Shown piece by piece: positions 1 through 64,000 of a stretch of DNA of 64,000 nt. The translations under genes and the position numbers were made by a program. The first letter of the stretch is position 1; every line of letters begins with the position of its first letter. This DNA is from an uncultured Flavobacteriaceae bacterium (GTDB lineage Bacteria; Bacteroidota; Bacteroidia; Flavobacteriales; Flavobacteriaceae): the NCBI GenBank assembly GCA_947502975.1, contig CANNBV010000003.1, forward strand, positions 682,001 through 746,000, in the 5' to 3' direction. The notes below the pieces were generated by a model. It did no database searches and was not told the DNA's origin. It saw nothing but the letters and a program-made list of their open reading frames with translations.

Positions 1-1468
1 GGTTTAATAAACCTTGAAAAGGACTAAAAGAATCTTTTTGTCCCCAAGTAGTATTAAATTGTCCATGGTTAGCACCATAAATATAAACCCCAGATTTAAA
101 ATTATAAACACTGTCTTGAAACGAAATGCGCTGATATTGCTTAATCCCATCAAATGACCTTACTTCTCCATCGTGAGATCCATGTAGAGATAAATAATTG
201 ATATCTCTTAATGTTGTTTTAGTCTTAGAGGGCTGGTACTGACCATCGACAGGGGCAAGACTTATCAAAGATTTTATATTATAATTATAATCTAATTTAA
301 TACTTGCATCATCAGGGTAATGATTTAACTTATTAAATAAGGCTGCATGAGCAATAGCCTCTCCTCCTCGAGAATGACCGATAAGTGCTATATTATCACT
401 ATCTATTTTATTGTAAAATACACTTTTAGGGTTTTGATTCCAATTATGCCAAAGTTGTAGATGTTCTAACAACAACATTGCTCTGGCATCATTTTCTTTA
501 TAAAGGCTTCCCCAGGCATAAGTCCACATTACATTTAAAAAGTTTTGATCAACTGAAACAAAGATATACCCTCGAGACGCTAGTAATTCCCCGAGGTAGG
601 CATATCCTTCATCTGAAAAATCTTGCATTGGATGATCTCCATGTACTATGAGCACCAAAGGAAAACTACCTTCAGCATCTGGATACCAAACTCTAGCGTT
701 TAAAGGAATTGAACTTGGACTAAAATCCCAATATTTAGTTCTCCACCAACCACTAATTCCACTCCATCCATCAATAAATTTCTCAGAATTGAATTGCTGT
801 GTTTTTATATCAGTTTCCTCACCAAACGCATCTCTATGCTTATCTAATCCACTACCATAATTCAGGGTTTTAATATTATATCTCCCAGTATTGGCGGGAG
901 AATTTAATTCTGAAGACGTTATAGCTATTGGTGATAGTTGTGCAGCATTTTTTAATTTTAGAGAAGTAAAACCTGGAATTAAATAGAAATAGATTGCTCC
1001 AGATAATACAATTATAAAACTTAAAAGACCTAGATAGAAAAACCCTTTTTTTATCCGTGAAGCACCAGATAAGTTATTATTTAAAAAAATATTTAATAAA
1101 AAAGAAGCTAAAACTATTAGCCCAAACACTAGAGCTAATATAAGTTTGTTATAGTTAACTACTATATATAAGATTGGAATGGTAATTAATAATGAGAATC
1201 TAAAAAAGCTAGGAAAATATTTCGCTTTACTTAAAACAAGATTAAATAAAACTCCTTTAATAAAAATAGAGAAGCAAATTATTCCAATAATAAGAAATAC
1301 CCATATTGCATTAATTTGATATGCTAAAATGAATATATATGCTAACAGTATTAAACCTGTAATAAGCAATACTATTTTTGCTAATGAGTTAAGGTTTTTT
1401 AAGTGTATTTTTAAATAATCTGATAAATCAATCACTTTTTCTCTTAAAGATTTTAGAGTCTTAGCCAT
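1..1468 (-). CDS. Membrane-anchored alpha/beta hydrolase (3' end beyond window)
   Basis: My reading of the minus strand from an ATG at 1468 stays open to the window edge (about 489 codons), so the C-terminus is missing. The N-terminal ~180 residues hold several hydrophobic helices, so the protein is likely membrane-anchored with its hydrolase domain outside the cytoplasm. The catalytic part shows the oxyanion-type motif VHGDHP near residue 274, the nucleophile elbow GHSRGG with Ser366, and a likely catalytic His468 in GANHGQ. These are hallmarks of chlorophyllase/dienelactone-hydrolase-like esterases. The substrate cannot be read from sequence. The neighbouring acyltransferase gene is divergent, with about 175 bases between the two starts. 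Family assignment is firm, function is open. Confidence 0.8.
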   Translation of the reverse strand, partial: MAKTLKSLREKVIDLSDYLKIHLKNLNSLAKIVLLITGLILLAYIFILAYQINAIWVFLIIGIICFSIFIKGVLFNLVLSKAKYFPSFFRFSLLITIPILYIVVNYNKLILALVFGLIVLASFLLNIFLNNNLSGASRIKKGFFYLGLLSFIIVLSGAIYFYLIPGFTSLKLKNAAQLSPIAITSSELNSPANTGRYNIKTLNYGSGLDKHRDAFGEETDIKTQQFNSEKFIDGWSGISGWWRTKYWDFSPSSIPLNARVWYPDAEGSFPLVLIVHGDHPMQDFSDEGYAYLGELLASRGYIFVSVDQNFLNVMWTYAWGSLYKENDARAMLLLEHLQLWHNWNQNPKSVFYNKIDSDNIALIGHSRGGEAIAHAALFNKLNHYPDDASIKLDYNYNIKSLISLAPVDGQYQPSKTKTTLRDINYLSLHGSHDGEVRSFDGIKQYQRISFQDSVYNFKSGVYIYGANHGQFNTTWGQKDSFSPFQGLLN

Positions 1469-1644
1469 AAGCTTAATTCATAAATAATTAAAATTCAAAC
1501 AAAAATACTTCATTACATGATAACTGGTTATCTCCAAAATTAGAATTAGCTAAAAGCTAACAAATGTCATGTTTTTTGCATAATATAATGAATATTTTTG
1601 CAACACTACCCTCTTATCAAACCAAGCTCAAACAAAACGGATAT

Positions 1645-2301
1645 ATGGAAAAAAAAGAGAACATAAGGTTATATGGAGCTGGCGGACATTCGCAGATTAT
1701 CTATTCTGTTTTAAAAAGAAATGGAGTTATGATTTCCGAAATTTATGATGATGACCCATCAAATTGTCACTGGGGTTATAAAGATGTTTTAGTTAAAACT
1801 AGATCTACGGCAGGTAACCTTCTAAATTCAAAAGACCCTTTTATTATTGCAATTGGAGATAACTTCTATAGAAAGCGAATTGCCCGTTTCTTAAAAAGTA
1901 AATACGCTAAAGTAATTCATGAATCTGCAATAATTGATGAGAGTGTTTCTATCGGAAATGGCACTGTAATTTATGCAGGAAGCATAGTACAACCAAATAC
2001 TACTATTGGGGAACATGTAATTATTAATACCTCAGCTAGTATAGATCATGATAATACCATTGAAGATTTTGCCCATCTTTCCCCAAATGCTACGTTGTGC
2101 GGCTCTGTATATATTGGTGAAGGCACTCATGTTGGTGCTGGAGCAGTGATAATACCAGAAACAAAAATTGGTAAATGGTGTATTATTGGGGCTGGATCAA
2201 TCATCACTAAAGATGTACCTGATTTTTCTACGGTTGTAGGTAATCCTGGAAGAATTATTAAAACAAATAATTTAGAAGTCTATAATAGAAAATGTGGTTA
2301 G
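1645..2301 (+). CDS. NeuD/PglD-family sugar O-acyltransferase
   Basis: This is a 218-aa protein if translation starts at 1645. The frame is open from an ATG at 1564, but the family begins just before a Rossmann-like GAGGHS motif, which lies at residues 10-15 from the 1645 start. The N-terminal ~80 residues resemble the nucleotide-sugar-binding domain of PglD. From about residue 95 there are isoleucine/valine-rich hexapeptide repeats of a left-handed beta helix, with a likely catalytic His in SIDHDN. Such enzymes transfer acetyl or other acyl groups to amino or hydroxyl groups of sugars for glycan or capsule synthesis. No other glycan gene is nearby, so its pathway here is unknown. Confidence 0.85.
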   Translation: MEKKENIRLYGAGGHSQIIYSVLKRNGVMISEIYDDDPSNCHWGYKDVLVKTRSTAGNLLNSKDPFIIAIGDNFYRKRIARFLKSKYAKVIHESAIIDESVSIGNGTVIYAGSIVQPNTTIGEHVIINTSASIDHDNTIEDFAHLSPNATLCGSVYIGEGTHVGAGAVIIPETKIGKWCIIGAGSIITKDVPDFSTVVGNPGRIIKTNNLEVYNRKCG

Positions 2302-2307
2302 AATATG

Positions 2308-2323
2308 CCAATACAAAAAGTAA
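2308..2323. repeat. Possible mnmE-3'-end (att-like) site, leftmost
   Basis: The 16 bases CCAATACAAAAAGTAA match 11884-11899 exactly. The following bases AGCAAATA also resemble the inside of the mnmE 3' end at 54356 onward, with one gap and one mismatch. The site is in the same orientation as the other copies and lies just after the acyltransferase stop codon. It is short and AT-rich, so chance is possible. Confidence 0.35.
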
Positions 2324-2397
2324 GCAAATAAAGTATTAATTATATTTATTATTAAAATTAATACTCTACTTGATGAGTTTTTGATATTACCTACACA

Positions 2398-3162
2398 CTA
2401 CTTTGAGAAAATAGTCATATCAATTTTGTTGTTGAACTTAATATTAGTCCAATACGTAGTTGCCCATTTTTTGCCGATAATTTCACCATCCCAGTTTGAT
2501 GATATTTCAACACGTTCAGTAGGTATTTTAATTCCATCTATAGTTTCATAGTTAAATTTGTATAACTCTGGTGTCGTGATGTTAAATGCTATAATTGTAA
2601 ACAATAGTTGATCTACTAACTTTGTCTTTTTATTTATATATAATACGTATGTATCTTGGGCATCTCCGATATCCTCTCCAAAAGTTACCTTTATCAAGTC
2701 ATAATCACGTCCTTCTATTTTTTTTGTTCCAATGTGTTTAAGATGCACACCGTCGTCTTGAAGTTTAAAGAACATAGCAAACCAGTAATAGTTTGTCTTT
2801 CTCCAGAATCTTGCTATACTATTTGCTTGTTTATCATTAGATATTTTGCCATCAAACTTTATCCAAACGTTTTCCCCATCGTAAGCTTCAGTTACTTTAC
2901 CTTTTTCCCCTAACATTGAATGTTCGGAATATTCAGCATAAGAACGCTCTTTATCAAATACATATATTTCCTTACTATCAAGCGTCATAGGTGTGTTAGG
3001 ATCTTTGTACTCTACATTGTAAGTTACATTTTTCATAGCATAGAAGGTCTTTTTCCCTCCTAGTTGATTAATCATATCAGCAACTATTTTTTCAGCATTT
3101 TGAGCAGGTATCTGAGATATCATAATAATTGCTAATAGTAAACTCTTCATTAAATATTTCAT
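2398..3162 (-). CDS. Secreted protein of unknown function
   Basis: This is a 254-aa protein with a clear signal peptide (MKYLMKSLLLAIIMISQIPAQ), so it is exported to the periplasm or beyond. The mature part starts with EKIVADMINQLGGKKTF and is rich in alternating beta strands, with phrases such as VTYNVEY, NVWIKFDGKI and YVLYINKKTKLVDQL. This layout recalls secreted proteins with a lipoprotein-carrier (LolA/LppX)-like half-barrel fold, but I do not recognise a named family. It is the last gene of the leftward run starting at 5348 and follows the peroxiredoxin-like gene by 32 bases. Start choice: the first Met gives the complete signal peptide. A second Met four codons later would also work. 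Confidence 0.7.
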   Translation of the reverse strand: MKYLMKSLLLAIIMISQIPAQNAEKIVADMINQLGGKKTFYAMKNVTYNVEYKDPNTPMTLDSKEIYVFDKERSYAEYSEHSMLGEKGKVTEAYDGENVWIKFDGKISNDKQANSIARFWRKTNYYWFAMFFKLQDDGVHLKHIGTKKIEGRDYDLIKVTFGEDIGDAQDTYVLYINKKTKLVDQLLFTIIAFNITTPELYKFNYETIDGIKIPTERVEISSNWDGEIIGKKWATTYWTNIKFNNKIDMTIFSK

Positions 3163-3194
3163 TTTGTTTTTTTATTAAAAGATTATTATTGGTA

Positions 3195-3773
3195 CTAGGC
3201 TGAAATCGGTTGTCTTGAAATATCTTCTAAAGATGGTACATTTGAATTCCAGTTTAAAACCTCAGAAACCAATAAATGATCATCGTAAGTTTTTCCATAA
3301 TGTGCCTTTTTTATTATCAAATTTTCATCGATAAGAAAATCGGCTGGTAATACTGGATCTTGAAATGTAGTTTTGGCACTAAAAAATCCACCTCTAATTG
3401 CTTTTAAAACCTTTTTGATGTTAAATGAGGTTTTCAGCATCCCTTTATATGAAATATCAACACCGTAGCGTTTATATATTTTATAATCTGGATCTGGAAT
3501 AATAGGAAATGGTGCATTTTGCTTACCAGCATATTTAAGAATTTCTGCTCTCGGTGAAGCAAATATTGCTAGGGTTTCAATTCCTTTTTTCTTAAACTCA
3601 TCATGATTTACTATCAAATCACGCAAAGCCATATTACAAAAAGGACAGGCTGCCTTTCTAAAAAAAACCAGATATAGTTTTTTACCTTTATAATTTTTTA
3701 AGCGTGTTTCATTACGATTAATATCTGTAGCAACAAATAAGTCTATTGAATCGCCTTCTTTCAATTTTTTCAT
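3195..3773 (-). CDS. Peroxiredoxin-like (AhpC/TSA, thioredoxin-fold) protein
   Basis: The protein has 192 aa from the ATG at 3773. The frame stays open to 3857, but the extra 28 residues do not look like family sequence, while MKKLKEGDSIDLF is a typical AhpC/TSA beginning. A CPFC pair sits at residues 43-46 after LYLVFFRKAA, the usual position of the redox cysteines at the tip of helix 1. It is followed by the fold's elements GIETLAIFAS and PDPDYKIYKRYGV. It should reduce peroxides or act as a thiol-disulfide reductant. No signal peptide is seen with this start. It sits between an NTF2-fold gene and a secreted protein in what looks like a redox-stress operon. Confidence 0.8.
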   Translation of the reverse strand: MKKLKEGDSIDLFVATDINRNETRLKNYKGKKLYLVFFRKAACPFCNMALRDLIVNHDEFKKKGIETLAIFASPRAEILKYAGKQNAPFPIIPDPDYKIYKRYGVDISYKGMLKTSFNIKKVLKAIRGGFFSAKTTFQDPVLPADFLIDENLIIKKAHYGKTYDDHLLVSEVLNWNSNVPSLEDISRQPISA

Positions 3774-3866
3774 GTTTATCTTTTTTTGACATTTGCTTAA
3801 AGTGAGTAAAAAGTAGGAACAGATTTTAGAATATTTGTTTTTAAAATCTATTCCCAATTCTTATTA

Positions 3867-4271
3867 TTAATTTTTAGAATGCGAATCGTACACTTTTCCG
3901 CTGATTTTCCATTGTCCTTCATTTTTGTAGAGTACAAAGAAGTCTGTAAAACGATACCCGTTCCAATCTATAAACTCCACCTTTGCTGCAGCGGCAGGAC
4001 CAGAAATATCAATCCATGCAATATGGCTTTGTACATTTTCTGAAGGGCCTCCTTCATCAATTGCATCTCCAAACGTATCGGCATCCATATTGTAATAATT
4101 GCCTTCTATTGAGCCTACAATATGCGCATGATTATAGAATGCAGATCGGCTTAATTTACCATCACCCGTTCGTGCGCTTTCTATGTAAGGTTGAAGCGCC
4201 TTTTCCACTTCTCTATAAGCATTAAAATTTTGAATCTCGTTTTGTACTGTTTCTTTTGTTATTGTTTCCAT
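3867..4271 (-). CDS. NTF2-fold (putative lumazine-binding type) protein
   Basis: This cytoplasmic protein of 134 aa has the pattern of the SnoaL/NTF2-like group often annotated as putative lumazine-binding. A helical N-terminus (VEKALQPYIESARTGDG) is followed by the conserved phrase FYNHAHIVGSIEG, a Gly/Asp-rich loop, then beta strands ending in GQWKISGKVYDSH. The name is historical and lumazine binding is not implied. Members act as small-molecule binding or isomerase-like proteins. It lies 23 bases downstream of another NTF2-fold gene, so the two probably share a transcript. Confidence 0.75.
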   Translation of the reverse strand: METITKETVQNEIQNFNAYREVEKALQPYIESARTGDGKLSRSAFYNHAHIVGSIEGNYYNMDADTFGDAIDEGGPSENVQSHIAWIDISGPAAAAKVEFIDWNGYRFTDFFVLYKNEGQWKISGKVYDSHSKN

Positions 4272-4294
4272 TTTTATTGTGTTTTTAATTGTTA

Positions 4295-4795
4295 TTATTT
4301 ATAAATTGATGTTATAGTAGGATCTGCATTCCAAATGTCAATAGCCATTTTCCAATCCCCGTTTTTATCTTTTTTCCAGACTGTAACGACTTTTTCAAAT
4401 AGGCTGACTTGCTCTCCGTCTTCACCATCAAAATTCACTGCCATCATGTCTATGGTGTAACCTAAATCCCCGCTCTTGGATGCATATGCTTCTTGTGGTT
4501 CCCAAGTGACTTTAAAACCTGGTATAGATTGAAACTCTTGTAATCCCTCTCTAATCTTTTCATGACCTCGCATAAGCCCTTTATCTGGTGCCATCATTAC
4601 TCCGTCTACACCAATAAAATTAAAATACGCTTCGGTAGAAAATGATTTAGACCATTGGCGGCTAGTCTCCATTAAATTCGCCTCTTCTTGTTTTTGAAGC
4701 TGTGCTATATCTTCAGCCAAGAGCTCTACTTTTTGGTTGTTTGCACAGGAGGCTAAAAAAAGCACTGTTAGCCCCATTAAAACTATTCTTTTCAT
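4295..4795 (-). CDS. DUF4440/SnoaL-like lipoprotein
   Basis: The protein has 166 aa from the ATG at 4795. That start gives a lipoprotein signal (MKRIVLMGLTVLFLASC, lipobox LASC) and avoids overlap with the upstream gene. The alternative start at 4828 would overlap the reductase gene and bury the signal. The mature part has the NTF2-like alpha+beta cone pattern (RQWSKSFSTEAYFNFIGVDGVMMAPDKG, split here as two phrases; then VVTVWKKDKNGDWKMAIDIW) typical of DUF4440 proteins. The product is predicted to be anchored in a membrane facing the periplasm. It may bind a small molecule. It lies 19 bases after the quinone reductase stop, in the same operon. Confidence 0.75.
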   Translation of the reverse strand: MKRIVLMGLTVLFLASCANNQKVELLAEDIAQLQKQEEANLMETSRQWSKSFSTEAYFNFIGVDGVMMAPDKGLMRGHEKIREGLQEFQSIPGFKVTWEPQEAYASKSGDLGYTIDMMAVNFDGEDGEQVSLFEKVVTVWKKDKNGDWKMAIDIWNADPTITSIYK

Positions 4796-4814
4796 GTTTT
4801 CTATTTTTCTTAAT

Positions 4815-5348
4815 TTATAATTGCTCAATAAAATCTATATACCCTTTGGCATTCACTTCTATAGCTTCTTCTGTAGGGTTGTACTCTTCGCCATAGAATG
4901 CATAAAGTGGTCGGTAATCTGCTTTTACATATTTAAATGAAGTTTCAAAAGGTCTGGTGAGTTCTTCGAGTGTATAATTATATCGACCCGTTTTACGATA
5001 ATCTTCTTCTTTAATACCTGCAGTAATTGCTAAAGCAAATTTTTTACCAGCAATTTTATATCCGCTGTTTTTACCAAAAGCCCATCCGTAAGCCAAAACA
5101 TCGTCTATCCACTTCTTTAAGAATGGAGGGCAATTAAACCAATAAAATGGAAATTGAAGTATTACTTTATCTACCGACTCTATTAATTCTTGCTCTCTTT
5201 TTACATCCAATTCTAAACTTGGATATGTACCATGCAAATCGTGAATAATAATATCATCTGGGTGTTTTTTTAGTTCTTCAATCCAACGTTTATTAATTTT
5301 AGAACTGCCTAATTTAGGATGTGTTATTACCACTAATGTTTTCTCCAT
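4815..5348 (-). CDS. Flavodoxin-fold NAD(P)H:quinone oxidoreductase (KefF/YwrO type)
   Basis: This 177-aa protein is of the typical length for the family. The N-terminus (LVVITHPKLGSSKINKRW) is the FMN-phosphate-binding loop. Around residues 63-90, KVILQFPFYWFNCPPFLK then DDVLAYGWAFG is the signature of the NQO1/KefF/MdaB group. It should carry out two-electron reduction of quinones using NAD(P)H, which limits semiquinone formation. It is the first gene of a leftward operon of five (reductase, lipoprotein, NTF2-fold, peroxiredoxin-like, secreted protein). A candidate promoter and operator at 5419-5474 precede it, and the AraC regulator gene lies just upstream. Confidence 0.85.
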   Translation of the reverse strand: MEKTLVVITHPKLGSSKINKRWIEELKKHPDDIIIHDLHGTYPSLELDVKREQELIESVDKVILQFPFYWFNCPPFLKKWIDDVLAYGWAFGKNSGYKIAGKKFALAITAGIKEEDYRKTGRYNYTLEELTRPFETSFKYVKADYRPLYAFYGEEYNPTEEAIEVNAKGYIDFIEQL

Positions 5349-5418
5349 AACTTCTTTATCTTAAGCATAATCATTATAATTTTAGAATATGCTGTTCTTC
5401 TATAACAACTTTATAGTG

Positions 5419-5474
5419 CAAAGATATAATGGGTAAAAGTGCTTGAAATGGAGTAAAAGTCCTTAGATATGGAC
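5419..5474 (-). promoter_or_regulatory. Promoter -7 element and probable AraC-type operator for the reductase operon
   Basis: On the minus strand TATCTTTG (5419-5426) fits the Bacteroidota -7 consensus TAnnTTTG, about 70 bases before the reductase ATG. Directly upstream, two copies of a TAAAAGT core (5434-5440 and 5454-5460) are 20 bases apart, two helical turns, as AraC-family sites often are. The stretch 5447-5474 matches 7301-7328 upstream of the dehydrogenase at 23 of 28 positions. Confidence 0.6.
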
Positions 5475-5490
5475 TTTAAGTTCAGACTGT

Positions 5491-6324
5491 TTAATTATGA
5501 CGGTATGCTGTAGGAGAATCTCCAGTTTTCTTTTTAAAAATTCTTGTGAAGTATAAAGGATCATTGAATCCTACACCATAAGCAATCTCACTAACTGGCA
5601 TTTCTGTAATCCTAAGTAGTTCTTTTGCTCTTTTGAGCTTTTGCTCTGTTATATAATTGTTAGGTGTATCGTTAAATACTTTTTTAAATTCTCGTTTAAA
5701 AGAAGATAAACTTAGGTTACATAATTTAGCCAATTCATCTAAACCTAAATTTGAATATCGGTGTAAATCGATAACCTTTTTTAATTGTACGCTTCGTGTT
5801 GAATAAAGGTCTGATATCAATTCTTGTATGGAACATACATTCTTAGACTGTATTAGCAATAAAATGAGCTCCTTTATTTTGAGCTCAAGAAGGTCATCAT
5901 TTATTAAAACTGGGTTCTGAAAATAAAATTCTAACGATTCAATAAATCTTGAAATCACTTCTCTAGAAACTATGACTTCACTTTGTTCATTACAATCGTT
6001 TTTCTCAATTATTTTAGGCAGCTCTTTTGCATACAGTTTTTTTAGTATCTCAGGATATAGGTGAACAACCATAGCCTCAACTTCTTCATTTTCAGTCTTC
6101 TTTAAGATTTCTAAAAAATGATTACCACATTTTAATAATACAGCTTCTTGACTATTTACTTGAATATTTTGATCTGCAGACATTAACTTAGGAGCTCTAT
6201 CTTTATAGTAAATAAAACAACCACTATTTTCAAAAATAGCTTCGTATTTGAAAGGTGTTCCTATTTTTATCTTTTCAATAAGGACTTTATCATCATATTC
6301 AAATGTCTGTCTGTCAAGAATCAT
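5491..6324 (-). CDS. AraC-family transcriptional regulator
   Basis: This protein has 277 aa with a two-helix-turn-helix AraC domain over the last ~100 residues. The first HTH lies around LGLDELAKLCNLSLSSFKR and the second around MPVSEIAYGVGFNDPLYFTR, ending in the family's FKKKTGDSPTAYR signature. The N-terminal ~170 residues form a beta-rich region of the kind that binds effectors, followed by helices that could dimerise. It lies between the quinone reductase operon and the dehydrogenase gene, both preceded by the same 28-base sequence, so it is the natural candidate to control both. A 15-bp inverted repeat lies in its own upstream region. Confidence 0.9.
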   Translation of the reverse strand: MILDRQTFEYDDKVLIEKIKIGTPFKYEAIFENSGCFIYYKDRAPKLMSADQNIQVNSQEAVLLKCGNHFLEILKKTENEEVEAMVVHLYPEILKKLYAKELPKIIEKNDCNEQSEVIVSREVISRFIESLEFYFQNPVLINDDLLELKIKELILLLIQSKNVCSIQELISDLYSTRSVQLKKVIDLHRYSNLGLDELAKLCNLSLSSFKREFKKVFNDTPNNYITEQKLKRAKELLRITEMPVSEIAYGVGFNDPLYFTRIFKKKTGDSPTAYRHN

Positions 6325-6368
6325 TTAACTGTGTTTTAATTGATTTTAATGTGTAATATCATAAAACC

Positions 6369-6458
6369 CGTATTCAAATTTAAATAATAATTTAGACAGA
6401 TGTCCATGAATTTTTATTTGATGTCACCTAATCTTAATATCACTTAAATTTGAATACG
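6369..6458. repeat. Perfect 15-bp inverted repeat between the dehydrogenase and AraC genes
   Basis: CGTATTCAAATTTAA at 6369-6383 is the exact reverse complement of 6444-6458, with 60 bases between the arms. It occupies nearly the whole gap upstream of the AraC start. It could be a looped operator for the regulator or a long-loop RNA structure after the dehydrogenase stop. No U-tract follows, so an ordinary terminator is unlikely. Confidence 0.7.
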
Positions 6459-6467
6459 AATTATTAT

Positions 6468-7220
6468 TTAAAAGTCTTGTACTGCAGGTCTGATTACTAT
6501 TTCATTGACATCAACGTCTTTGGGTTGTTCAATAGCAAATGCTATAGTTCTTGCAATAGAATCTGATGGGATAGCAATTTCATAAAAATCTTTTACAAAA
6601 TCTGAACTTTCTTTGTGAGAGCTACCATGTTTTAGCTCAGAATCTACAAGTCCAGGCTCTATAGTGGTTGTTCTAATGTTTCCACCAACTTCATGACGTA
6701 AACCTTCAGATATAGCACGAACAGCAAATTTAGTTCCACTATATACCGTTCCTCCGGGACTAAATACTTTTATACCAGCTACAGAAGATATGTTGATAAA
6801 GTGTCCTGATTCTTGTTTTTGAAAAACTGGTAATGCAGATGCGACACCATATAACACACCCTTTACATTGATATCGATCATACGATCCCATTCATCAACT
6901 TTAACTTCACTCATAGGAGCGATAGACATTAATCCAGCGTTATTTACCATAACGTCTATTTTACCAAATGCATCAACAGCTTTATCAATTAAACTTTGTA
7001 CTTGCTCTTTCTGAGTTACATCTGTTTTTACAAAAATAGCTTTGCCTTTTGCTTGAGCGTTAATCTCTTCAGAGATAACTTTTAAACGTTCTTCTCTACG
7101 AGCACCTAAAACCACATTTGCGCCTTTTGATGCTAGGTGACGTGCTGTAGTTTCTCCTAAACCACTGCTTGCACCTGTAATTACAATTACTTTTCCTGTA
7201 ATATTATTTTCTAAATTCAT
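6468..7220 (-). CDS. Short-chain dehydrogenase/reductase (SDR)
   Basis: This protein is 250 aa, a classic SDR length. Visible motifs are the cofactor loop TGASSGLG (15-22), NNAG (93-96), and the catalytic serine, tyrosine and lysine (Ser146 in ISS, then YSGTK with Tyr160 and Lys164). A run of basic residues after the second strand (ARREER, 40-45) suggests a preference for NADP(H). The protein resembles the YdfG/serine-dehydrogenase-like subgroup found near redox regulators. The substrate is not known. It is transcribed leftward from its own promoter at 7273-7328, which shares a sequence with the reductase operon promoter. Confidence 0.9.
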   Translation of the reverse strand: MNLENNITGKVIVITGASSGLGETTARHLASKGANVVLGARREERLKVISEEINAQAKGKAIFVKTDVTQKEQVQSLIDKAVDAFGKIDVMVNNAGLMSIAPMSEVKVDEWDRMIDINVKGVLYGVASALPVFQKQESGHFINISSVAGIKVFSPGGTVYSGTKFAVRAISEGLRHEVGGNIRTTTIEPGLVDSELKHGSSHKESSDFVKDFYEIAIPSDSIARTIAFAIEQPKDVDVNEIVIRPAVQDF

Positions 7221-7272
7221 TTTATATATTTTTTATTATCTACCAAATATTGTTATTTGATTTTCATATGGA

Positions 7273-7328
7273 CAAAAGTATATTTAGATAAAAGAATTAG
7301 AATGGAGAAAGCGTTCTTATATATGGAC
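7273..7328 (-). promoter_or_regulatory. Promoter -7 element and probable AraC-type operator for the dehydrogenase
   Basis: TACTTTTG on the minus strand (7273-7280) fits TAnnTTTG and lies 53 bases before the dehydrogenase ATG. The stretch 7301-7328, with aatggag at its left end and atatggac at its right end, matches 5447-5474 at 23 of 28 positions. It keeps nearly the same distance to the -7 element, as expected for a shared regulator site. Confidence 0.6.
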
Positions 7329-7429
7329 GATTAGACCAAGTTTTTCAGGAAAACAAAAGCTTCCAAAATCTAAACTAAGAAAGCTTGATACTATGATTAT
7401 AATTTTTTAAGTAAGCTTATAACTTAAAA

Positions 7430-7554
7430 AAAACGAGGTCTTACAGATAAAGAAATAAGTTTTAAAGTAGGATTTGACGATCCATTATATTTTTCAAGAC
7501 TATTGGAAATCTCCTAGAAATTATAGGCAGAGTAAGCAGAAGTTGGCTATGTGA
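7430..7554 (+). pseudogene. Remnant of an AraC-family regulator (C-terminal HTH)
   Basis: From about 7430 one frame reads KRGLTDKEISFKVGFDDPL then YFSRL, the second HTH of an AraC protein. After an apparent small deletion near 7500-7509 a different frame continues SPRNYRQSKQKLAM and a stop at 7552-7554, the usual AraC C-terminus. Nothing recognisable of the rest of the gene is left upstream. It resembles, but is not identical to, the intact AraC gene at 5491-6324. Confidence 0.75.
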
Positions 7555-7582
7555 TGATTTAGGTTAAAATAATTTATTGAAA

Positions 7583-8051
7583 TTACTTTTTAATACAAAA
7601 ACAACTATTCTTTAGTTATAAATATTTAAATGCATAGAGTACAAAAACTGTACAATTAATATACAAACGAAAAAAACTAATCAAAGTTATCTTCCTATCA
7701 TTGACAATCAAAAAAAGAACAGAAATTATGACATTTAAGTCCCTCTTAATAAACCTTAAATAAAAAGTCAAGGGTTGTACTTGTAAGCATTTACAATATT
7801 TTTTTTAAAAACACATGTCCTTGCGATATTTACTATAGCAATGAAATTTATCTATTATTTGTAATTGATAGAATATTGTTAACCTTTTAAAAACAAATAA
7901 ATAACTATTACCGCTATCGTAAAAACAAAAATAAAGTTATGTAACTTTTCCAATATACTATGAATGCTTATTCCTTTAAATTTCATCTGGAGGATCTTAA
8001 TACTGGTTAAAAACCAATTAATATGAAAATCAATTATCTAATACACTTTAA
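7583..8051. repeat. Noncoding direct repeat, copy 1 (~470 bp)
   Basis: This stretch aligns along its whole length with 11877-12349, roughly 85-90% identical by eye, in the same orientation. Both copies begin with a version of the mnmE 3' end (here TTACTTTTTAATACAAAA, 16 of 18 matching) and end near a CAATTATCT sequence. The only open frame in copy 2 is cut short in copy 1, so the conserved content is probably not protein. Together the two copies bracket the STAND and cyclotransferase genes. Confidence 0.85.
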
Positions 8052-8290
8052 CTCTGTAGGAGAAACCTCGAAAATAAAAATTAAATTTTCCATTTGCAAT
8101 TTTACTTTCTATAACAGAAAGCTTAAAAATCAAATACATTTATTAACCTGTATACGTATTGAAAAACACTTCATCTATTAGAGAACTAAAGAAATTATAT
8201 GAACTGAAAAAATTAAAATCGATTCAAGGTTAAAAAAATTGGCTCTTCCAAAAAAGTAGTACAGAATAAACATAATCTTTTGTTTAAAAT

Positions 8291-8317
8291 AGTATGTTTT
8301 TGTTTCTTTAACATACT
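8291..8317 (+). promoter_or_regulatory. Small inverted repeat upstream of the STAND gene
   Basis: AGTATGTT (8291-8298) and AACATACT (8310-8317) are perfect inverted arms around an 11-base loop, 33 bases before the ATG at 8350. It may be an operator or a leader hairpin. In the rest of 8052-8349 I see only AT-rich sequence with no clear gene. Confidence 0.4.
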
Positions 8318-8349
8318 ATATTGTATACTAACAACTTAAACCAAACCTA

Positions 8350-11064
8350 ATGGCTTTTTTATTCTTACAATTAGATGACAATTCATCTACAGAATCAGAA
8401 ATAATAAATTTCCTTAAGTCTAATATTCCAGAAACTGTCCTAGTTAGCATTTTGATAATTGTCTTACTTTTTTACTTGATTGTATGGCTTCAAAAAAACC
8501 GCTCACATCTTTCTAAAACTGCTGATGACATCAGTAATATAAAAGACAAAATTCAAAAGCATTCAAAAATAAATTACAAAAACACTCAGGTTAATAGACC
8601 TGCAAACACATACGTTGAGAATGAGAAAGTTATGAATAAGTTAGCTACTCTGATTATAGAAAACAGAGAAGTTTGTGTTATTGGTTTAGCAGGATCAGGA
8701 AAAACCACAATTGTTAGAAAACTCTGCTATGACAAAAGATTAAATTATTTTGAACATAAGTTTGAAATCGATTTTGAGAGTGTGAATTCACCTATTGACA
8801 AAAAAAAATCTCTAACAAATCCTTTAGATGAAGCAAAGAACATAGTATACGGAAAGTTTATTGCTGATAAAAAAGATTTCAAGGCTAATGGAGGTAATTT
8901 GGAAAATTATTTAAAAAATACATATAGCAAACCTTGTTTACTATTTATAGATAATTATGAACAAATTTCGGCTGATAAAGACTTAGATTCAAAAATAAGA
9001 ATTGAATGTATTCAACCCTTTTTTAATTGTGATAACTTCCATATTGTTATAACAAGCAGAGAAAGAGTTAGTGGGTTTAAATCCTTTAATCTAGTTGAAT
9101 TAGAAAATATACCTCTAAATAATCTCGATATAATCGAAAGTATTCCCTCAAAAGAGCTAACAGATAATTATTCAGCACTAAAGCTATTTTTTCAAATACA
9201 TAATAGAAAAGCGGATGAAGGAAAAACAAAAAAAAGAACTGAATTTACTCTCGAAGAGAAAAAAACAATTGTGAGACTTTGCCATAAAGTTTCTAACCTT
9301 CCGTTAGGAATAATGTTACTTGCATCTAGAAGTACCGAAATTAATGTTTCTGATATACTCAAAAACCTTAATGAATATTTAAAAGAAGATATTGAAATAT
9401 CTCAAGGAGTCCATAAAAGACAATGGAATTTATACAATACTATTTTATGGAGTTTTAACTTGCTTGATGAAGATGAACAAAGATTTTTTGTTCACTTAAC
9501 TTTTTATAGCAATAGTACATTAATGAAAAATATTCCTAAATGGATAAACCATAATTCTAAAGATGAAACTGATAAGCTTGTAAAAAAGTTATATGATAAA
9601 AGTCTAATTAATTGTACGGTAAACCCTCAGCAACAAATGGAGAGGTATGAAGCATATTATATAACTCGAGAAATGTTTTCTGAGAAAATGGAAGATGAAA
9701 ATATATCATTTAACATTGAGTATTGTGAGGCTATTTGTAGAAGAGCTTCAGATAGATTGTCAGAATTAGAATCAATTATTTTTCAACCTCAAAGTGAAAT
9801 TATTAATTATAATATTATTGTCACTGAAATACGCTTAGAATTAGAAAATATTTTGTTTTTTATAAAATGGAGCTCTGATTACAGAGAAAATTTGGCCGTG
9901 GATTTACTTGTACGTATTGAGTATATTTTAAATGAAATAGGACCATATCTCATTTTAGATAATTTATTTGCCCCGCTTTTGAGCCACTTTAATTCTGGTG
10001 ATAATAGAGCCAGACTATTATTAGCAAAAGCAAGGTATACTAAAAGTACAGACGAAAGAATGAAAGCTGAAGAGTATATAGATGAGGCATTATCAATATT
10101 AAAAAATGAGCCTGTAAATAGTTTTAGAGGAAATGCTTTTAGTGTAGCCACATTCTTATACGGAGAATTAGGAAAATATGATAAGCGAAAAGCAATTATA
10201 GATGAAGTTCTAGCTTACTCTGAGACACAGAAAAAGGCTATCTCTAAATTAAACTTAGGTATAATAATAAGTGAAAATGGACGCCACTTCGAAAAAGCTG
10301 GTAACATAAAACAAGCAACAAATAATTTTGAACTTGCAATTAAAATGTTAGATAGTTACAATATCCAACTTGCGAAAACATTAAACTATACTGCTATGTT
10401 CTATTGGAGAATAGGTAATAGTGAAAGAGCCAGAAAACATTGGTACGAATCAATGTTCAGATATTCAAATTTAGGAGAAAATCGAATGATCTTAGGTATT
10501 AAAACGAACTTAGGGCTTCTTTTTGCTGATACAAAAGATGATATTGAAGAAGGGTTAAAACTTACTCTAGAAGCTTCAAAATATCTAGAAAAAGAAGGCC
10601 CTTATGGTTGGTTTCAAGTAAATATACTAAGCCAAGGTAGACTAATTAGCAGAAAAGCCACTACTCAAAATGATTATGATTCAGCAAAAGAACTTTTATT
10701 AAAGAGTAATAAAAATCTAGAGAAACTTAAATGGGCAGAATCGATTGCTTTATGTCTAACTGAGCTTGCTGAATTAAATTTTAAATTTGGAAAGTACAAA
10801 ATAGCATGTGAATGGTCTGAAAAAGCCATTGAAAAATGCAAAAAAAATAGTATGGATAAATCAATGCGTTACTTTAGAAGCTTAATGTTGAATGCGTTGG
10901 CTAATTATAAATTAAATAATTTACTTGAGTCGCAAAATTCTGCGATAGAAGCAAAAAAAATAATAAAAGAAGTTGAAAATAATCAATGGTTAAATTATGA
11001 TATTTGTAGTTCAAATTTTAAGGAATTAAATCAACTAAATTATGAATTCAGAGAAGAAAAATAA
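8350..11064 (+). CDS. STAND-type (NB-ARC-like) NTPase with N-terminal membrane segment and C-terminal TPR-like repeats
   Basis: This protein has 904 aa. A hydrophobic helix at about 29-46 suggests membrane anchoring. The NTPase shows a P-loop GLAGSGKTT (112-120, Lys118), Walker B LLFIDNYEQ (197-205), a sensor-type VITSRERV (233-240) and the GxP-region phrase LPLGIMLLAS near 317. These together mark NB-ARC/STAND signal ATPases. From about residue 540 helical hairpins of TPR type run to the end and would act as the sensing part. In bacteria such proteins are often defence or signalling switches in which ligand binding triggers oligomerisation. The next gene overlaps it by 23 bases. The effector is not obvious: it could be the membrane segment or the partner protein. 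Confidence 0.85.
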   Translation: MAFLFLQLDDNSSTESEIINFLKSNIPETVLVSILIIVLLFYLIVWLQKNRSHLSKTADDISNIKDKIQKHSKINYKNTQVNRPANTYVENEKVMNKLATLIIENREVCVIGLAGSGKTTIVRKLCYDKRLNYFEHKFEIDFESVNSPIDKKKSLTNPLDEAKNIVYGKFIADKKDFKANGGNLENYLKNTYSKPCLLFIDNYEQISADKDLDSKIRIECIQPFFNCDNFHIVITSRERVSGFKSFNLVELENIPLNNLDIIESIPSKELTDNYSALKLFFQIHNRKADEGKTKKRTEFTLEEKKTIVRLCHKVSNLPLGIMLLASRSTEINVSDILKNLNEYLKEDIEISQGVHKRQWNLYNTILWSFNLLDEDEQRFFVHLTFYSNSTLMKNIPKWINHNSKDETDKLVKKLYDKSLINCTVNPQQQMERYEAYYITREMFSEKMEDENISFNIEYCEAICRRASDRLSELESIIFQPQSEIINYNIIVTEIRLELENILFFIKWSSDYRENLAVDLLVRIEYILNEIGPYLILDNLFAPLLSHFNSGDNRARLLLAKARYTKSTDERMKAEEYIDEALSILKNEPVNSFRGNAFSVATFLYGELGKYDKRKAIIDEVLAYSETQKKAISKLNLGIIISENGRHFEKAGNIKQATNNFELAIKMLDSYNIQLAKTLNYTAMFYWRIGNSERARKHWYESMFRYSNLGENRMILGIKTNLGLLFADTKDDIEEGLKLTLEASKYLEKEGPYGWFQVNILSQGRLISRKATTQNDYDSAKELLLKSNKNLEKLKWAESIALCLTELAELNFKFGKYKIACEWSEKAIEKCKKNSMDKSMRYFRSLMLNALANYKLNNLLESQNSAIEAKKIIKEVENNQWLNYDICSSNFKELNQLNYEFREEK

Positions 11065-11665
11065 CCTTATTTTATATCCTTGGAAAGAGTTATTAAATAA
11101 CATTGATAATTTCTACCTTTTTGGCTATGGAAGCCTTATCAATGAGTATTCATATTCAGTCGATATGAAAAAATCAAACGGTTTAATTCCTGTTATTGGT
11201 TATGGCGTTAAAAGAATATTAAATTACGATCCTGATGAAATAGTTAGAAGTCGCCCTCTATATCAAGACCCTGAGAGGGGTGAAAAATATTTTGCTGCCT
11301 TTAATGTTGAGTATACAGCAAATGAAAAAGACAAGGTCAATGGAGTATTGAGAAAAATTGAAAAAAGCGATTTTGCTTCTTTTATTGCTAGAGAACGAGG
11401 GTACTCAATGGTAAAAATAAAATGTACTTCTTTTGAAAAAGAAAGTAATGAAACTTTTGAGGCTTTTACCCTTTGCGCACCAGAATTTTTTGAAAATAGA
11501 AAATTAATAAATAATCAACTTCTTCCTAATGTACCTTACTACAAAATCTGTCGGGAGGGCGCCTCACAAATTTCTGAAGAATTTTTACAGATGTGGTTAG
11601 AAACTTCTTTTTTAGGTGATGGTAGAAATGTCATGGAATGGGAAAAAGAAGAGGATATTTATTAG
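11042..11665 (+). CDS. Gamma-glutamylcyclotransferase-like (GGCT/AIG2) protein
   Basis: This protein has 207 aa. The N-terminal FGYGSLIN (27-34) is the GGCT-fold signature loop. A candidate catalytic acid is Glu118 in ARERGYSMV, where the family places its glutamate before the conserved Tyr. The fold releases 5-oxoproline from gamma-glutamyl amines or peptides, and relatives act on other small amides. The ATG lies inside the end of the STAND gene (23-base overlap, different frame), so translation is probably coupled and the two proteins probably work together. A GGCT-like enzyme as partner of a STAND NTPase is not an arrangement I know. Confidence 0.8.
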   Translation: MNSEKKNNLILYPWKELLNNIDNFYLFGYGSLINEYSYSVDMKKSNGLIPVIGYGVKRILNYDPDEIVRSRPLYQDPERGEKYFAAFNVEYTANEKDKVNGVLRKIEKSDFASFIARERGYSMVKIKCTSFEKESNETFEAFTLCAPEFFENRKLINNQLLPNVPYYKICREGASQISEEFLQMWLETSFLGDGRNVMEWEKEEDIY

Positions 11666-11873
11666 TATTCCTGTTTATTATACAAGGTGTAATTATCTTA
11701 ACTATTTTAAGTTTACAAAATTTCTTTAATAAAAATATTTTAAACTAGTAGATGTTTACACTAATGCCTTTTTTAGTTCGTAGCTAGTAGCACTAATTAT
11801 TTGGGCTTGCAACTAAAAGTTGGTCAATTTTTTTTAAGATATATCCTATATTTTAATTTGATGTAGTTTGTGA

Positions 11874-11895
11874 TAGTTACTTTCCAATACAAAAA
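11874..11895. repeat. Exact 22-bp copy of the mnmE 3' end (att-like)
   Basis: The 22 bases are identical to 54345-54366, which contain the last five codons and stop of mnmE (coding strand TTTTGTATTGGAAAGTAA). Eight more bases (TAGTTTGT) match on the left after a 2-base mismatch. The orientation is direct. The repeat marks the left edge of the 42-kb segment that holds the giant-protein locus, and it overlaps the start of repeat copy 2. Confidence 0.75.
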
Positions 11896-12349
11896 GTAAC
11901 TATTCTTTATTTATAGACATTTAAATGTATAGAGTACAAAAACAGTACAATTATTATACAAATGAATAAAAATAAATTAAAGCTATCCTCCTATCATTGA
12001 CAATCAAAAAAAGAGCAGAAATTATGATATTTAAGCCCATCTTAATAATCCTTAAATTTATAAAGTCAAGGGTTGTACATGTAAGCTTTTTACATATTTT
12101 TTTTAAAAAACAAATGCCTTGCAGTATTTACTATAGCAGTGAAATTTATTTATTATTTGTATTAGATAGAATATTATTAATATTTTAAAAGCAAATAAAT
12201 AATTATTACCGCTATCATAAAAACAAAAATAAAGTCATATAACTTTTCTAATATACTATGAATGCTTATTCTTTTAAATTTCATCTGGAAAATCTTAATA
12301 CTAGTTAAAAACTAATTAATATAAAAAATCAATTATCTGTACACCTTAA
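11877..12349. repeat. Noncoding direct repeat, copy 2 (~470 bp)
   Basis: This is the partner of 7583-8051 in direct orientation. The copies share long runs around TATCATTGACAATC, AGTCAAGGGTTGTAC and ACTATGAATGCTTATTC, with scattered substitutions and small indels. A 63-codon frame at 11997-12188 exists only in this copy and is interrupted after 11 codons in copy 1, so I do not call it a gene. The first 18 bases coincide with the mnmE-end repeat. Confidence 0.85.
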
Positions 12350-12536
12350 GTACTTCAAAAAATTCATCTTGATTTTGAAGTTGATTGACTAAATCATTTT
12401 CTTTTTTTTGTTCAATTTTTTCTTCAAACCAATCAATCAATTGACTTGCATTCAATTCTTTTGATGCTTCTTTAGCTAACTTAATGATTTCACAGCGTTC
12501 CTTAAAATTGAAATTAAATCTTGTTTTCATTTTCAT
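12333..12536 (-). CDS. Small hypothetical protein
   Basis: This reading frame codes for 67 aa and begins MKMKTRFNFNFKERCEIIK. It is highly charged and predicted mostly helical, with no signal peptide. I do not recognise it. Its last five codons and stop lie in the end of repeat copy 2. A terminator-like hairpin at 12594-12632 lies just upstream, so it would need its own promoter within the few dozen bases between. It could be a small regulator or a chance frame. Confidence 0.4.
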   Translation of the reverse strand: MKMKTRFNFNFKERCEIIKLAKEASKELNASQLIDWFEEKIEQKKENDLVNQLQNQDEFFEVLKVYR

Positions 12537-12593
12537 TAAAATTAATTTGAAAGTTGATATTTACTTTAATACTGCTTTTACTAAATAAATAAT

Positions 12594-12632
12594 TTTAAAA
12601 AGCCCCGAGCATCCCAAATCTAACTCGGGGCA
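12594..12632 (-). terminator. Rho-independent terminator-like hairpin (distal)
   Basis: An 8-bp GC-rich stem GCCCCGAG/CTCGGGGC (12602-12609 and 12624-12631) is followed on the minus strand by TTTTTAAAA. It is the third hairpin downstream of the T9SS gene at 13070. Confidence 0.7.
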
Positions 12633-12700
12633 TCACTATTAAAAAACCCTAACAGGATTATTAGCACTAACCAACCAAAGCGTGCTAATCTTTTTAAATT
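12596..12700. repeat. ~100-bp imperfect repeat, copy A
   Basis: It aligns with 12953-13050. Each copy is a terminator hairpin followed by AAAACCC, GGATTATTA, then an inverted pair (here ATTAGCAC and GTGCTAAT). The duplication suggests that a transcription unit ending in this element was once present twice. The remainder of 12537-13069 holds only a third hairpin (12801-12840) and no gene. Confidence 0.65.
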
Positions 12701-12800
12701 ATAATACAAAACAACAACTATATATTTAAAAAGTAAATTAGAGGCAGTACGTATTTTTTAAGCCCCACTACCTATAAAACCCAATATAGGTTGTTTATTT

Positions 12801-12840
12801 TAAGCAAAAGCCTTCTTAGTTTTCACCAGAAGGCTTAATT
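12801..12840 (-). terminator. Terminator-like hairpin (middle)
   Basis: AAGCCTTCT (12808-12816) pairs perfectly with AGAAGGCTT (12828-12836). The minus-strand side continues with TTTGCTTAA, a weak U-tract. Confidence 0.6.
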
Positions 12841-12950
12841 ACAATGATTACACCCCTTTCGTAATAATCATTGCTTGTCAACAATAACAGATAATACTTT
12901 AATAGGTTTATAAACAACACCATTCTTTAAATAAGTAATTCTAATTATTC

Positions 12951-12986
12951 TTAAAAAGCCCTGAGTATCTATTAGAACTCAGGGCT
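12951..12986 (-). terminator. Terminator for the T9SS gene at 13070
   Basis: A 10-bp stem AGCCCTGAGT/ACTCAGGGCT (12957-12966 and 12977-12986) is followed on the minus strand by TTTTTAAG. It lies about 85 bases after the stop codon at 13070. Confidence 0.75.
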
Positions 12987-13050
12987 ACCTATAAAAACCC
13001 AGAGGGATTATTAACACTAATCAACCAGAAGCAGTGCTAATACCTTTAAT
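12953..13050. repeat. ~100-bp imperfect repeat, copy B
   Basis: This is the partner of 12596-12700, with the same order of hairpin, AAAACCC, GGATTATTA and the inverted pair AACACT/AGTGCT. It lies directly behind the T9SS gene's stop. Confidence 0.65.
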
Positions 13051-13069
13051 GCTCTTACTCTTCTATTAT

Positions 13070-13897
13070 TTACTCTTTAACCAATCGGATGGTTTTTTGA
13101 CCATTACTACTAAAGAGATTTACAAAATATACGGCAGATTCTAAATCACTAACATCCAATGTTTCGAAATTTTCGTCCAATCTTTTTACCAACTGCCCCG
13201 TCATTGTATATATTTCTACACCTATTAATTGACTGATATCTCCCTTTATATAAACCTTATCACTTGCCGGATTTGGATATAAACGTAATGCATTTAAGCT
13301 AGCAATATCTGTATTACTTAAAGTTGAACAATTATAAGTAAATGTTGTAGATGGTGTATTACTATCGTAGCGCTCTACCCCTACAAAGGTTGGAAAAGCT
13401 TGTGATGTAAAGTTGTTATCAAATTGTCTATCAGTCATATCGGTATCTGTAGGTTCTGGATCTGATGTGTTGTCCCACAGCCTTATACAATCGTTCTTCC
13501 CATCACTTAGGGTAAAGGTTAATAATAATACTGGTACACCATCTGTAAAAAATGGTGTTTTTATATTTGTACCTCCTGCGTTATCTGCCCAAGAGAAAAA
13601 CTCTTCTGTTGGGGCAGCTCCTGGTTTATGTATACTAAAGAACTCAGCAGTATACGGTATTCCTGATGGACTTGTATGCGTAAAGGTTCTTGGAGCATCT
13701 AAGGCACTAACAGCTATTGATATTCTTGATCCTGCTGTATTATGAACCATTTCATTTGGCGAAAAGTTTGGTGTTGCCCATACCTCATAGTGGTTTTCGG
13801 TGGCATTCCATTCCAGAGCATACGTAAGAGTCTGGGCTTTTATTATTGCTGTACCAGACAGTAATAGGATTAGTAATAAATGTAGATTTCGTTTCAT
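13070..13897 (-). CDS. Secreted protein with T9SS type A sorting domain
   Basis: This protein has 275 aa. The signal peptide MKRNLHLLLILLLSGTAIIKAQ is followed by a ~180-residue beta-rich domain (YALEWNATENHYEVWATPNF near the mature start). The last ~75 residues form a Por-secretion C-terminal domain: LRLYPNPASDKVYIKGD, then YTMTGQLVKRL and SAVYFVNLFSSNGQKTIRLVKE (given here in pieces). It should cross the outer membrane by the type IX machinery and lose the tail. The function of the N-terminal domain is unknown. It is the last gene of the giant-protein locus and has its own copy of the locus promoter box. Confidence 0.85.
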   Translation of the reverse strand: MKRNLHLLLILLLSGTAIIKAQTLTYALEWNATENHYEVWATPNFSPNEMVHNTAGSRISIAVSALDAPRTFTHTSPSGIPYTAEFFSIHKPGAAPTEEFFSWADNAGGTNIKTPFFTDGVPVLLLTFTLSDGKNDCIRLWDNTSDPEPTDTDMTDRQFDNNFTSQAFPTFVGVERYDSNTPSTTFTYNCSTLSNTDIASLNALRLYPNPASDKVYIKGDISQLIGVEIYTMTGQLVKRLDENFETLDVSDLESAVYFVNLFSSNGQKTIRLVKE

Positions 13898-13979
13898 GAT
13901 AACTCTCTGATTTTTGTATTAATAAGTATATGTTATGTTTAATTATTTGATTGCAATGTACTTTGATAGGTTACTTATT

Positions 13980-14022
13980 AAAATAAGAGCCATCTCGTAA
14001 TTATTACGTACTGGTACGTATA
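13980..14022 (-). promoter_or_regulatory. Locus promoter box (a), for the T9SS gene at 13070
   Basis: On the minus strand TATACGTACCAGTACGTA (14022-14005) is followed by 15 bases and CTCTTATTTT (13989-13980). This is the most symmetrical of the seven copies: 7 of 8 base pairs of a 16-base palindrome match. It lies 83 bases before the ATG, against 51-56 at the others. Confidence 0.8.
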
Positions 14023-14070
14023 AATTAAGTGTTATCACCTTAATCCTATTTTTAACAGCTCTTTATTGCA

Positions 14071-14106
14071 TAGAAAAAGCCCCAAATTTTGTGAAATTTG
14101 GGGCTT
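14071..14106 (-). terminator. Strong terminator of the 3894-aa giant gene
   Basis: A 13-bp perfect stem (14077-14089 with 14094-14106, core AAGCCCCAAATTT) and 4-base loop are followed by TTTTTC on the minus strand, about 50 bases after the giant gene's stop. Confidence 0.9.
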
Positions 14107-14153
14107 ATCTATACTAATTACTCTTATACGAAATTACACAAAAGTAAATTGCA

Positions 14154-17100
14154 TTAATGCTTAACAGGGTAAGTAATAAATGTAGATGCTTTCTCTAACT
14201 TATCATTTATCTCTATATATTCTACCGTTATTGTTTTTGGTGTTTTCTCAACTTCTTTTGTTGTCAAAGATTTAGATGTTGTACCTCCTATTGGCAACTG
14301 TGTGGTATAGCCTGAAAAAGATAAACTAAACCCTGTGTTTCCTGGGTGGGTATACATCATGGTTTGCAATTGGGTAAAATCGCCTCCCGCACTGTAAAGC
14401 ACCTTGCCATCCATATCTAAATCTTCATTATAATAGCCTTCTATTCCTGTATAACTTAAGCTGAATGCTGCATTGCCTGGTTCTGAATATAGTTTTGTAG
14501 ATAGCTTTCCTGAATCTCCTGTCCCCGAAACATTAACAAAACCATTGCCATCTGCATCTCCTGCCAACATAGCCATAGGTCCTGCGCCTGTAAACGATAA
14601 ATCTATCTGAGCATTAATACCATAAGTTGGTACACTTCCATCGGTAAAATCTACCTCTGTTGGCGAAACACTTAAAGCTACTGTGTTAGCACTCATAATA
14701 CCTAAATGATTACGGTGTTTTACCACCACATAATAATCGCCTGCTGGTACATTATCAAAACGAACATCTGGAATCTTCTCAAAATATTCTTCTGATTGGA
14801 TAGTACCATCACGTTGTAATATTGCTGATTTTCCGGCTACGACTATCGTTGGGTCGCTTACATCTCTTAACTCTACCCAAATCCAATCTACCATGGCTCT
14901 ACTTCCTGCAACATTAAGTACCGAACCTCCTTGCAACATGTCAGCATAAGGGCTAGTTATTGGGATTAAATCATTAACTCGTAAATCGTCACGCATTAAG
15001 TTTTCTTCTCCTAAATTTGGTTTTAATGAAGCTCCTTGCAAATATACTTTTGGAGAAACTACAACAAAATCAGAACAATCCTTAGTATCTCCTGTAATAA
15101 ACCAACCATAATCATCTATAAGGGCTTGTCTAGCGCTTTCCCCATCGCAATAAATCAATGGTGATGAATTAAGTGATATGAAGCTTGTATTGGATGATTG
15201 TGGAATATCATCTACACCATCTCCAGCTCCTCCATCACTTGTATCTTCTGCCCAACCTATCAATGTAGCATCATAATTACTGCGATCTAGGTTAGTTTGG
15301 ACAAATATACCATTAAACGATGTGTTAATGCTCGATAAATCCCAATTGCTAAGACTTTGATTAAAATTACTAGCAGCATTAAACATGAATGCCATATTAG
15401 AAACATTGGAAACATCCCAATCATTTAAATCTTGATTAAAATTTTCCGCAAACTCAAACATACCTAGCATATTCAACACATTACCAGTCTGCCAATTATT
15501 AAGAGGTTGATTAAATGCAAGAGCCGCACTAAACATACCTTCCATATTCTTAACATTAGAGACATCCCAATCATTTAAATCTTGATTAAACTTGTCACTA
15601 GTACTGAACATCCGCTCCATTTCGATGACATTAGAGACATTCCAATCTGCTAAGGGTTGGTTAAAATTAAAAGTTCTTCTAAACATATAAGCCATACTAG
15701 TAACATTGGAAACATTCCAGTTTTCTATAGATTGATTAAATACAAAAGCTCCTGAAAACATAGATGACATAAGTTCTACATTACCAACATTCCAATTGCC
15801 AATGGCTTGGTTAAATGAGGATGCGTCTAAAAACAATTCTTCCATGTTTATAATATTAGATGTGTCCCAGTTATTAAAAGCACTAGTACCTACAAGAGAA
15901 TTACATGATTGAAACATAGCTTTCATACTTGTTACCTGAGATAGGTTTGGTGTATCTGTAGCAGTAACGTCTAAATTTTCACAGAAGGCAAAGGCCTCTT
16001 CCATGGAGCTCCACTGGATATTACCCCACTGACTTATTTCTACTATTTTTTCTAAAATAGCAGCTGATGTGTCTAGTTCTGGACCGGATCCAGAATCTAT
16101 ATAAGGCGCAATACGCACTCTTGGGAAAATTCCTTTTATGGCTATGGTTTTTACACCACCGTTACCATCTGTTAACGCATAATCATGGGTTAAAGCTTCG
16201 GTAGTTATTTGCACTGGCGACCCATCTCCCCAATCTATTTGGTAATAATAGGTTTCACCTTCTACTATTGGGAATGTGAATTCTAAATCATCATCTTCTA
16301 ATTGCCATTTGGTAATAAAGGCTTCTTCTCCTGAACATTGTGCGTTTTGGCCACCATCGGTCATATTCCAACCATACATAATCTCTAAATCATTTCTGGC
16401 GTCTTCAGCAAAACAATATTGATTACTACCTCCTGAAAAGGTAGCATTTTGTGGTATTTGTGCCTCATCTACATCTAAAGTTGCCCAACCGATTAAAGTG
16501 TTGTCATAGTTTTCTATAGATAATTGCGCCGATGTTAACATATTAGAAGCATTAGATAAACTGGAAATATCCCAAGCTCCTAAATTTTGATTAAAGGCTC
16601 CTGCTCCCAAAAACATACTAGACATATTAGAGACTTTAGACACATTCCAATTACCTATATCTTGATTGAAGGTTTCTGCTCCAAAAAACATACTGGACAT
16701 ATTGGATACATTAGAAACATCCCACTGGTCTAATGGCTGATTAAATAATATAGCGCTAATAAACATGTCTTTCATGTTGGTAACATTAGATACATCCCAA
16801 TCGTTAAAAGCAGATGTGCCAACTAGTTTTTCACACCCTGCAAACATAAGTTCCATAGAAGATACGTTAGACAAGTTTGGTGTGTCTGTAGCTGTAATAT
16901 CTAAATTTTGGCACAGAAAAAATGCTTCTTCCATAGTATTCCATGATGGGTTTTCTCCCCATTCCATGACCTCTAAAATATTGGATTCGCTACCTGTATT
17001 ACCGAATTTAATAGATTCTATTCTACCTATAACTGTTATAATATAATCGTCTCTAACCTCGCTATATTGATGTGTAGGGTTGTTGTTAGAAACAGAGTCT

Positions 17101-20100
17101 ACAGAACCATCTCCCCAAATAACTAGTACACTACCATTTGGTACTATGGGTAAGGTTATGGTTTGATTTGGAGCGGTTGTTTCCCATTTTGTAACAAAAC
17201 TAAGGTTTGAACACTCTCTTGCACCATCATTAATAGTCCAGCCAAAATTTGTTTCTAAATTAGTTCTTGCATCTTCACCAAGGCAATAGTTAGATAAGTC
17301 AGCGTCAAATATAACATCACTTGGTACATCATCTATACCATCTCCAGCTCCTCCATCACTTGTATCTTCTGCCCAACCTATTAATAAGGCATCATAATTA
17401 CTTATGGATAATGGCACACTAAGAAGCATGTTACCCATAATAGCAACATTAGAAATATCCCAATCACCTAGATCTTGATTAAAGCTAGTAGCATTAAGAA
17501 GCATTGAAGCCATATCAGTAACATTAGACACATCCCAATGCCCTATATCTTGATTAAAGCTAGTAGCACCAAGAAACATTCCTGTCATAGTTATGACATT
17601 ACCTGTTTGCCAATTTCCTAAAGGCTGATTGAAATTTTCAACTAGAACAAACATAGCATTCATATGAGTAACATTAGACACATCCCAATTATTAAATGCT
17701 GGTGTACCTACCAATGAAGAACAGAGTCTAAACATAGCTGACATTGATGTGACATTGGATAGGTCTGGGGCATCTGTTGCCGATATGTTTAAATTACTAC
17801 ACCCAGAAAAAGCTTCTTCCATAGAAGTCCACTGTATATCTCCCCATTGTATAACATCTACTATTTTATCTATTGATTCGTCACTGTTTGGAAAATATAT
17901 TCTTGGAAAATCTCCATAGATTTTTACTTCATATTCTTCTTCAGAAACATATGTATGAGAAGCATCACCTGTTAAGCCTATACTAATAATACCATCTCCC
18001 CAATCTACTGTATAATTGTAACCATCACCTACTGTTGGAATGGTTATACTTTCGCCAGCTTCTACATTCCATTTTGTTATAAAGGGCGAAAAATTAGGAC
18101 TTGTGCATGTAATAAAATCAAAACCATTATCATTAATATTCCATCCATAACCACCATTAGATACCGATTCTACTAAAAGATTTCTTGCATCTTCTCCTAA
18201 ACAATATTGACTACTACCTGCATCTAATGATAAATCTGTTGGGATTGGCCCTTCTCCTGCTTCTTGAGTTGACCATCCTATGAGCAGCGCATCATAATTT
18301 TCTGTAGAGAGTGTTACATTAGTAAACATATCTGCTCCAAATTGTAAACTTGTAATATCCCAATCACCTAGATTTTGATCAAAACTAGTCGCTCCAGAAA
18401 ACATGTTACTCATTCCTATAACATTTGATACATCCCAATTATTTAAGGGTTGATTAAAGCTTATACAACCATTAAACATATTATCCATATAAATAATATT
18501 GGATACATCCCAATTACTAATATCACCGTCAAAATTTATACAGTCAACAAACATAGATTCTATATTTGTAACATTAGATAAATCTGGCTCGTCTATATCT
18601 GGGTTAGTAATCTTTAAATTTTCGCAACCATGAAATGCTCTAAACATTGACGTCCACTCAATATCTCCCCATTGCTCTATGGTTTCTAACTTGTTTCTAT
18701 TATTACTCTGGTCTGAAGGAAAAAAGTTAATTCTTGGAAAATCACCATATATTTTAACTTCGTAAGTATCTGTTGTAGCATAGGTATGGCTTGCATTACC
18801 TGTTACATCACTTTGTATAGTACCATCGCCCCAATCTACAATATAATTATAGCCACTACCTGTTGTAGGTATTGTAATCATATCAAAAGGTGTGGTTGTT
18901 TTCCATGTTGTAATAAAAGGTGCAGGAAGACCGCATGTTGGATTTTGTTGAGCATCATTAATAGTCCAGCCAAAATTTGCTATTAAATTAGTTCTTGCAT
19001 CTTCTCCATCGCAATAACGACTGTTAGGTGCATCAAATTCTACATCAGTTGGTATCTGCGTTTCACCAGCATCTAAACTAGCCCAACCTATTAATAAGGC
19101 ATCATAATTTTCTGTTGAGAGGTTTACACCATTAAACATACCTATTGCAAAATCTAAAGAACTGATATCCCAAGCTCCAAGATTCTGATCAAATGATACT
19201 GCACTAGCAAACATACCATTTGCATTAACCAAACTTGATGTATTCCAAGAAGTAATATCTCCATTAAACGATTGTGCATCTAAAAACATCCCTTCCATAT
19301 TAATTACATTAGATACATCCCAGTTATCAAGAGGCTGATTGAAATCTAAAGCAGCTAAAAACATTGCTTCCATATCAATGACATTAGAAACATTCCAGTT
19401 ATTTAAAGGTTGATTGAATGTTGTACCAGAAAGGACTCTACTCATATGAGTAACATTAGAGACATCCCAATTATTGATATCGCTGTTAAAATTTGAACAC
19501 TGAAAAAACATGTTACTTAAATTAGAAACATTAGATAAATTTGGTACGTCTGAAGCGGTTACAATTAAATTACTACACCCAGAAAAAGCATTTTCCATAG
19601 AAGTCCATAGTATATCTCCCCATTGTACAACTTCTATTATTTTGGCTTTATTTTCATCAGTAGAATTGCTAAAATCAATTCTTGGAAAAACGCCATAGAT
19701 TTTAACTTCGTAAGTATCTGGTGTAGTATAGGTATGACTTACATCTCCTGTTATATTATTTTCTGAAGTACCATCACCCCAATCTACTATGTAATTATAA
19801 ACCTCGTCTGGCGATGTAGGGATTGTTATATTCATCCCGTTAGTGGCATCCCATTTGGTAGTAAAAAAAGCAACATTACTACAATCTAAACCAGCATCTA
19901 CAATAGTCCATCCTAGGTCTAGTAACTGATTTTTACCAGATTCTCCCGCGCAATAACTTGCTTCTGTACCAAAAGCGATTCCAGATGGTATCTGCGTTTC
20001 ACCAGGATCTAGAGTACTCCAACCATTTAATAAGGCGTCATAATTGGCTGCAGAGAATGTCGGATTATCCTTAAACATATCTTCAGCACCATTAAAAAAA

Positions 20101-23100
20101 GGTATAATAGTAAAACGTACTAAACTAGAAATATCCCAATTACTTATATCTTGATTAAAAGCAAGAGCAGCTCTAAACATACCACTCATATTTTCAACAT
20201 TAGATACATCCCAGTCTCCTATATCTTGATTAAAAGCTTCAGCACTATAAAACATGTAAGTCGTAGTTGTAACATTAGAAACATTCCAATTACTTATATC
20301 TTGATTAAAAATTGAAGCAAATCGAAACATGTTAGCCATATCTGTTACATTAGACACATCCCAATTACTTATATCTTCATTAAAAAGCCGACAATTAGTA
20401 AACAAGGAATTCATATTTGTAACATTAGAAACATCCCAATTACTAAATGAGTCGTTTCCTACTAGAATTCTACAACCAGCAAACATGTCCTCCATACTAG
20501 TTACTTTCGATAAATCTGGTATGTCTGTTGCTGAATATTCTAAATTAATACATCCAGAAAAAGCACCTTCCATTGTTTCCCATTCATTATCTCCCCATTG
20601 TACTACCTCAACTAGTTTATCTTTGTCGAAGCCATCAGTAGTAGAAAAATCAGTACCTGGAAAAATACCATAGATTTTTACTTCAAAAATTTCAGTTCTA
20701 TTGGGAAACCGATGGCGATCAATACGACCTCGAGAGTGCTCTAAAGCCGAACCATCTCCCCAATCAATGACATAATCATAATTTCCCGGAAGATCTCTTG
20801 GTACCGGTATGCTTAAGAAATTTCTATTTCTTACTATATTCCATCTTGTTATAAAAGGTGTTCTATTTAAATAGCATTCTAGATTTTCATACCCTCCATC
20901 TGTGATATTCCAGCCAAATTCTATTCTTAATGTCTTTCGCTCATATATTGCTTCGCAATAGGTACTATTACCTGCGCTAAAAGTTATATCTTGTGGTATT
21001 TGTGTTTCGTTAGTATCTAACGTACTCCAACCTACTAATAAGGCCTCATAATTTTCTGTAGATAATGCGACATTTTGAAACATGCTAGCTGCGTTTTCTA
21101 AACTAGAAATATCCCAGTTACCCAAATCTTGATCAAAGAATGATGCATTTGCAAACATACTACTCATGTCAGTAACAATACTTACATCCCAATTGCTCAA
21201 ATCTTGATTAAAGGATGATGCATTTGAAAACATATCACTCATGCTAGTAACATTACTTACATCCCAATTGCTCAAATCTTGATTAAAAGTATAAGCTTCA
21301 GAAAACATTTCACTCATATTTGTAACACTTGACACATTCCAATTGCCTATATCTTGATTAAAAGCAGAAACAAAAGCAAACATAGCAGTCATATCTGTTA
21401 CATTACTAACATTCCAATTGCTCAAATCTTGATTAAAAGCAGAAGCAAAAGCAAACATTTCACTCATATTTGTCACCTTACTAACATTCCATGATGAAAT
21501 ATCTCTATTAAAATTAGTATTTTCATTAAATAATTGCGACATATTTTCTACGTTACCAACATCCCAATTTTCAATATTTAAATTACCTCCAGCATTATAA
21601 AATGTACCTTTCATAGAAGTAACTTGACTTAAATTAGGTGCATTTGTTGCAGTAACTTGTAGATTTACGCAGCCCCAAAATGCACCTTCGAAAGACCTAT
21701 AGATAATATCTCCCCAGTCTGAAACTTCAATTATTTTAGGAGCTTCAGCATCGTTATTAAATTGAAATCCAGGGAAATCTCCTGTAATTGACACTTCGTA
21801 TATACCTTGTTGTGCATAGCCATGAGTAAAATCTCCTGTAAGACCAGTACTTGTAGTACCGTCTCCCCAATTTACATTGTAATTGTATGTTTCTCCTTGT
21901 ATTGTACGAATTGTTATTTGATTATTATTAGATGCGCCATCATTATTGGTTCTCCACTTAGTTACTAATGGGTCCATAGCAGCACAATTTACTCTACCAT
22001 CATCTAAAATTGTCCAACCTTGATTTTGTATTAAGTTCTCGTGTTCTTCATTTGCAATACAATAATTAATGCCTTCAGCTCCAAAGGTTACACCTTGGGG
22101 TATGGCTGTTTCTCCTGCATTAGTATTTAAGGTATTCCAGCCTATTAATAGGGCATCGTAATTTTCTATAGATAAACCAGAATTATTAAACATATTATCT
22201 GCTTGTTCTAAACTAGAAATATCCCAAGTACTTAAATCTTGGTCAAATCCAATAGCACCTTCAAACATGTTAGCCATATTTGTTACATTAGACACGTCCC
22301 AAGTACTAATATCTGGATTAAAATTAACCACCTCCTTAAACATATTCCCCATAGAAATAATATTGGACACATCCCAATCGCCTAAAACTTCCGGATTGGT
22401 GATGACCGCTTTACTAAACGCAGAACCCATCTTAGTTACATTGGAAAGGTTTGGTGGTGTTTCAGGTAATGTAAGATTACATGATGGAAATGCAAATTGA
22501 AAAGACAACCATACATTATTGCCCCAACTCTCAACAGCCTTTAAGGCTTCTCTATCGTTAGTACTCGAGAAATCATATCGAAAACCACCTATGTTACCAT
22601 AAATTTTTATAAAATATTCTCCTGCTCCAAAATAAACATGAGACGTAAAATCATCATATCCTGTAACATAGGTGCCATCTCCCCAATCTACCGCATAGGT
22701 TTCATTTGAATATTGGTCTAAGGGTAGATTAAAATTTTGATTATCGGAAGTGGTCTCTATACGTAACACTACCGGGGCAGCACAATCTATATTAGATACA
22801 CTCGCCGAACAGGTTGCCATATTGGCCGCAGCATCGGTAGCGTACAACGTAACATCTAGAGTAGAAGGACCATCACAACCAATGATTATAGGTAATGAAG
22901 AACGTATATTGGTATCTGTTGTTATTGTTCCTGTTAAAGATTGAAACGTTGAGCTTGTAACATCTGCGCCATATACATATAAATAATATACCGTATTAGG
23001 ATGCATAAAATATGTATTGCTACCCTCTACAATAGTATTTGTTTCACTATCAATTGTTGCGCCTCCTATATAGCCTTGTCGTTCTGCCAACTCATCTGCA

Positions 23101-25838
23101 GTAGGTGGATAATCCCATATACGATAGGTAAATTGAGACTCCGCTCCTGTAACACCAGTATCTTCTATAGCAATATCAAAATCGAAAGTGTAATTCCTGG
23201 TAAATGGCACCATAAATGTTGATGGCTCATAGTACTTACCTAAATCTTCATTATTAGAGGTATCTATATTGAGGTAAAACGTATTATTTTCTGTTAGAAA
23301 ATGAAGTTGATCAGAATCGTCGGTTGAGCCATTATCAAAATCTGAAGGTGTAATAAGATATCCTGTTGCAATGTCTGGATATTCCCCTACTGCAACATCC
23401 TGACAATTTATAACAGGACTGTTAGTATCTTCTACTGTTATGGTAAAAGAGCATAACACTCCCTTATTAAAGCCATCTGTCACTTCAAAAGTTTGTTGCG
23501 TTACTCCAACAGGAAAAAAGCTACCACTAGGTAAGCCTGACGTTTGTGTTATTTCTAAATCTTCTGAGGAACCACAATTGTCTGTAGCAACCAAATCTGT
23601 AAACGTTACTACAGCTCCCGCACTTCCCGGTGTTATTGGTACTGTGATATCTTCTGGACAATTTGTGAATTCTGGCGCTACGGTTTCTATGACTTGAACT
23701 TCAAAGCTACAGCTTGTGGTATTGCCTAAATTGTCTGTAGCTGTATAGCTAACAATCGATCTTCCTACAGGAAACACATCGCCAATTCCTAATGCAGAGG
23801 TTTGTACAAGACCATCAGGTATGGTAGTACAAGGCGAACCTGGTTCTGCTGTAAGCACAATCCCTTCTAAAATACCACCACAACTTCCATCTGAGAGTAC
23901 TATGCTTATTTCATCAATAGATCCATTAATAGTTTCACAACCACTTATTATTGGTCTAGACGCCTCAATAGCCAAATCTACCATACAGTTGCTACTTTGC
24001 CCATTATTTTCAAAAGCATATAAATTTATGGGTATAGATGAGCCTATATCTGCACAGTCTATTGGTATATCTGGGCTGTTTAGATACATCATCTCTGAGC
24101 TAAATGCTAATGTACCGTTAAAATTCCCTGTATTATTACCATCGTTTCTAATGACAGAGGCATAATAGGTTTTGCCACTTTGCAGCATAAGGGTATTAGT
24201 TCCATTAGGCGTGTCTATGTTACCATTAGAGGTAAATTCTACAACGTTTAGATATCCGTCTCTATCATAATAATTTCCTGCATTTGGATTAAAGGCATCT
24301 TCCCATATGAATAATGTGCTCGATTGGTCTCCTGAAACAGTTAATGTATAATTGCCTGTTGCTGGTGGTTTTAATTCAAATAATTGATAACCAAAAACGG
24401 GGAAACTACTTATAAGTTCATCTGTAGGGCTATTGCTGTCAAGCACTACTGAAACTTCCGTTCCTGTACCAAAAGCAAAGCTTATGGCTTCAGATAAATC
24501 ATTTGTGGCTTGTCCTACTATTTCTGGCGTTACATTTAAAGTTCCTTCTGCAGGTATGGTTATACTAGACTCACAGCTTAAAACGGGTGCCGTATCTACA
24601 ATAACATTATAGCTACAAACTGAACTTTGGTTACCCGCACTATCTTCAAGAGCCAGTTGTACTGTAAAATTTGTTGTTGGTACTGTTCCAAATGCAGGTC
24701 CATTATCTATACGTACTAAAGTTAATTCATTACTGGCAGAACAATTATCATCTGCAGATATACTAGGTGTTGGTAAAATTTGATTTTCTAATAAGGTAAT
24801 AGCTCCTGGGCAATTATTGATAACTGGTGCCTCTGTATCTTCTACTATCACATTAAAGGTACATGATTCGTTAATACCTCCAGCCGTTTCTACTTCATAA
24901 GTAATAGCTGTACTTCCAACCGGGAACCCTCCAAAAGGTATTCCTGTATATGCTTCGGAAGCAATGACACAAATAGTGTTATTGAAAGTTATATTATTAT
25001 AAGCTTCTACATCAGCGATTGCCCTACATGTGCCTGGGGCTGCGTTAACTATAATATCGTTACATTGTAAGCCTGGTGATATTTTACTTCTAACGTACAC
25101 AAAGGTTGTACAAGTATCTGTTAATCCATTACCATCGGTTACTGTTAAGGTAACGTTATGCTGGTCTTCTATATCACTACAATCAAAAGTGTTAGGGGAT
25201 ACTGCCATTGAAGCAATGCCTGAAATTCCAATATCATACGAGCCATCATTGATTTCTTCTGGGGTCAAAGTATATTGTCCATTACTATCAAGATTTATTT
25301 CTATTGATTTACATTGCGCAACGGGAGCAAAGGTATCTGCTCCTTCATAATGCACTATAAATTTTAAGTCGCTATTTGTAAAATCTTCATTGCCCTCAAA
25401 CATATTTCCTGATGGATATGGACTACCGCTTTTCTCGGTTAAATTAGCACCTTCTCCATCAAATAATTTAAAGAAATACATTTCACCTGCAGTAACAGCA
25501 TATCCACCAAATGTCACCGTATATGTCCTTCTTTCGTTTGTTGATGCAAATAGGGTAAATGATTTTGTTCTTTGACCATCGGTATCATTACCAACAGCTA
25601 CTCTTGCAGTTGTAGTTGTTTCTGCATAGTCTGTAGAAAAGGTAACACCTACTATATTACCACTACATGATGCGATAAAGGTTTGTCCTTGAACACCTGA
25701 AGCTAAAGTTGTTTTTCTTGTATCATTTTGATTAAATTGTCCTATGTCATTTATAGGAGTACATTGTGCATTAACACTTTGTATACTAAAAGAAAAAACA
25801 AATAGTACTATGTAAATTAAAGGGGGTGTTGCTTTCAT
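14154..25838 (-). CDS. Giant BspA-type (DUF285) surface protein, 3894 aa
   Basis: The signal peptide (MKATPPLIYIVLFVFSFSIQ, cut near residue 25) is followed by a beta-sandwich domain and several HYR/Ig-like domains (EDTEAPVINNCP, TVAPEFTNCPEDITVP), to about residue 1100. Then come eight modules. Each has a PKD-like opening (FITKW, then VDWGDGT), a phrase such as EVKIYGDFPRI, several ~25-residue DUF285 repeats (NWDVSNVTNMSSMF, FNQDLSNWDVSN) and a closing LLIGW with a YC and EDAR pair. The last ~300 residues are shared with the other two giants and contain two acidic Ca-site-like loops (DADGNGFVN, DLDMDGKV). No usual T9SS tail is seen. Probable role: adhesion or binding at the cell surface. It has its own promoter box and strong terminator. 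Confidence 0.9.
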   Translation of the reverse strand: MKATPPLIYIVLFVFSFSIQSVNAQCTPINDIGQFNQNDTRKTTLASGVQGQTFIASCSGNIVGVTFSTDYAETTTTARVAVGNDTDGQRTKSFTLFASTNERRTYTVTFGGYAVTAGEMYFFKLFDGEGANLTEKSGSPYPSGNMFEGNEDFTNSDLKFIVHYEGADTFAPVAQCKSIEINLDSNGQYTLTPEEINDGSYDIGISGIASMAVSPNTFDCSDIEDQHNVTLTVTDGNGLTDTCTTFVYVRSKISPGLQCNDIIVNAAPGTCRAIADVEAYNNITFNNTICVIASEAYTGIPFGGFPVGSTAITYEVETAGGINESCTFNVIVEDTEAPVINNCPGAITLLENQILPTPSISADDNCSASNELTLVRIDNGPAFGTVPTTNFTVQLALEDSAGNQSSVCSYNVIVDTAPVLSCESSITIPAEGTLNVTPEIVGQATNDLSEAISFAFGTGTEVSVVLDSNSPTDELISSFPVFGYQLFELKPPATGNYTLTVSGDQSSTLFIWEDAFNPNAGNYYDRDGYLNVVEFTSNGNIDTPNGTNTLMLQSGKTYYASVIRNDGNNTGNFNGTLAFSSEMMYLNSPDIPIDCADIGSSIPINLYAFENNGQSSNCMVDLAIEASRPIISGCETINGSIDEISIVLSDGSCGGILEGIVLTAEPGSPCTTIPDGLVQTSALGIGDVFPVGRSIVSYTATDNLGNTTSCSFEVQVIETVAPEFTNCPEDITVPITPGSAGAVVTFTDLVATDNCGSSEDLEITQTSGLPSGSFFPVGVTQQTFEVTDGFNKGVLCSFTITVEDTNSPVINCQDVAVGEYPDIATGYLITPSDFDNGSTDDSDQLHFLTENNTFYLNIDTSNNEDLGKYYEPSTFMVPFTRNYTFDFDIAIEDTGVTGAESQFTYRIWDYPPTADELAERQGYIGGATIDSETNTIVEGSNTYFMHPNTVYYLYVYGADVTSSTFQSLTGTITTDTNIRSSLPIIIGCDGPSTLDVTLYATDAAANMATCSASVSNIDCAAPVVLRIETTSDNQNFNLPLDQYSNETYAVDWGDGTYVTGYDDFTSHVYFGAGEYFIKIYGNIGGFRYDFSSTNDREALKAVESWGNNVWLSFQFAFPSCNLTLPETPPNLSNVTKMGSAFSKAVITNPEVLGDWDVSNIISMGNMFKEVVNFNPDISTWDVSNVTNMANMFEGAIGFDQDLSTWDISSLEQADNMFNNSGLSIENYDALLIGWNTLNTNAGETAIPQGVTFGAEGINYCIANEEHENLIQNQGWTILDDGRVNCAAMDPLVTKWRTNNDGASNNNQITIRTIQGETYNYNVNWGDGTTSTGLTGDFTHGYAQQGIYEVSITGDFPGFQFNNDAEAPKIIEVSDWGDIIYRSFEGAFWGCVNLQVTATNAPNLSQVTSMKGTFYNAGGNLNIENWDVGNVENMSQLFNENTNFNRDISSWNVSKVTNMSEMFAFASAFNQDLSNWNVSNVTDMTAMFAFVSAFNQDIGNWNVSSVTNMSEMFSEAYTFNQDLSNWDVSNVTSMSDMFSNASSFNQDLSNWDVSIVTDMSSMFANASFFDQDLGNWDISSLENAASMFQNVALSTENYEALLVGWSTLDTNETQIPQDITFSAGNSTYCEAIYERKTLRIEFGWNITDGGYENLECYLNRTPFITRWNIVRNRNFLSIPVPRDLPGNYDYVIDWGDGSALEHSRGRIDRHRFPNRTEIFEVKIYGIFPGTDFSTTDGFDKDKLVEVVQWGDNEWETMEGAFSGCINLEYSATDIPDLSKVTSMEDMFAGCRILVGNDSFSNWDVSNVTNMNSLFTNCRLFNEDISNWDVSNVTDMANMFRFASIFNQDISNWNVSNVTTTTYMFYSAEAFNQDIGDWDVSNVENMSGMFRAALAFNQDISNWDISSLVRFTIIPFFNGAEDMFKDNPTFSAANYDALLNGWSTLDPGETQIPSGIAFGTEASYCAGESGKNQLLDLGWTIVDAGLDCSNVAFFTTKWDATNGMNITIPTSPDEVYNYIVDWGDGTSENNITGDVSHTYTTPDTYEVKIYGVFPRIDFSNSTDENKAKIIEVVQWGDILWTSMENAFSGCSNLIVTASDVPNLSNVSNLSNMFFQCSNFNSDINNWDVSNVTHMSRVLSGTTFNQPLNNWNVSNVIDMEAMFLAALDFNQPLDNWDVSNVINMEGMFLDAQSFNGDITSWNTSSLVNANGMFASAVSFDQNLGAWDISSLDFAIGMFNGVNLSTENYDALLIGWASLDAGETQIPTDVEFDAPNSRYCDGEDARTNLIANFGWTINDAQQNPTCGLPAPFITTWKTTTPFDMITIPTTGSGYNYIVDWGDGTIQSDVTGNASHTYATTDTYEVKIYGDFPRINFFPSDQSNNRNKLETIEQWGDIEWTSMFRAFHGCENLKITNPDIDEPDLSNVTNIESMFVDCINFDGDISNWDVSNIIYMDNMFNGCISFNQPLNNWDVSNVIGMSNMFSGATSFDQNLGDWDITSLQFGADMFTNVTLSTENYDALLIGWSTQEAGEGPIPTDLSLDAGSSQYCLGEDARNLLVESVSNGGYGWNINDNGFDFITCTSPNFSPFITKWNVEAGESITIPTVGDGYNYTVDWGDGIISIGLTGDASHTYVSEEEYEVKIYGDFPRIYFPNSDESIDKIVDVIQWGDIQWTSMEEAFSGCSNLNISATDAPDLSNVTSMSAMFRLCSSLVGTPAFNNWDVSNVTHMNAMFVLVENFNQPLGNWQTGNVITMTGMFLGATSFNQDIGHWDVSNVTDMASMLLNATSFNQDLGDWDISNVAIMGNMLLSVPLSISNYDALLIGWAEDTSDGGAGDGIDDVPSDVIFDADLSNYCLGEDARTNLETNFGWTINDGARECSNLSFVTKWETTAPNQTITLPIVPNGSVLVIWGDGSVDSVSNNNPTHQYSEVRDDYIITVIGRIESIKFGNTGSESNILEVMEWGENPSWNTMEEAFFLCQNLDITATDTPNLSNVSSMELMFAGCEKLVGTSAFNDWDVSNVTNMKDMFISAILFNQPLDQWDVSNVSNMSSMFFGAETFNQDIGNWNVSKVSNMSSMFLGAGAFNQNLGAWDISSLSNASNMLTSAQLSIENYDNTLIGWATLDVDEAQIPQNATFSGGSNQYCFAEDARNDLEIMYGWNMTDGGQNAQCSGEEAFITKWQLEDDDLEFTFPIVEGETYYYQIDWGDGSPVQITTEALTHDYALTDGNGGVKTIAIKGIFPRVRIAPYIDSGSGPELDTSAAILEKIVEISQWGNIQWSSMEEAFAFCENLDVTATDTPNLSQVTSMKAMFQSCNSLVGTSAFNNWDTSNIINMEELFLDASSFNQAIGNWNVGNVELMSSMFSGAFVFNQSIENWNVSNVTSMAYMFRRTFNFNQPLADWNVSNVIEMERMFSTSDKFNQDLNDWDVSNVKNMEGMFSAALAFNQPLNNWQTGNVLNMLGMFEFAENFNQDLNDWDVSNVSNMAFMFNAASNFNQSLSNWDLSSINTSFNGIFVQTNLDRSNYDATLIGWAEDTSDGGAGDGVDDIPQSSNTSFISLNSSPLIYCDGESARQALIDDYGWFITGDTKDCSDFVVVSPKVYLQGASLKPNLGEENLMRDDLRVNDLIPITSPYADMLQGGSVLNVAGSRAMVDWIWVELRDVSDPTIVVAGKSAILQRDGTIQSEEYFEKIPDVRFDNVPAGDYYVVVKHRNHLGIMSANTVALSVSPTEVDFTDGSVPTYGINAQIDLSFTGAGPMAMLAGDADGNGFVNVSGTGDSGKLSTKLYSEPGNAAFSLSYTGIEGYYNEDLDMDGKVLYSAGGDFTQLQTMMYTHPGNTGFSLSFSGYTTQLPIGGTTSKSLTTKEVEKTPKTITVEYIEINDKLEKASTFITYPVKH

Positions 25839-25860
25839 GATTATTTAATTTTTAAATCAT
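25834..25860 (-). promoter_or_regulatory. Leader hairpin with a two-codon upstream ORF at the giant gene start
   Basis: On the minus strand an ATG-ATT-TAA mini-ORF (25860-25852) lies just upstream of the start codon. The sequence around it and the start (CATGATTTAA near 25861 with TTAAATAATCATG at the start) is imperfectly self-complementary, so the start codon could be paired in the mRNA. The same arrangement occurs at 36725-36751. Confidence 0.4.
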
Positions 25861-25889
25861 GTGCAAGGTAGATTGAGTATTAGTTTTGA

Positions 25890-25932
25890 AAAATAAGAGA
25901 CAGCACGTAAATACTACGTAGCGGTACTTATA
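25890..25932 (-). promoter_or_regulatory. Locus promoter box (b), for the 3894-aa giant
   Basis: TATAAGTACCGCTACGTA (25932-25915), then 15 bases, then CTCTTATTTT (25899-25890) on the minus strand, 52 bases before the ATG. Confidence 0.85.
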
Positions 25933-25945
25933 TTGTACTATTTTT

Positions 25946-25982
25946 ATAAAAAAACCTCCTAATCTTTTTTATTAGAAGGTTT
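25946..25982 (-). terminator. Terminator of the 252-aa T9SS gene
   Basis: AAACCTCCTAAT (25952-25963) pairs with ATTAGAAGGTTT (25971-25982) with one mismatch and is followed by a U-rich run on the minus strand. It lies about 100 bases after the stop at 26081. Confidence 0.75.
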
Positions 25983-26080
25983 AATGACATCTTTTTTTTG
26001 TTTTGGGGATTGCTATTAATTAGTGTTTTATATTTTACATCTTAAGATTAGCCTTAATAGCTAAATTTCTTTAAAACACA

Positions 26081-26839
26081 TTATTCTATTTTTATGAACT
26101 TAACTGTATATTCATTATTAAATTTCAAGAAGTAAAGACCATTATTAAAACTCCTAATATCAATTTTTTCATTATTACTAATTGTACCGTCCATTACTTC
26201 TTGTCCCAAATAGTTTATAATAGTATAGTTTTTAGAAAACTCTAAATTTGAAATTGTAATATAATCTGAACTTGGATTAGGGAAAATTGAAACTTCTTCT
26301 CTAAAATCATGATTATTGTTAGAAAGTGTGTTACCACACTCTATTTCTAAAAAATACAAAAAATCTCGATTGGGAAAACTGTCAAACCCTGAAGCATTAG
26401 TCGGTAGGGCCCCACCATAATCTAACGCTTTATAATAAACTGTACTTCCCATTATATTAGCATAGTCTGTAGCTTCACTAGTAATCTCGTAAATTGCCAT
26501 AACCCAGTAATCACCCGGAGAAAGAACAATAGGTGTTACAGGTAACGATATTACTCCGTTTCCAACAGTACCAAAATCACTAAAAGTTATTAAATTATTA
26601 GGCACACCTGCATTATCATCATAAACAGCCATTTGCACTCCAGAACCAGTACCAAAACCAATCATATTGATAGACTTTAATGTACCTTCTTCTGAAAGCG
26701 TATATTTTGTCCCTAACAAGTTATTAGCTATAAAATTACCTGGTATTGGAGTAATAAATTCGTCATTACCAATATTACAGTTTTGGGCGTAAAATTTTAA
26801 ACTTAAAAGTATTATTGTAAAAAAATAAAGTTGTTTCAT
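26081..26839 (-). CDS. Small secreted protein with T9SS type A sorting domain
   Basis: This protein has 252 aa. The signal peptide MKQLYFFTIILLSLKFYAQ is followed by a ~150-residue beta domain with phrases GTGSGVQMAVYDDNAGVPNN and LSPGDYWVMAIYE. These resemble the jelly-roll openings of secreted proteins and, loosely, the first domain of the neighbouring giants. The C-terminal ~75 residues are a Por tail (VSIFPNPSSDYITISNL, NGLYFLKFNN, FIKIE). It is predicted to be secreted through the type IX system. It sits between two giants, and its only visible promoter is the locus box at 27001-27043, reached across a short truncated reading frame at 26846-26950. Confidence 0.85.
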   Translation of the reverse strand: MKQLYFFTIILLSLKFYAQNCNIGNDEFITPIPGNFIANNLLGTKYTLSEEGTLKSINMIGFGTGSGVQMAVYDDNAGVPNNLITFSDFGTVGNGVISLPVTPIVLSPGDYWVMAIYEITSEATDYANIMGSTVYYKALDYGGALPTNASGFDSFPNRDFLYFLEIECGNTLSNNNHDFREEVSIFPNPSSDYITISNLEFSKNYTIINYLGQEVMDGTISNNEKIDIRSFNNGLYFLKFNNEYTVKFIKIE

Positions 26840-26845
26840 AGTTAA

Positions 26846-26950
26846 TTATAATTTGGTTTTTAATAATTCATTTAGCATTGTATATTGAAACTTTACATAA
26901 GATTTATCATGTAGAAAATATTTTTCATAATTAAAGGGAGACACTTTCAT
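26846..26950 (-). pseudogene. Truncated 5' end of a former giant-protein gene
   Basis: A locus promoter box, the conserved leader (CCTTGCACACGATTTA) and an ATG at 26950 stand in the same spacing as at the giant genes. The frame (MKVSPFNYEKYF) matches the giant start MKVKAPF only for the first residues, then drifts and stops after 34 codons. It ends 6 bases before the ATG of the 252-aa T9SS gene. It may now act only as a leader ORF of that gene. Confidence 0.55.
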
Positions 26951-27000
26951 AACTATATAGTTATAAATCGTGTGCAAGGTAATTTGAATGTTTACTCTAT

Positions 27001-27043
27001 AAAATAAGAGACGGCTCGTAAATACCTAGTAGTAGTACTTATA
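27001..27043 (-). promoter_or_regulatory. Locus promoter box (c), at the truncated leader upstream of the 252-aa gene
   Basis: TATAAGTACTACTACTAG (27043-27026), 15 bases, CTCTTATTTT (27010-27001) on the minus strand. This is the most diverged left half of the seven, with the spacing unchanged. Confidence 0.75.
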
Positions 27044-27082
27044 TAAAGTATCGTTTCTTACTTGTTGGGCTACCATTTTAAT

Positions 27083-27119
27083 CAAAAAAAGCCTCAAATC
27101 TAGTATTCTTGAGGCTTTT
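27083..27119 (-). terminator. Terminator of the 3184-aa giant gene
   Basis: AAAAGCCTCAA (27087-27097) pairs with TTGAGGCTTTT (27109-27119), followed by TTT on the minus strand, about 55 bases after the stop. Confidence 0.85.
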
Positions 27120-28068
27120 ATATGCGCTTTTAAATAGTATAAATTATGTGTGATTTACCAGAAAACAAATCATATTAATATTTAACAGGATACGTAATAA
27201 ACGTTGATACTTTCTCTAATTTATCGTTTATCGTTATATATTCTACTGTTATTGTTTTTGGTGTTTTCTCAACTTCTTTTGTTGTCAACAGTTTAGATAT
27301 TGTACCTCCTATTGGTAACTGTGTGGTGTAGCCTGAAAATGACAAACTAAACCCTGTGTTCCCTGGATGGGTATAAAGCATGGTTTGTAATTGGGTAAAA
27401 TCGCCTCCTGCACTGTAAAGCACATTGCCATCCATATCTAGATCTTCGTTATAATAACCTTCTATTCCTGTATAACTTAAACTAAACGCTGTATTGTCTG
27501 GTTCTGAATATAGTTTTGTAGATAGCTTTCCTGAATCGCCTGTTCCTGAAATATTAACAAAACCATTACCATCTGCATCTCCTGCCAACATAGCCATAGG
27601 ACCTGCACCTGTAAACGATACATCTATCTGGGCATGTGTACCATATGTATTCATGCCTACATCTGTAAAATCTATTGTTGTAGCTGTGCTACTTAAGGCT
27701 ATAGCACTAGCACTCATAATACCTAAATGATTACGGTGTTTGATAACTACATGATAATTATCTGCTGGTAAATCAAAAGTTAATGGTGATACTCCATCTA
27801 CAGCTACCACATCACCGTCGCGTTGCAACAGGGCGGATTGACTTTCAATTACCAGAGTGTTATTGGTCTTATCTCTTAATTCTATAAAAACCCAATCTAC
27901 GATGGCATCAGTGCCCACAACAGTGAACACTGAGGCATCTGCTATTAATCCATCTCCATAGGGAGACATCGTAGGTATATAGTTAGCCACTCTTAAATCA
28001 TCACGCATTAAACTTTCTTCCCCTGTATTTGGATTTAAACTTGCACCTTGTAAATAAACTTTTGGGGA
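27084..28068. repeat. ~980-bp near-identical segment shared by two giant genes, copy 1
   Basis: It covers the terminator, 3' UTR and the last ~300 codons of the 3184-aa gene and differs from 36853-37838 at only a few percent of positions by eye. The C-terminal sequence of the 3894-aa gene (14154-15060) is related but more diverged. Confidence 0.85.
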
Positions 28069-31000
28069 TAATAAAACTCTAACACAATTTGTATCTTGAT
28101 CACCATCAGTGATTGTCCACCCAAAACCACCATCAACAATTGGTGTCATTAACAGCGTTCTCTCTGTCTCTGATAAACAATATTGACTACCACCTGCATT
28201 TAATTCTAAATCTGTTGGTATTGGCCCTTCTCCTGCTTCTTGAGTAGACCATCCTATGAGCAGCGCATCATAGTTGTCTGTAGAAAGTGTTACATTAGTA
28301 AACATCTCTGCTCCATATTGTAAATTTGTGATATCCCAATCACCTAGATTTTGATCAAAACTAGTCGCTCCAGAAAACATGTTACTCATTCCTATAACAT
28401 TAGACACATCCCAATTATTTAAAGGTTGATTAAAATTTATACAACCATTAAACATATGATCCATATAAATAATATTAGATACATCCCAATTACTAATATC
28501 ACTGTCAAAATTTATACAGTCAACGAACATAGATTCTATAATTGTAACATTAGATAAATCTGGCTCGTCTATATCAGGGTTAGTAATCTTTAAATTTTCG
28601 CAACCATAAAATGCTCTATTCATTGACGTCCACTCAATATCTCCCCATTTCTCTATGGTTTCTAACTTGTTTCTATTACTCTGGTCTGAAGAGTAAAAAT
28701 AGATTCTTGGAAAATCACCATATATTTTAACTTCGTAAGTATCTGGTGTAGTATAGGTATGGCTTGTATTACCTGCTAAATCACTTTGTATAGTACCATC
28801 GCCCCAATCTACTGCATAATTATATCCACTACCTGTGGTAGGAATGGTTATAATTTCATTAGCTCCGACATTCCATTTAGTAATAAAAGGATTTCCTAAA
28901 CCACATATTGGGTTTTCTATGCCTAGATCATTAATAGTCCATCCATAACCACCATTAGATACTGATGCTACTAAAAGATTTCTGGCATGTACGCCTTCAC
29001 AATATTTACTATTACCAGCATCAAACACTAAATTTATATCACTTGGTATTGGCCCTTCTCCTGCTTCTTGAGTAGACCATCCTATGAGCAGCGCATCATA
29101 ATTTTCTGTAGAAAGTGTCACACCACTAAACATTTCAGTTCCAGAAATTAAACTTGTGATATCCCAATTATTTAAGGGTTGATTAAAGTTTATACAACCA
29201 TTAAACATATGATTCATATTAGTAATATTAGATACATCCCAATTGTTAAACGAATCATTTCCTACAAGCAATTGGCAGCCAGAAAACATGCCTTCTGTAT
29301 TGGTAACATTAGATAAATCTGGTATGTCTGAAGCGGTTACAATTAAATTACTACAACCAGAAAAAGCAGTTTCCATAGATGTCCACTCTATATCTCCCCA
29401 TTGTACAACTTCTTTTATTTTGGCTTTAATTTCATCTGTAGAATTGCTAAAGTCAATTCTAGGAAAATCGCCATAGATTTTTACTATACGTTGTTGGTCA
29501 GAAAGATCATCATTAAGATAAAATGTGTCATACTCGTGAGAAGCATCTCCTATTATGCCTGTGTCAAATGAGCCATCTCCCCAATCTACAATGTAATTGT
29601 AACCATCACCCATTGTTGGGATGGTTATGGTTTCTCTAATATCAGCAGTCCATTTGGTAGTAAATGGTGATTCTGTAAGACCACATATAGGACTAAGTCC
29701 AGAATCATTAATAACCCAATTATAAGTCATCATTAATTCTGTTCTTGCACTTTCGCCATTGCAATAAAGACTACGACCTGGGTTAAATGTAATACCTGTA
29801 GGGATCGGTCCTTCTCCTGCTTCTTGGGTAGACCAACCTATTAACAAGGCATCGTAGTTTTCTGTAGACAATGCAAGATTTCTAAACATATCTCCTGCTC
29901 CAAATTCTAAACTTGTAATATCCCAATTACTTAAATCTTGATCAAATGGTAATATAACAGAAGTATATTGACTATAAAACATCTTACCCATGTTTGTAAC
30001 ATTAGAGACATCCCAATTACCTATATCTTGATTAAAATTATAAGCATCAAAAAACATAAAGGCCATATTGGTAACATTTGATACATTCCAATTACCTATA
30101 TCTTGATTGAATGGTTCTGCACCAGCAAACATACCTTGCATATTGGTAATGTTAGACACATCCCAATTGTTAAATGAGCTATTTCCTATAAGCGTATGGC
30201 AACCATTAAACATTCCAAGAGCATTAGTCACTTGAGATAAATCTGGTATATCTGTTGCTGTTACATTTAAACGATTACAACCAGAAAAAGCTTGCTCCAT
30301 TGAAGCCCACTCTATATCTCCCCATTGTACAACCTCTCGTATACGCTCTTTTGTAACAACACTTGAGACTTCCCAAAAATAAATTCTTGGGAAGTTTCCA
30401 TAGATTTTCACTTCATATTCCCCTCCAATGGCATATGTATGAGAAGCATCACCTGTTAAGTTATGTTCAATGGTACCATCTCCCCAATCTATACTATAAT
30501 TATAGCCAGTTCCGGAAGTAGGTATAATTATACTTTGATCATCTTCTACAATCCATTTTGTTATAAAAGGTAAAAAATTACAACTAATAAAATCGCGACC
30601 ATCATCATTAATACCCCAACTGTATGTGCTCATTAATTCGGTTCTTGCAGCTTCTCCATTACAATATTTGCTATCACCACCATCGAAATCTAAATTACTT
30701 GGTATTGGTCCTTCTCCTGTTTCTTGAGTTGCCCATCCTATTAATAAAGCATCATAGTTTTCTGTAGAGAGTGTTACACCAGTGAACATACTATTTATAA
30801 AATCTAAACTTGTAATATCCCATTCTCCTAGATTTTGATCAAAAGAAACTGCATTATTAAACATAAATTTCATATCTGTAACATTAGATACATCCCAATT
30901 GTTTATAGGTTGATTAAATGAACTAGAAAAAATAAACATTCCAGACATATTAGTTACATTAGAGACATTCCAATTATTTAAGGGTTGGTTAAAGTCTGTA

Positions 31001-34000
31001 CAACCATAAAACATTGCTTGCATATTGGTAACATTAGAGACATCCCAATTATTGATATCGCTGTTAAAATTTGAACACTGAAAAAACATGTTACTCAAAT
31101 TAGAAACATTAGATAAATTTGGTACGTCTGAAGCGGTTACAATTAAATTATCACAACCTGAAAAAGCATTTTCCATAGATGTCCATTCATTAATTCCCCA
31201 ATTAGTAACTTCTATTATTTTAGCTCGATTTGCAGATGTTGAGCTATTAAAATCAATTCTAGGAAAATCACCATAAATTTTCACTTCGTAAACACCAGGT
31301 GTAGCATACTCATGAGTGGCGTTATCGGTTAAGCCTTCGTCTAAGGTACCGTCTCCCCAAAGAACCGTATAATTATATACTTCTCCAGGAAATGTTGGTA
31401 TTATAATTGAAGAAGTGTTAGATGTTCCGGAAACATCTGTATTCCAAGTTGTTATAAAGGGTTCAGGATTAACACATGTTGGGTCTTGTTGACCATCATC
31501 AATAGACCAACTAAAATTTGTCATTAAACGAGCCCTTTCAATTTCTCCATTACAATAACGACTATTTCCTGCATTTAAATTAACGTTACTTGGTATTGGG
31601 CCTTCTCCTGCTTCTTGAGTAGACCAACCTATTAACAAAGCATCGTAATTTTCTGTTGAAAGTGTTACACCTCCAAACATACTAGAAGCATTATCTAAAC
31701 TTGTGATATCCCAATTATCTATATTTTGGTTAAAAGAGATTGCATTATTAAACATGTTTATCATATTAGAGACATTTGAGACATCCCAATTGTTAAACGA
31801 ATCATTTCCTACTAGAAATGTGCATGAATTAAACATGCCTTGTAAGCTGGTTACATTAGACAAATCTGGCGTGTCAGAAGCGGTTACACTTAAATTATTA
31901 CACTCTGTAAAAGCATTTAGCATAGTAGACCACTGTATATCTCCCCATTGGGTAACTTTTCTTATTTTACTTTTATTTACTCCAGTAGAACTACTGAAAT
32001 CTATTCTTGGAAAATCGCCATAAATTTTAATTACGTATGTACCTGGTATGTCATACTGATGAGAAGCATCACCCGTTTGATCATATTCTACAGTAGCACC
32101 TTCAAAATCACTACCATCTCCCCAATCTATTACATAATCATATCCGCTACCAGTTGTTGGTATTTCTATAGTTTGGAAATCACCTGTAAGTTGCCATTCG
32201 GTAATAAAAGGCCTTCCTAAACCACAAAACTGATCTGGACCATCACCAAAAATGTTCCAAAAATTATTAAACAATAAATTTAATCTAGCATTTTCACCAT
32301 TACAATATGTATAGCCATTGGCATTGAATGAAACGCTATTTGGTATTGAACCTTCTCCTGCTTCTTGTGTTGACCAACCAATTAAGAGCGCATCATAATT
32401 ATCAGTAGAGAGTGCTGTATCTGTAAACATATTATTGGCGGTAACTAAACTTGCAATATCCCAATTACCAACGTTTTGATCGAGATTAGTTGCTGATTCA
32501 AACATATTATTCATGTTTGAAACATTAGACATATCCCAATTATTAAACATATCATTTTCTGTTAAAGAAGTACAATCTTTAAACATAGATGACGTATTTG
32601 TAACATTAGATAAATTTGGTATGTCAGTAGCTGTAACTTTTAAATTACTACATTCTAAAAAAGCACCTGCCATTGAAGACCACTCTATAGCTCCCCATTG
32701 TTTAACTTCTCTTATTTTAGTTCTATTTGTAGATGTTGAGCTTCCAAAATGAATTCTTGGGAAATCTCCATATATTTTCACATCATATTGTCCAGTAGAA
32801 GTATACTCATGAGAAACATTACCTGTTTGATTATAACTAAAAGTACCGTCACCCCAATCTATACTATAATTATAGCCATTTCCATTTGTAGGTATTTCTA
32901 TAATTCTATTACCATTTGCATTCCATTCGGTAATAAATAATTCTTCTTCAGAAACACCACAAAATGGATCTCGGCCACCATCGCTAATAGCCCAACCGTA
33001 TGTGCTCATTAATTCGGTTCTTGCAGCTTCTCCATTACAATAGCGACTCTGAGGTGCATCAAAAGCTGTACCTGTAGGTATCTGCGTTTCTCCTGCATCT
33101 AAATTTGCCCAACCTATTAATAAATTATCATAATTAGTAGTTGATAAGCTAGTATTACTAAACATTGCAAAAGCATTATTTAATGAGCTGATATCCCAAG
33201 TTCCAAGATTCTGATTAAATGATGATGCAGTAGCAAACATACCATTAGCATTAACTAAATTTGATGTATTCCAAGTAGTAATATCTCCATTAAACGCATA
33301 TGCATCTAAAAACATTCCAGTCATGTTAATTACATTAGATACATTCCAGTTATTAAGAGGTTGATTAAATTCTGTGGCGGAAAAAAACATTCCTTCCATA
33401 GTAGTTACATTAGATACATTCCAGCCATTTAAGGGTTGATTAAATATTGTGGCAGCAAAAAGCCCTTCCATATCAGTCACATTAGATACATCCCAGTTAC
33501 TTATATCTTGATTGAATATACTTGCCCTAGCGAACATATGATTCATATTTGTAACGTTAGACAAGTCTGGTGGCGTGACTGGCAAAGATTCTAGGTTACT
33601 ACACCCATTAAATGCCTCTAACATGGTTTCCCAAACATTATCTCCCCAACTTACTACACTTTTTAATATTGGAGCATTTGCATCATTTAGATCTACATCT
33701 GAGAATCTGAAATAGGAAATATTTCCATATACTTTTATAGTATACTCTTCTGCAAGAGCGTAATTATGGTTAGTATATCCTGTATGTCCTGTTGTAGATG
33801 TTCCATCTCCCCAATCTACAGTATATGTTTCACCTGTATATGGCATAAATGGCAACTGAAAATCCTGGTTTGCTGTAGGTGATATAATTAATTCTATTGG
33901 GCAACTAATATTAGATACTGATACTGATGCCGTACAAGTATCTGTATTACCTACTCCATCAACAGCAGTAATTGTAACATCATCAATATTTACAGTACTA

Positions 34001-36729
34001 CAATCAATAAACATTGGTAAAGACGAGCTTATGCTTGTCTCTACAGACATTATTCCTGTTAAATTCTCAAAAGTTGTACTTGTACTTGATGCTGCATATA
34101 TATGCATATAGTATTTTATGCCTGCACTTAAGGTCGTGGTTGTATTTCCACTTACAACTTGACCTGTAGCAATATCAATTGTTGTATCGACTATAAGACC
34201 TTCTCCATTTTCTGTTGGCGGAATATTCCATATACTATACCTAAATTGAGGCACGAATGTTCCTGATCCTTCATCGTTTTTGATAAGGTCAAAATCAAAC
34301 GTATACGCTCCATTAGATGGTACCATGAAGATTGAAGATTGATGGTATAAGTTTGAATGTGCAGGACTTGTATTGTCTATATTAACGTAAAATTGATCAT
34401 ACTCTGCTAAAAAATTTAATTGACTAGAATTATCGGTAGAGCCATTGTCAAAATCTGAAGGTGAAATGGCATATCCAATATCTGTTGTTGGGAGTTCTGG
34501 AACAGTAACATCTTGACAACTAATTATTGGTCCTTCTGTATCTTCTACAGTTATTGTAAATGTACACTCACCTGTATTTCCACTAGCATCTATAACTGTA
34601 AACGTTTGGATGGTCTCACCAGTTGGGAACAATTCTCCACTACCCAATCCACTGGTTTGAGAAATTTGTAAATCTTCTGTCGCTGTACAATTATCAGTAG
34701 CACTAAGCGTAAAATTAACAATAGCACCTGCACTGTTTGGATCTATACCAACAGTAATGTCTGTTGGGCAATCTATAAATTCCGGTTCTATTATATCGGT
34801 AGCACTTATACTTGGTATACAACTAGTATTTTGCCCATTATCTTCATATGCATATACTCTATTAGTTGCTATGATAGTTCCGGCATCAGAACAATCTAAA
34901 TCTAAGGTAATTGAAGAAGGCCCATTTACATAAATCAACTCTGAACTAAAAGCTAGTGTTCCTGTAAAAAATACATTTTCACCATCTTCTAGCACAGACA
35001 TGTAATAGGTCTTATCTTGCTGTAAGCTAAAGGTATTGTTGTTACTTCCTTGAGCTAGCGATCCATTTGCATTAAAACTTGCAAACCCAACATAACCTGG
35101 TCTTAAAGCAAAATCTCCTGTATTTGGATTAAAACTATCTTCCCAAATAAATAAATTACTCGAATTATTACCAGATAAATTAAACGTATAACTTCCTGTA
35201 GTTGGCGGTATTAACTCAAATAACTGATAATGAAAACCTGTTGGTGAATTAAGAATTTGATCTGTAGGGCTATTATTATCTAATACAACCGGAACTTCTG
35301 TTCCTGTACCAAAAGCAAGATTAGCAGTTGTTGATAAATCGTTGGTAGCGCTTGCAAGTTCATTTAGTGTAAACTCATATGTACTTGTATTTTCATCGAC
35401 TATAGCAGAAAGTGATTCACAAGTAATTACAGGTGCATTGTCAATAACTACATTATAACTACAAATACTACTTTCATTTCCGCTAGTATCTACAATACGA
35501 TATTGTACTGTAAAATTTGAAGTAGGCACTGTACCAAAAGCAGGACCAGCATCTACTCGTTCTATAACCAATTGACTGTTAGCATCATGATTATCACTAC
35601 TACCTGTAAGGCTAGGTTCTTGTAATGTTTCGCCTTCTAGTAACACAACATCTGTAGTTGGACATCCACCAAGTACAGGTGCTTCTGTATCATTTACAAT
35701 GACATTGAAGGTACACGATTGTTCTTCTCCGTAATTATTGGTATATGTATAAGTAACTTGTCTTGGTTGATCTATAAAATATGTAAAACCAAAACCAGAG
35801 GCTCTATATGAACCTGTGAATGTATCACTAGGGCAGCCATTATCATTAATGGTTATGTTACTCCCATCAAAGTCTGCTGGACGAATAATGGCATAACCCT
35901 GACCTGGATCATTATTAACAATATAGTCGCTACATTGTAGGTCTGCATAGTTACCGCTAATAACAGTTATTGTTGCAGTACAACTATCAGTAAGACCGTT
36001 AGCACTAATGCTTAAATCAATAAAATTATTACTTCCAAGGTGAGAACAATCAAAATTAGTATTTCCCTCATAGAAAATAAAGCCACCTCGAGTAGTAGAA
36101 CCATTGTTAACATCAGATGCATTTATACTCGCTTGACCATTAGCATCTAGCATCACTGTAAGATCTCTACAACGAGCTATTGGAGGTTCATCTTTATAAT
36201 GTATATGAAACTTCAAATCTCTGGGTATCCAAGCATTTGGCACTCTAAAATCAGAAAAAATAAACATATTTCCTTGTGTATATGGGTTCCTATCATCATA
36301 TTTTATATCTATATGACTATTAGGGCTATCTTTTATGATTCGAATCCCATACTCTGTCCCGGATTCTACTTCTGAAGGGTTATTAAATAAAACATACTGC
36401 TCTACTCCTTGATTAGAAGCAGAATGGGTGCCGATGTTTCTTGTTCCTGTTGCCAATAACTCACGATTAGTACTAAAAGGGTTTTTGTACATCTCTACTA
36501 TTACATCATTTTGTCCTTGTAAAACTTCATGAGTCCAAAAGGAGAATCCTTCAATTTCTCCATCACAAGTTGCTATAAATGAATTTCCCATTATATCGAT
36601 GACCTCATTACGATCATTGGCGCCTGACTGTACAATATCATGTACCGGACCACATTGTGCAATAACTTGTTGAATTGAAAAAAGAAAAAAAGATAGTAGT
36701 AATACTAAAAAAGGAGCTTTTACTTTCAT
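27175..36729 (-). CDS. Giant BspA-type (DUF285) surface protein, 3184 aa
   Basis: The signal peptide MKVKAPFLVLLLSFFLFSIQ ends at VIAQ. An N-terminal beta domain and HYR/Ig-like domains (DTEAPVLGGCP, IEPEFIDCPTDITVG) parallel those of the 3894-aa protein. Seven modules follow, each with a PKD-like VDWGDGT opening, DUF285 repeats (NWDVSNVTNM, FNQPLNNWNVSN) and a closing LLIGWSTQEAGEG then YCNGE phrase. The final ~300 residues are almost identical to those of the 3258-aa giant, with DADGNGFVN and DLDMDGNV loops, and end ITYPVKY. There is no T9SS-type tail, so export beyond the outer membrane must use the shared C-terminal domain or another route. It probably acts in adhesion or ligand binding. 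Own promoter box at 36781 and terminator at 27083. Confidence 0.9.
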   Translation of the reverse strand: MKVKAPFLVLLLSFFLFSIQQVIAQCGPVHDIVQSGANDRNEVIDIMGNSFIATCDGEIEGFSFWTHEVLQGQNDVIVEMYKNPFSTNRELLATGTRNIGTHSASNQGVEQYVLFNNPSEVESGTEYGIRIIKDSPNSHIDIKYDDRNPYTQGNMFIFSDFRVPNAWIPRDLKFHIHYKDEPPIARCRDLTVMLDANGQASINASDVNNGSTTRGGFIFYEGNTNFDCSHLGSNNFIDLSISANGLTDSCTATITVISGNYADLQCSDYIVNNDPGQGYAIIRPADFDGSNITINDNGCPSDTFTGSYRASGFGFTYFIDQPRQVTYTYTNNYGEEQSCTFNVIVNDTEAPVLGGCPTTDVVLLEGETLQEPSLTGSSDNHDANSQLVIERVDAGPAFGTVPTSNFTVQYRIVDTSGNESSICSYNVVIDNAPVITCESLSAIVDENTSTYEFTLNELASATNDLSTTANLAFGTGTEVPVVLDNNSPTDQILNSPTGFHYQLFELIPPTTGSYTFNLSGNNSSNLFIWEDSFNPNTGDFALRPGYVGFASFNANGSLAQGSNNNTFSLQQDKTYYMSVLEDGENVFFTGTLAFSSELIYVNGPSSITLDLDCSDAGTIIATNRVYAYEDNGQNTSCIPSISATDIIEPEFIDCPTDITVGIDPNSAGAIVNFTLSATDNCTATEDLQISQTSGLGSGELFPTGETIQTFTVIDASGNTGECTFTITVEDTEGPIISCQDVTVPELPTTDIGYAISPSDFDNGSTDNSSQLNFLAEYDQFYVNIDNTSPAHSNLYHQSSIFMVPSNGAYTFDFDLIKNDEGSGTFVPQFRYSIWNIPPTENGEGLIVDTTIDIATGQVVSGNTTTTLSAGIKYYMHIYAASSTSTTFENLTGIMSVETSISSSLPMFIDCSTVNIDDVTITAVDGVGNTDTCTASVSVSNISCPIELIISPTANQDFQLPFMPYTGETYTVDWGDGTSTTGHTGYTNHNYALAEEYTIKVYGNISYFRFSDVDLNDANAPILKSVVSWGDNVWETMLEAFNGCSNLESLPVTPPDLSNVTNMNHMFARASIFNQDISNWDVSNVTDMEGLFAATIFNQPLNGWNVSNVTTMEGMFFSATEFNQPLNNWNVSNVINMTGMFLDAYAFNGDITTWNTSNLVNANGMFATASSFNQNLGTWDISSLNNAFAMFSNTSLSTTNYDNLLIGWANLDAGETQIPTGTAFDAPQSRYCNGEAARTELMSTYGWAISDGGRDPFCGVSEEELFITEWNANGNRIIEIPTNGNGYNYSIDWGDGTFSYNQTGNVSHEYTSTGQYDVKIYGDFPRIHFGSSTSTNRTKIREVKQWGAIEWSSMAGAFLECSNLKVTATDIPNLSNVTNTSSMFKDCTSLTENDMFNNWDMSNVSNMNNMFESATNLDQNVGNWDIASLVTANNMFTDTALSTDNYDALLIGWSTQEAGEGSIPNSVSFNANGYTYCNGENARLNLLFNNFWNIFGDGPDQFCGLGRPFITEWQLTGDFQTIEIPTTGSGYDYVIDWGDGSDFEGATVEYDQTGDASHQYDIPGTYVIKIYGDFPRIDFSSSTGVNKSKIRKVTQWGDIQWSTMLNAFTECNNLSVTASDTPDLSNVTSLQGMFNSCTFLVGNDSFNNWDVSNVSNMINMFNNAISFNQNIDNWDITSLDNASSMFGGVTLSTENYDALLIGWSTQEAGEGPIPSNVNLNAGNSRYCNGEIERARLMTNFSWSIDDGQQDPTCVNPEPFITTWNTDVSGTSNTSSIIIPTFPGEVYNYTVLWGDGTLDEGLTDNATHEYATPGVYEVKIYGDFPRIDFNSSTSANRAKIIEVTNWGINEWTSMENAFSGCDNLIVTASDVPNLSNVSNLSNMFFQCSNFNSDINNWDVSNVTNMQAMFYGCTDFNQPLNNWNVSNVTNMSGMFIFSSSFNQPINNWDVSNVTDMKFMFNNAVSFDQNLGEWDITSLDFINSMFTGVTLSTENYDALLIGWATQETGEGPIPSNLDFDGGDSKYCNGEAARTELMSTYSWGINDDGRDFISCNFLPFITKWIVEDDQSIIIPTSGTGYNYSIDWGDGTIEHNLTGDASHTYAIGGEYEVKIYGNFPRIYFWEVSSVVTKERIREVVQWGDIEWASMEQAFSGCNRLNVTATDIPDLSQVTNALGMFNGCHTLIGNSSFNNWDVSNITNMQGMFAGAEPFNQDIGNWNVSNVTNMAFMFFDAYNFNQDIGNWDVSNVTNMGKMFYSQYTSVILPFDQDLSNWDITSLEFGAGDMFRNLALSTENYDALLIGWSTQEAGEGPIPTGITFNPGRSLYCNGESARTELMMTYNWVINDSGLSPICGLTESPFTTKWTADIRETITIPTMGDGYNYIVDWGDGSFDTGIIGDASHEYDTFYLNDDLSDQQRIVKIYGDFPRIDFSNSTDEIKAKIKEVVQWGDIEWTSMETAFSGCSNLIVTASDIPDLSNVTNTEGMFSGCQLLVGNDSFNNWDVSNITNMNHMFNGCINFNQPLNNWDITSLISGTEMFSGVTLSTENYDALLIGWSTQEAGEGPIPSDINLVFDAGNSKYCEGVHARNLLVASVSNGGYGWTINDLGIENPICGLGNPFITKWNVGANEIITIPTTGSGYNYAVDWGDGTIQSDLAGNTSHTYTTPDTYEVKIYGDFPRIYFYSSDQSNRNKLETIEKWGDIEWTSMNRAFYGCENLKITNPDIDEPDLSNVTIIESMFVDCINFDSDISNWDVSNIIYMDHMFNGCINFNQPLNNWDVSNVIGMSNMFSGATSFDQNLGDWDITNLQYGAEMFTNVTLSTDNYDALLIGWSTQEAGEGPIPTDLELNAGGSQYCLSETERTLLMTPIVDGGFGWTITDGDQDTNCVRVLLSPKVYLQGASLNPNTGEESLMRDDLRVANYIPTMSPYGDGLIADASVFTVVGTDAIVDWVFIELRDKTNNTLVIESQSALLQRDGDVVAVDGVSPLTFDLPADNYHVVIKHRNHLGIMSASAIALSSTATTIDFTDVGMNTYGTHAQIDVSFTGAGPMAMLAGDADGNGFVNISGTGDSGKLSTKLYSEPDNTAFSLSYTGIEGYYNEDLDMDGNVLYSAGGDFTQLQTMLYTHPGNTGFSLSFSGYTTQLPIGGTISKLLTTKEVEKTPKTITVEYITINDKLEKVSTFITYPVKY

Positions 36730-36780
36730 GATTATTTAAATTTTAAATCATGTGCAAGTTAGTTTGAGAGTTCGCTTTAT

Positions 36781-36823
36781 AAAATAAGAGACGGCTCTTA
36801 GATACTACGTAGTGGTACTTATA
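36781..36823 (-). promoter_or_regulatory. Locus promoter box (d), for the 3184-aa giant
   Basis: TATAAGTACCACTACGTA (36823-36806), 15 bases, CTCTTATTTT (36790-36781) on the minus strand, 52 bases before the ATG. Confidence 0.85.
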
Positions 36824-36850
36824 AATAATTCTTCTACTAGTAATCGTTTT

Positions 36851-36889
36851 ACTCAAAAAAGCCTCAAGTTTAGTTTTCTTGAGGCTTTT
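36851..36889 (-). terminator. Terminator of the 3258-aa giant gene
   Basis: AAAAGCCTCAAG (36857-36868) pairs with CTTGAGGCTTTT (36878-36889), followed by TTT on the minus strand, about 55 bases after the stop. Confidence 0.85.
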
Positions 36890-37838
36890 ATATACGCTTT
36901 TAAATAGTATAAATTATGTGTGATTTACCAGAAAATGAATCCTATTAATGCTTAACAGGATACGTAATAAACGTTGATACTTTCTCTAACTTATCGTTTA
37001 TCTCTATATATTCTACTGTTATTGTTTTTGGTGTTTTCACAACTTCTTTTGTTGTCAACAGTTTAGATATTGTACCTCCTATTGGTAACTGTGTGGTATA
37101 GCCTGAAAATGACAAACTAAACCCTGTGTTCCCTGGATGGGTATAAAGCATGGTTTGTAATTGGGTAAAATCGCCTCCTGCACTGTAAAGCACATTGCCA
37201 TCCATATCTAGATCTTCATTATAATAACCTTCTATTCCTGTATAACTTAAACTAAACGCTGTATTATCTGGTTCTGAATATAGTTTTGTAGAAAGCTTTC
37301 CTGAATCGCCTGTTCCTGAAATATTAACAAAACCATTACCATCTGCATCTCCTCCCAACATGGCCATAGGACCTGCTCCTGTAAACGATACATCTATCTG
37401 GGCATGTGTACCATATGTATTCATGTCTACATCTGTAAAATCTATTGTTGTAGCTGTGCTACTTAAAGCTATAGCACTAGCACTCATAATCCCTAAATGA
37501 TTACGGTGTTTAATAACTACATGATAATTATCTGCTGGTAAATCAAAAGTTAATGGTGATACTCCATCTACAGCTACCACATCACCGTCGCGTTGCAACA
37601 GGGCGGATTGACTATCAATTACCAGAGTGTTATTGGTCTTATCTCTTAATTCTATAAAAACCCAATCTACGATGGCATCAGTGCCCACAACAGTGAACAC
37701 TGAGGCATCTGCTATTAATCCATCTCCATAGGGAGACATCGTAGGTATATAGTTAACCACTCTTAAATCATCACGCATTAAACTTTCTTCCCCTGTATTT
37801 GGATTTAAACTTGCGCCTTGTAAATAAACTTTTGGGGA
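36853..37838. repeat. ~980-bp near-identical segment shared by two giant genes, copy 2
   Basis: This is the partner of 27084-28068. Identity stops abruptly at the border of the conserved C-terminal region (after TTTGGGGA), where the modules begin. Confidence 0.85.
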
Positions 37839-40800
37839 AACTTGAATAGCGCAACCATCTGCTTGTCCTTGATCATTAAATGACCATCCGTGAGTAGTTA
37901 TCAATTCTTCTCTAGCACTAGCACCAGCACAGTATTGAGCACTTATAGTTCCCAGAGAACGGTTTATAGGAATATCGTCTATACCATCACCATCTATACC
38001 GCTTGAATCTGTACTCCAACCCACTAAAATAGCATCGTAATTCTCAACAGACAAAGCAGTTCCATTAAAAATATTAAAAGCGTCCCTCAAATTGCTAATA
38101 TCCCAATCCCCAAGATCCTGATTGAAATATGATGCATTTCGAAACATACCGTCCATTTCTAATACATTAGAAACATCCCAATTACTAATATCTTTATTGA
38201 AACTAGAATTCATAAACATAAAATTCATACGCGTTACATTGCTTACATCCCAATTAGCAAAAACACCTGTATTTCCTAGAGATGTACACCCCGAAAAAGC
38301 ACCCCCCATATTATTAATCTCAGACAAATCAGGGGTGTCTGTTGCAGTAATTTGTAAATTAACACAGTTTGAAAAAGCCGAATTCATCGTAGTCCATTTG
38401 TTATTTCCCCATTGCTGTATATCTACAAATTTTGGGCTATCGGTAGGATCACTATCGTTATCCTGATCAAAATAAAAATCGCCAATTATTTTTATGGTAT
38501 ATATTCCTGGGGTTGTATAGGTATGTGTTCCTGTTCTGTTTGCTGCTTCTACATTACCGTCTCCCCAATCTATTATTTTCTCTCCATATACAAATAAATT
38601 TATAGAGTTATTATCAGTAATTCCTGAGTTCTCTGTATTGATGGTCATTATAAAAGCATCATCAAAAGCTTCTGAACAATTTGGATCTAAGCCATCATCG
38701 TTAAAATTCCATCCATGAGTGTTGATTAATGCTGTACGTGCATCAAGTCCTGCACAATATTGAGCACTTATAGTTCCCAAATAACGATTAGCTGGAATAT
38801 CATCATTATTATCACCATCCATACCACTGGAGTCTGTACTCCAACCTATTAAAATACTGTCATAATTTTCAACAGACAAAGCTGCACCCTTAAAAATATT
38901 ATAGGCGTCTCGTAAATTGCTAATATCCCAATCCCCAAGATCCTGATTAAAGTTTGATGCATTTAGAAACATACCATCCATATAACTAACTTTTGAAACA
39001 TCCCAATTACTTATATCGCCATTAAAACTAGAATTTAGAAACATAAAAGTCGTATTCGTTACATTGCTTAAATCCCAATTAGTAAAGACATCGGTATTCC
39101 CTAGAGATGTACACCCCGAAAAAGCAGCACCCATATTATTAATCTCAGACAAGTCAGGAGTGTCTGTTGCAGTAATTTGTAAATTAACACAGTTTGAAAA
39201 AGCCGAATTCATCGTAGTCCATTTGTTATTTCCCCATTGCTGTATATCTACAAATTTGGCACTATCTGTAGGGTCACCATTGTTATCCTGATTAAAATAA
39301 AAATCGCCAATTATTTTTATGGCATATATTCCTGGAGTTGTATAGGTATGCGTTCCTACTCCACTTACTGCTTGTACATTACCATCTCCCCAATCTATTA
39401 CTTTCTCTCCAGAAACAAATAAATTTATAGAGTTATTATCTGTAATTCCTGAGTTCTCTGTATTGATGGTCATTATAAAAGCATTGTCAAAAGTACACTG
39501 TTGCCCTCGATCTGTAATAGTCCATCCCTTGTTATTTGTTAACCATGTTCTGGCAGAAGAAGCAATACAATAATTACTTAAACCACCATCAAATACGATA
39601 TTAGAAGGCGCATTATATCCTTCTAAATTCGTCATGAATCTCCAGCCGATGAGTGTAGCATCATAATTTTCTGATGATAATTGAATATTTTTAAACATAT
39701 TCCTTATACCAGAATTGCTTCCAGTATCAACAATACTACTAATATCCCAATCTCCAAGGTTTTGGTCAAAATTATACGCATTTTGAAATATTCCAGCCAT
39801 ATTTGTCACCTTACCTACATGCCATGCAGATATATCTTGATTGAAAACTTCTGCACCGAAAAACATATATGACATATCTGTAACACTCGCTACATTCCAG
39901 TTTCCTAAATTTTGATTAAAGTTAATAGCACCATCAAACATACCGCTCATATTGATAACATTTGCAACATTCCAATTACTGATGTTTTGGTTGAAATTAG
40001 AAGCTTCTTCAAACATGGATTGCATATATTGCACATTACCGACATCCCAGGATGATATATCGCTGTTAAAATGGGTTGCAAGATGAAACATCCCAGACAT
40101 ATCAGTTACATTAGAAACATTCCATAATGAAATATCGCCATTAAAAACCGTTGCTTCTAGAAACATATCTGCCATAGTCGTTACATTATCCACATTCCAT
40201 GAAGTTATATTTCCGTTGAAATTATGTGCGTAGCTAAAAGCGTCCGTAAGATTTGTAACATTGCTAAGATCCCAATTGTTAAGGTCTTGATTAAAAGCTT
40301 CACAATTACGAAATATCGCTTCCATAGTTGTAACATTAGAAACATTCCAACTATTAATACTGTAATTAAATACATCGCAACCTCTAAACATAGAAGCCAT
40401 GGATGTAACATTAGAGACGTTCCAATTAGCTATATCTTGATTAAAAACATCACAATTACGGAACATAGATTCCATAGATGTAATGTTAGAGACATCCCAG
40501 TTACCTATATTACCATTAAAGGTATTACAACCATGAAACATAGATGCTAAAGATGTTGCATGAGATAGGTTTGGTGTATCAATAGTTGCATTAGTTATAG
40601 TAAGATTTTGACATCCACGGAAAGCAGATTCCATTGAAGACCACTCTATATTACCCCATTGTTCTACGGTTAATAGCTTATTTTTATCTCCATCATTATT
40701 AAAATAGATTCTTGGGAAGTTTCCTGTAATTTTTACAGTATGGGTTCCTGATATTGCATATCTATGACTAATATTACTAATAACTCCATAATTAATGTTA

Positions 40801-43800
40801 CCATCACCCCAGTCCACATCATACCTATAAGCTCCGCCTGCAGTAGGAATAGTTATGGTTTCATTAGGGTTATCTGTTTGCCATGTTGTTATAAATGGAT
40901 TAGATGTAGTTACTGTTACTTTAGACTCACAATAAGACATACGACCAAGGTCATCTATAAGAACAACATATATGGTATTCTCCCCTATATCTGCAGAGGT
41001 ATAGGTTATAGCATCGGAAGTATTAAAACCTGTACCTGTATTTATACCCCCACTAAATGTTGCTGGTGCCCCAGACTCGACTACAACTTGAAGATAATAG
41101 GTTGTTCCACTACTTAAAAACACAGCATCATTATTACTAAAAGACCCTAGGTAATTATTGGGTTGATTGTATACGAAACCATCTAAAAATCCTGGTCTGT
41201 TTGTAACATCTCCTGTATTTGGTGCAACAGGTTGTTCACTTACAAAAACAAACAATAAATCATCTGCATCTGAAGTACTAAAGTTAAACTGTGGTGCATA
41301 GTTACCATCTTCTGGTACGGTAAACGTGAATGATTCATAATATATTCCTGTTCCTTCATCGAAAACATCATCTGTAGGGCTATTTACTATTGTTTGTCCA
41401 TTAAATTCCTCTCCTATTCCACTATTACCTGGTTCTGTATCTGTTAAATACCAAGAAGCACCTTCACTAACACAAGGGCCTTCAAACCCAGTAAAAAGAT
41501 CATCAATAGTAACTATTACTTGGTCATTAAAACTTAATGCTACCGTTTTATCTCTACATAAGACTTGAGAATCTTCTAACGTAATATTAACATGAGATAT
41601 ACAAGTGTCTTTATTACCTGCTGCATCATAAACAGTTAATGTTATTTGATTCGCTCCTGCATCGGTACAACCAAAAAAAGAGTTGTCTATGAGCATTAAA
41701 GCAATACCGACATCATCTGTGGAATTATTGTTAATAAGGTCTGGAGAAGGTGAAAAACCTGATGAATCCAGAGTAATATTTAAATCTTGACAAACCGCAC
41801 TAGGAGGTACATTATCGTATGGAAGGTCATAAGTGCCTACCGGAAAAGGTACTGGAGCTGTTGCATTTGTTAGCGGGTTACCAAATAAAATATCTTGACC
41901 AGGTATACGCCAGTTAGACTCTATAAAACCTCCATCTGGCCCTGTGTTATTTATACGGTATGCCCAACCCTTTGTGAAATTCCATGATGCAGTACCTCCA
42001 TTAACATTAACATCACCATAACTATCTAATAATACAGGAGACTCAACTTCATCAACAAATAATTCGATAGCAAAATAGCCTCTAAAATCATTGATTCTGC
42101 CTAAATTAAAATTGGCTGCAAACCCAAAAAACGCTTCAAAAGTATCTAGATCACTGGTTAAATAAATAAAATCTCCTGCAGTAGCAGAACCAGAGAGGTA
42201 AAATTCTTGACCATCTGAACCTCCGCCATCACCCACAATACCAATGGAAAACACACTTAAATCTGGAATATCTTCATAGACGTACAATTCAATCGCATTA
42301 GTAAACACAGTATTGGCAGACATAACACCAGTAATTTTTATGGGACTTGGTCCTAATGATGTCATAACGTTTACTTCCGAACCTAGATCTGCATCCACAC
42401 CAGCTTCTGGGTTTTGACTAATAATATTGCCTAAAGTAATGGTTTGGCTATAGAATTCAGTATTAGTACCTAGCATCAATCCAACATTTGTTAATGCTAC
42501 TTCTGCGTTAACTTGGGTATCTCCTGTTAGATCAGGAACACTAATCTGAGGACATTGTTTTCCTCCATCTGAAATTGTCCAAGAAGCATCGTCTATTAAA
42601 CTTTGTCTTGCATCTTCTCCTAGACAGTAAACACTGCTGCTTCCTGCATGAAATGTAACATTGGTAGGAATTTGTGTTTCTTCATCACTTAAGGTTTGCC
42701 AACCTATTAATAAGCTATCATAATTTTCCCAGGATAATGATGTACTTGATAACATTGCAGCTGCAGAATCTAAACTAGAAATATCCCAATTGCCTAAATC
42801 TTGATTAAATGAAGATGCTGCAAAAAACTGATGCGACATATTCTCTACCGCTGAGACATCCCAATTGTCCAATGGTTGATTAAAAGTAATTGCACTACGA
42901 AACATTTCTGACATGGTCGTTACGTTAGATACATCCCAATCGTTCAGTGGTTGATTAAATAACAAAGCTGCATAAAAAAGTTCTTTCATGCTTGTTATTG
43001 TTGAAACATTCCAAGTATTAAAGGCAGGTGTTCCTACTAAATTTTCACAAGCAAAAAACATCCCGTTTAAAGAACTTACCTGTGATAAATTAGGTGTATC
43101 TGTTGCTGTTACATCTAAATTTAAACAACCAAAAAAGGCATATTCCATAGACGACCAAGGGTAGCTTCCCCATTGAGAAATTTCTAAAAGCTTTTGATAA
43201 TCGCCAGTAGCATTAAAATAAATTCTTGGGAAATCGCCATAGATTTTTATTGTATGTATGTCAGGAGCGGCATAAGTATGGCTTGTATTACCCGTTATAT
43301 TATTCTGTATTGTACCATCACCCCAATCTACAGTATAATTATATCCAGATCCTGTTGTTGGAATAGTTATAATCTCATAAGGAGTGGTAGTTCTCCATTT
43401 TGTAATAAATGCATCCGAACAATTACTTCCAGCATCTGTAATGGTCCAATTTAATCCAGATGGATCGGTTAATATATCTCTTGCGCTTTCTCCAATACAA
43501 TATTGACTGTTTCCACCATTAAGAACAAGGTTTGAAGGGATTTGAGTTTCACCTGGATCTAAAGTACTCCAACCTATTAATAAGTTGTCATAATTTTGTT
43601 GAGACAATTTAGCACCAATAAACATTTCTTCAGCGCTTGTTACATTAGAAATATCCCATGCTCCTATATCCTGATCAAAAGCATATGCATTTTTAAACAT
43701 GTGGAATGTACTTCTTAAGTTAGACACATCCCAATTGCTAATATCCTGATTGAACTCATGTGCATTGACAAACATATAACCAGCTTGTCCTAAGTTACTC

Positions 43801-46721
43801 ACATCCCAACTGGAAATGTCCTGATTGAATTTTAGACACTCACCAAAGGCTACCCACATATCGGTAACATTGGATACATTCCAGTTGCTTAAATCTTGGT
43901 TGAATTTATAAGCCTTATAGAATAACCATCTCATATTTTCTATGGTAGACACATCCCAGTTATTAAAAGCAGATGTTCCTACAAGATTGTGACAGTTTCT
44001 AAACATACTATCAAAATTCGTTACATTGGAGAAATCGGGTACATCTGTGGCCGTTACATCTAGGTTTGAGCAGCCTACAAATGCATATTTCATTGATGTC
44101 CAAGAATTCGTTCCCCATTGTGCTACGCTGCGAATCTTATCTCTATCTTCGGATCCATTAAAGTAAATTCTAGGGAAATCACCAATAATGATGACTTCAT
44201 AAATGCCTGGTGTAAAATATTCATGGCTAGCATTTCCTGTAAACCCTTGTTCTTCTATGCCATCTCCCCAAATTACCGTATAATTATAATTATCGCCTGT
44301 AGTAGGAATGGTAATGGTTTCATTAGGTGTTGTGGTTTCCCAGGTGGTAATAAAATAAGTGCTAGGATCAACAATACATGGCCCCGGATCATTAACATGT
44401 ATAACCAAGCTAACATCTGGAAAATTCTCATTTAACTTATCTAAAAGGGTGGTTTGTGTTGTGCCTTTGTCCACACAACTAAATGTAGTATATATAGGAG
44501 GCAACGAATAATTAGCCGCAATTTCTTCTAATGTATAGCATTGATTTGCTTGTGCATTAAACACCAAATCATCCATTGATAAATATCCTAATCCTTCATT
44601 GTTCAATAGAACCGTTGCATCATTTACAGTTACATTGGTAGGAATAGCGTCATCTATAGCCACACTTATGTTTAAGGTTGGGAATGTTGTATTATTTGTG
44701 GGTGTTATTTCGTATGTATAACTTCCAAGACTATTACAAGTGTATGTAATGCCGCCTGCTGGCCAATTATAGTCGGAACGAATCTCAGCATCTGTTAAAC
44801 ACCCTGTATAAGTTATACTGCTAATAATATCGTTAATCGTTAAAACGGTATCTCCACTAGTAGCGTTTACAGAAAGATTAATAGTTTCGTTATATTCAAT
44901 AACTGGAATGTCTGTATCAATAATGTTTAAGGTAATTGGAAATTGAGGAGATTCATTTCCGAATTCATCCACTACTGTGGTAGGATAAGACATCGTACTA
45001 CCTACGTCTGCACAGGTAAAAGAACTACCAATCACCGAAGAGTTTAAACTTAATGTACCATTTGCGCAAGGTGCATCAATAAAATAGGTTAAAACTTCAC
45101 TAAAATAAGCTTCATCTAACGTTATTGAGCCATTATCTGGAATTTCTATATCATATATAGCTTCAGCTGGCGAGTTTACATTTTCATTTATTATTGGTGC
45201 TTCTTGGTCTATAATAGTTAAATCAAAAGTTGCTCCATGGATTTTTCCTGCTGTATCATAAACCCATACAACAAGGGTTTGTGTTCCTAAATCAGTACAA
45301 TCAAAAGTTCGTGAGCTTAAATATTCTCTAACACCTTCTGAATTATCTAATGGAAATACAATTCTATCTATTGCACAATCATCGTAAGAACCATTATCTG
45401 CATCTGTGGCAAGAACAGTAACTTCGCCATTAGCACCTAAAGTTACCGTAAGATCTTGTAATACTGCTGTTGGGAATTCGTTATCAGCAAGGTTAGAAGT
45501 AATTGAGAAATGAGTATCATCATACCATTCTCTCTGGTTGGTATAAGCATTTATATCTCTAAAAACCCAAACTTGATAATCCCCAACAGGTAAGTTTTCG
45601 TAAATTCCATTATTAGAATATCTCTGCCAACCCGGATCGTCTGACCTATATAAAACATATCTTATCTCTATATACTCTGGATTACACCCACCATCATTAG
45701 CTAAAAACACATCTACTCTTCCTTGTTCACTACAATCTGTAGCTTCGAATACATTTACACCAGATATTTCTGGAGTACAATCTGTTCTATTAACAAAACG
45801 ATATTTTATTTCTCCATTTCTATTATTTACATTTGAAACTCTAATAGAGGTGTTATAATCATAATAATCGTTTCTAATATACGACCCTCCTCCTCCTGCG
45901 GCCCCAGCCTCACCACCATGATCACCGCCAGAATAACCGCCGCCTCCGCCGCCGCCTGGGTTTCCGTAACTTCCGTAATCATCAAAACCAGCACCTCCGC
46001 CACCAAATCCCCAACCACCTACATTATCTGCCCATGCATCATGATCATTTTCTAAAATACCACCTATACCCCCATACCAAATTCCTCGTTGACCACCATG
46101 AGTATAATTTAAACCATCATCGTCTCTTGCAGAATCAAAAGCGCCTCCGCCTCCGCCTCCATAAGAATAAAAATTGCCAGAAATGGTTTCACCTCCATTC
46201 CCATCAGAGCCTCCAGGATTTGCGTTTTCTGTTAAAGATGCATCCTTACCCCATCTCTCAATACAACCAACCAAACTTTCATTTGCATAAGAGCCACCAC
46301 CGCCACCAGCAACTGATAAAATAGAGTTATCTCCTCCTAAAACAACTATTGCAGAACCACCACCGCCTCCACCAGCACCATTTGTTCCACTTCCTGCTCC
46401 AGCTTGTCCTACATAAAAACGTAATGTTTCACCCTCTGAAATTTCGCCTATACCATTACCAATATTCCATGTTGCATTAATAATGGCACCGTTCCCTCCA
46501 GCAATACGATCGCAAGCAGTACCTCTTGCATTACCTCCATCTGCTCCAATTATTTCAAACTCTATATGTGTATAGTTAGTAGTAGGAATTGTAAAATCTT
46601 CATAATTACCTGTATAATTTATAGTATGCCAACTACCATCACCATTAAGCGCATTTTGTGCTAATAATACATTTGCACCAATAGTTATAAAAAAAATTAA
46701 GGTGAATATTCTTTTTAACAT
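36945..46721 (-). CDS. Giant BspA-type (DUF285) surface protein with glycine-rich, PASTA-like and tail domains, 3258 aa
   Basis: The signal peptide (MLKRIFTLIFFITIGANVLLAQ) is followed by a glycine-rich domain (residues ~25-300, runs such as GGGGGGSAI and GGGGGFS-like stretches), unlike the other two giants. Then come Ig/HYR-like domains and two PKD+DUF285 modules. Next is a PASTA-like domain (SVPDLTGDTQVNAEVALTNV, then IISQNPEAG, DNA about 42350-42545), a lamin-tail/ExeM-like domain (GYFAIELFVDEV, WNFTKGWAYR) and another HYR region. Three more modules follow, the last two a recent tandem duplication (NTENSGITDNNSINLFV in both). The last ~300 residues match the other giants. No T9SS tail is seen. 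Surface adhesion is the likely role. It is the giant nearest the regulators, 117 bases from the pseudo-receiver gene. Confidence 0.9.
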   Translation of the reverse strand: MLKRIFTLIFFITIGANVLLAQNALNGDGSWHTINYTGNYEDFTIPTTNYTHIEFEIIGADGGNARGTACDRIAGGNGAIINATWNIGNGIGEISEGETLRFYVGQAGAGSGTNGAGGGGGGSAIVVLGGDNSILSVAGGGGGSYANESLVGCIERWGKDASLTENANPGGSDGNGGETISGNFYSYGGGGGGAFDSARDDDGLNYTHGGQRGIWYGGIGGILENDHDAWADNVGGWGFGGGGAGFDDYGSYGNPGGGGGGGYSGGDHGGEAGAAGGGGSYIRNDYYDYNTSIRVSNVNNRNGEIKYRFVNRTDCTPEISGVNVFEATDCSEQGRVDVFLANDGGCNPEYIEIRYVLYRSDDPGWQRYSNNGIYENLPVGDYQVWVFRDINAYTNQREWYDDTHFSITSNLADNEFPTAVLQDLTVTLGANGEVTVLATDADNGSYDDCAIDRIVFPLDNSEGVREYLSSRTFDCTDLGTQTLVVWVYDTAGKIHGATFDLTIIDQEAPIINENVNSPAEAIYDIEIPDNGSITLDEAYFSEVLTYFIDAPCANGTLSLNSSVIGSSFTCADVGSTMSYPTTVVDEFGNESPQFPITLNIIDTDIPVIEYNETINLSVNATSGDTVLTINDIISSITYTGCLTDAEIRSDYNWPAGGITYTCNSLGSYTYEITPTNNTTFPTLNISVAIDDAIPTNVTVNDATVLLNNEGLGYLSMDDLVFNAQANQCYTLEEIAANYSLPPIYTTFSCVDKGTTQTTLLDKLNENFPDVSLVIHVNDPGPCIVDPSTYFITTWETTTPNETITIPTTGDNYNYTVIWGDGIEEQGFTGNASHEYFTPGIYEVIIIGDFPRIYFNGSEDRDKIRSVAQWGTNSWTSMKYAFVGCSNLDVTATDVPDFSNVTNFDSMFRNCHNLVGTSAFNNWDVSTIENMRWLFYKAYKFNQDLSNWNVSNVTDMWVAFGECLKFNQDISSWDVSNLGQAGYMFVNAHEFNQDISNWDVSNLRSTFHMFKNAYAFDQDIGAWDISNVTSAEEMFIGAKLSQQNYDNLLIGWSTLDPGETQIPSNLVLNGGNSQYCIGESARDILTDPSGLNWTITDAGSNCSDAFITKWRTTTPYEIITIPTTGSGYNYTVDWGDGTIQNNITGNTSHTYAAPDIHTIKIYGDFPRIYFNATGDYQKLLEISQWGSYPWSSMEYAFFGCLNLDVTATDTPNLSQVSSLNGMFFACENLVGTPAFNTWNVSTITSMKELFYAALLFNQPLNDWDVSNVTTMSEMFRSAITFNQPLDNWDVSAVENMSHQFFAASSFNQDLGNWDISSLDSAAAMLSSTSLSWENYDSLLIGWQTLSDEETQIPTNVTFHAGSSSVYCLGEDARQSLIDDASWTISDGGKQCPQISVPDLTGDTQVNAEVALTNVGLMLGTNTEFYSQTITLGNIISQNPEAGVDADLGSEVNVMTSLGPSPIKITGVMSANTVFTNAIELYVYEDIPDLSVFSIGIVGDGGGSDGQEFYLSGSATAGDFIYLTSDLDTFEAFFGFAANFNLGRINDFRGYFAIELFVDEVESPVLLDSYGDVNVNGGTASWNFTKGWAYRINNTGPDGGFIESNWRIPGQDILFGNPLTNATAPVPFPVGTYDLPYDNVPPSAVCQDLNITLDSSGFSPSPDLINNNSTDDVGIALMLIDNSFFGCTDAGANQITLTVYDAAGNKDTCISHVNITLEDSQVLCRDKTVALSFNDQVIVTIDDLFTGFEGPCVSEGASWYLTDTEPGNSGIGEEFNGQTIVNSPTDDVFDEGTGIYYESFTFTVPEDGNYAPQFNFSTSDADDLLFVFVSEQPVAPNTGDVTNRPGFLDGFVYNQPNNYLGSFSNNDAVFLSSGTTYYLQVVVESGAPATFSGGINTGTGFNTSDAITYTSADIGENTIYVVLIDDLGRMSYCESKVTVTTSNPFITTWQTDNPNETITIPTAGGAYRYDVDWGDGNINYGVISNISHRYAISGTHTVKITGNFPRIYFNNDGDKNKLLTVEQWGNIEWSSMESAFRGCQNLTITNATIDTPNLSHATSLASMFHGCNTFNGNIGNWDVSNITSMESMFRNCDVFNQDIANWNVSNVTSMASMFRGCDVFNYSINSWNVSNVTTMEAIFRNCEAFNQDLNNWDLSNVTNLTDAFSYAHNFNGNITSWNVDNVTTMADMFLEATVFNGDISLWNVSNVTDMSGMFHLATHFNSDISSWDVGNVQYMQSMFEEASNFNQNISNWNVANVINMSGMFDGAINFNQNLGNWNVASVTDMSYMFFGAEVFNQDISAWHVGKVTNMAGIFQNAYNFDQNLGDWDISSIVDTGSNSGIRNMFKNIQLSSENYDATLIGWRFMTNLEGYNAPSNIVFDGGLSNYCIASSARTWLTNNKGWTITDRGQQCTFDNAFIMTINTENSGITDNNSINLFVSGEKVIDWGDGNVQAVSGVGTHTYTTPGIYAIKIIGDFYFNQDNNGDPTDSAKFVDIQQWGNNKWTTMNSAFSNCVNLQITATDTPDLSEINNMGAAFSGCTSLGNTDVFTNWDLSNVTNTTFMFLNSSFNGDISNWDVSKVSYMDGMFLNASNFNQDLGDWDISNLRDAYNIFKGAALSVENYDSILIGWSTDSSGMDGDNNDDIPANRYLGTISAQYCAGLDARTALINTHGWNFNDDGLDPNCSEAFDDAFIMTINTENSGITDNNSINLFVYGEKIIDWGDGNVEAANRTGTHTYTTPGIYTIKIIGDFYFDQDNDSDPTDSPKFVDIQQWGNNKWTTMNSAFSNCVNLQITATDTPDLSEINNMGGAFSGCTSLGNTGVFANWDVSNVTRMNFMFMNSSFNKDISNWDVSNVLEMDGMFRNASYFNQDLGDWDISNLRDAFNIFNGTALSVENYDAILVGWSTDSSGIDGDGIDDIPINRSLGTISAQYCAGASAREELITTHGWSFNDQGQADGCAIQVSPKVYLQGASLNPNTGEESLMRDDLRVVNYIPTMSPYGDGLIADASVFTVVGTDAIVDWVFIELRDKTNNTLVIDSQSALLQRDGDVVAVDGVSPLTFDLPADNYHVVIKHRNHLGIMSASAIALSSTATTIDFTDVDMNTYGTHAQIDVSFTGAGPMAMLGGDADGNGFVNISGTGDSGKLSTKLYSEPDNTAFSLSYTGIEGYYNEDLDMDGNVLYSAGGDFTQLQTMLYTHPGNTGFSLSFSGYTTQLPIGGTISKLLTTKEVVKTPKTITVEYIEINDKLEKVSTFITYPVKH

Positions 46722-46773
46722 AACTTAAAGGGGTTTTGTTATTAAACAAAATTACCTACTAAGCATATATCAA

Positions 46774-46816
46774 AAAATAAGAGGTGGCACACATATACTA
46801 CGTGCCAGTACGTATA
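46774..46816 (-). promoter_or_regulatory. Locus promoter box (e), for the 3258-aa giant
   Basis: TATACGTACTGGCACGTA (46816-46799), 15 bases, CTCTTATTTT (46783-46774) on the minus strand, 53 bases before the ATG. The leader beyond the box differs from those of the other giants. Confidence 0.85.
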
Positions 46817-46838
46817 AAATATAACTGCTTAAACCTAT

Positions 46839-47207
46839 TTACCCTACATCATGAAGCTTAAGTTCTGTTTTTAACTTAGAGAATATCTTTTTAGCAGATA
46901 AATCTTTACTCATACTGTAGCTGATGGATTGAACAATACCTGCTTTTTGACCTATCTCGTCTTTAGATCCCAATATTAGAAATTTAGACCTAATACGCTT
47001 AAAAACCAATGCCGTCTTTATGTCTGCAGCATTAAGCCCTGGCAATTCTTCTTCAACAATTACTAATTGGTTACGATTTTTTATAATATGCCTTAAAGCT
47101 TCAAAGCCATCGAAAAAAATATGAATATCTGTAAAGCCGTTTTTAAAAAAGAATATTTTTAATTGCTCTACATATTCTTTATCACTGTGGGCTAATACTA
47201 TTTGCAT
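46839..47207 (-). CDS. Stand-alone degenerate receiver-domain protein
   Basis: The 122 aa have the alternating pattern of a CheY-like receiver with no output domain. Compared with the adjacent response regulator, the acidic pair before the phosphorylation site is replaced (AHSD instead of ADDH, residues 6-9). The phospho-acceptor Asp is Glu52 (VIVEEELPG), and the switch Thr/Ser is in the odd context LILGSKD. The conserved Lys (Lys101, SMSKD) remains. It therefore cannot be phosphorylated in the usual way and may be locked in one state, since Glu often mimics phospho-Asp. It lies between the response regulator and the first giant gene with its own promoter box, so it is probably a modulator of this system. 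Confidence 0.7.
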   Translation of the reverse strand: MQIVLAHSDKEYVEQLKIFFFKNGFTDIHIFFDGFEALRHIIKNRNQLVIVEEELPGLNAADIKTALVFKRIRSKFLILGSKDEIGQKAGIVQSISYSMSKDLSAKKIFSKLKTELKLHDVG

Positions 47208-47262
47208 CCTTTGTTTCTATCATAATTCAAAAAATGCAATGTATATTGAAAAGTTAATGTGT

Positions 47263-47305
47263 ACCATAAGAACTAATACGTAATTATTACGTATTGGTAC
47301 TTAGT
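47263..47305 (-). promoter_or_regulatory. Locus promoter box (f), for the pseudo-receiver gene
   Basis: ACTAAGTACCAATACGTA (47305-47288), 15 bases, TTCTTATGGT (47272-47263) on the minus strand, 56 bases before the ATG. The box begins at the base next to the response regulator stop codon. The right half is the least conserved of the seven. Confidence 0.7.
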
Positions 47306-47953
47306 CTATTGGGATAATATAACAGTTCTATTTACCAAAGCCCAATTTGTAAGTACGTTATTCCCTTTTTTAAGCCCTAGTTTTTCAATAATATTACTGC
47401 GATGTTTTTCAATAGTTCGAATTGATAAAGATAGGGATTCAGCTATATCTTGATTTGAAATTTCCTGAGCAATAAGTTTTAATATTTTTGTTTCTGAAAG
47501 CGTTAATAAATTTAAACGTTTTAGTTCGTCTGTTGCTAAGTTTAAAGGTTTATCATCTATGGATTTACTATAATAAATATTGCCCTTTAAAACCTCTTCA
47601 ATGCAATGATCTATTTCAAAAAAACCATCTTCTTTTAAAAGGTAACCATCTATTTGAAATGTTTTAGCCTGAACAATGTAATAGGCTTCTTTATGAAATG
47701 ATAAGATAATGAATTTGGTTTTAGATCCTTTTTCTCTTGCCATTTTAATGACTTCAAACCCTAAGAGAAGTGGCATATCTATATCTAGTAATGCAATATC
47801 GGGATGCAACTTTAATATAAGCTCCAATGCTTGTATGCCATTATTAGCCTGTGCAATGACATTGTAGCCATTAGATATTAACTCATCATTCAAGCCTTTT
47901 AAAAGCATTGGATGGTCATCTGCAATAACTAAAGTAATGTCTTTTTTATTCAT
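47306..47953 (-). CDS. NarL/FixJ-family (LuxR-type HTH) response regulator
   Basis: This protein has 215 aa. The receiver holds the acidic pair Asp12-Asp13, phospho-acceptor Asp57 (IALLDIDMP), Ser85 in the switch position and Lys107 (YLLKEDG). The C-terminal LuxR HTH spans about 148-210 (LTLSETKILKLIAQEISNQD, RTIEKHRSNIIEKLGL). Its ATG lies one base beyond the stop of the last kinase gene, so it is translated with the three-kinase operon. HisKA_3-type kinases pair with NarL-type regulators, so these kinases are its expected phosphodonors. I infer that it binds the near-palindromic box repeated in front of all units of this locus, which would make the operon autoregulated. Confidence 0.9.
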   Translation of the reverse strand: MNKKDITLVIADDHPMLLKGLNDELISNGYNVIAQANNGIQALELILKLHPDIALLDIDMPLLLGFEVIKMAREKGSKTKFIILSFHKEAYYIVQAKTFQIDGYLLKEDGFFEIDHCIEEVLKGNIYYSKSIDDKPLNLATDELKRLNLLTLSETKILKLIAQEISNQDIAESLSLSIRTIEKHRSNIIEKLGLKKGNNVLTNWALVNRTVILSQ

Positions 47954-47954
47954 G

Positions 47955-49976
47955 TTAAATGGGGATATTTAATGTTAATATAGTGCCTTTTCCTTTATTG
48001 CTATTAAGGTTAATCTGAGCATTCATTATTTTAGCACGTTCAAGCAGGGTTTTTAAGCCTAGACTCATGCTCTTGAATTTAGAATCAAAATCAAAACCTT
48101 TTCCATTATCACTTACGGTAACATGTATATTTCCAGAGGTCTTATTAATATTCATTTTAACAGCCTTAGCTTCTGCATGCTTTACAATATTACTTAAAGT
48201 TTCTTGAATTATTCTATATAAGTGTAATTCTGAATCTTTAGGTAATACATTGTCGACATTATCAACCTCATCTGTAAAAAACAAATCGGTATTGGCATTA
48301 ATATCATAAACCAATGCATTAATAGCTTCAGTTAATCCCAGGCGTACGAGGTTTGAAGGATGTAAGCCTCTTGAGATACTGCGGACTTCCTCTAAGGTAT
48401 TGGTTGCTAACTTCTCTGCATTTTCATCTCCCAGTTTTTGAGTTGTTTTAGAAAGCAACATTAATTTTTGACCAACACTATCGTGTAATTCCCTGGCTAA
48501 ACGAGAACGTTCTTTTTCTTGTTCATTTAATAAATCTTGAGAGAATTTTTCTTGTAGTTCTTGTTTAGACCTAACAAATCTTTTAGAACGTACTAAATAT
48601 ACAATTGTAAATATTGCTAATAACCCTAAACCTCCAAATAAGAGCCATTGTTGTTTTATCTTGTTTTTTTGGTCTAAAATTGTAATCTTTCTTTTTTGAG
48701 ATGCTATTTGAAAGTCACGTTTTTCGGTTTCATACAAGGTTTGATAATAAGATAATATCCGAGTTTTTTTCACACTCAATAAAGAATCTTTTAATTTAAT
48801 ATGCTTGCTGTTATAGATATAAGCATTTTCATAATCATTCATGGCCTTAAAAATTTTAGACATCATTTCATATGTATAATATTCACCAGCAAAATCTTCC
48901 GACTCTATATCAATTTTCAATTTTCTTTTGGCTTGAATCAAAGCTTTGTCATATTCTTTTTTAGCAAAAAAGTAAGCCATTAATCCGTCTATATAAACCG
49001 CTTCGTAAGGAATCTCATCTTTAAAAGCATATTTCTCTTGAATTAGGTCATAATATTCTTTAGCTTTAACAAGGCTATCACTTTCAGTATAAGCTAAAAA
49101 AAGCTGGAAAATAACCAAAGGTTTATTTGGGAATCCATTTTTCAATTGCATTCCGCAATGGTAATATTCTTTTAACCTCTTTATTCTTAATTTTTGATTT
49201 CCTGCTAGTTCTGCTTGATAAGCATTGTCAAATAAATGTGGGTGTATGCATTGACAATAATCTTTGTATAATTTACACAATTCCATAGCTTCTTGCGTAA
49301 TTTTCTTTGCTTCTTCCTCAAAGCCAATATAACTATATAGTTCAGCAATCCCCTCTTTAGCGTAACTCATACCTATAGTATCCTTAACTAATCTATAAAT
49401 TTCTACACTTTTAATTAACTCTTGCGATGATTTAATAAATTGCCCCATATCTAACAAAGAGGTAGCTTTGAAATACTTAGCTTCAGCATAGGCTGAACTG
49501 TCATTTAATCGTAAAGCGAATTGCTCTGCTTTTTCATACAATTCAACTGAAGTTTTTGTCTCTCCAGAGAAATAATAAAGATCTCCTCCTCTTATATAAA
49601 ACAATCTGGCTATGTCGTCGTCAGTTAGTTTTGACCCAAGTGATTCATATTGTTTAAAAACCTCCAAACCTGTTTCCGGGAATTCAGAAGTTAGACTATA
49701 ATAACGTGAAATATCATTTAATTTTTTACCAGCAAGATTAAATGAATCTAATTCAATAGCATAATCTATAGTAGTCTTAGCTATGGAATCAAATGGATAG
49801 TCTTGATTATAACCTATGGTTTTAAACAAACTATCCAGCAATTTAAGTTTAGTTAGACCTTCAGTTTGACTAATTTCAGCTTTTAGTTTTTGTATTTTAA
49901 TATCCAAAGTCGATTCCTGAGCATAAGAAGCTAAGTAGCCAAATAATATTATAAAAACTAATAGTTGTTTTTTCAT
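47955..49976 (-). CDS. TPR-containing sensor histidine kinase (HisKA_3 type), third of the operon
   Basis: This protein has 673 aa. The signal peptide MKKQLLVFIILFGYLASYAQ and a periplasmic region of TPR-like helices (about 60-420) come before a transmembrane helix (WLLFGGLGLLAIFTIVYLV, near 445-463). A coiled stretch follows, then the HisKA_3 dimerisation and phospho-acceptor motif LARELHDSVGQKL with His498. The ATPase domain has the N-box area HLYRIIQETLSNIVKHAEAK (given in part), DNGKGFDF and GKGTILTL. The partner is the NarL-type regulator directly downstream. It is paralogous to the two upstream kinases, and its catalytic half shares a 101-base identical stretch with the middle kinase gene. 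Confidence 0.9.
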   Translation of the reverse strand: MKKQLLVFIILFGYLASYAQESTLDIKIQKLKAEISQTEGLTKLKLLDSLFKTIGYNQDYPFDSIAKTTIDYAIELDSFNLAGKKLNDISRYYSLTSEFPETGLEVFKQYESLGSKLTDDDIARLFYIRGGDLYYFSGETKTSVELYEKAEQFALRLNDSSAYAEAKYFKATSLLDMGQFIKSSQELIKSVEIYRLVKDTIGMSYAKEGIAELYSYIGFEEEAKKITQEAMELCKLYKDYCQCIHPHLFDNAYQAELAGNQKLRIKRLKEYYHCGMQLKNGFPNKPLVIFQLFLAYTESDSLVKAKEYYDLIQEKYAFKDEIPYEAVYIDGLMAYFFAKKEYDKALIQAKRKLKIDIESEDFAGEYYTYEMMSKIFKAMNDYENAYIYNSKHIKLKDSLLSVKKTRILSYYQTLYETEKRDFQIASQKRKITILDQKNKIKQQWLLFGGLGLLAIFTIVYLVRSKRFVRSKQELQEKFSQDLLNEQEKERSRLARELHDSVGQKLMLLSKTTQKLGDENAEKLATNTLEEVRSISRGLHPSNLVRLGLTEAINALVYDINANTDLFFTDEVDNVDNVLPKDSELHLYRIIQETLSNIVKHAEAKAVKMNINKTSGNIHVTVSDNGKGFDFDSKFKSMSLGLKTLLERAKIMNAQINLNSNKGKGTILTLNIPI
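48349..48449. repeat. 101-bp identical block between kinase genes, copy 1
   Basis: It is identical to 50424-50524, within the region coding for the phospho-acceptor helices. The flanks are less similar, which points to local gene conversion or strong constraint plus recent duplication. Confidence 0.8.
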
Positions 49977-50023
49977 TGATTTCTTATTAATTCGAACGGC
50001 TTATCTGGTACATGTTTTACTTT

Positions 50024-52078
50024 TTAATTTGGTATTGGCACACTTAATTTCATAATAGTACCTGCACCTTTTTTTCCTTCTAAACTCAATACTGCATTTA
50101 TTATGTTAGCACGTTCAAACAAAGTTTTTAATCCTAAACTCATATTCTTGAGCTTTACTTCAAAATCAAAACCTTTACCATTATCGCTAATCATAACCGT
50201 TACATTTTTGGACGTATTATCTACTTTCACCTTAACAGCTTTGGCTTCTGAATGCTTTATAATATTATTTAGAGTTTCTTGAATTATTCGATATAAGTGT
50301 AATTCTGATTCTTTAGATAATGCATTGTCGATATTATCAATCTCATCTGTAAAAAACAAATCGGTATTGGCATTAATATCATAAATCAATGCATTAATAG
50401 CTTCAGTTAATCCAAGGCGCTCAAGGTTTGAAGGATGTAAGCCTCTTGAGATACTGCGGACTTCCTCTAAGGTATTGGTTGCTAACTTCTCTGCATTTTC
50501 ATCTCCCAGTTTTTGAGTTGTTTTTGAAAGCAACATTAATTTTTGACCTACACTATCATGTAAATCTCTAGCTAAACGAGAACGTTCTTTCTCTTGTTCA
50601 TTAAGTAAATCTTGAGAGAATTTTTCTTGTAATTCTTGCTTTGAAGCTATAAATCTTCTTGATCGTATTAAATAAATGATTAAAAAACCTAACAATAAAC
50701 CAGCACCTCCAAATAACATCCATTGTCTGTTTATTTTATTTTCAGCATCTAATAAAGCTATTTGCGAAGCTTGATCTGCTATTTTAAAATCGCGTTTTTC
50801 GGTTTCATATAAGGTTTGGTAGTAAGATAGTGCTCTGGATTTTTGAATACTGTTAATAGAGTCTTTAAATCTATTATATTTTGAAGTATATGTAAAAGCC
50901 TTTTCAAAATCATTAAGTCCGCTGTAGATTTTAGTTAATTTATCATAAGACTCATAAATCCCTTCGGTATTGTTAGTACTCAAATGAATGTCTAAAGCCA
51001 TTTGCGCATTAGTTAATGCGTTTTTATAATTTCCAACAGCAATAAAATAATCTGCTAAAGACGACCTGTATGCGTATTCAAAGGGAACAGGTTTGTTGTT
51101 TGAAAATTTATTCTGAATTTTATTAAAAAATTGTTGAGCTTTAACTAAGCTATCATTCTCTGAATAAGCACTCAAAAGAGCGTAAGATATTATTGATGAT
51201 AGTTTTGTACGTGGTGTTGTAGACTCATCTGGCGTATTGTAATAATAACATTCATTTAAATACTTAAGCCTCAATACTTGATCACCATTTTTATTAGCGT
51301 CAATTGCAGCATTAAATAAATTAGGAATTAAAGCTCTGTAATCTCTTTGTGATTTGCTAATCTGAATAACTTCGGCACGCTCTTTCTTAGCTTCTTCATA
51401 AAATCCCATTTTACTATATACTACTGCTAATGTATTTCTTGCACCTATCAAACGGGTAGTATCTTTTAAAATAGTAAATATTTTAGCTGTTTCTGAAAGT
51501 AATTGTGACCCAGTAGCATAATCTCCCATATCTACAAACGCAGATGCTTTATATGTTCTTGCTTCAGCATATAATATGCTGTCATTATCTTTTAAAGCAT
51601 ATGCTTCAGCTTCATCATATATTGGAATAGATTCTTTTATAGTTCCTGAAAAAAAATAAGCATCTCCTGCATTCGTATATAATCTTGCAAGTATATCGTT
51701 ATCACTTATATTTAACTTTTTCTTTTTAAAATCATTAAAAACGTTTATTCCTTCTTTTGGTTTATTAACTCTATTTGCATAATAAAAGATTAAAGATGAT
51801 GTTCGAGCAACAGCAATTTCAAGAGAGTCCATTTTATAAGCATACTCTATAGTAGCTCTAATAATTGAGTCTGCTTTTAATTTAGGGTTATTAGTATAAT
51901 TAATTAAGCGAGATAAGCTATCCATAAGTTTTAGCTTTGATCCACCTTCTAACTCAGAAATTTTAATTTTTAGTTCTTTAACTTGATTGGTAAGTGCTTC
52001 TTGCGAATACGTTAAAGTAGGTATTAGCAAATACATACTTGTAATAAACAATATACTTAAATGCGCTATTTTATTCAT
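50024..52078 (-). CDS. TPR-containing sensor histidine kinase (HisKA_3 type), second of the operon
   Basis: This protein has 684 aa with the same plan as its neighbours: signal peptide (LSILFITSMYLLIPTLTYSQ), periplasmic TPR-like helices, membrane helix (WMLFGGAGLLLGFLIIYLI), phospho-acceptor LARDLHDSVGQ with His507, and an ATPase domain with DNGKGFDF and GAGTIMKL. The ligand-binding TPR part differs more between the three kinases than the catalytic part does, which suggests different signals feeding one regulator. Its start overlaps the first kinase's stop by 8 bases, so translation is coupled. Confidence 0.9.
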   Translation of the reverse strand: MNKIAHLSILFITSMYLLIPTLTYSQEALTNQVKELKIKISELEGGSKLKLMDSLSRLINYTNNPKLKADSIIRATIEYAYKMDSLEIAVARTSSLIFYYANRVNKPKEGINVFNDFKKKKLNISDNDILARLYTNAGDAYFFSGTIKESIPIYDEAEAYALKDNDSILYAEARTYKASAFVDMGDYATGSQLLSETAKIFTILKDTTRLIGARNTLAVVYSKMGFYEEAKKERAEVIQISKSQRDYRALIPNLFNAAIDANKNGDQVLRLKYLNECYYYNTPDESTTPRTKLSSIISYALLSAYSENDSLVKAQQFFNKIQNKFSNNKPVPFEYAYRSSLADYFIAVGNYKNALTNAQMALDIHLSTNNTEGIYESYDKLTKIYSGLNDFEKAFTYTSKYNRFKDSINSIQKSRALSYYQTLYETEKRDFKIADQASQIALLDAENKINRQWMLFGGAGLLLGFLIIYLIRSRRFIASKQELQEKFSQDLLNEQEKERSRLARDLHDSVGQKLMLLSKTTQKLGDENAEKLATNTLEEVRSISRGLHPSNLERLGLTEAINALIYDINANTDLFFTDEIDNIDNALSKESELHLYRIIQETLNNIIKHSEAKAVKVKVDNTSKNVTVMISDNGKGFDFEVKLKNMSLGLKTLFERANIINAVLSLEGKKGAGTIMKLSVPIPN
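50424..50524. repeat. 101-bp identical block between kinase genes, copy 2
   Basis: This is the partner of 48349-48449. The first kinase gene does not share this exact stretch. Confidence 0.8.
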
Positions 52079-54125
52079 TTTTCAAAGGTATACTTAATGT
52101 TATTACCGTGCCTTTTCCTAGATAACTTTCTATATTCAAATTGGTATTGATAATTTTTGCACGCTCTTCAATGGTTTTCATCCCTAAACTCATCTTATAG
52201 CTGTGATTTTTATCAAAACTAAAACCTTTTCCGTTATCTCTAATAAACATCTCGATAGTTTCAGATACTTTTTTAATATTAATTTTTACAGCTTTAGCTT
52301 CTGAATGCTTTACAATATTGTTTAAAGTTTCTTGAATAATTCTGTAAAAGTGCAATTCTGAAGTTCTAGATAACAATCCATCAATATTATCTACATCCTC
52401 AGAAAAAAATAAATCTGTATTAGAATTTATTTCATATATCATAGCATTTATGGCCATAGTCAATCCTAAGCGTTCTAAATTAGAAGGGTGCAGTCCTCTG
52501 GAAATTTGACGTATCTCTTCTAAAGTTGTATCAACCAAATGCTTTGCATTAGTATGTACTGTATTTTTAATAGTTTTTGATAATAACATTAATTTTTGAC
52601 CTACACTATCATGCAATTCCCTTGCTAAATGAACACGCTCTTTTTCTTGTTCATGTAACAAATCTTGAGAAAAATTTTCTTGTAGTTCTTTCTTATAAGC
52701 TATAAATTTTCTTGAACGTAATAAATAGATGATTAAAAATAATAATAATAAACCAGTACCCCCAAATAACATCCATTGTTTGTTTATCTTATTTTCAGCA
52801 TCTAATAAAGATATTTGTGAAGCTTGTTCTGCTATTTTAAAATCGCGTTTCTCCATTTCATATAGTGTTTGATAATAAGACAGTGTTCTAGCTTTTTTTA
52901 GGCTATTAACAGAATCTCTATAATGATTATACTTAGTTGTGTAAGCATAAGCATTTTTATAATCATTGCACTTTTTATATATTTTTGCTAACCTATTGTA
53001 GGACTCAAAAACTTCTTCAGCCAAATTAGCATCCAAGAACATATTTAAAGCTTTTTGGGCTTCTGGCAAAGCCTTTCTATAATCATGCGTTGCTATATAA
53101 TAATCTGCTAAAGCAGATCTATAAGTACTTTCATAAGGTATTGGAATTCTAGTTCCGTATGTTCTCTGAATATTTTCATAGTATGTTTTAGCTTTAACCA
53201 AACTATCATTATCGGCATAAGCTCTTAAGAGATTATAACTGATTATAGGCTTAAGAGAGAAGCCTTCGTTAGATTTAAAACCATATGCATAAGCTTCTTT
53301 GAGATAAGCTATACGTGATTTCTGATCTCCAATTTTATCGGCATCTATTGAAGCATTATGTAAATTAGACTGTAGACTATTATAATCTTTTGCTAAAACT
53401 GATAAAGCAATAACTTCATCACGTTCTTTTTTAGCGTTTTCAAAAAAACCCATTTTACTGTAAAGTGTCGCTAAGGTATTTCGGGCAATGAGTAAACCCG
53501 AAGTGTCTTTTTTAACTGTTAAAATTTTTACTACTTCAGAAAGTAATTGTGATCCAATTGCATAATTACCCATGTCTACAATAGCTCCTGCTTTATAAGT
53601 TCTTGCTCGAGCATATAGTGCACTATCTTTTGCTTTTAAAGCCCATATTTCTGACTTATTATACAGCGATATAGATTCTTTGAGCTCCCCCGAAAAAAAA
53701 TAACTATCGCCTCCATTCATATACAATTTAGCTAGCAATATATTATCTTTTATTTGCAGGTTTAATTCTTCAAACTCTTTAAATAGCAGCATACCTTTTT
53801 CTGGTGTTTCAGAACTATTTGCGTAGTAAAAAACAAGGTCAGACATATATTGTCCAGCTAGATTAATAGAGTCTAGCTCCATAGCATAAGTTATTGCTTT
53901 CCTCGCTATTGAATCATATTGATATTCTGGCTTATCCAAAACAAGCGTATGTAAACTATCTAATAACTCAAGTTTTTCATAGTTCTTAGCTTTGGCAATA
54001 TCTTTTTTTAACGTTTGGACCTTTAACTTTACTGAAGATTCTTGAGCATCTGTGGAAACATATTGAAGCATAAACAAAGACACAAATACCACTTTTGTTT
54101 TTAAATCAAATATTCGTAATCCCAT
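52071..54125 (-). CDS. TPR-containing sensor histidine kinase (HisKA_3 type), first of the operon
   Basis: This protein has 684 aa from the ATG at 54125. A start at 54155 is also possible. I prefer 54125 because it gives a compact signal peptide (MGLRIFDLKTKVVFVSLFML) and places the promoter element 55 bases upstream, as at the other boxed genes. It has periplasmic TPR-like repeats, a membrane helix (WMLFGGTGLLLLFLIIYLL), LARELHDSVGQ with His505 in this numbering, and an ATPase domain with DNGKGFSF and GKGTVITL. It is the most diverged of the three paralogues and opens the operon of three kinases and the response regulator. Confidence 0.9.
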   Translation of the reverse strand: MGLRIFDLKTKVVFVSLFMLQYVSTDAQESSVKLKVQTLKKDIAKAKNYEKLELLDSLHTLVLDKPEYQYDSIARKAITYAMELDSINLAGQYMSDLVFYYANSSETPEKGMLLFKEFEELNLQIKDNILLAKLYMNGGDSYFFSGELKESISLYNKSEIWALKAKDSALYARARTYKAGAIVDMGNYAIGSQLLSEVVKILTVKKDTSGLLIARNTLATLYSKMGFFENAKKERDEVIALSVLAKDYNSLQSNLHNASIDADKIGDQKSRIAYLKEAYAYGFKSNEGFSLKPIISYNLLRAYADNDSLVKAKTYYENIQRTYGTRIPIPYESTYRSALADYYIATHDYRKALPEAQKALNMFLDANLAEEVFESYNRLAKIYKKCNDYKNAYAYTTKYNHYRDSVNSLKKARTLSYYQTLYEMEKRDFKIAEQASQISLLDAENKINKQWMLFGGTGLLLLFLIIYLLRSRKFIAYKKELQENFSQDLLHEQEKERVHLARELHDSVGQKLMLLSKTIKNTVHTNAKHLVDTTLEEIRQISRGLHPSNLERLGLTMAINAMIYEINSNTDLFFSEDVDNIDGLLSRTSELHFYRIIQETLNNIVKHSEAKAVKINIKKVSETIEMFIRDNGKGFSFDKNHSYKMSLGMKTIEERAKIINTNLNIESYLGKGTVITLSIPLKNE

Positions 54126-54179
54126 ATGAGTATACCTTAAAATTATGCTAAACAAACATACAGGAACGAGTCATAGTAT

Positions 54180-54222
54180 TAAATAAGAGGCAGTACTTAA
54201 CTTATACGAGGTAGTACTTATA
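54180..54222 (-). promoter_or_regulatory. Locus promoter box (g), for the kinase/regulator operon
   Basis: TATAAGTACTACCTCGTA (54222-54205), 15 bases, CTCTTATTTA (54189-54180) on the minus strand. It lies 55 bases before the ATG at 54125. Its presence here implies autoregulation of the signalling operon. Confidence 0.8.
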
Positions 54223-54344
54223 CATGTGAAAGGGTAATGAAATCTTAAAAACTAATCTTAAGTAAAAACTTATACAGATTGACAAAAGTTAAATGGTTGA
54301 CTTGAAACCAAAAGAGTGAATACTATTTTGAGTATAGTTTGTAC

Positions 54345-54366
54345 TAGTTACTTTCCAATACAAAAA
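54345..54366. repeat. mnmE 3'-end copy of the 22-bp att-like repeat
   Basis: It contains the last codons and stop of mnmE (FCIGK and stop) and is identical to 11874-11895. The 3' end of mnmE (trmE/thdF) is a known integration site of genomic islands such as SGI1. Confidence 0.75.
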
Positions 54367-55736
54367 TTAGCAAATATATTTCCTAACAAATCATCATTAG
54401 TAATTTCTCCAGTGATTTCTCCAAAGTGATATAAAGCTTGACGAATATCGATAGCTAACAAATCTCCCGATAAATTTGTTTCTAAGCCTTCCTTTACTTT
54501 TTGAATCTCTTCAAAAGATTTTAGTAAAGCATCATAGTGGCGAGAATTGGTGACAATTGTATCATTATTTCGAAGACTTCCAGTATTCACAAAACTTAGT
54601 AGTGTTTCTTTTAAATCCTCTACTCCTACTCCTTTTTTAGCAGATAAAAGTTTAATATCGTTAAATTCTTCTTTAATCTTTACCGAAGATGCATCGTTTA
54701 GTTTATCAACTTTATTAGCAATAATCAATAAGGGCTTCTGAGGATACTTATTCCTAATTTTCTCTATTTCGACTTTAAATCTTGAACTTTCAGTTTCAAA
54801 ATCAGTAGCATCAAATAAATACACTACAACTTGTGCTTGATCTATCTTTTCAAATGTTTTTCTAATTCCTATACTTTCAACTACATCTTCCGTTTCTCTA
54901 ATTCCAGCAGTATCAATAAATCTAAAACCTATACCGCCTATTGTAATTTCATCTTCAATAGTATCTCTTGTGGTGCCAGCAATGTCAGAGACAATGGCAC
55001 GTTCTTCATTTAATAAAGCATTTAATAATGTAGACTTACCAACATTAGGTTCTCCAACTATTGTAACAGGAATACCATTTTTAATCACATTACCGACAGC
55101 AAACGAATCTATGAGACGTTTTAATACAAAATTGATACGTTCAATTAGCGCCTTAAACTGAGTTCTATCAGCAAATTCCACATCCTCTTCTGCAAAATCT
55201 AATTCTAACTCAATTAATGATGCAAAATTTAAAAGCTCTTCTCTAAGTTTTGCTATTTCTGAAGAAAAACCGCCACGCATTTGTTGCATAGCGATTTGAT
55301 GCGATGCCGCATTATCACTAGCTATTAAATCGGCTACAGCTTCAGCTTGACTTAAATCTAATTTACCATTTAAAAAGGCTCTTAGTGTGAATTCCCCAGC
55401 ATTTGCCATTCTACAACCTTTTCTCAAAAATAATTGAATAATTTCTTGTTGTATATAATTAGAACCATGACATGAAATTTCTACTACATCCTCACCAGTA
55501 TACGAATTGGGATTCTTAAAGACTGATATTAAAACTTCATCTAAAGTAATACTATCGTCTACAATGTGCCCTAAATGAATTGTATGTGTGTTTTGCTTAC
55601 TTAAATGCTTTCCAGAGACAGATTTAAACTGCTGTTCTGCAATAGAAATAGCTTCACCTCCTGATAAACGGATGATAGCTATGGCGCCTGCACCCGATGG
55701 TGTCGCTAAAGCCACAATGGTATCTTTTAATATCAT
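54348..55736 (-). CDS. mnmE: tRNA modification GTPase MnmE
   Basis: This protein has 462 aa, full length. The N-terminal formyl-tetrahydrofolate-binding domain (DTIVALATPSGAGAIAIIR) is followed by helices and an inserted Ras-like G domain with G1 GEPNVGKST (228-236), G2 region AGTTRDT (253-259), G3 DTAG (275-278) and G4 NKVD near 341. The C-terminal FCIGK supplies the invariant cysteine. With MnmG it installs the (carboxymethyl)aminomethyl group on U34 of certain tRNAs. The stop codon lies inside the 22-bp repeat that may mark an island boundary, so the gene remains intact after any insertion. Confidence 0.97.
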   Translation of the reverse strand: MILKDTIVALATPSGAGAIAIIRLSGGEAISIAEQQFKSVSGKHLSKQNTHTIHLGHIVDDSITLDEVLISVFKNPNSYTGEDVVEISCHGSNYIQQEIIQLFLRKGCRMANAGEFTLRAFLNGKLDLSQAEAVADLIASDNAASHQIAMQQMRGGFSSEIAKLREELLNFASLIELELDFAEEDVEFADRTQFKALIERINFVLKRLIDSFAVGNVIKNGIPVTIVGEPNVGKSTLLNALLNEERAIVSDIAGTTRDTIEDEITIGGIGFRFIDTAGIRETEDVVESIGIRKTFEKIDQAQVVVYLFDATDFETESSRFKVEIEKIRNKYPQKPLLIIANKVDKLNDASSVKIKEEFNDIKLLSAKKGVGVEDLKETLLSFVNTGSLRNNDTIVTNSRHYDALLKSFEEIQKVKEGLETNLSGDLLAIDIRQALYHFGEITGEITNDDLLGNIFANFCIGK

Positions 55737-55964
55737 TTGGCAAAAATAACTAATTTAAAGATGTGTTTTTTTGACATAGCTAAAATCTATTTTATAATAA
55801 TATAGAGTCACCTTAACATTTTCGCATTTACAAATCCACAATAAAATGAAATATATAACTATAAAACCACAACATATAAGGTTAAAAAAACAATATTTTA
55901 TAACATTTATAAAAATTACTTCAGACATACATAAAAATTTGATTTATAGCATTTTAACTTTTAA

Positions 55965-55989
55965 TTGTTATGCAGGCATAGTATATTTG
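55965..55989 (+). promoter_or_regulatory. Possible promoter in the 376-bp gap between mnmE and the 146-aa gene
   Basis: TATATTTG (55982-55989) fits the Bacteroidota -7 consensus. A TTG at 55965 is closer (14 bases) than usual for a -33 element. It lies 124 bases before the ATG at 56113. Elsewhere in the gap (55737-56112) I see only AT-rich sequence. Confidence 0.4.
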
Positions 55990-56112
55990 CCGGCTTGTTT
56001 TAAGAAAAAAATGTGACTTAAATTCATAATTATGTGTCTAATATTCAGACCAAAAAATAATACCAAATAATTTTAACCCATCTAGCGCAACTAGATAAAA
56101 AATTGCAAAAAA

Positions 56113-56553
56113 ATGAAAATAATCGAATCTGATTTATCAAATCAAATCGTTGAGTTTGTTCAAAACAAATTAGGTAATATCTTCTTTTTCAATCATATTG
56201 CCGTTGTAGAATTAAATGAAGGCATACATTTTAGTATGAAAAATGCATCTTTAATTCTAAATGAATTAAAGTCTTATTTTGGAGAAACCAGGCCTTTTGG
56301 AGTAATTGCCAATAGAGTTAACTCCTATTCAGTAGACCTTCTAGACACACAAAAATATAGAGAGAACATAAAGAATCTAAAATCTTATGGTGTAGTTGGA
56401 CATGACCTTGCTTCCAAAATGAATGCTGTTATTGAAAATGATTTTTGTCTATCTGAGAAAGTAGATCATGACACAATTTATGATGCCATTAATCATGTAT
56501 ATAATAAAGTCAAAAACAGCGAATTATTTTCACTAAATCAAAAAAGCAGTTAA
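56113..56553 (+). CDS. Small protein of unknown function, possibly STAS-like
   Basis: This 146-aa protein has no signal peptide or membrane helix. The pattern FFNHIAVVELNEGIHFS, SLILNELKSYFG, RPFGVIANRVNSY and LKSYGVVGHD alternates strands and helices and recalls the STAS/SpoIIAA-like fold of anti-sigma antagonists and related sensors. I cannot assign it to a named family with certainty. The only plus-strand gene here, it converges on the CvfB-like gene and shares a bidirectional terminator with it. Confidence 0.65.
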   Translation: MKIIESDLSNQIVEFVQNKLGNIFFFNHIAVVELNEGIHFSMKNASLILNELKSYFGETRPFGVIANRVNSYSVDLLDTQKYRENIKNLKSYGVVGHDLASKMNAVIENDFCLSEKVDHDTIYDAINHVYNKVKNSELFSLNQKSS

Positions 56554-56570
56554 AGTATTATTTAATATAA

Positions 56571-56607
56571 GACAAAAAAGTTGAACCTATGGTTCAACTT
56601 TTTTGTC
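56571..56607. terminator. Bidirectional terminator between convergent genes
   Basis: A 17-bp perfect stem (56571-56587 with 56591-56607, core GTTGAACC) with a 3-base loop has a U-run on either strand, about 18 bases after the plus-strand gene's stop and the same distance from the minus-strand stop. Confidence 0.9.
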
Positions 56608-56626
56608 TTTGTATACGTTGTTTTTA

Positions 56627-57457
56627 TTACCTAAGTAAGTAAGTACCATCTGGTTTAATTTCAATTTGCTTTTGCTTATATAAGTTCCCTACTGCTTTTT
56701 TAAAGCTTTTTTTACTCATTTGAAGTTGCGCTTTTATGTCTTCAGGATTCGATTTATCTGTAAGATTTATAAATCCACTATTATCCTCTAACTCTTGTAG
56801 AATGCGTTGTGCATTAGGTTCTATATTTCTGTAACCTATTTTCTCTAAGGAGATATCAAGCTTGTTACCTGGTCTTACTTTTTTAACAACACCTTTTAAT
56901 CTATCGCCTACACTAATATCTTTAAAAATATTATCCTTGTAAATTAACCCTATGTGCTTTTTGTTGACAATGACATTCCAGCCAATATCCGATGGGTGAG
57001 ATACTATTAAGTCTACCTCTTCAAACTGTTCAACCGTTAGCGTTTTATTATCTAAAAACCGATTGGTTTTGCTTGAAGCTACTAAACGCTCCGTTTTTTC
57101 ATCTAAATAACAATGCACCAAATACCAACCACCAGGTTTCATTTTAAAGGCCTGTTCCCTAAATGGGCAAAATAGTTCCTTTACTAATCCCCAATCTAAA
57201 AAAGCACCAAACTCATTAACCTGATTACATCTTAATAAAGCAAATTCATCACGCTTAATATAAGGTATATCTGTAGTAGCGACTAGGCGTTCTTCATTAT
57301 CTAGATATACAAAAACATCAATTTTATCCCAAATCTTGAATTCAGAGGGCACATATCTATTGGGTAACAATACTTCCTCATCATTTGTATCAATTAAATA
57401 CACACCATGGTCTGTTTCACGAAGTATTTCTAAGGTATTTATTTGTCCTAATTCCAT
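56627..57457 (-). CDS. CvfB/YitL-like S1 RNA-binding protein
   Basis: The protein has 276 aa from the ATG at 57457. The frame is open to 57493, but the family begins close to MELGQINTLEIL. Several S1-like beta barrels are visible (RETDHGVYLIDTNDEEVLLP, NEFGAFLDWGLVKELF, KGVVKKVRPGNKLDISL), followed by a C-terminal winged-helix part (SKKSFKKAVGNLYKQKQI). This is the organisation of CvfB, an RNA-binding regulator of virulence factors in Gram-positive bacteria that is widespread in Bacteroidota with unknown targets. The extended start would run into the GC-rich repeat at 57488-57569, another reason for the shorter form. Confidence 0.85.
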   Translation of the reverse strand: MELGQINTLEILRETDHGVYLIDTNDEEVLLPNRYVPSEFKIWDKIDVFVYLDNEERLVATTDIPYIKRDEFALLRCNQVNEFGAFLDWGLVKELFCPFREQAFKMKPGGWYLVHCYLDEKTERLVASSKTNRFLDNKTLTVEQFEEVDLIVSHPSDIGWNVIVNKKHIGLIYKDNIFKDISVGDRLKGVVKKVRPGNKLDISLEKIGYRNIEPNAQRILQELEDNSGFINLTDKSNPEDIKAQLQMSKKSFKKAVGNLYKQKQIEIKPDGTYLLR

Positions 57458-57487
57458 AGTGGGCAAAGGTAACACTTTATTATTATG

Positions 57488-57569
57488 GCGCAACCCAAAA
57501 GGGTCGGGCTTTCACTACTCAATCCCTCCTGCGTCGGGGATTTCAAACATGCCGCTCAATCCCTTGCGC
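57488..57569. repeat. GC-rich intergenic repeat-like element with inverted ends
   Basis: These 82 bases are clearly more GC-rich than their surroundings. The outer ends GCGCAA and TTGCGC are inverted. On the minus strand two AGGGATTGAG units (one near each end) and AAAGCCCGACCC are visible. This resembles a dispersed intergenic element I recall from flavobacterial genomes. No coding function is apparent. The rest of 57494-57681 shows nothing else. Confidence 0.5.
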
Positions 57570-57681
57570 AACCACCTGCCAACATCTGTTATAAATTACA
57601 AACATCTACCATACCTGTAAAAGTTAGGGCAAAAAAAAGCGCTGCAATAGCAACGCTTAAATATTTATAGTGTCTTTTCTA

Positions 57682-58020
57682 CTAATAAACAGACTCTTTT
57701 CCAAAGTGCTTAGTTAATAAATAATAAACTACGGCTCTGTATTTATTACGGTTAGATTTTCCATAAGTATCCATTACCGAAGCAATAGCACCATCTAAAT
57801 CATCACTAGCGCCTAAACCTAATTTTTTAATTAAGAAGTTGTTTTTTACAGTCTCTAATTCAGAAGCATCACTTCCAGAAACTGTAGAAGCATCAGCATT
57901 ATAAATTGATGGGCCGCAACCAATAGTTACTTTAGTTAACAAATCCATATCGGCATTAACGCCACATTTGTCTTTTAAATCCGCAGCATACTTTGCAATA
58001 AGTTCGTCACGTTTACTCAT
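57682..58020 (-). CDS. DUF2853 family protein
   Basis: This small soluble protein of 112 aa begins MSKRDELIAKYAADLKDKCG and contains GCGPSIYNADAS, ELETVKNNFLIKKLGL and YRAVVYYLLTKHFGKES. The match to DUF2853 is close along the whole length. The function is unknown. The gene is often found near menaquinone genes in this group. It follows menD by about 85 bases and is transcribed in the same direction. Confidence 0.9.
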   Translation of the reverse strand: MSKRDELIAKYAADLKDKCGVNADMDLLTKVTIGCGPSIYNADASTVSGSDASELETVKNNFLIKKLGLGASDDLDGAIASVMDTYGKSNRNKYRAVVYYLLTKHFGKESVY

Positions 58021-58105
58021 GATAAAAGGTGTTTTTTAAGTTAATATTAATTTACTAAATATAATCAATTTTTAGACACATTAACTTATGTTAAGTCACA
58101 TTACA

Positions 58106-59866
58106 TTATCTAATAAAGTTAAAATACTCTAAAAGTATTTCGTCATTAATGTCTTGAGGAGTAAAAACTTCCAAAATCTTTGGTTTAGAAGATGTACGAT
58201 AAAAATGTGTTAGCTCGTTTTTCAACGTTTCATGATTTGTGGCTGAGACATATTCAAAATCAAACATCTTACACAAGTGTGCTGCATTTAAATGATGTCG
58301 TGTCTCAAAATAGGTATCGAAATTTTCTGTGTTTTTATGCCCCGGCAATATTCTAAAAATACCGCCACCTTCATTATTAATGAGAATAATTCTGAAATTA
58401 GTGGGAATGTAATTATTCCAAAGCGCATTACTATCATAAAAGAAACTCAAATCGCCCGTAATAAAAGTAGTTACTTTTTTATGCGTCACAGCGCAACCAA
58501 TTGCTGTAGATGTGCTACCATCAATACCACTAGTGCCTCGATTACAATACACTTCTAATGTTTTATTAATATTAAATAACTGTGTGTATCTAATTGCAGA
58601 ACTATTACCCACCTGCAATATCGTATCATTTGGTATAGCTTTCAAAACGGCATCAAAAGCTTTAAAATCACTAAAAGGAATGTCGCTTAAATACTGTTTA
58701 TGCCTTTCTAAGCGGTGTTTCTTTATTTGATGCCACAATGATTTATAATCGCTCTTTTTATAATGTGTGATATTTGACAAAAACGATTCAAAAAATAGTT
58801 GCGGCGTTACCTCAATATGATTTGTCAAGCAAAAAAACGTATCATTTGCTTTCTTTTCGTCTATATGCCAATGCGCTTTTGGCTTAAATTTTCTGAGTAA
58901 TGCTTTAATTTTTTTCGAAACAATTAAACCACCAAAGGTTAACAAAATATCTGGCTGTAATTGCTTTTGTTCTTCCTCAGTTAATGGCGCAATAATTTGA
59001 TCGATACTAGGAAAAAAACTGTTGTGATGTAAATTCGAAGTTGTTTCAGTAAATACAATAACACTGTCATCTTTTACTAATTCCTCAAGATACTGCTGGT
59101 CAATTTCATTTGGGTGATTTACACCAACCAAAATCATTTTTTTAGATGCAGAATTCCAATCACCAATATATGCTTTCAAATCATAGGCATCAATACTATT
59201 TTTAGTAGTATTAACCTCAACATTCTTAGGTTTTACCGAAAGCGCTTCAACCATTTCATAAAGCGGCTCATCAAAAGGAACATTTATATGAACTGGTCCA
59301 TTTTTAAGTTTAGATATATTGATGGCCTTGTTGATCTCTTCTTCATTATAGGCTTGTATATCCTTTTGCAATCCTAAAAAACGCTCTAATTTGTTTTCCA
59401 AGTTCTTCATGATGGGCAATTCATCATGACTTGGAATATTTTTTTCATCTTTTAAATCCAGCTTTAAATTTGCTGAATATAGAATATGATTGTCGTAAAC
59501 GTTCTTTTGATTAATAGTTTGTCCGTCTCCCACACCTATCAAATGCTTTGGTCTATCTGCAGATAATACCACCAACGGAATATCACTGTAAAACGCTTCG
59601 GCTACTGCTGGATAATAATTTAGTAACGCGCTACCAGAGGTACATACCAAAGCCGTAGGCGCTTTTATTTGCTGGGCAATACCCATAGCAAAAAAAGCAG
59701 CACAGCGTTCATCTACTATGCTATAACATGTAAAAAAATCATCGTTAGTAAATCCTATAGTTAACGGTGCGTTGCGGCTACCAGGAGAGATAATAATATG
59801 TTTTATATTTTTCGCTTTGCACAATTGAATTACAGTTTGTGCAAGCGGAATTTTAGGATATATCAT
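58106..59866 (-). CDS. menD: MenD, SEPHCHC synthase (menaquinone biosynthesis)
   Basis: This thiamine-diphosphate enzyme has 586 aa. The N-terminal substrate/cofactor region holds IIISPGSRNAPLTIGF with the catalytic Glu53 (VDERCAAFF). The C-terminal cofactor domain has RGTSGIDGSTSTAIG and the metal-binding ITGDLSFFYDSNALW. It condenses 2-oxoglutarate with isochorismate to 2-succinyl-5-enolpyruvyl-6-hydroxy-3-cyclohexene-1-carboxylate. It directly follows menF, so two successive steps are made together. Confidence 0.96.
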   Translation of the reverse strand: MIYPKIPLAQTVIQLCKAKNIKHIIISPGSRNAPLTIGFTNDDFFTCYSIVDERCAAFFAMGIAQQIKAPTALVCTSGSALLNYYPAVAEAFYSDIPLVVLSADRPKHLIGVGDGQTINQKNVYDNHILYSANLKLDLKDEKNIPSHDELPIMKNLENKLERFLGLQKDIQAYNEEEINKAINISKLKNGPVHINVPFDEPLYEMVEALSVKPKNVEVNTTKNSIDAYDLKAYIGDWNSASKKMILVGVNHPNEIDQQYLEELVKDDSVIVFTETTSNLHHNSFFPSIDQIIAPLTEEEQKQLQPDILLTFGGLIVSKKIKALLRKFKPKAHWHIDEKKANDTFFCLTNHIEVTPQLFFESFLSNITHYKKSDYKSLWHQIKKHRLERHKQYLSDIPFSDFKAFDAVLKAIPNDTILQVGNSSAIRYTQLFNINKTLEVYCNRGTSGIDGSTSTAIGCAVTHKKVTTFITGDLSFFYDSNALWNNYIPTNFRIILINNEGGGIFRILPGHKNTENFDTYFETRHHLNAAHLCKMFDFEYVSATNHETLKNELTHFYRTSSKPKILEVFTPQDINDEILLEYFNFIR

Positions 59867-59918
59867 TTAGCATAAATCTTATTGCAAAAATACGGAAATG
59901 CTAAACAAAAGTATTTCA

Positions 59919-61034
59919 CTACAACACCTTTTTTACAACCTTAGATTTAGACACAGTTTCAGTCCACTCAAGCTCTGGATTTGAGGTTTCAGTGATGCCG
60001 CCACCAACATAAACAAGAGCTTTATTATCTTTTATTTGCATGCAACGTAAGTTCACATAAAGTTGTGTACTTTTTTTATGTACTGTATACGCTCTGTTTT
60101 CAATATTACGTCGTCCAGTTCGTGGTTTTACATGAACATCAAAATTCAATTCACCTAAAAAACCTGTGTAGAATTCACGATTATAGTTTTCATTTTCTAA
60201 TATAAAAGCCTTTGCTTTTGCTTTAGGCAAACCGCAAACGGCAGGTGTTGGATGCAGATTGTTAAGTAACTGCTTTAAATCTAAATCTTGCAGGTTCAAA
60301 TCTCCTTTTATTAAAGTACGCAAGTGCAAAAGGTTACCTGCTTTTACCGTTTCCACACCAGAAATGGTAATATTTTCAACAATAGATACTATGTTATTCA
60401 AAATAAAATCGGTGACAAACTGTTGCTCCTGCAATTCTTTAGATTGCCACAAGACATCCAAACTACCTAAATAATCTTGTGTACCAGCCAAAGCCATTAT
60501 AGAAAAATGTCGCCCTTCAATTTTTAATAATGTTTCAGGTGTTGCGCCTAACCATAATCCTACTTTTGGATGATACCAACAATACACAAACGCTGAATTG
60601 TAGGACATCAATAGCTTTTTATATATGGTAAAAATATCTACATCTTCAATATTGATGTCTTCTTTACGAGATACTACTACTTTTTGTAATACACCTTTTT
60701 TAATGGCCTCTACCCCTCTTTTAACAAGATCTATGTGAATAGCTTTAGCATCTTCAGAAACAGTTATAGTATCATCCTTATGTATTTCCTTAGTGTCAGC
60801 AGCAATATATGTTGTGGATAACAATTCAGAATGCGACAAAGGTAATAGTACACTATCTAATGCATCATCAAATGGTGAAAACACAAAACCAGCATCTTCA
60901 AAATCATTTGTGATGTGAAGGGCATCATCATTCTGAAGTATCGCTTTTAAGTCAGAAGTATTAGGTTTTCTGTATACAACGAATGGTAAATTATCGGAAT
61001 ACTGCTTGTTTAAGCGGTTAAAAAAATCTTGCAA
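59919..61034 (-). CDS. menF: Isochorismate synthase (MenF-type)
   Basis: This is a chorismate-binding-domain protein of 371 aa, a normal length. Motifs seen are KGVLQKVVVSRKE, LWLGATPETLL, MALAGT, YTGFLGELN and the C-terminal VYVGGGITETSNPELEWTET (20 residues), which holds active-site glutamates. It converts chorismate to isochorismate. Its place directly before menD points to menaquinone rather than siderophore synthesis. Only 4 bases separate it from the thioesterase gene upstream. Confidence 0.94.
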   Translation of the reverse strand: MQDFFNRLNKQYSDNLPFVVYRKPNTSDLKAILQNDDALHITNDFEDAGFVFSPFDDALDSVLLPLSHSELLSTTYIAADTKEIHKDDTITVSEDAKAIHIDLVKRGVEAIKKGVLQKVVVSRKEDINIEDVDIFTIYKKLLMSYNSAFVYCWYHPKVGLWLGATPETLLKIEGRHFSIMALAGTQDYLGSLDVLWQSKELQEQQFVTDFILNNIVSIVENITISGVETVKAGNLLHLRTLIKGDLNLQDLDLKQLLNNLHPTPAVCGLPKAKAKAFILENENYNREFYTGFLGELNFDVHVKPRTGRRNIENRAYTVHKKSTQLYVNLRCMQIKDNKALVYVGGGITETSNPELEWTETVSKSKVVKKVL

Positions 61035-61038
61035 AGCC

Positions 61039-61464
61039 TTATTTTTTTCTTGGTAAGGAAATAGTAGTCAGTTTACAATGTGAAATCAAATTATCATCAT
61101 CATCCGTCACTTTTATTTCAAATAATTGGGTAGTCCTTCCTTTATGAATAAATTTAGCAGTTGCATAAACATAGCCATCTTTTACACTCTTTACATGATT
61201 TGCACTTATTTCAATGCCTCTAACAAAAAACGATTTTAGGTCTAAAAGTATTTCAGCAGCAAAACTCCCCGTTGTTTCAGCCAAAGCCACTGTGGCCCCA
61301 CCATGAAGCACACCATCAGGCTGATACACTCTTTCATTAACAGGCATCCGTCCCACCACAAAATCATCACCAAAATCTACCATCTCTATTTCTAATGTTT
61401 CCATTAGGGTATTCTTGGTGATAGCATTAGCACGCTTTAATATCTCTTCTTTCGAAATTTGCAT
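61039..61464 (-). CDS. PaaI-type hotdog thioesterase, probable DHNA-CoA hydrolase
   Basis: This single hotdog domain of 141 aa shows the active-site segment VLHGGATVALAETTGSFAA with Glu63 and the HGG turn at 54-56, followed by ISANHVKSVKDGYV. Members of this group hydrolyse 1,4-dihydroxy-2-naphthoyl-CoA (MenI) or phenylacetyl-type CoA esters. As the first gene of a tight cluster with menF and menD, it is best read as the DHNA-CoA hydrolase of this pathway, which is inference from context. Confidence 0.85.
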   Translation of the reverse strand: MQISKEEILKRANAITKNTLMETLEIEMVDFGDDFVVGRMPVNERVYQPDGVLHGGATVALAETTGSFAAEILLDLKSFFVRGIEISANHVKSVKDGYVYATAKFIHKGRTTQLFEIKVTDDDDNLISHCKLTTISLPRKK

Positions 61465-61583
61465 AGAAATCTTTTATATTTTTACAATGTATAAGGGTAA
61501 TTCTTAAACCAACAGTACTAACAATTACAATCTAAAGATAAACCTTAAACTATTACATCTTAATTATTGAGTAAAAATACGAA

Positions 61584-62156
61584 ATGCCAACTACCTTAGA
61601 AAATACAAGGGTAAAATTGTCGCCACTAACGCTAGACAATTACCATCATTTAATTGAAATAGGAAAAGAACCCAAGCTTGTAAAGTATTCCCCCAGTAAA
61701 GTGGACACGCCAAAAGACTTAAAAGCCTATGTAGAAATGGCGCTAGATTGGCAAAACAATAACACTGCTATACCGTTTATTGCCTTCGACAAAACAGCAA
61801 ATGTATACGCTGGCACCTCTAGATATATGAATATTAATTGGCGTAATAAGGTACTAGAAATTGGTGCAACTTGGATAGGCAGAAGCTTTCAAGGCACTGG
61901 ACTAAACACAAACATGAAGTTTCTAATGCTACAACATGCCTTCGACACCATGAATTTTGAAAAGGTCGAGTTTCGTGTAGACGAACGCAACATTGCTTCT
62001 CGTAAGGCTGTAGAAAAAGTTGGTGGAACATATGAAGGGTTGCTACGAAGAAACGTTGTATTGATGGATGGTTTTAGAAGAAACACGTGTTGCTACGGTA
62101 TTTTAAAAGAAGAATGGCAAGGTCTTAAAACTAGTATTTTTGCTGAATTTGTTTAA
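61584..62156 (+). CDS. GNAT-family N-acetyltransferase (RimJ/RimL type)
   Basis: This protein has 190 aa. The beginning TLENTRVKLSPLTLDNYHHL and the acetyl-CoA binding region WIGRSFQGTGLNTNMKFLML, followed by FEKVEFRVDERNIASRKAVE, are typical of RimJ/RimL-like GNAT proteins. These acetylate protein N-termini, ribosomal proteins or small molecules. The substrate cannot be deduced. It is divergent from the thioesterase gene, with about 120 bases between them. Confidence 0.88.
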   Translation: MPTTLENTRVKLSPLTLDNYHHLIEIGKEPKLVKYSPSKVDTPKDLKAYVEMALDWQNNNTAIPFIAFDKTANVYAGTSRYMNINWRNKVLEIGATWIGRSFQGTGLNTNMKFLMLQHAFDTMNFEKVEFRVDERNIASRKAVEKVGGTYEGLLRRNVVLMDGFRRNTCCYGILKEEWQGLKTSIFAEFV

Positions 62157-62254
62157 TTTTTAAGGGCTAGAGCTCATCTGTAAAGAGCATTTGTTTTAAG
62201 ACAGCTCTCGCCTAAAGACAAGCGTTAGCAGAGGTAAGCATTCTTAATTGGCCG

Positions 62255-62917
62255 TTATACCAAACCAAAGTAAACACAAATTAAAGCAATGGTATCAAAA
62301 AAACCGTGTACAGCAATAATAAACCACAAATCGTATTTACGCAAGTAGAATATTAGAGCTAAGAGCGCACCAATAATACCTGCAACCAATTGTCCTGTAA
62401 TCCCTTGATAACTATGCATAAAGCCAAAAAAACAAGCAAGTAAGACAATATTAAGTACAATGCTCACTTTACTTTCTCCAAAGAATTTTACAAATTGACG
62501 CATAAAATAACCGCGAAAGATAATTTCTTCTCCAAACCCTGCAGATGCCCACACTATCAATAAAGCTATTAAACAGGCAGGAAGATTTCCTTTCAATTCA
62601 TCGAAACTCGAAAAGTCTATGGGAACTCCTGTGAGTTTTGTAATTCCTGGAAGCAATGCAAAAACATAAAAAACAAAAAGTACTAGTGCAACTAGTGGCG
62701 CAAATACGAAAATATTTTTGGTCGTAAATTTTTCACGTTGAAATCCAAGTGCTGAAAATGGTTTTCCATCGTATTCTATATAATTTGCCAAAATGATTAA
62801 TATAGAAATAATGATATTTACTACGTAAGGTATGCGTATTGGTCCAAACCATAAAAAGCAAATGATTGCAGTTGTAATTAATGGAATTGCTATTTGTTTT
62901 AAGTTAACGTTGTTCAT
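62255..62917 (-). CDS. CPBP-family intramembrane glutamic protease
   Basis: This 220-aa protein has about seven hydrophobic helices. The catalytic motifs of the CPBP (Abi/Rce1-like) family are complete: EEIIFRG (Glu130, Glu131, Arg135), FMHSYQG (His168) and AVHGFFD (His204). It should cleave or process membrane-associated peptides within the inner membrane. It stands alone, about 100 bases from the GNAT gene's 3' end, and may share a leftward transcript with the LytTR gene upstream. Confidence 0.88.
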   Translation of the reverse strand: MNNVNLKQIAIPLITTAIICFLWFGPIRIPYVVNIIISILIILANYIEYDGKPFSALGFQREKFTTKNIFVFAPLVALVLFVFYVFALLPGITKLTGVPIDFSSFDELKGNLPACLIALLIVWASAGFGEEIIFRGYFMRQFVKFFGESKVSIVLNIVLLACFFGFMHSYQGITGQLVAGIIGALLALIFYLRKYDLWFIIAVHGFFDTIALICVYFGLV

Positions 62918-63040
62918 TTTTTTGAGTTTAAATTCAAAACGAAATAATAAACAAAATCTCTGAAAACCCTTTTAATTACTTAAGTTTTTACTGAATGGTC
63001 GTAAATTTACAACTGAATAGTCGGTAGTTTTTGGCATCTT

Positions 63041-63877
63041 TTATTGAAACCAATTCATAAATGCTTTTCGCTTGTATCGGCTGATATTGATTTCAGCAAT
63101 GGTATCGTTTTCAATGGAAGCCTTTAACAGAATACGTAACTTACCATTTTCAATCTTTTCAATTTGGTCTACGGCATCTTTGTGGATGATAATTTTCCGA
63201 TTCGCTCTAAAAAACAATTGATCGTTTATTTTTTCTTCAAGCTCATTCAATGTAAAATCGGTGGTAATAGTTTTACCATCTTTTTGAACAGTATACACAA
63301 TTTTGTTTTCGCTATAAAAGCAAAAAATATTTTCATAAGTGAGTTTTGTGATTCTCGCACCATTTTCAATAGTAATTTCAGCATCTTTTATCGATAACTG
63401 ATATAAATTGTATAGGTCTTGCGCATACCATAACCCTATGAGAATAAAACTCAATAATAAGGTAATTAGTAAACCTATTAATACATAATAGAACTCTATC
63501 TGACTATCTGAAATTAAACTTATTATAATGTTTACAGGAACATACATGATTGTAACGTAACCAAGAGTAGAAGCCATAAACTTAGCGATAGTAACAGTTT
63601 CTACCTTTTTAGAGAAATACTTATTCGTATAGAAGTTAAAATTAATATGTGCTATGATACCAATGAGAATACATAAAAGAATAGACGATAGAAAACCTTC
63701 TATGGGGAATCTATACGGTTCATTACCAAGAAAATTATCACTTGCTGCTATATGATTTGCTACTAAAGAGAAAATAATTAGTACAATAGCTTTCTGAAAC
63801 CAACGCCATACAGAACTACTCATAAATGTATGCCATGCGGTTTTTACTATATTCTTGGTTGGTTGTTTAGTACTCAT
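63041..63877 (-). CDS. Membrane-bound LytTR-domain transcription regulator
   Basis: The 278 aa include four N-terminal membrane helices (about residues 25-160: AIVLIIFSLVANHIAA, FLSSILLCILIGIIAHI, LGYVTIMYVPVNIIISLI, YYVLIGLLITLLLSFILIGL). The C-terminal LytTR DNA-binding domain covers about 175-278 (RITKLTYENIFCFYSENKIV, LFFRANRKIIIHKDAVDQIE). Proteins with this plan sense a membrane signal and bind DNA directly, without a receiver domain. The target may be the downstream protease gene 123 bases away. Bases 63878-64000 beyond it show nothing recognisable. Confidence 0.88.
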   Translation of the reverse strand: MSTKQPTKNIVKTAWHTFMSSSVWRWFQKAIVLIIFSLVANHIAASDNFLGNEPYRFPIEGFLSSILLCILIGIIAHINFNFYTNKYFSKKVETVTIAKFMASTLGYVTIMYVPVNIIISLISDSQIEFYYVLIGLLITLLLSFILIGLWYAQDLYNLYQLSIKDAEITIENGARITKLTYENIFCFYSENKIVYTVQKDGKTITTDFTLNELEEKINDQLFFRANRKIIIHKDAVDQIEKIENGKLRILLKASIENDTIAEINISRYKRKAFMNWFQ

Positions 63878-64000
63878 TGGAATTAAAAACTCTTTTTGCC
63901 AGATTCAAAAGTAAAAAATAATTTCTCCTTAGAATTTTTGCAAAGCATATTACGCGTTATTCATTAAATTCATTTTTAGTAGTTTCTTTTATTAAACTAT

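Follow-up and report, generated by a model that had tools for sequence, protein, structure and literature searches.

The seven copies of a bipartite motif found in a giant-protein locus of an uncultured Flavobacteriaceae bacterium are, with high probability, operators of the NarL/LuxR-type response regulator (RR) encoded in that same locus. The RR would be a two-component activator that switches on its own genes along with those for giant exported proteins. This proposal derives from sequence analysis of a 64,000-nt stretch of DNA (hereafter the window), of the 4.5-Mb genome to which it belongs and of loci around related RRs. An earlier note on this DNA had envisaged a locus-wide regulon governed by an activator site in fixed geometry with a promoter element, and had named the RR as the best candidate binder. 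These ideas are supported by the results below, the last of them by co-occurrence of operator and RR in relatives, whereas its description of the site itself had to be revised.

Genes of the locus

The locus encodes the following proteins:

13070-13897, minus strand: 275-aa exported-looking protein with a type A T9SS sorting domain
14154-25838, minus strand: 3894-aa giant with DUF285/PARCEL repeats, HYR and PKD
26081-26839, minus strand: 252-aa exported-looking protein with a type A T9SS sorting domain
27175-36729, minus strand: 3184-aa giant with DUF285/PARCEL repeats, HYR and PKD
36945-46721, minus strand: 3258-aa giant with a signal-peptide-like start, DUF285/PARCEL repeats, PKD and PASTA
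46839-47207, minus strand: 122-aa pseudo-receiver, a stand-alone degenerate receiver with Glu in place of the phospho-acceptor Asp
47306-47953, minus strand: NarL/LuxR-type RR, receiver with D57 and GerE HTH; the proposed operator binder
47955-49976, minus strand: sensor histidine kinase with weak TPR, HisKA_3 and HATPase
50024-52078, minus strand: sensor histidine kinase with TPR, HisKA_3 and HATPase
52071-54155, minus strand: sensor histidine kinase with a signal-peptide-like start, TPR, HisKA_3 and HATPase; likely ATG at 54125

The RR combines a receiver (PF00072, 1.2e-19), whose D57 is unchanged in all 12 sequences aligned, with a C-terminal GerE/LuxR HTH (PF00196, 2.9e-11), in which RT-[IV]-EKHRSNII is kept. 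Directly upstream of its gene are those of the three HisKA_3 kinases, with which it may be co-transcribed. Among NCBIfam models, MctR, PRK15369 and NarL score best against the RR, all below their cut-offs. The best matches, from a two-component pair of the NarL/UhpA type, are MctR for the RR (137.8 of 300 bits) and MctS for the first kinase (111 of 700); they fall so far under the curated cut-offs that neither protein is a member of these families. The 3184-aa giant is 84% identical over 2247 aa to a giant on the Lacinutrix-labelled contig L078. The three giants are probably surface-exposed. None has a C-terminal sorting domain detectable in Pfam or NCBIfam at E 0.01. An AlphaFold model of their shared C-terminal domain was unusable (mean pLDDT 36.5). 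Separately, the region 8350-11665 was considered as a defence system, for which PADLOC gave no match.

Anatomy of the tandem operator

The seven 43-mers reported in the earlier note do occur on the minus strand, at exactly 13980-14022, 25890-25932, 27001-27043, 36781-36823, 46774-46816, 47263-47305 and 54180-54222. There each had been read as an 18-base near-palindrome, 15 bases and CTCTTATTTT, with the last as a core promoter element. A better description is two palindromes followed by a T tract: in each of the seven sites two 16-bp palindromes, TAmGTr-N4-yACkTA, have their centres 21 bp apart, so that a site consists of two facing pairs of the half-site TA(A/C)G(T/A)(A/G). In these half-sites the G is conserved in 28 of 28 cases, the T in 27 and the A in 26. 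The element CTCTTATTTT turns out to combine the last half-site of the second dimer site with the T-rich -33 region. The operators are:

13984-14020, minus strand: tandem operator 1, TACGTA-N4-TACGTA-N5-TACGAG-N4-CTCTTA; precedes the 275-aa T9SS-tailed protein
25894-25930, minus strand: tandem operator 2; precedes the 3894-aa giant
27005-27041, minus strand: tandem operator 3, in which one half-site is degenerate; a 34-codon frame comes next and then the 252-aa T9SS-tailed gene
36785-36821, minus strand: tandem operator 4; precedes the 3184-aa giant
46778-46814, minus strand: tandem operator 5; precedes the 3258-aa giant
47267-47303, minus strand: tandem operator 6; between the RR and pseudo-receiver genes
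54184-54220, minus strand: tandem operator 7; precedes the kinase/regulator operon
12738-12774, minus strand: degenerate eighth operator; no gene directly behind, only a terminator-like stretch resembling that after the 13070-13897 gene

Operator 1 has a third, weaker palindrome 21 bp further upstream. Six of the seven motifs had been placed 51-56 bases from a start codon; the measured distances of 51, 51, 52, 55 and 54 (the last with the ATG at 54125) agree with this, but a sixth is 82. The motif at 27001 stands apart, being 161 nt from the 252-aa gene or 50 nt from the ATG of the 34-codon frame. Likewise, the view that the regulator's own operon carries the motif holds for 54180-54222, which precedes that operon, but not for 47263-47305, which is located past the 3' end of the regulator gene, before the 122-aa gene.

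Uniqueness of the tandem form in the genome

We scanned the window with a half-site model in a leave-one-out design, the tested site being kept out of training. All seven left-out sites outscored every window position beyond the sites' own neighbourhoods (20.6-31.8 against 12.6-14.0 for the best elsewhere), and a score of 18 was never reached when the window was resampled 100 times under a Markov-1 model. With an initial asymmetric matrix the left-out site at 47263 had scored under a non-site, a problem that the symmetric half-site model removed. A pattern search of the whole 4.5-Mb genome allowing up to three mismatches recovered 16 places: the seven sites at 0-1 mismatches, one at two and eight at three, the last including the degenerate eighth site and two places inside the repeats of the 3894-aa gene. 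The reversed control pattern gave 15 places in the whole genome, of which one was at one mismatch or fewer. With a sequence-only model, R1, trained on 49 sites that include the seven of the window, the seven scored at least 37.3 bits and, bar the same places on the other strand, nothing else in the genome exceeded 26.5 bits among the 150 of 5256 first-look candidates that were scored. The R1 alignment used 49 of 52 stretches, omitting L082:10649 and two of L117; the list of 52 itself excluded spacing-22 sites and L095. The earlier statement that there is no copy outside the locus is upheld for the full tandem form in this genome, but not for weaker related sites, which occur beside two regulator paralogues. 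Rfam (gathering threshold) and tRNA searches of the window returned no match, and literature searches showed nothing on the TAmGTr-N4-yACkTA tandem operator among the open-access papers listed.

The -7 box and its register

A Bacteroidota -7 box, TAnnTT(TG/GC), begins at the 24th nucleotide after the operator in all seven window sites:

13953-13960, minus strand: -7 box TACATTGC of operator 1
25863-25870, minus strand: -7 box TACCTTGC of operator 2
26974-26981, minus strand: -7 box TACCTTGC of operator 3
36754-36761, minus strand: -7 box TAACTTGC of operator 4
46747-46754, minus strand: -7 box TAATTTTG of operator 5
47236-47243, minus strand: -7 box TACATTGC of operator 6
54153-54160, minus strand: -7 box TATGTTTG of operator 7, sigma-A type

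The core promoter is, as far as the sequence tells, this box. Two of the seven are of the TAnnTTTG type and five of the TAnnTTGY type, all five being TAnnTTGC. Once the overlapping operator calls L083:11107 and L105:10640 had been dropped, TAnnTT was found 23-25 nt on in 7/7 window sites and in 47 of 54 sites of relatives, while counts in the remaining twelve 3-nt bins range from 0 to 5 of the 54. One of the seven misses, L095, has its box at 24 on the opposite side of the operator, ahead of a gene transcribed in that direction; the remaining six of 54 have it at the expected distance on neither side. The test of -7 box class gave p 0.0035 with L081:2067 counted as 'other' and p 0.011 once this site, which a kinase gene follows, was moved. 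Only 10 of 61 sites have a TTG that starts 1 or 2 nt past the operator, the place for a -33 element, a scarcity that would be expected of activator-dependent promoters.

Co-occurrence of operator and regulator in relatives

We compared RR loci using a matrix built solely from the half-sites of the window. Among the best 79 named of at least 399 confirmed relatives, the operator is present in 29 loci: 7/7 with an RR at least 80% identical, 16/38 at 54-66% and 6/34 at 53% or less, the last on contigs labelled Crocinitomicaceae, Saprospiraceae, Roseivirgaceae, Reichenbachiellaceae and, in one case, Rickettsiales. A Markov-1 control gave a single hit across 395 resampled loci. In the same best 79 of at least 399, at a score of 24, there are 20 loci with centre spacing 21, six with 22 and none with any other from 14 to 35; relaxing the score to 18 and the spacing to 12-39 yields 82 hits, with 47 at 21, nine at 22, eight at 31, four at 33 and at most three elsewhere. 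A search of relatives with R1 is partly circular, its training species overlapping those searched; the spacing and co-occurrence tests used window half-sites only. The operator occurs in 15/15 loci with a large ORF near the RR (at least 800 codons, starting within 2 kb 3' of it) and in 7/30 without one (Fisher p 5e-7, the species not being independent).

The order operator-kinases-regulator-operator-pseudo-receiver-operator-giant recurs in the seven close loci. In 7/7 of these a homologous kinase adjoins the RR, and operators are found ahead of the kinase operon, immediately behind the RR and in front of the giant; the tandem 21-bp form begins within about 11 bp after the window-type RR gene. 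No operator was found in the examined stretch of 22 of the 38 loci at 54-66% (11 of the 22 from Aequorivita), of which L111 and L119 extend no more than about 1 kb past the RR. Similarly, in three (G065, G085 and G038, the last with a best match of 60%) of nine other genomes of the relatives set with an RR at least 60% identical, there is no site near the RR. In one genome, G107, four of nine operator-bearing giants are on contigs other than the two carrying this regulator type. In the stretches of this genome that were examined, 21 ORFs have the C-terminal domain that the giants share, and 12 of them lack an operator (score at least 16, within 700 nt upstream). This share is not unbiased, since the stretches were chosen because they contained regulator genes or hits to DUF285 or the operator; this domain is thereby ruled out as an exact marker of operator-bearing giants. 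The one other DUF285 gene of the window genome at E 1e-8 or less (C4:293341, a 559-codon frame) is also without an operator.

A model for regulation and its alternatives

We propose that two RR dimers bind each operator side by side. Since the centres are 21 bp, or two helical turns, apart, all subunits would be on one face of the DNA, with the downstream dimer abutting the -33 region. The RR would then recruit RNA polymerase to the TAnnTT(TG/GC) -7 box in a class II-like manner. Phosphorylation of the RR, on some signal, would come from the three TPR sensor kinases encoded in the same run of genes, and the RR would turn on its own kinase/regulator operon, a predicted positive feedback, as well as the pseudo-receiver, the three giant DUF285/PARCEL-repeat proteins and the two small T9SS-tailed proteins.

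BvgA of Bordetella is a member of the NarL family and fhaB encodes a very large adhesin; SprB is a giant adhesin. At fhaB, head-to-head BvgA dimers are arranged in tandem with centres 22 bp apart, the last abutting the -35 (PMC7250471). The window operators are similar in having predicted tandem dimer sites two helical turns apart with the last abutting the -33, a likeness of site geometry rather than of occupancy. They differ in phylum, half-site, the Bacteroidota -7 promoter, the three TPR kinases beside the RR, the pseudo-receiver and the T9SS-tailed companions. The five TAnnTTGC boxes also resemble the SM5 promoters (TAnnTTGY) of Flavobacterium psychrophilum. The gliding operon remF-remG-sprC-sprD-sprB-sprF has such a promoter and, unlike the window sites, also an SM4 (sigma-54 type) one; SM4-6 are ascribed by the authors most likely to alternative sigma factors, and the word TACGTA is absent from the main text (PMC9723704). 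The giants share their repeat with PARCEL/DUF285 proteins (TIGR02167, PF03382), called 'horizontally distributed' in the title of PMC2996958, whose main text has no word beginning with 'regulat' or 'promoter'.

The RR could in principle be a repressor that holds the giants off until phosphorylation releases it, and a protein bound at the downstream half-site, which touches the -33 region, could block that region. We consider this unlikely because the operator stops immediately short of the -33 position, in fixed register with the -7 box, as for the activator BvgA at fhaB, and because of the scarcity of TTG there. It is decidedly unlikely that the sites serve another regulator, such as the paralogues G000:C1:1033364 (48%) or C1:428623 (42%), with the local RR binding elsewhere. 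C1:1033364 does have a tandem site at spacing 20 next to it, and C1:428623 has single palindromes nearby, so the half-site preference seems shared and cross-talk plausible. However, the 21-bp form tracks the window-type RR, and in the 11 other same-genus genomes, with best RR matches of 41-47%, there is no window-type site at one mismatch or fewer.

The gene-less eighth copy, with its terminator-like stretch similar to that of the neighbouring unit, and the 34-codon frame behind the 27001 site suggest past rearrangement between units. To regard the motif itself as a non-regulatory recombination or cassette-shuffling site is nevertheless very improbable, given that the seven copies share one orientation with the -7 box at a fixed distance, that in other genera, whose units are different, the site still accompanies the RR, and that a Pfam scan of part of the window's proteins showed no recombinase domain. 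An 18-base activator site combined with CTCTTATTTT as core promoter element would account for the retention of CTCTTATTTT or a close variant across the seven window sites. In relatives, however, its counterpart is often TACGTA, CTCGTA or CACTTA, that is a half-site paired with an opposing one 10 bp upstream, whereas TAnnTT is conserved further on, and we regard this version as extremely improbable.

General considerations

More tentatively, the locus may represent one output of an ancient Bacteroidota regulator family that has split in two while sharing a single operator code, in which TACGTA-N4-TACGTA stands at a constant distance from the -7 box. In a widespread branch, single palindromes would direct transcription of a short RNA, ended by a terminator and encoded in several copies next to the regulator gene. 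An analogy of these RNAs with GacA-Csr was set aside, no CsrA being found in the genome. In a patchy branch, which includes this locus, paired palindromes would drive giant surface proteins, often via the alternative-sigma-like TAnnTTGY box, whereas the kinase operon would mostly keep a sigma-A type box; the giants would accordingly need two keys. The pseudo-receiver, under the same operator, may tune the circuit.

To our knowledge, operators have been defined for few response regulators of Bacteroidota. This one recurs in Flavobacteriaceae and can be read from sequence alone, and its fixed promoter register offers a rule for predicting targets. Its architecture appears close to that of BvgA-fhaB, in another phylum. 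The locus also provides a named regulator to test, and with it a way to ask when these bacteria make proteins of 3,000 residues.

Anatomy of the operator and genes of the locus

According to the earlier note, the minus strand carries seven bipartite motifs between 13980 and 54222, which would define a giant-protein regulon with the LuxR-type regulator as candidate binder; all seven 43-mers were confirmed at their coordinates. Alignment of the seven sites reveals that each operator comprises four half-sites of the form TA(A/C)G(T/A)(A/G), paired face to face with 4 bp between them, so that two palindromes lie with their centres 21 bp apart; in the 28 half-sites the G is conserved in 28, the T in 27 and the A in 26. 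Thus, the 18-base near-palindrome proposed as an activator site is the first of two dimer sites, and CTCTTATTTT, which had been taken for a core promoter element, is instead the last half-site (CTCTTA) with T-rich DNA, the TAnnTT box lying further on. In leave-one-out half-site models all seven sites outrank every window position beyond the sites' neighbourhoods, and none of 100 resampled windows attains a half-site score of 18. A genome scan with the pattern found 0-1 mismatches at the seven alone, the reversed control giving one such match. Likewise, with the operator model R1 (trained on 49 sites including these seven; 150 of 5256 candidates scored), the seven score at least 37.3 bits and the rest of the genome at most 26.5 bits, barring opposite-strand readings of the same places.

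The minus strand is the coding strand of the locus genes.

Genes of the locus (Pfam/NCBIfam assignments)
52071-54155, minus strand, TPR/HisKA_3 sensor kinase
50024-52078, minus strand, TPR/HisKA_3 sensor kinase
47955-49976, minus strand, TPR/HisKA_3 sensor kinase
47306-47953, minus strand, response regulator (receiver domain, GerE domain)
minus strand, 122-aa receiver-like protein (weak match)
minus strand, three giants (3258, 3184 and 3894 aa); DUF285/PARCEL and PKD domains, plus HYR or PASTA
minus strand, two small proteins (275 aa, 13070-13897; 252 aa), each with a T9SS sorting domain of type A

The surface location of the giants we can only infer, because they have signal-peptide-like N-terminal starts but a search for known sorting domains in Pfam and NCBIfam found none. 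A degenerate eighth site (12738-12774) has no gene behind it; within 12576-13000, the terminator-like stretch behind the 13070-13897 gene resembles one behind this gene-less operator, as if one unit had been lost. At operator 3, a 34-codon frame starting MKVSPFNYEKYF (26840-26950) begins 50 nt past the motif, where the giants' start codons fall at other sites, and could be what is left of a giant gene. Elsewhere in the window, an overlapping pair (8350-11665, plus strand) encodes a 904-aa STAND/NACHT-like ATPase with TPRs, whose Pfam hits are weak and all below cut-off, and a 207-aa protein without a Pfam match; PADLOC returned no hit for the pair.

Promoter register and -7 classes

A TAnnTT box begins at the 24th nucleotide past the 37-bp operator in all seven window sites. 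In relatives it lies 23-25 nt on in 47 of 54 operators, the other twelve 3-nt bins holding 0-5 each; in L095, a relative's stretch and one of the seven misses, the box is at 24 on the operator's other side, ahead of a gene reading that way. PMC9723704 gives the flavobacterial -7 box as TAnnTTTG for sigma-A and TAnnTTGY for motif SM5. Judged by its sequence, the operators' TAnnTT box is this -7 box. Given its fixed distance, the operator's end falls about where the -33 element would be.

The kinase-operon operators, with which L081:2067 in a relative is counted as a kinase gene lies behind it, comprise 6 TAnnTTTG, 2 TAnnTTGY, 1 other and 2 without a box, and all remaining operators 9, 28, 8 and 5, respectively (Fisher p 0.011, TAnnTTTG versus TAnnTTGY). 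PMC9723704 also lists two promoters for the Flavobacterium psychrophilum remFG-sprCDBF gliding operon, one SM5 (TAnnTTGY) and one SM4 (sigma-54-like), its authors putting SM4-6 down most likely to alternative sigma factors. The class split and these SM5 data suggest, without proving it, that the giants may need another sigma factor besides the regulator.

Conservation of the operator and its putative targets

Relatives were collected by profile search of genome contigs with the regulator alignment A1, and scored with a half-site matrix learnt from the window sites alone. Among 79 named loci, the best of at least 399 confirmed relatives, 20 have a site scoring at least 24 at spacing 21, six at 22 and none at others in 14-35. 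At a score of at least 18, these 79 give 82 hits over spacings 12-39, with 47 at 21, 9 at 22, 8 at 31, 4 at 33 and at most 3 each elsewhere, against a single hit in 395 resampled control loci. By regulator identity, operators in this best 79 of at least 399 occur in 7/7 loci at 80% or more, 16/38 at 54-66% and 6/34 at 53% or less. All seven closest loci listed, labelled Lacinutrix, Psychroserpens, ALC-1, Kordia and Winogradskyella (three), have operators before the kinase operon, after the regulator gene and before a giant. In 45 loci with regulators of at least 54% identity among the matches listed, whose species are non-independent, operators accompany 15/15 with a large ORF just downstream and 7/30 without one. 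Counting against the operator's link with the regulator, 22 of the 38 loci at 54-66% among the matches listed (11 of them Aequorivita) show no operator; all 22 lack a large ORF next to the regulator, though two cover little DNA there. In a separate set of 198 relatives, tandem sites lie near the regulator in six of nine other genomes with at least 60% identity and are absent in three. In a tree of 87 regulators, the window's regulator groups with the seven close loci (support 100/100), and tandem operators are found in two distinct regions of the tree.

Putative targets also lie away from the regulator: one relative, G107, has operators before giants on contigs C1, C8, C2 and C12 and regulators of this type on C3 and C5. 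In its examined stretches, the C-terminal domain shared by the giants occurs in 21 ORFs, of which 9 have an operator (score at least 16) within 700 nt and 12 have none by this measure. In the window genome, DUF285 was matched at E 1e-8 or better in one further gene, which has no operator.

The receiver Asp is missing from the 122-aa protein and from its counterparts in the seven close loci; Glu replaces it in 7 of these 8 (IVEEELPG, IIEENLPN, etc.) and His in L083 (ILHNKLPD). In L114 and G089, which are more distant, the counterparts retain the Asp, and that of G089 is a full second regulator. This pseudo-receiver likely arose by regulator duplication and afterwards lost the HTH and its phosphorylation.

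Genomic setting and regulator paralogues

The locus adjoins mnmE (window 54348-55736). The best regulator matches in 11 other same-genus genomes have 41-47% identity, and in nine of these the corresponding mnmE side (stretches L169-L176 and L074) contains none of this locus. By ORF sizes, the contents there mostly differ, those of G009 and G001 looking alike; in G002 this side holds a different kinase-regulator-giant set. With the locus absent and the contents differing beside mnmE, it looks like an exchangeable island. The mnmE/trmE gene is a known island site, and this side is perhaps a hot spot of exchange.

A regulator paralogue of about 42-45% identity, with matches in many searched Flavobacteriaceae genomes, adjoins arrays of 1-3 single TACGTA-N4-TACGTA palindromes with the operators' -7 spacing.

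Single-palindrome arrays
L207:8330-8615, minus strand (window genome, G000:C1 about 428330-428615)
L218:8143-8460, minus strand
L219:2148-2760, plus strand

Most of these palindromes are followed by a unit of about 75 nt (GCTATTAATTAGTTCTTAGGGAGAATTA...) with a terminator-like stem at its end. In 24 aligned units of the 35 collected, 12 of 14 predicted stem pairs have changed on both sides; in the five loci scanned, Rfam found nothing but tRNAs. We propose the units as a candidate family of small RNAs, present in several copies and controlled by a response regulator. CsrA was not found in the window genome. By eye, the array end precedes a frame of about 30-40 codons that would encode a small, membrane-like peptide (L207:8207-8308, minus strand; similarly in L218 and L219). 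Another paralogue (47-48%), accompanied by a giant (about 2,800 aa) and a protein of 304 aa, has a related site (L073:9962-20000, L074:311-10592); the site's spacing is 20 in the window genome, and in G002 only the first palindrome scores.

Mechanism and wider meaning

The phosphorylated regulator would most likely bind as two dimers on the same DNA face and, once bound, recruit RNA polymerase. Among systems already worked out, BvgA at fhaB comes closest: according to PMC7250471, head-to-head dimers bind there every 22 bp, the nearest abutting -35. Geometry backs the view that our regulator would work like BvgA. Searches of an open-access library listed no publication on this operator. Regulons in which a NarL-family regulator uses paired dimer sites are known as a kind; new in this system are its operator code, the promoter register of Bacteroidota type, a circuit of three kinases and a pseudo-receiver, and giant proteins as putative targets.
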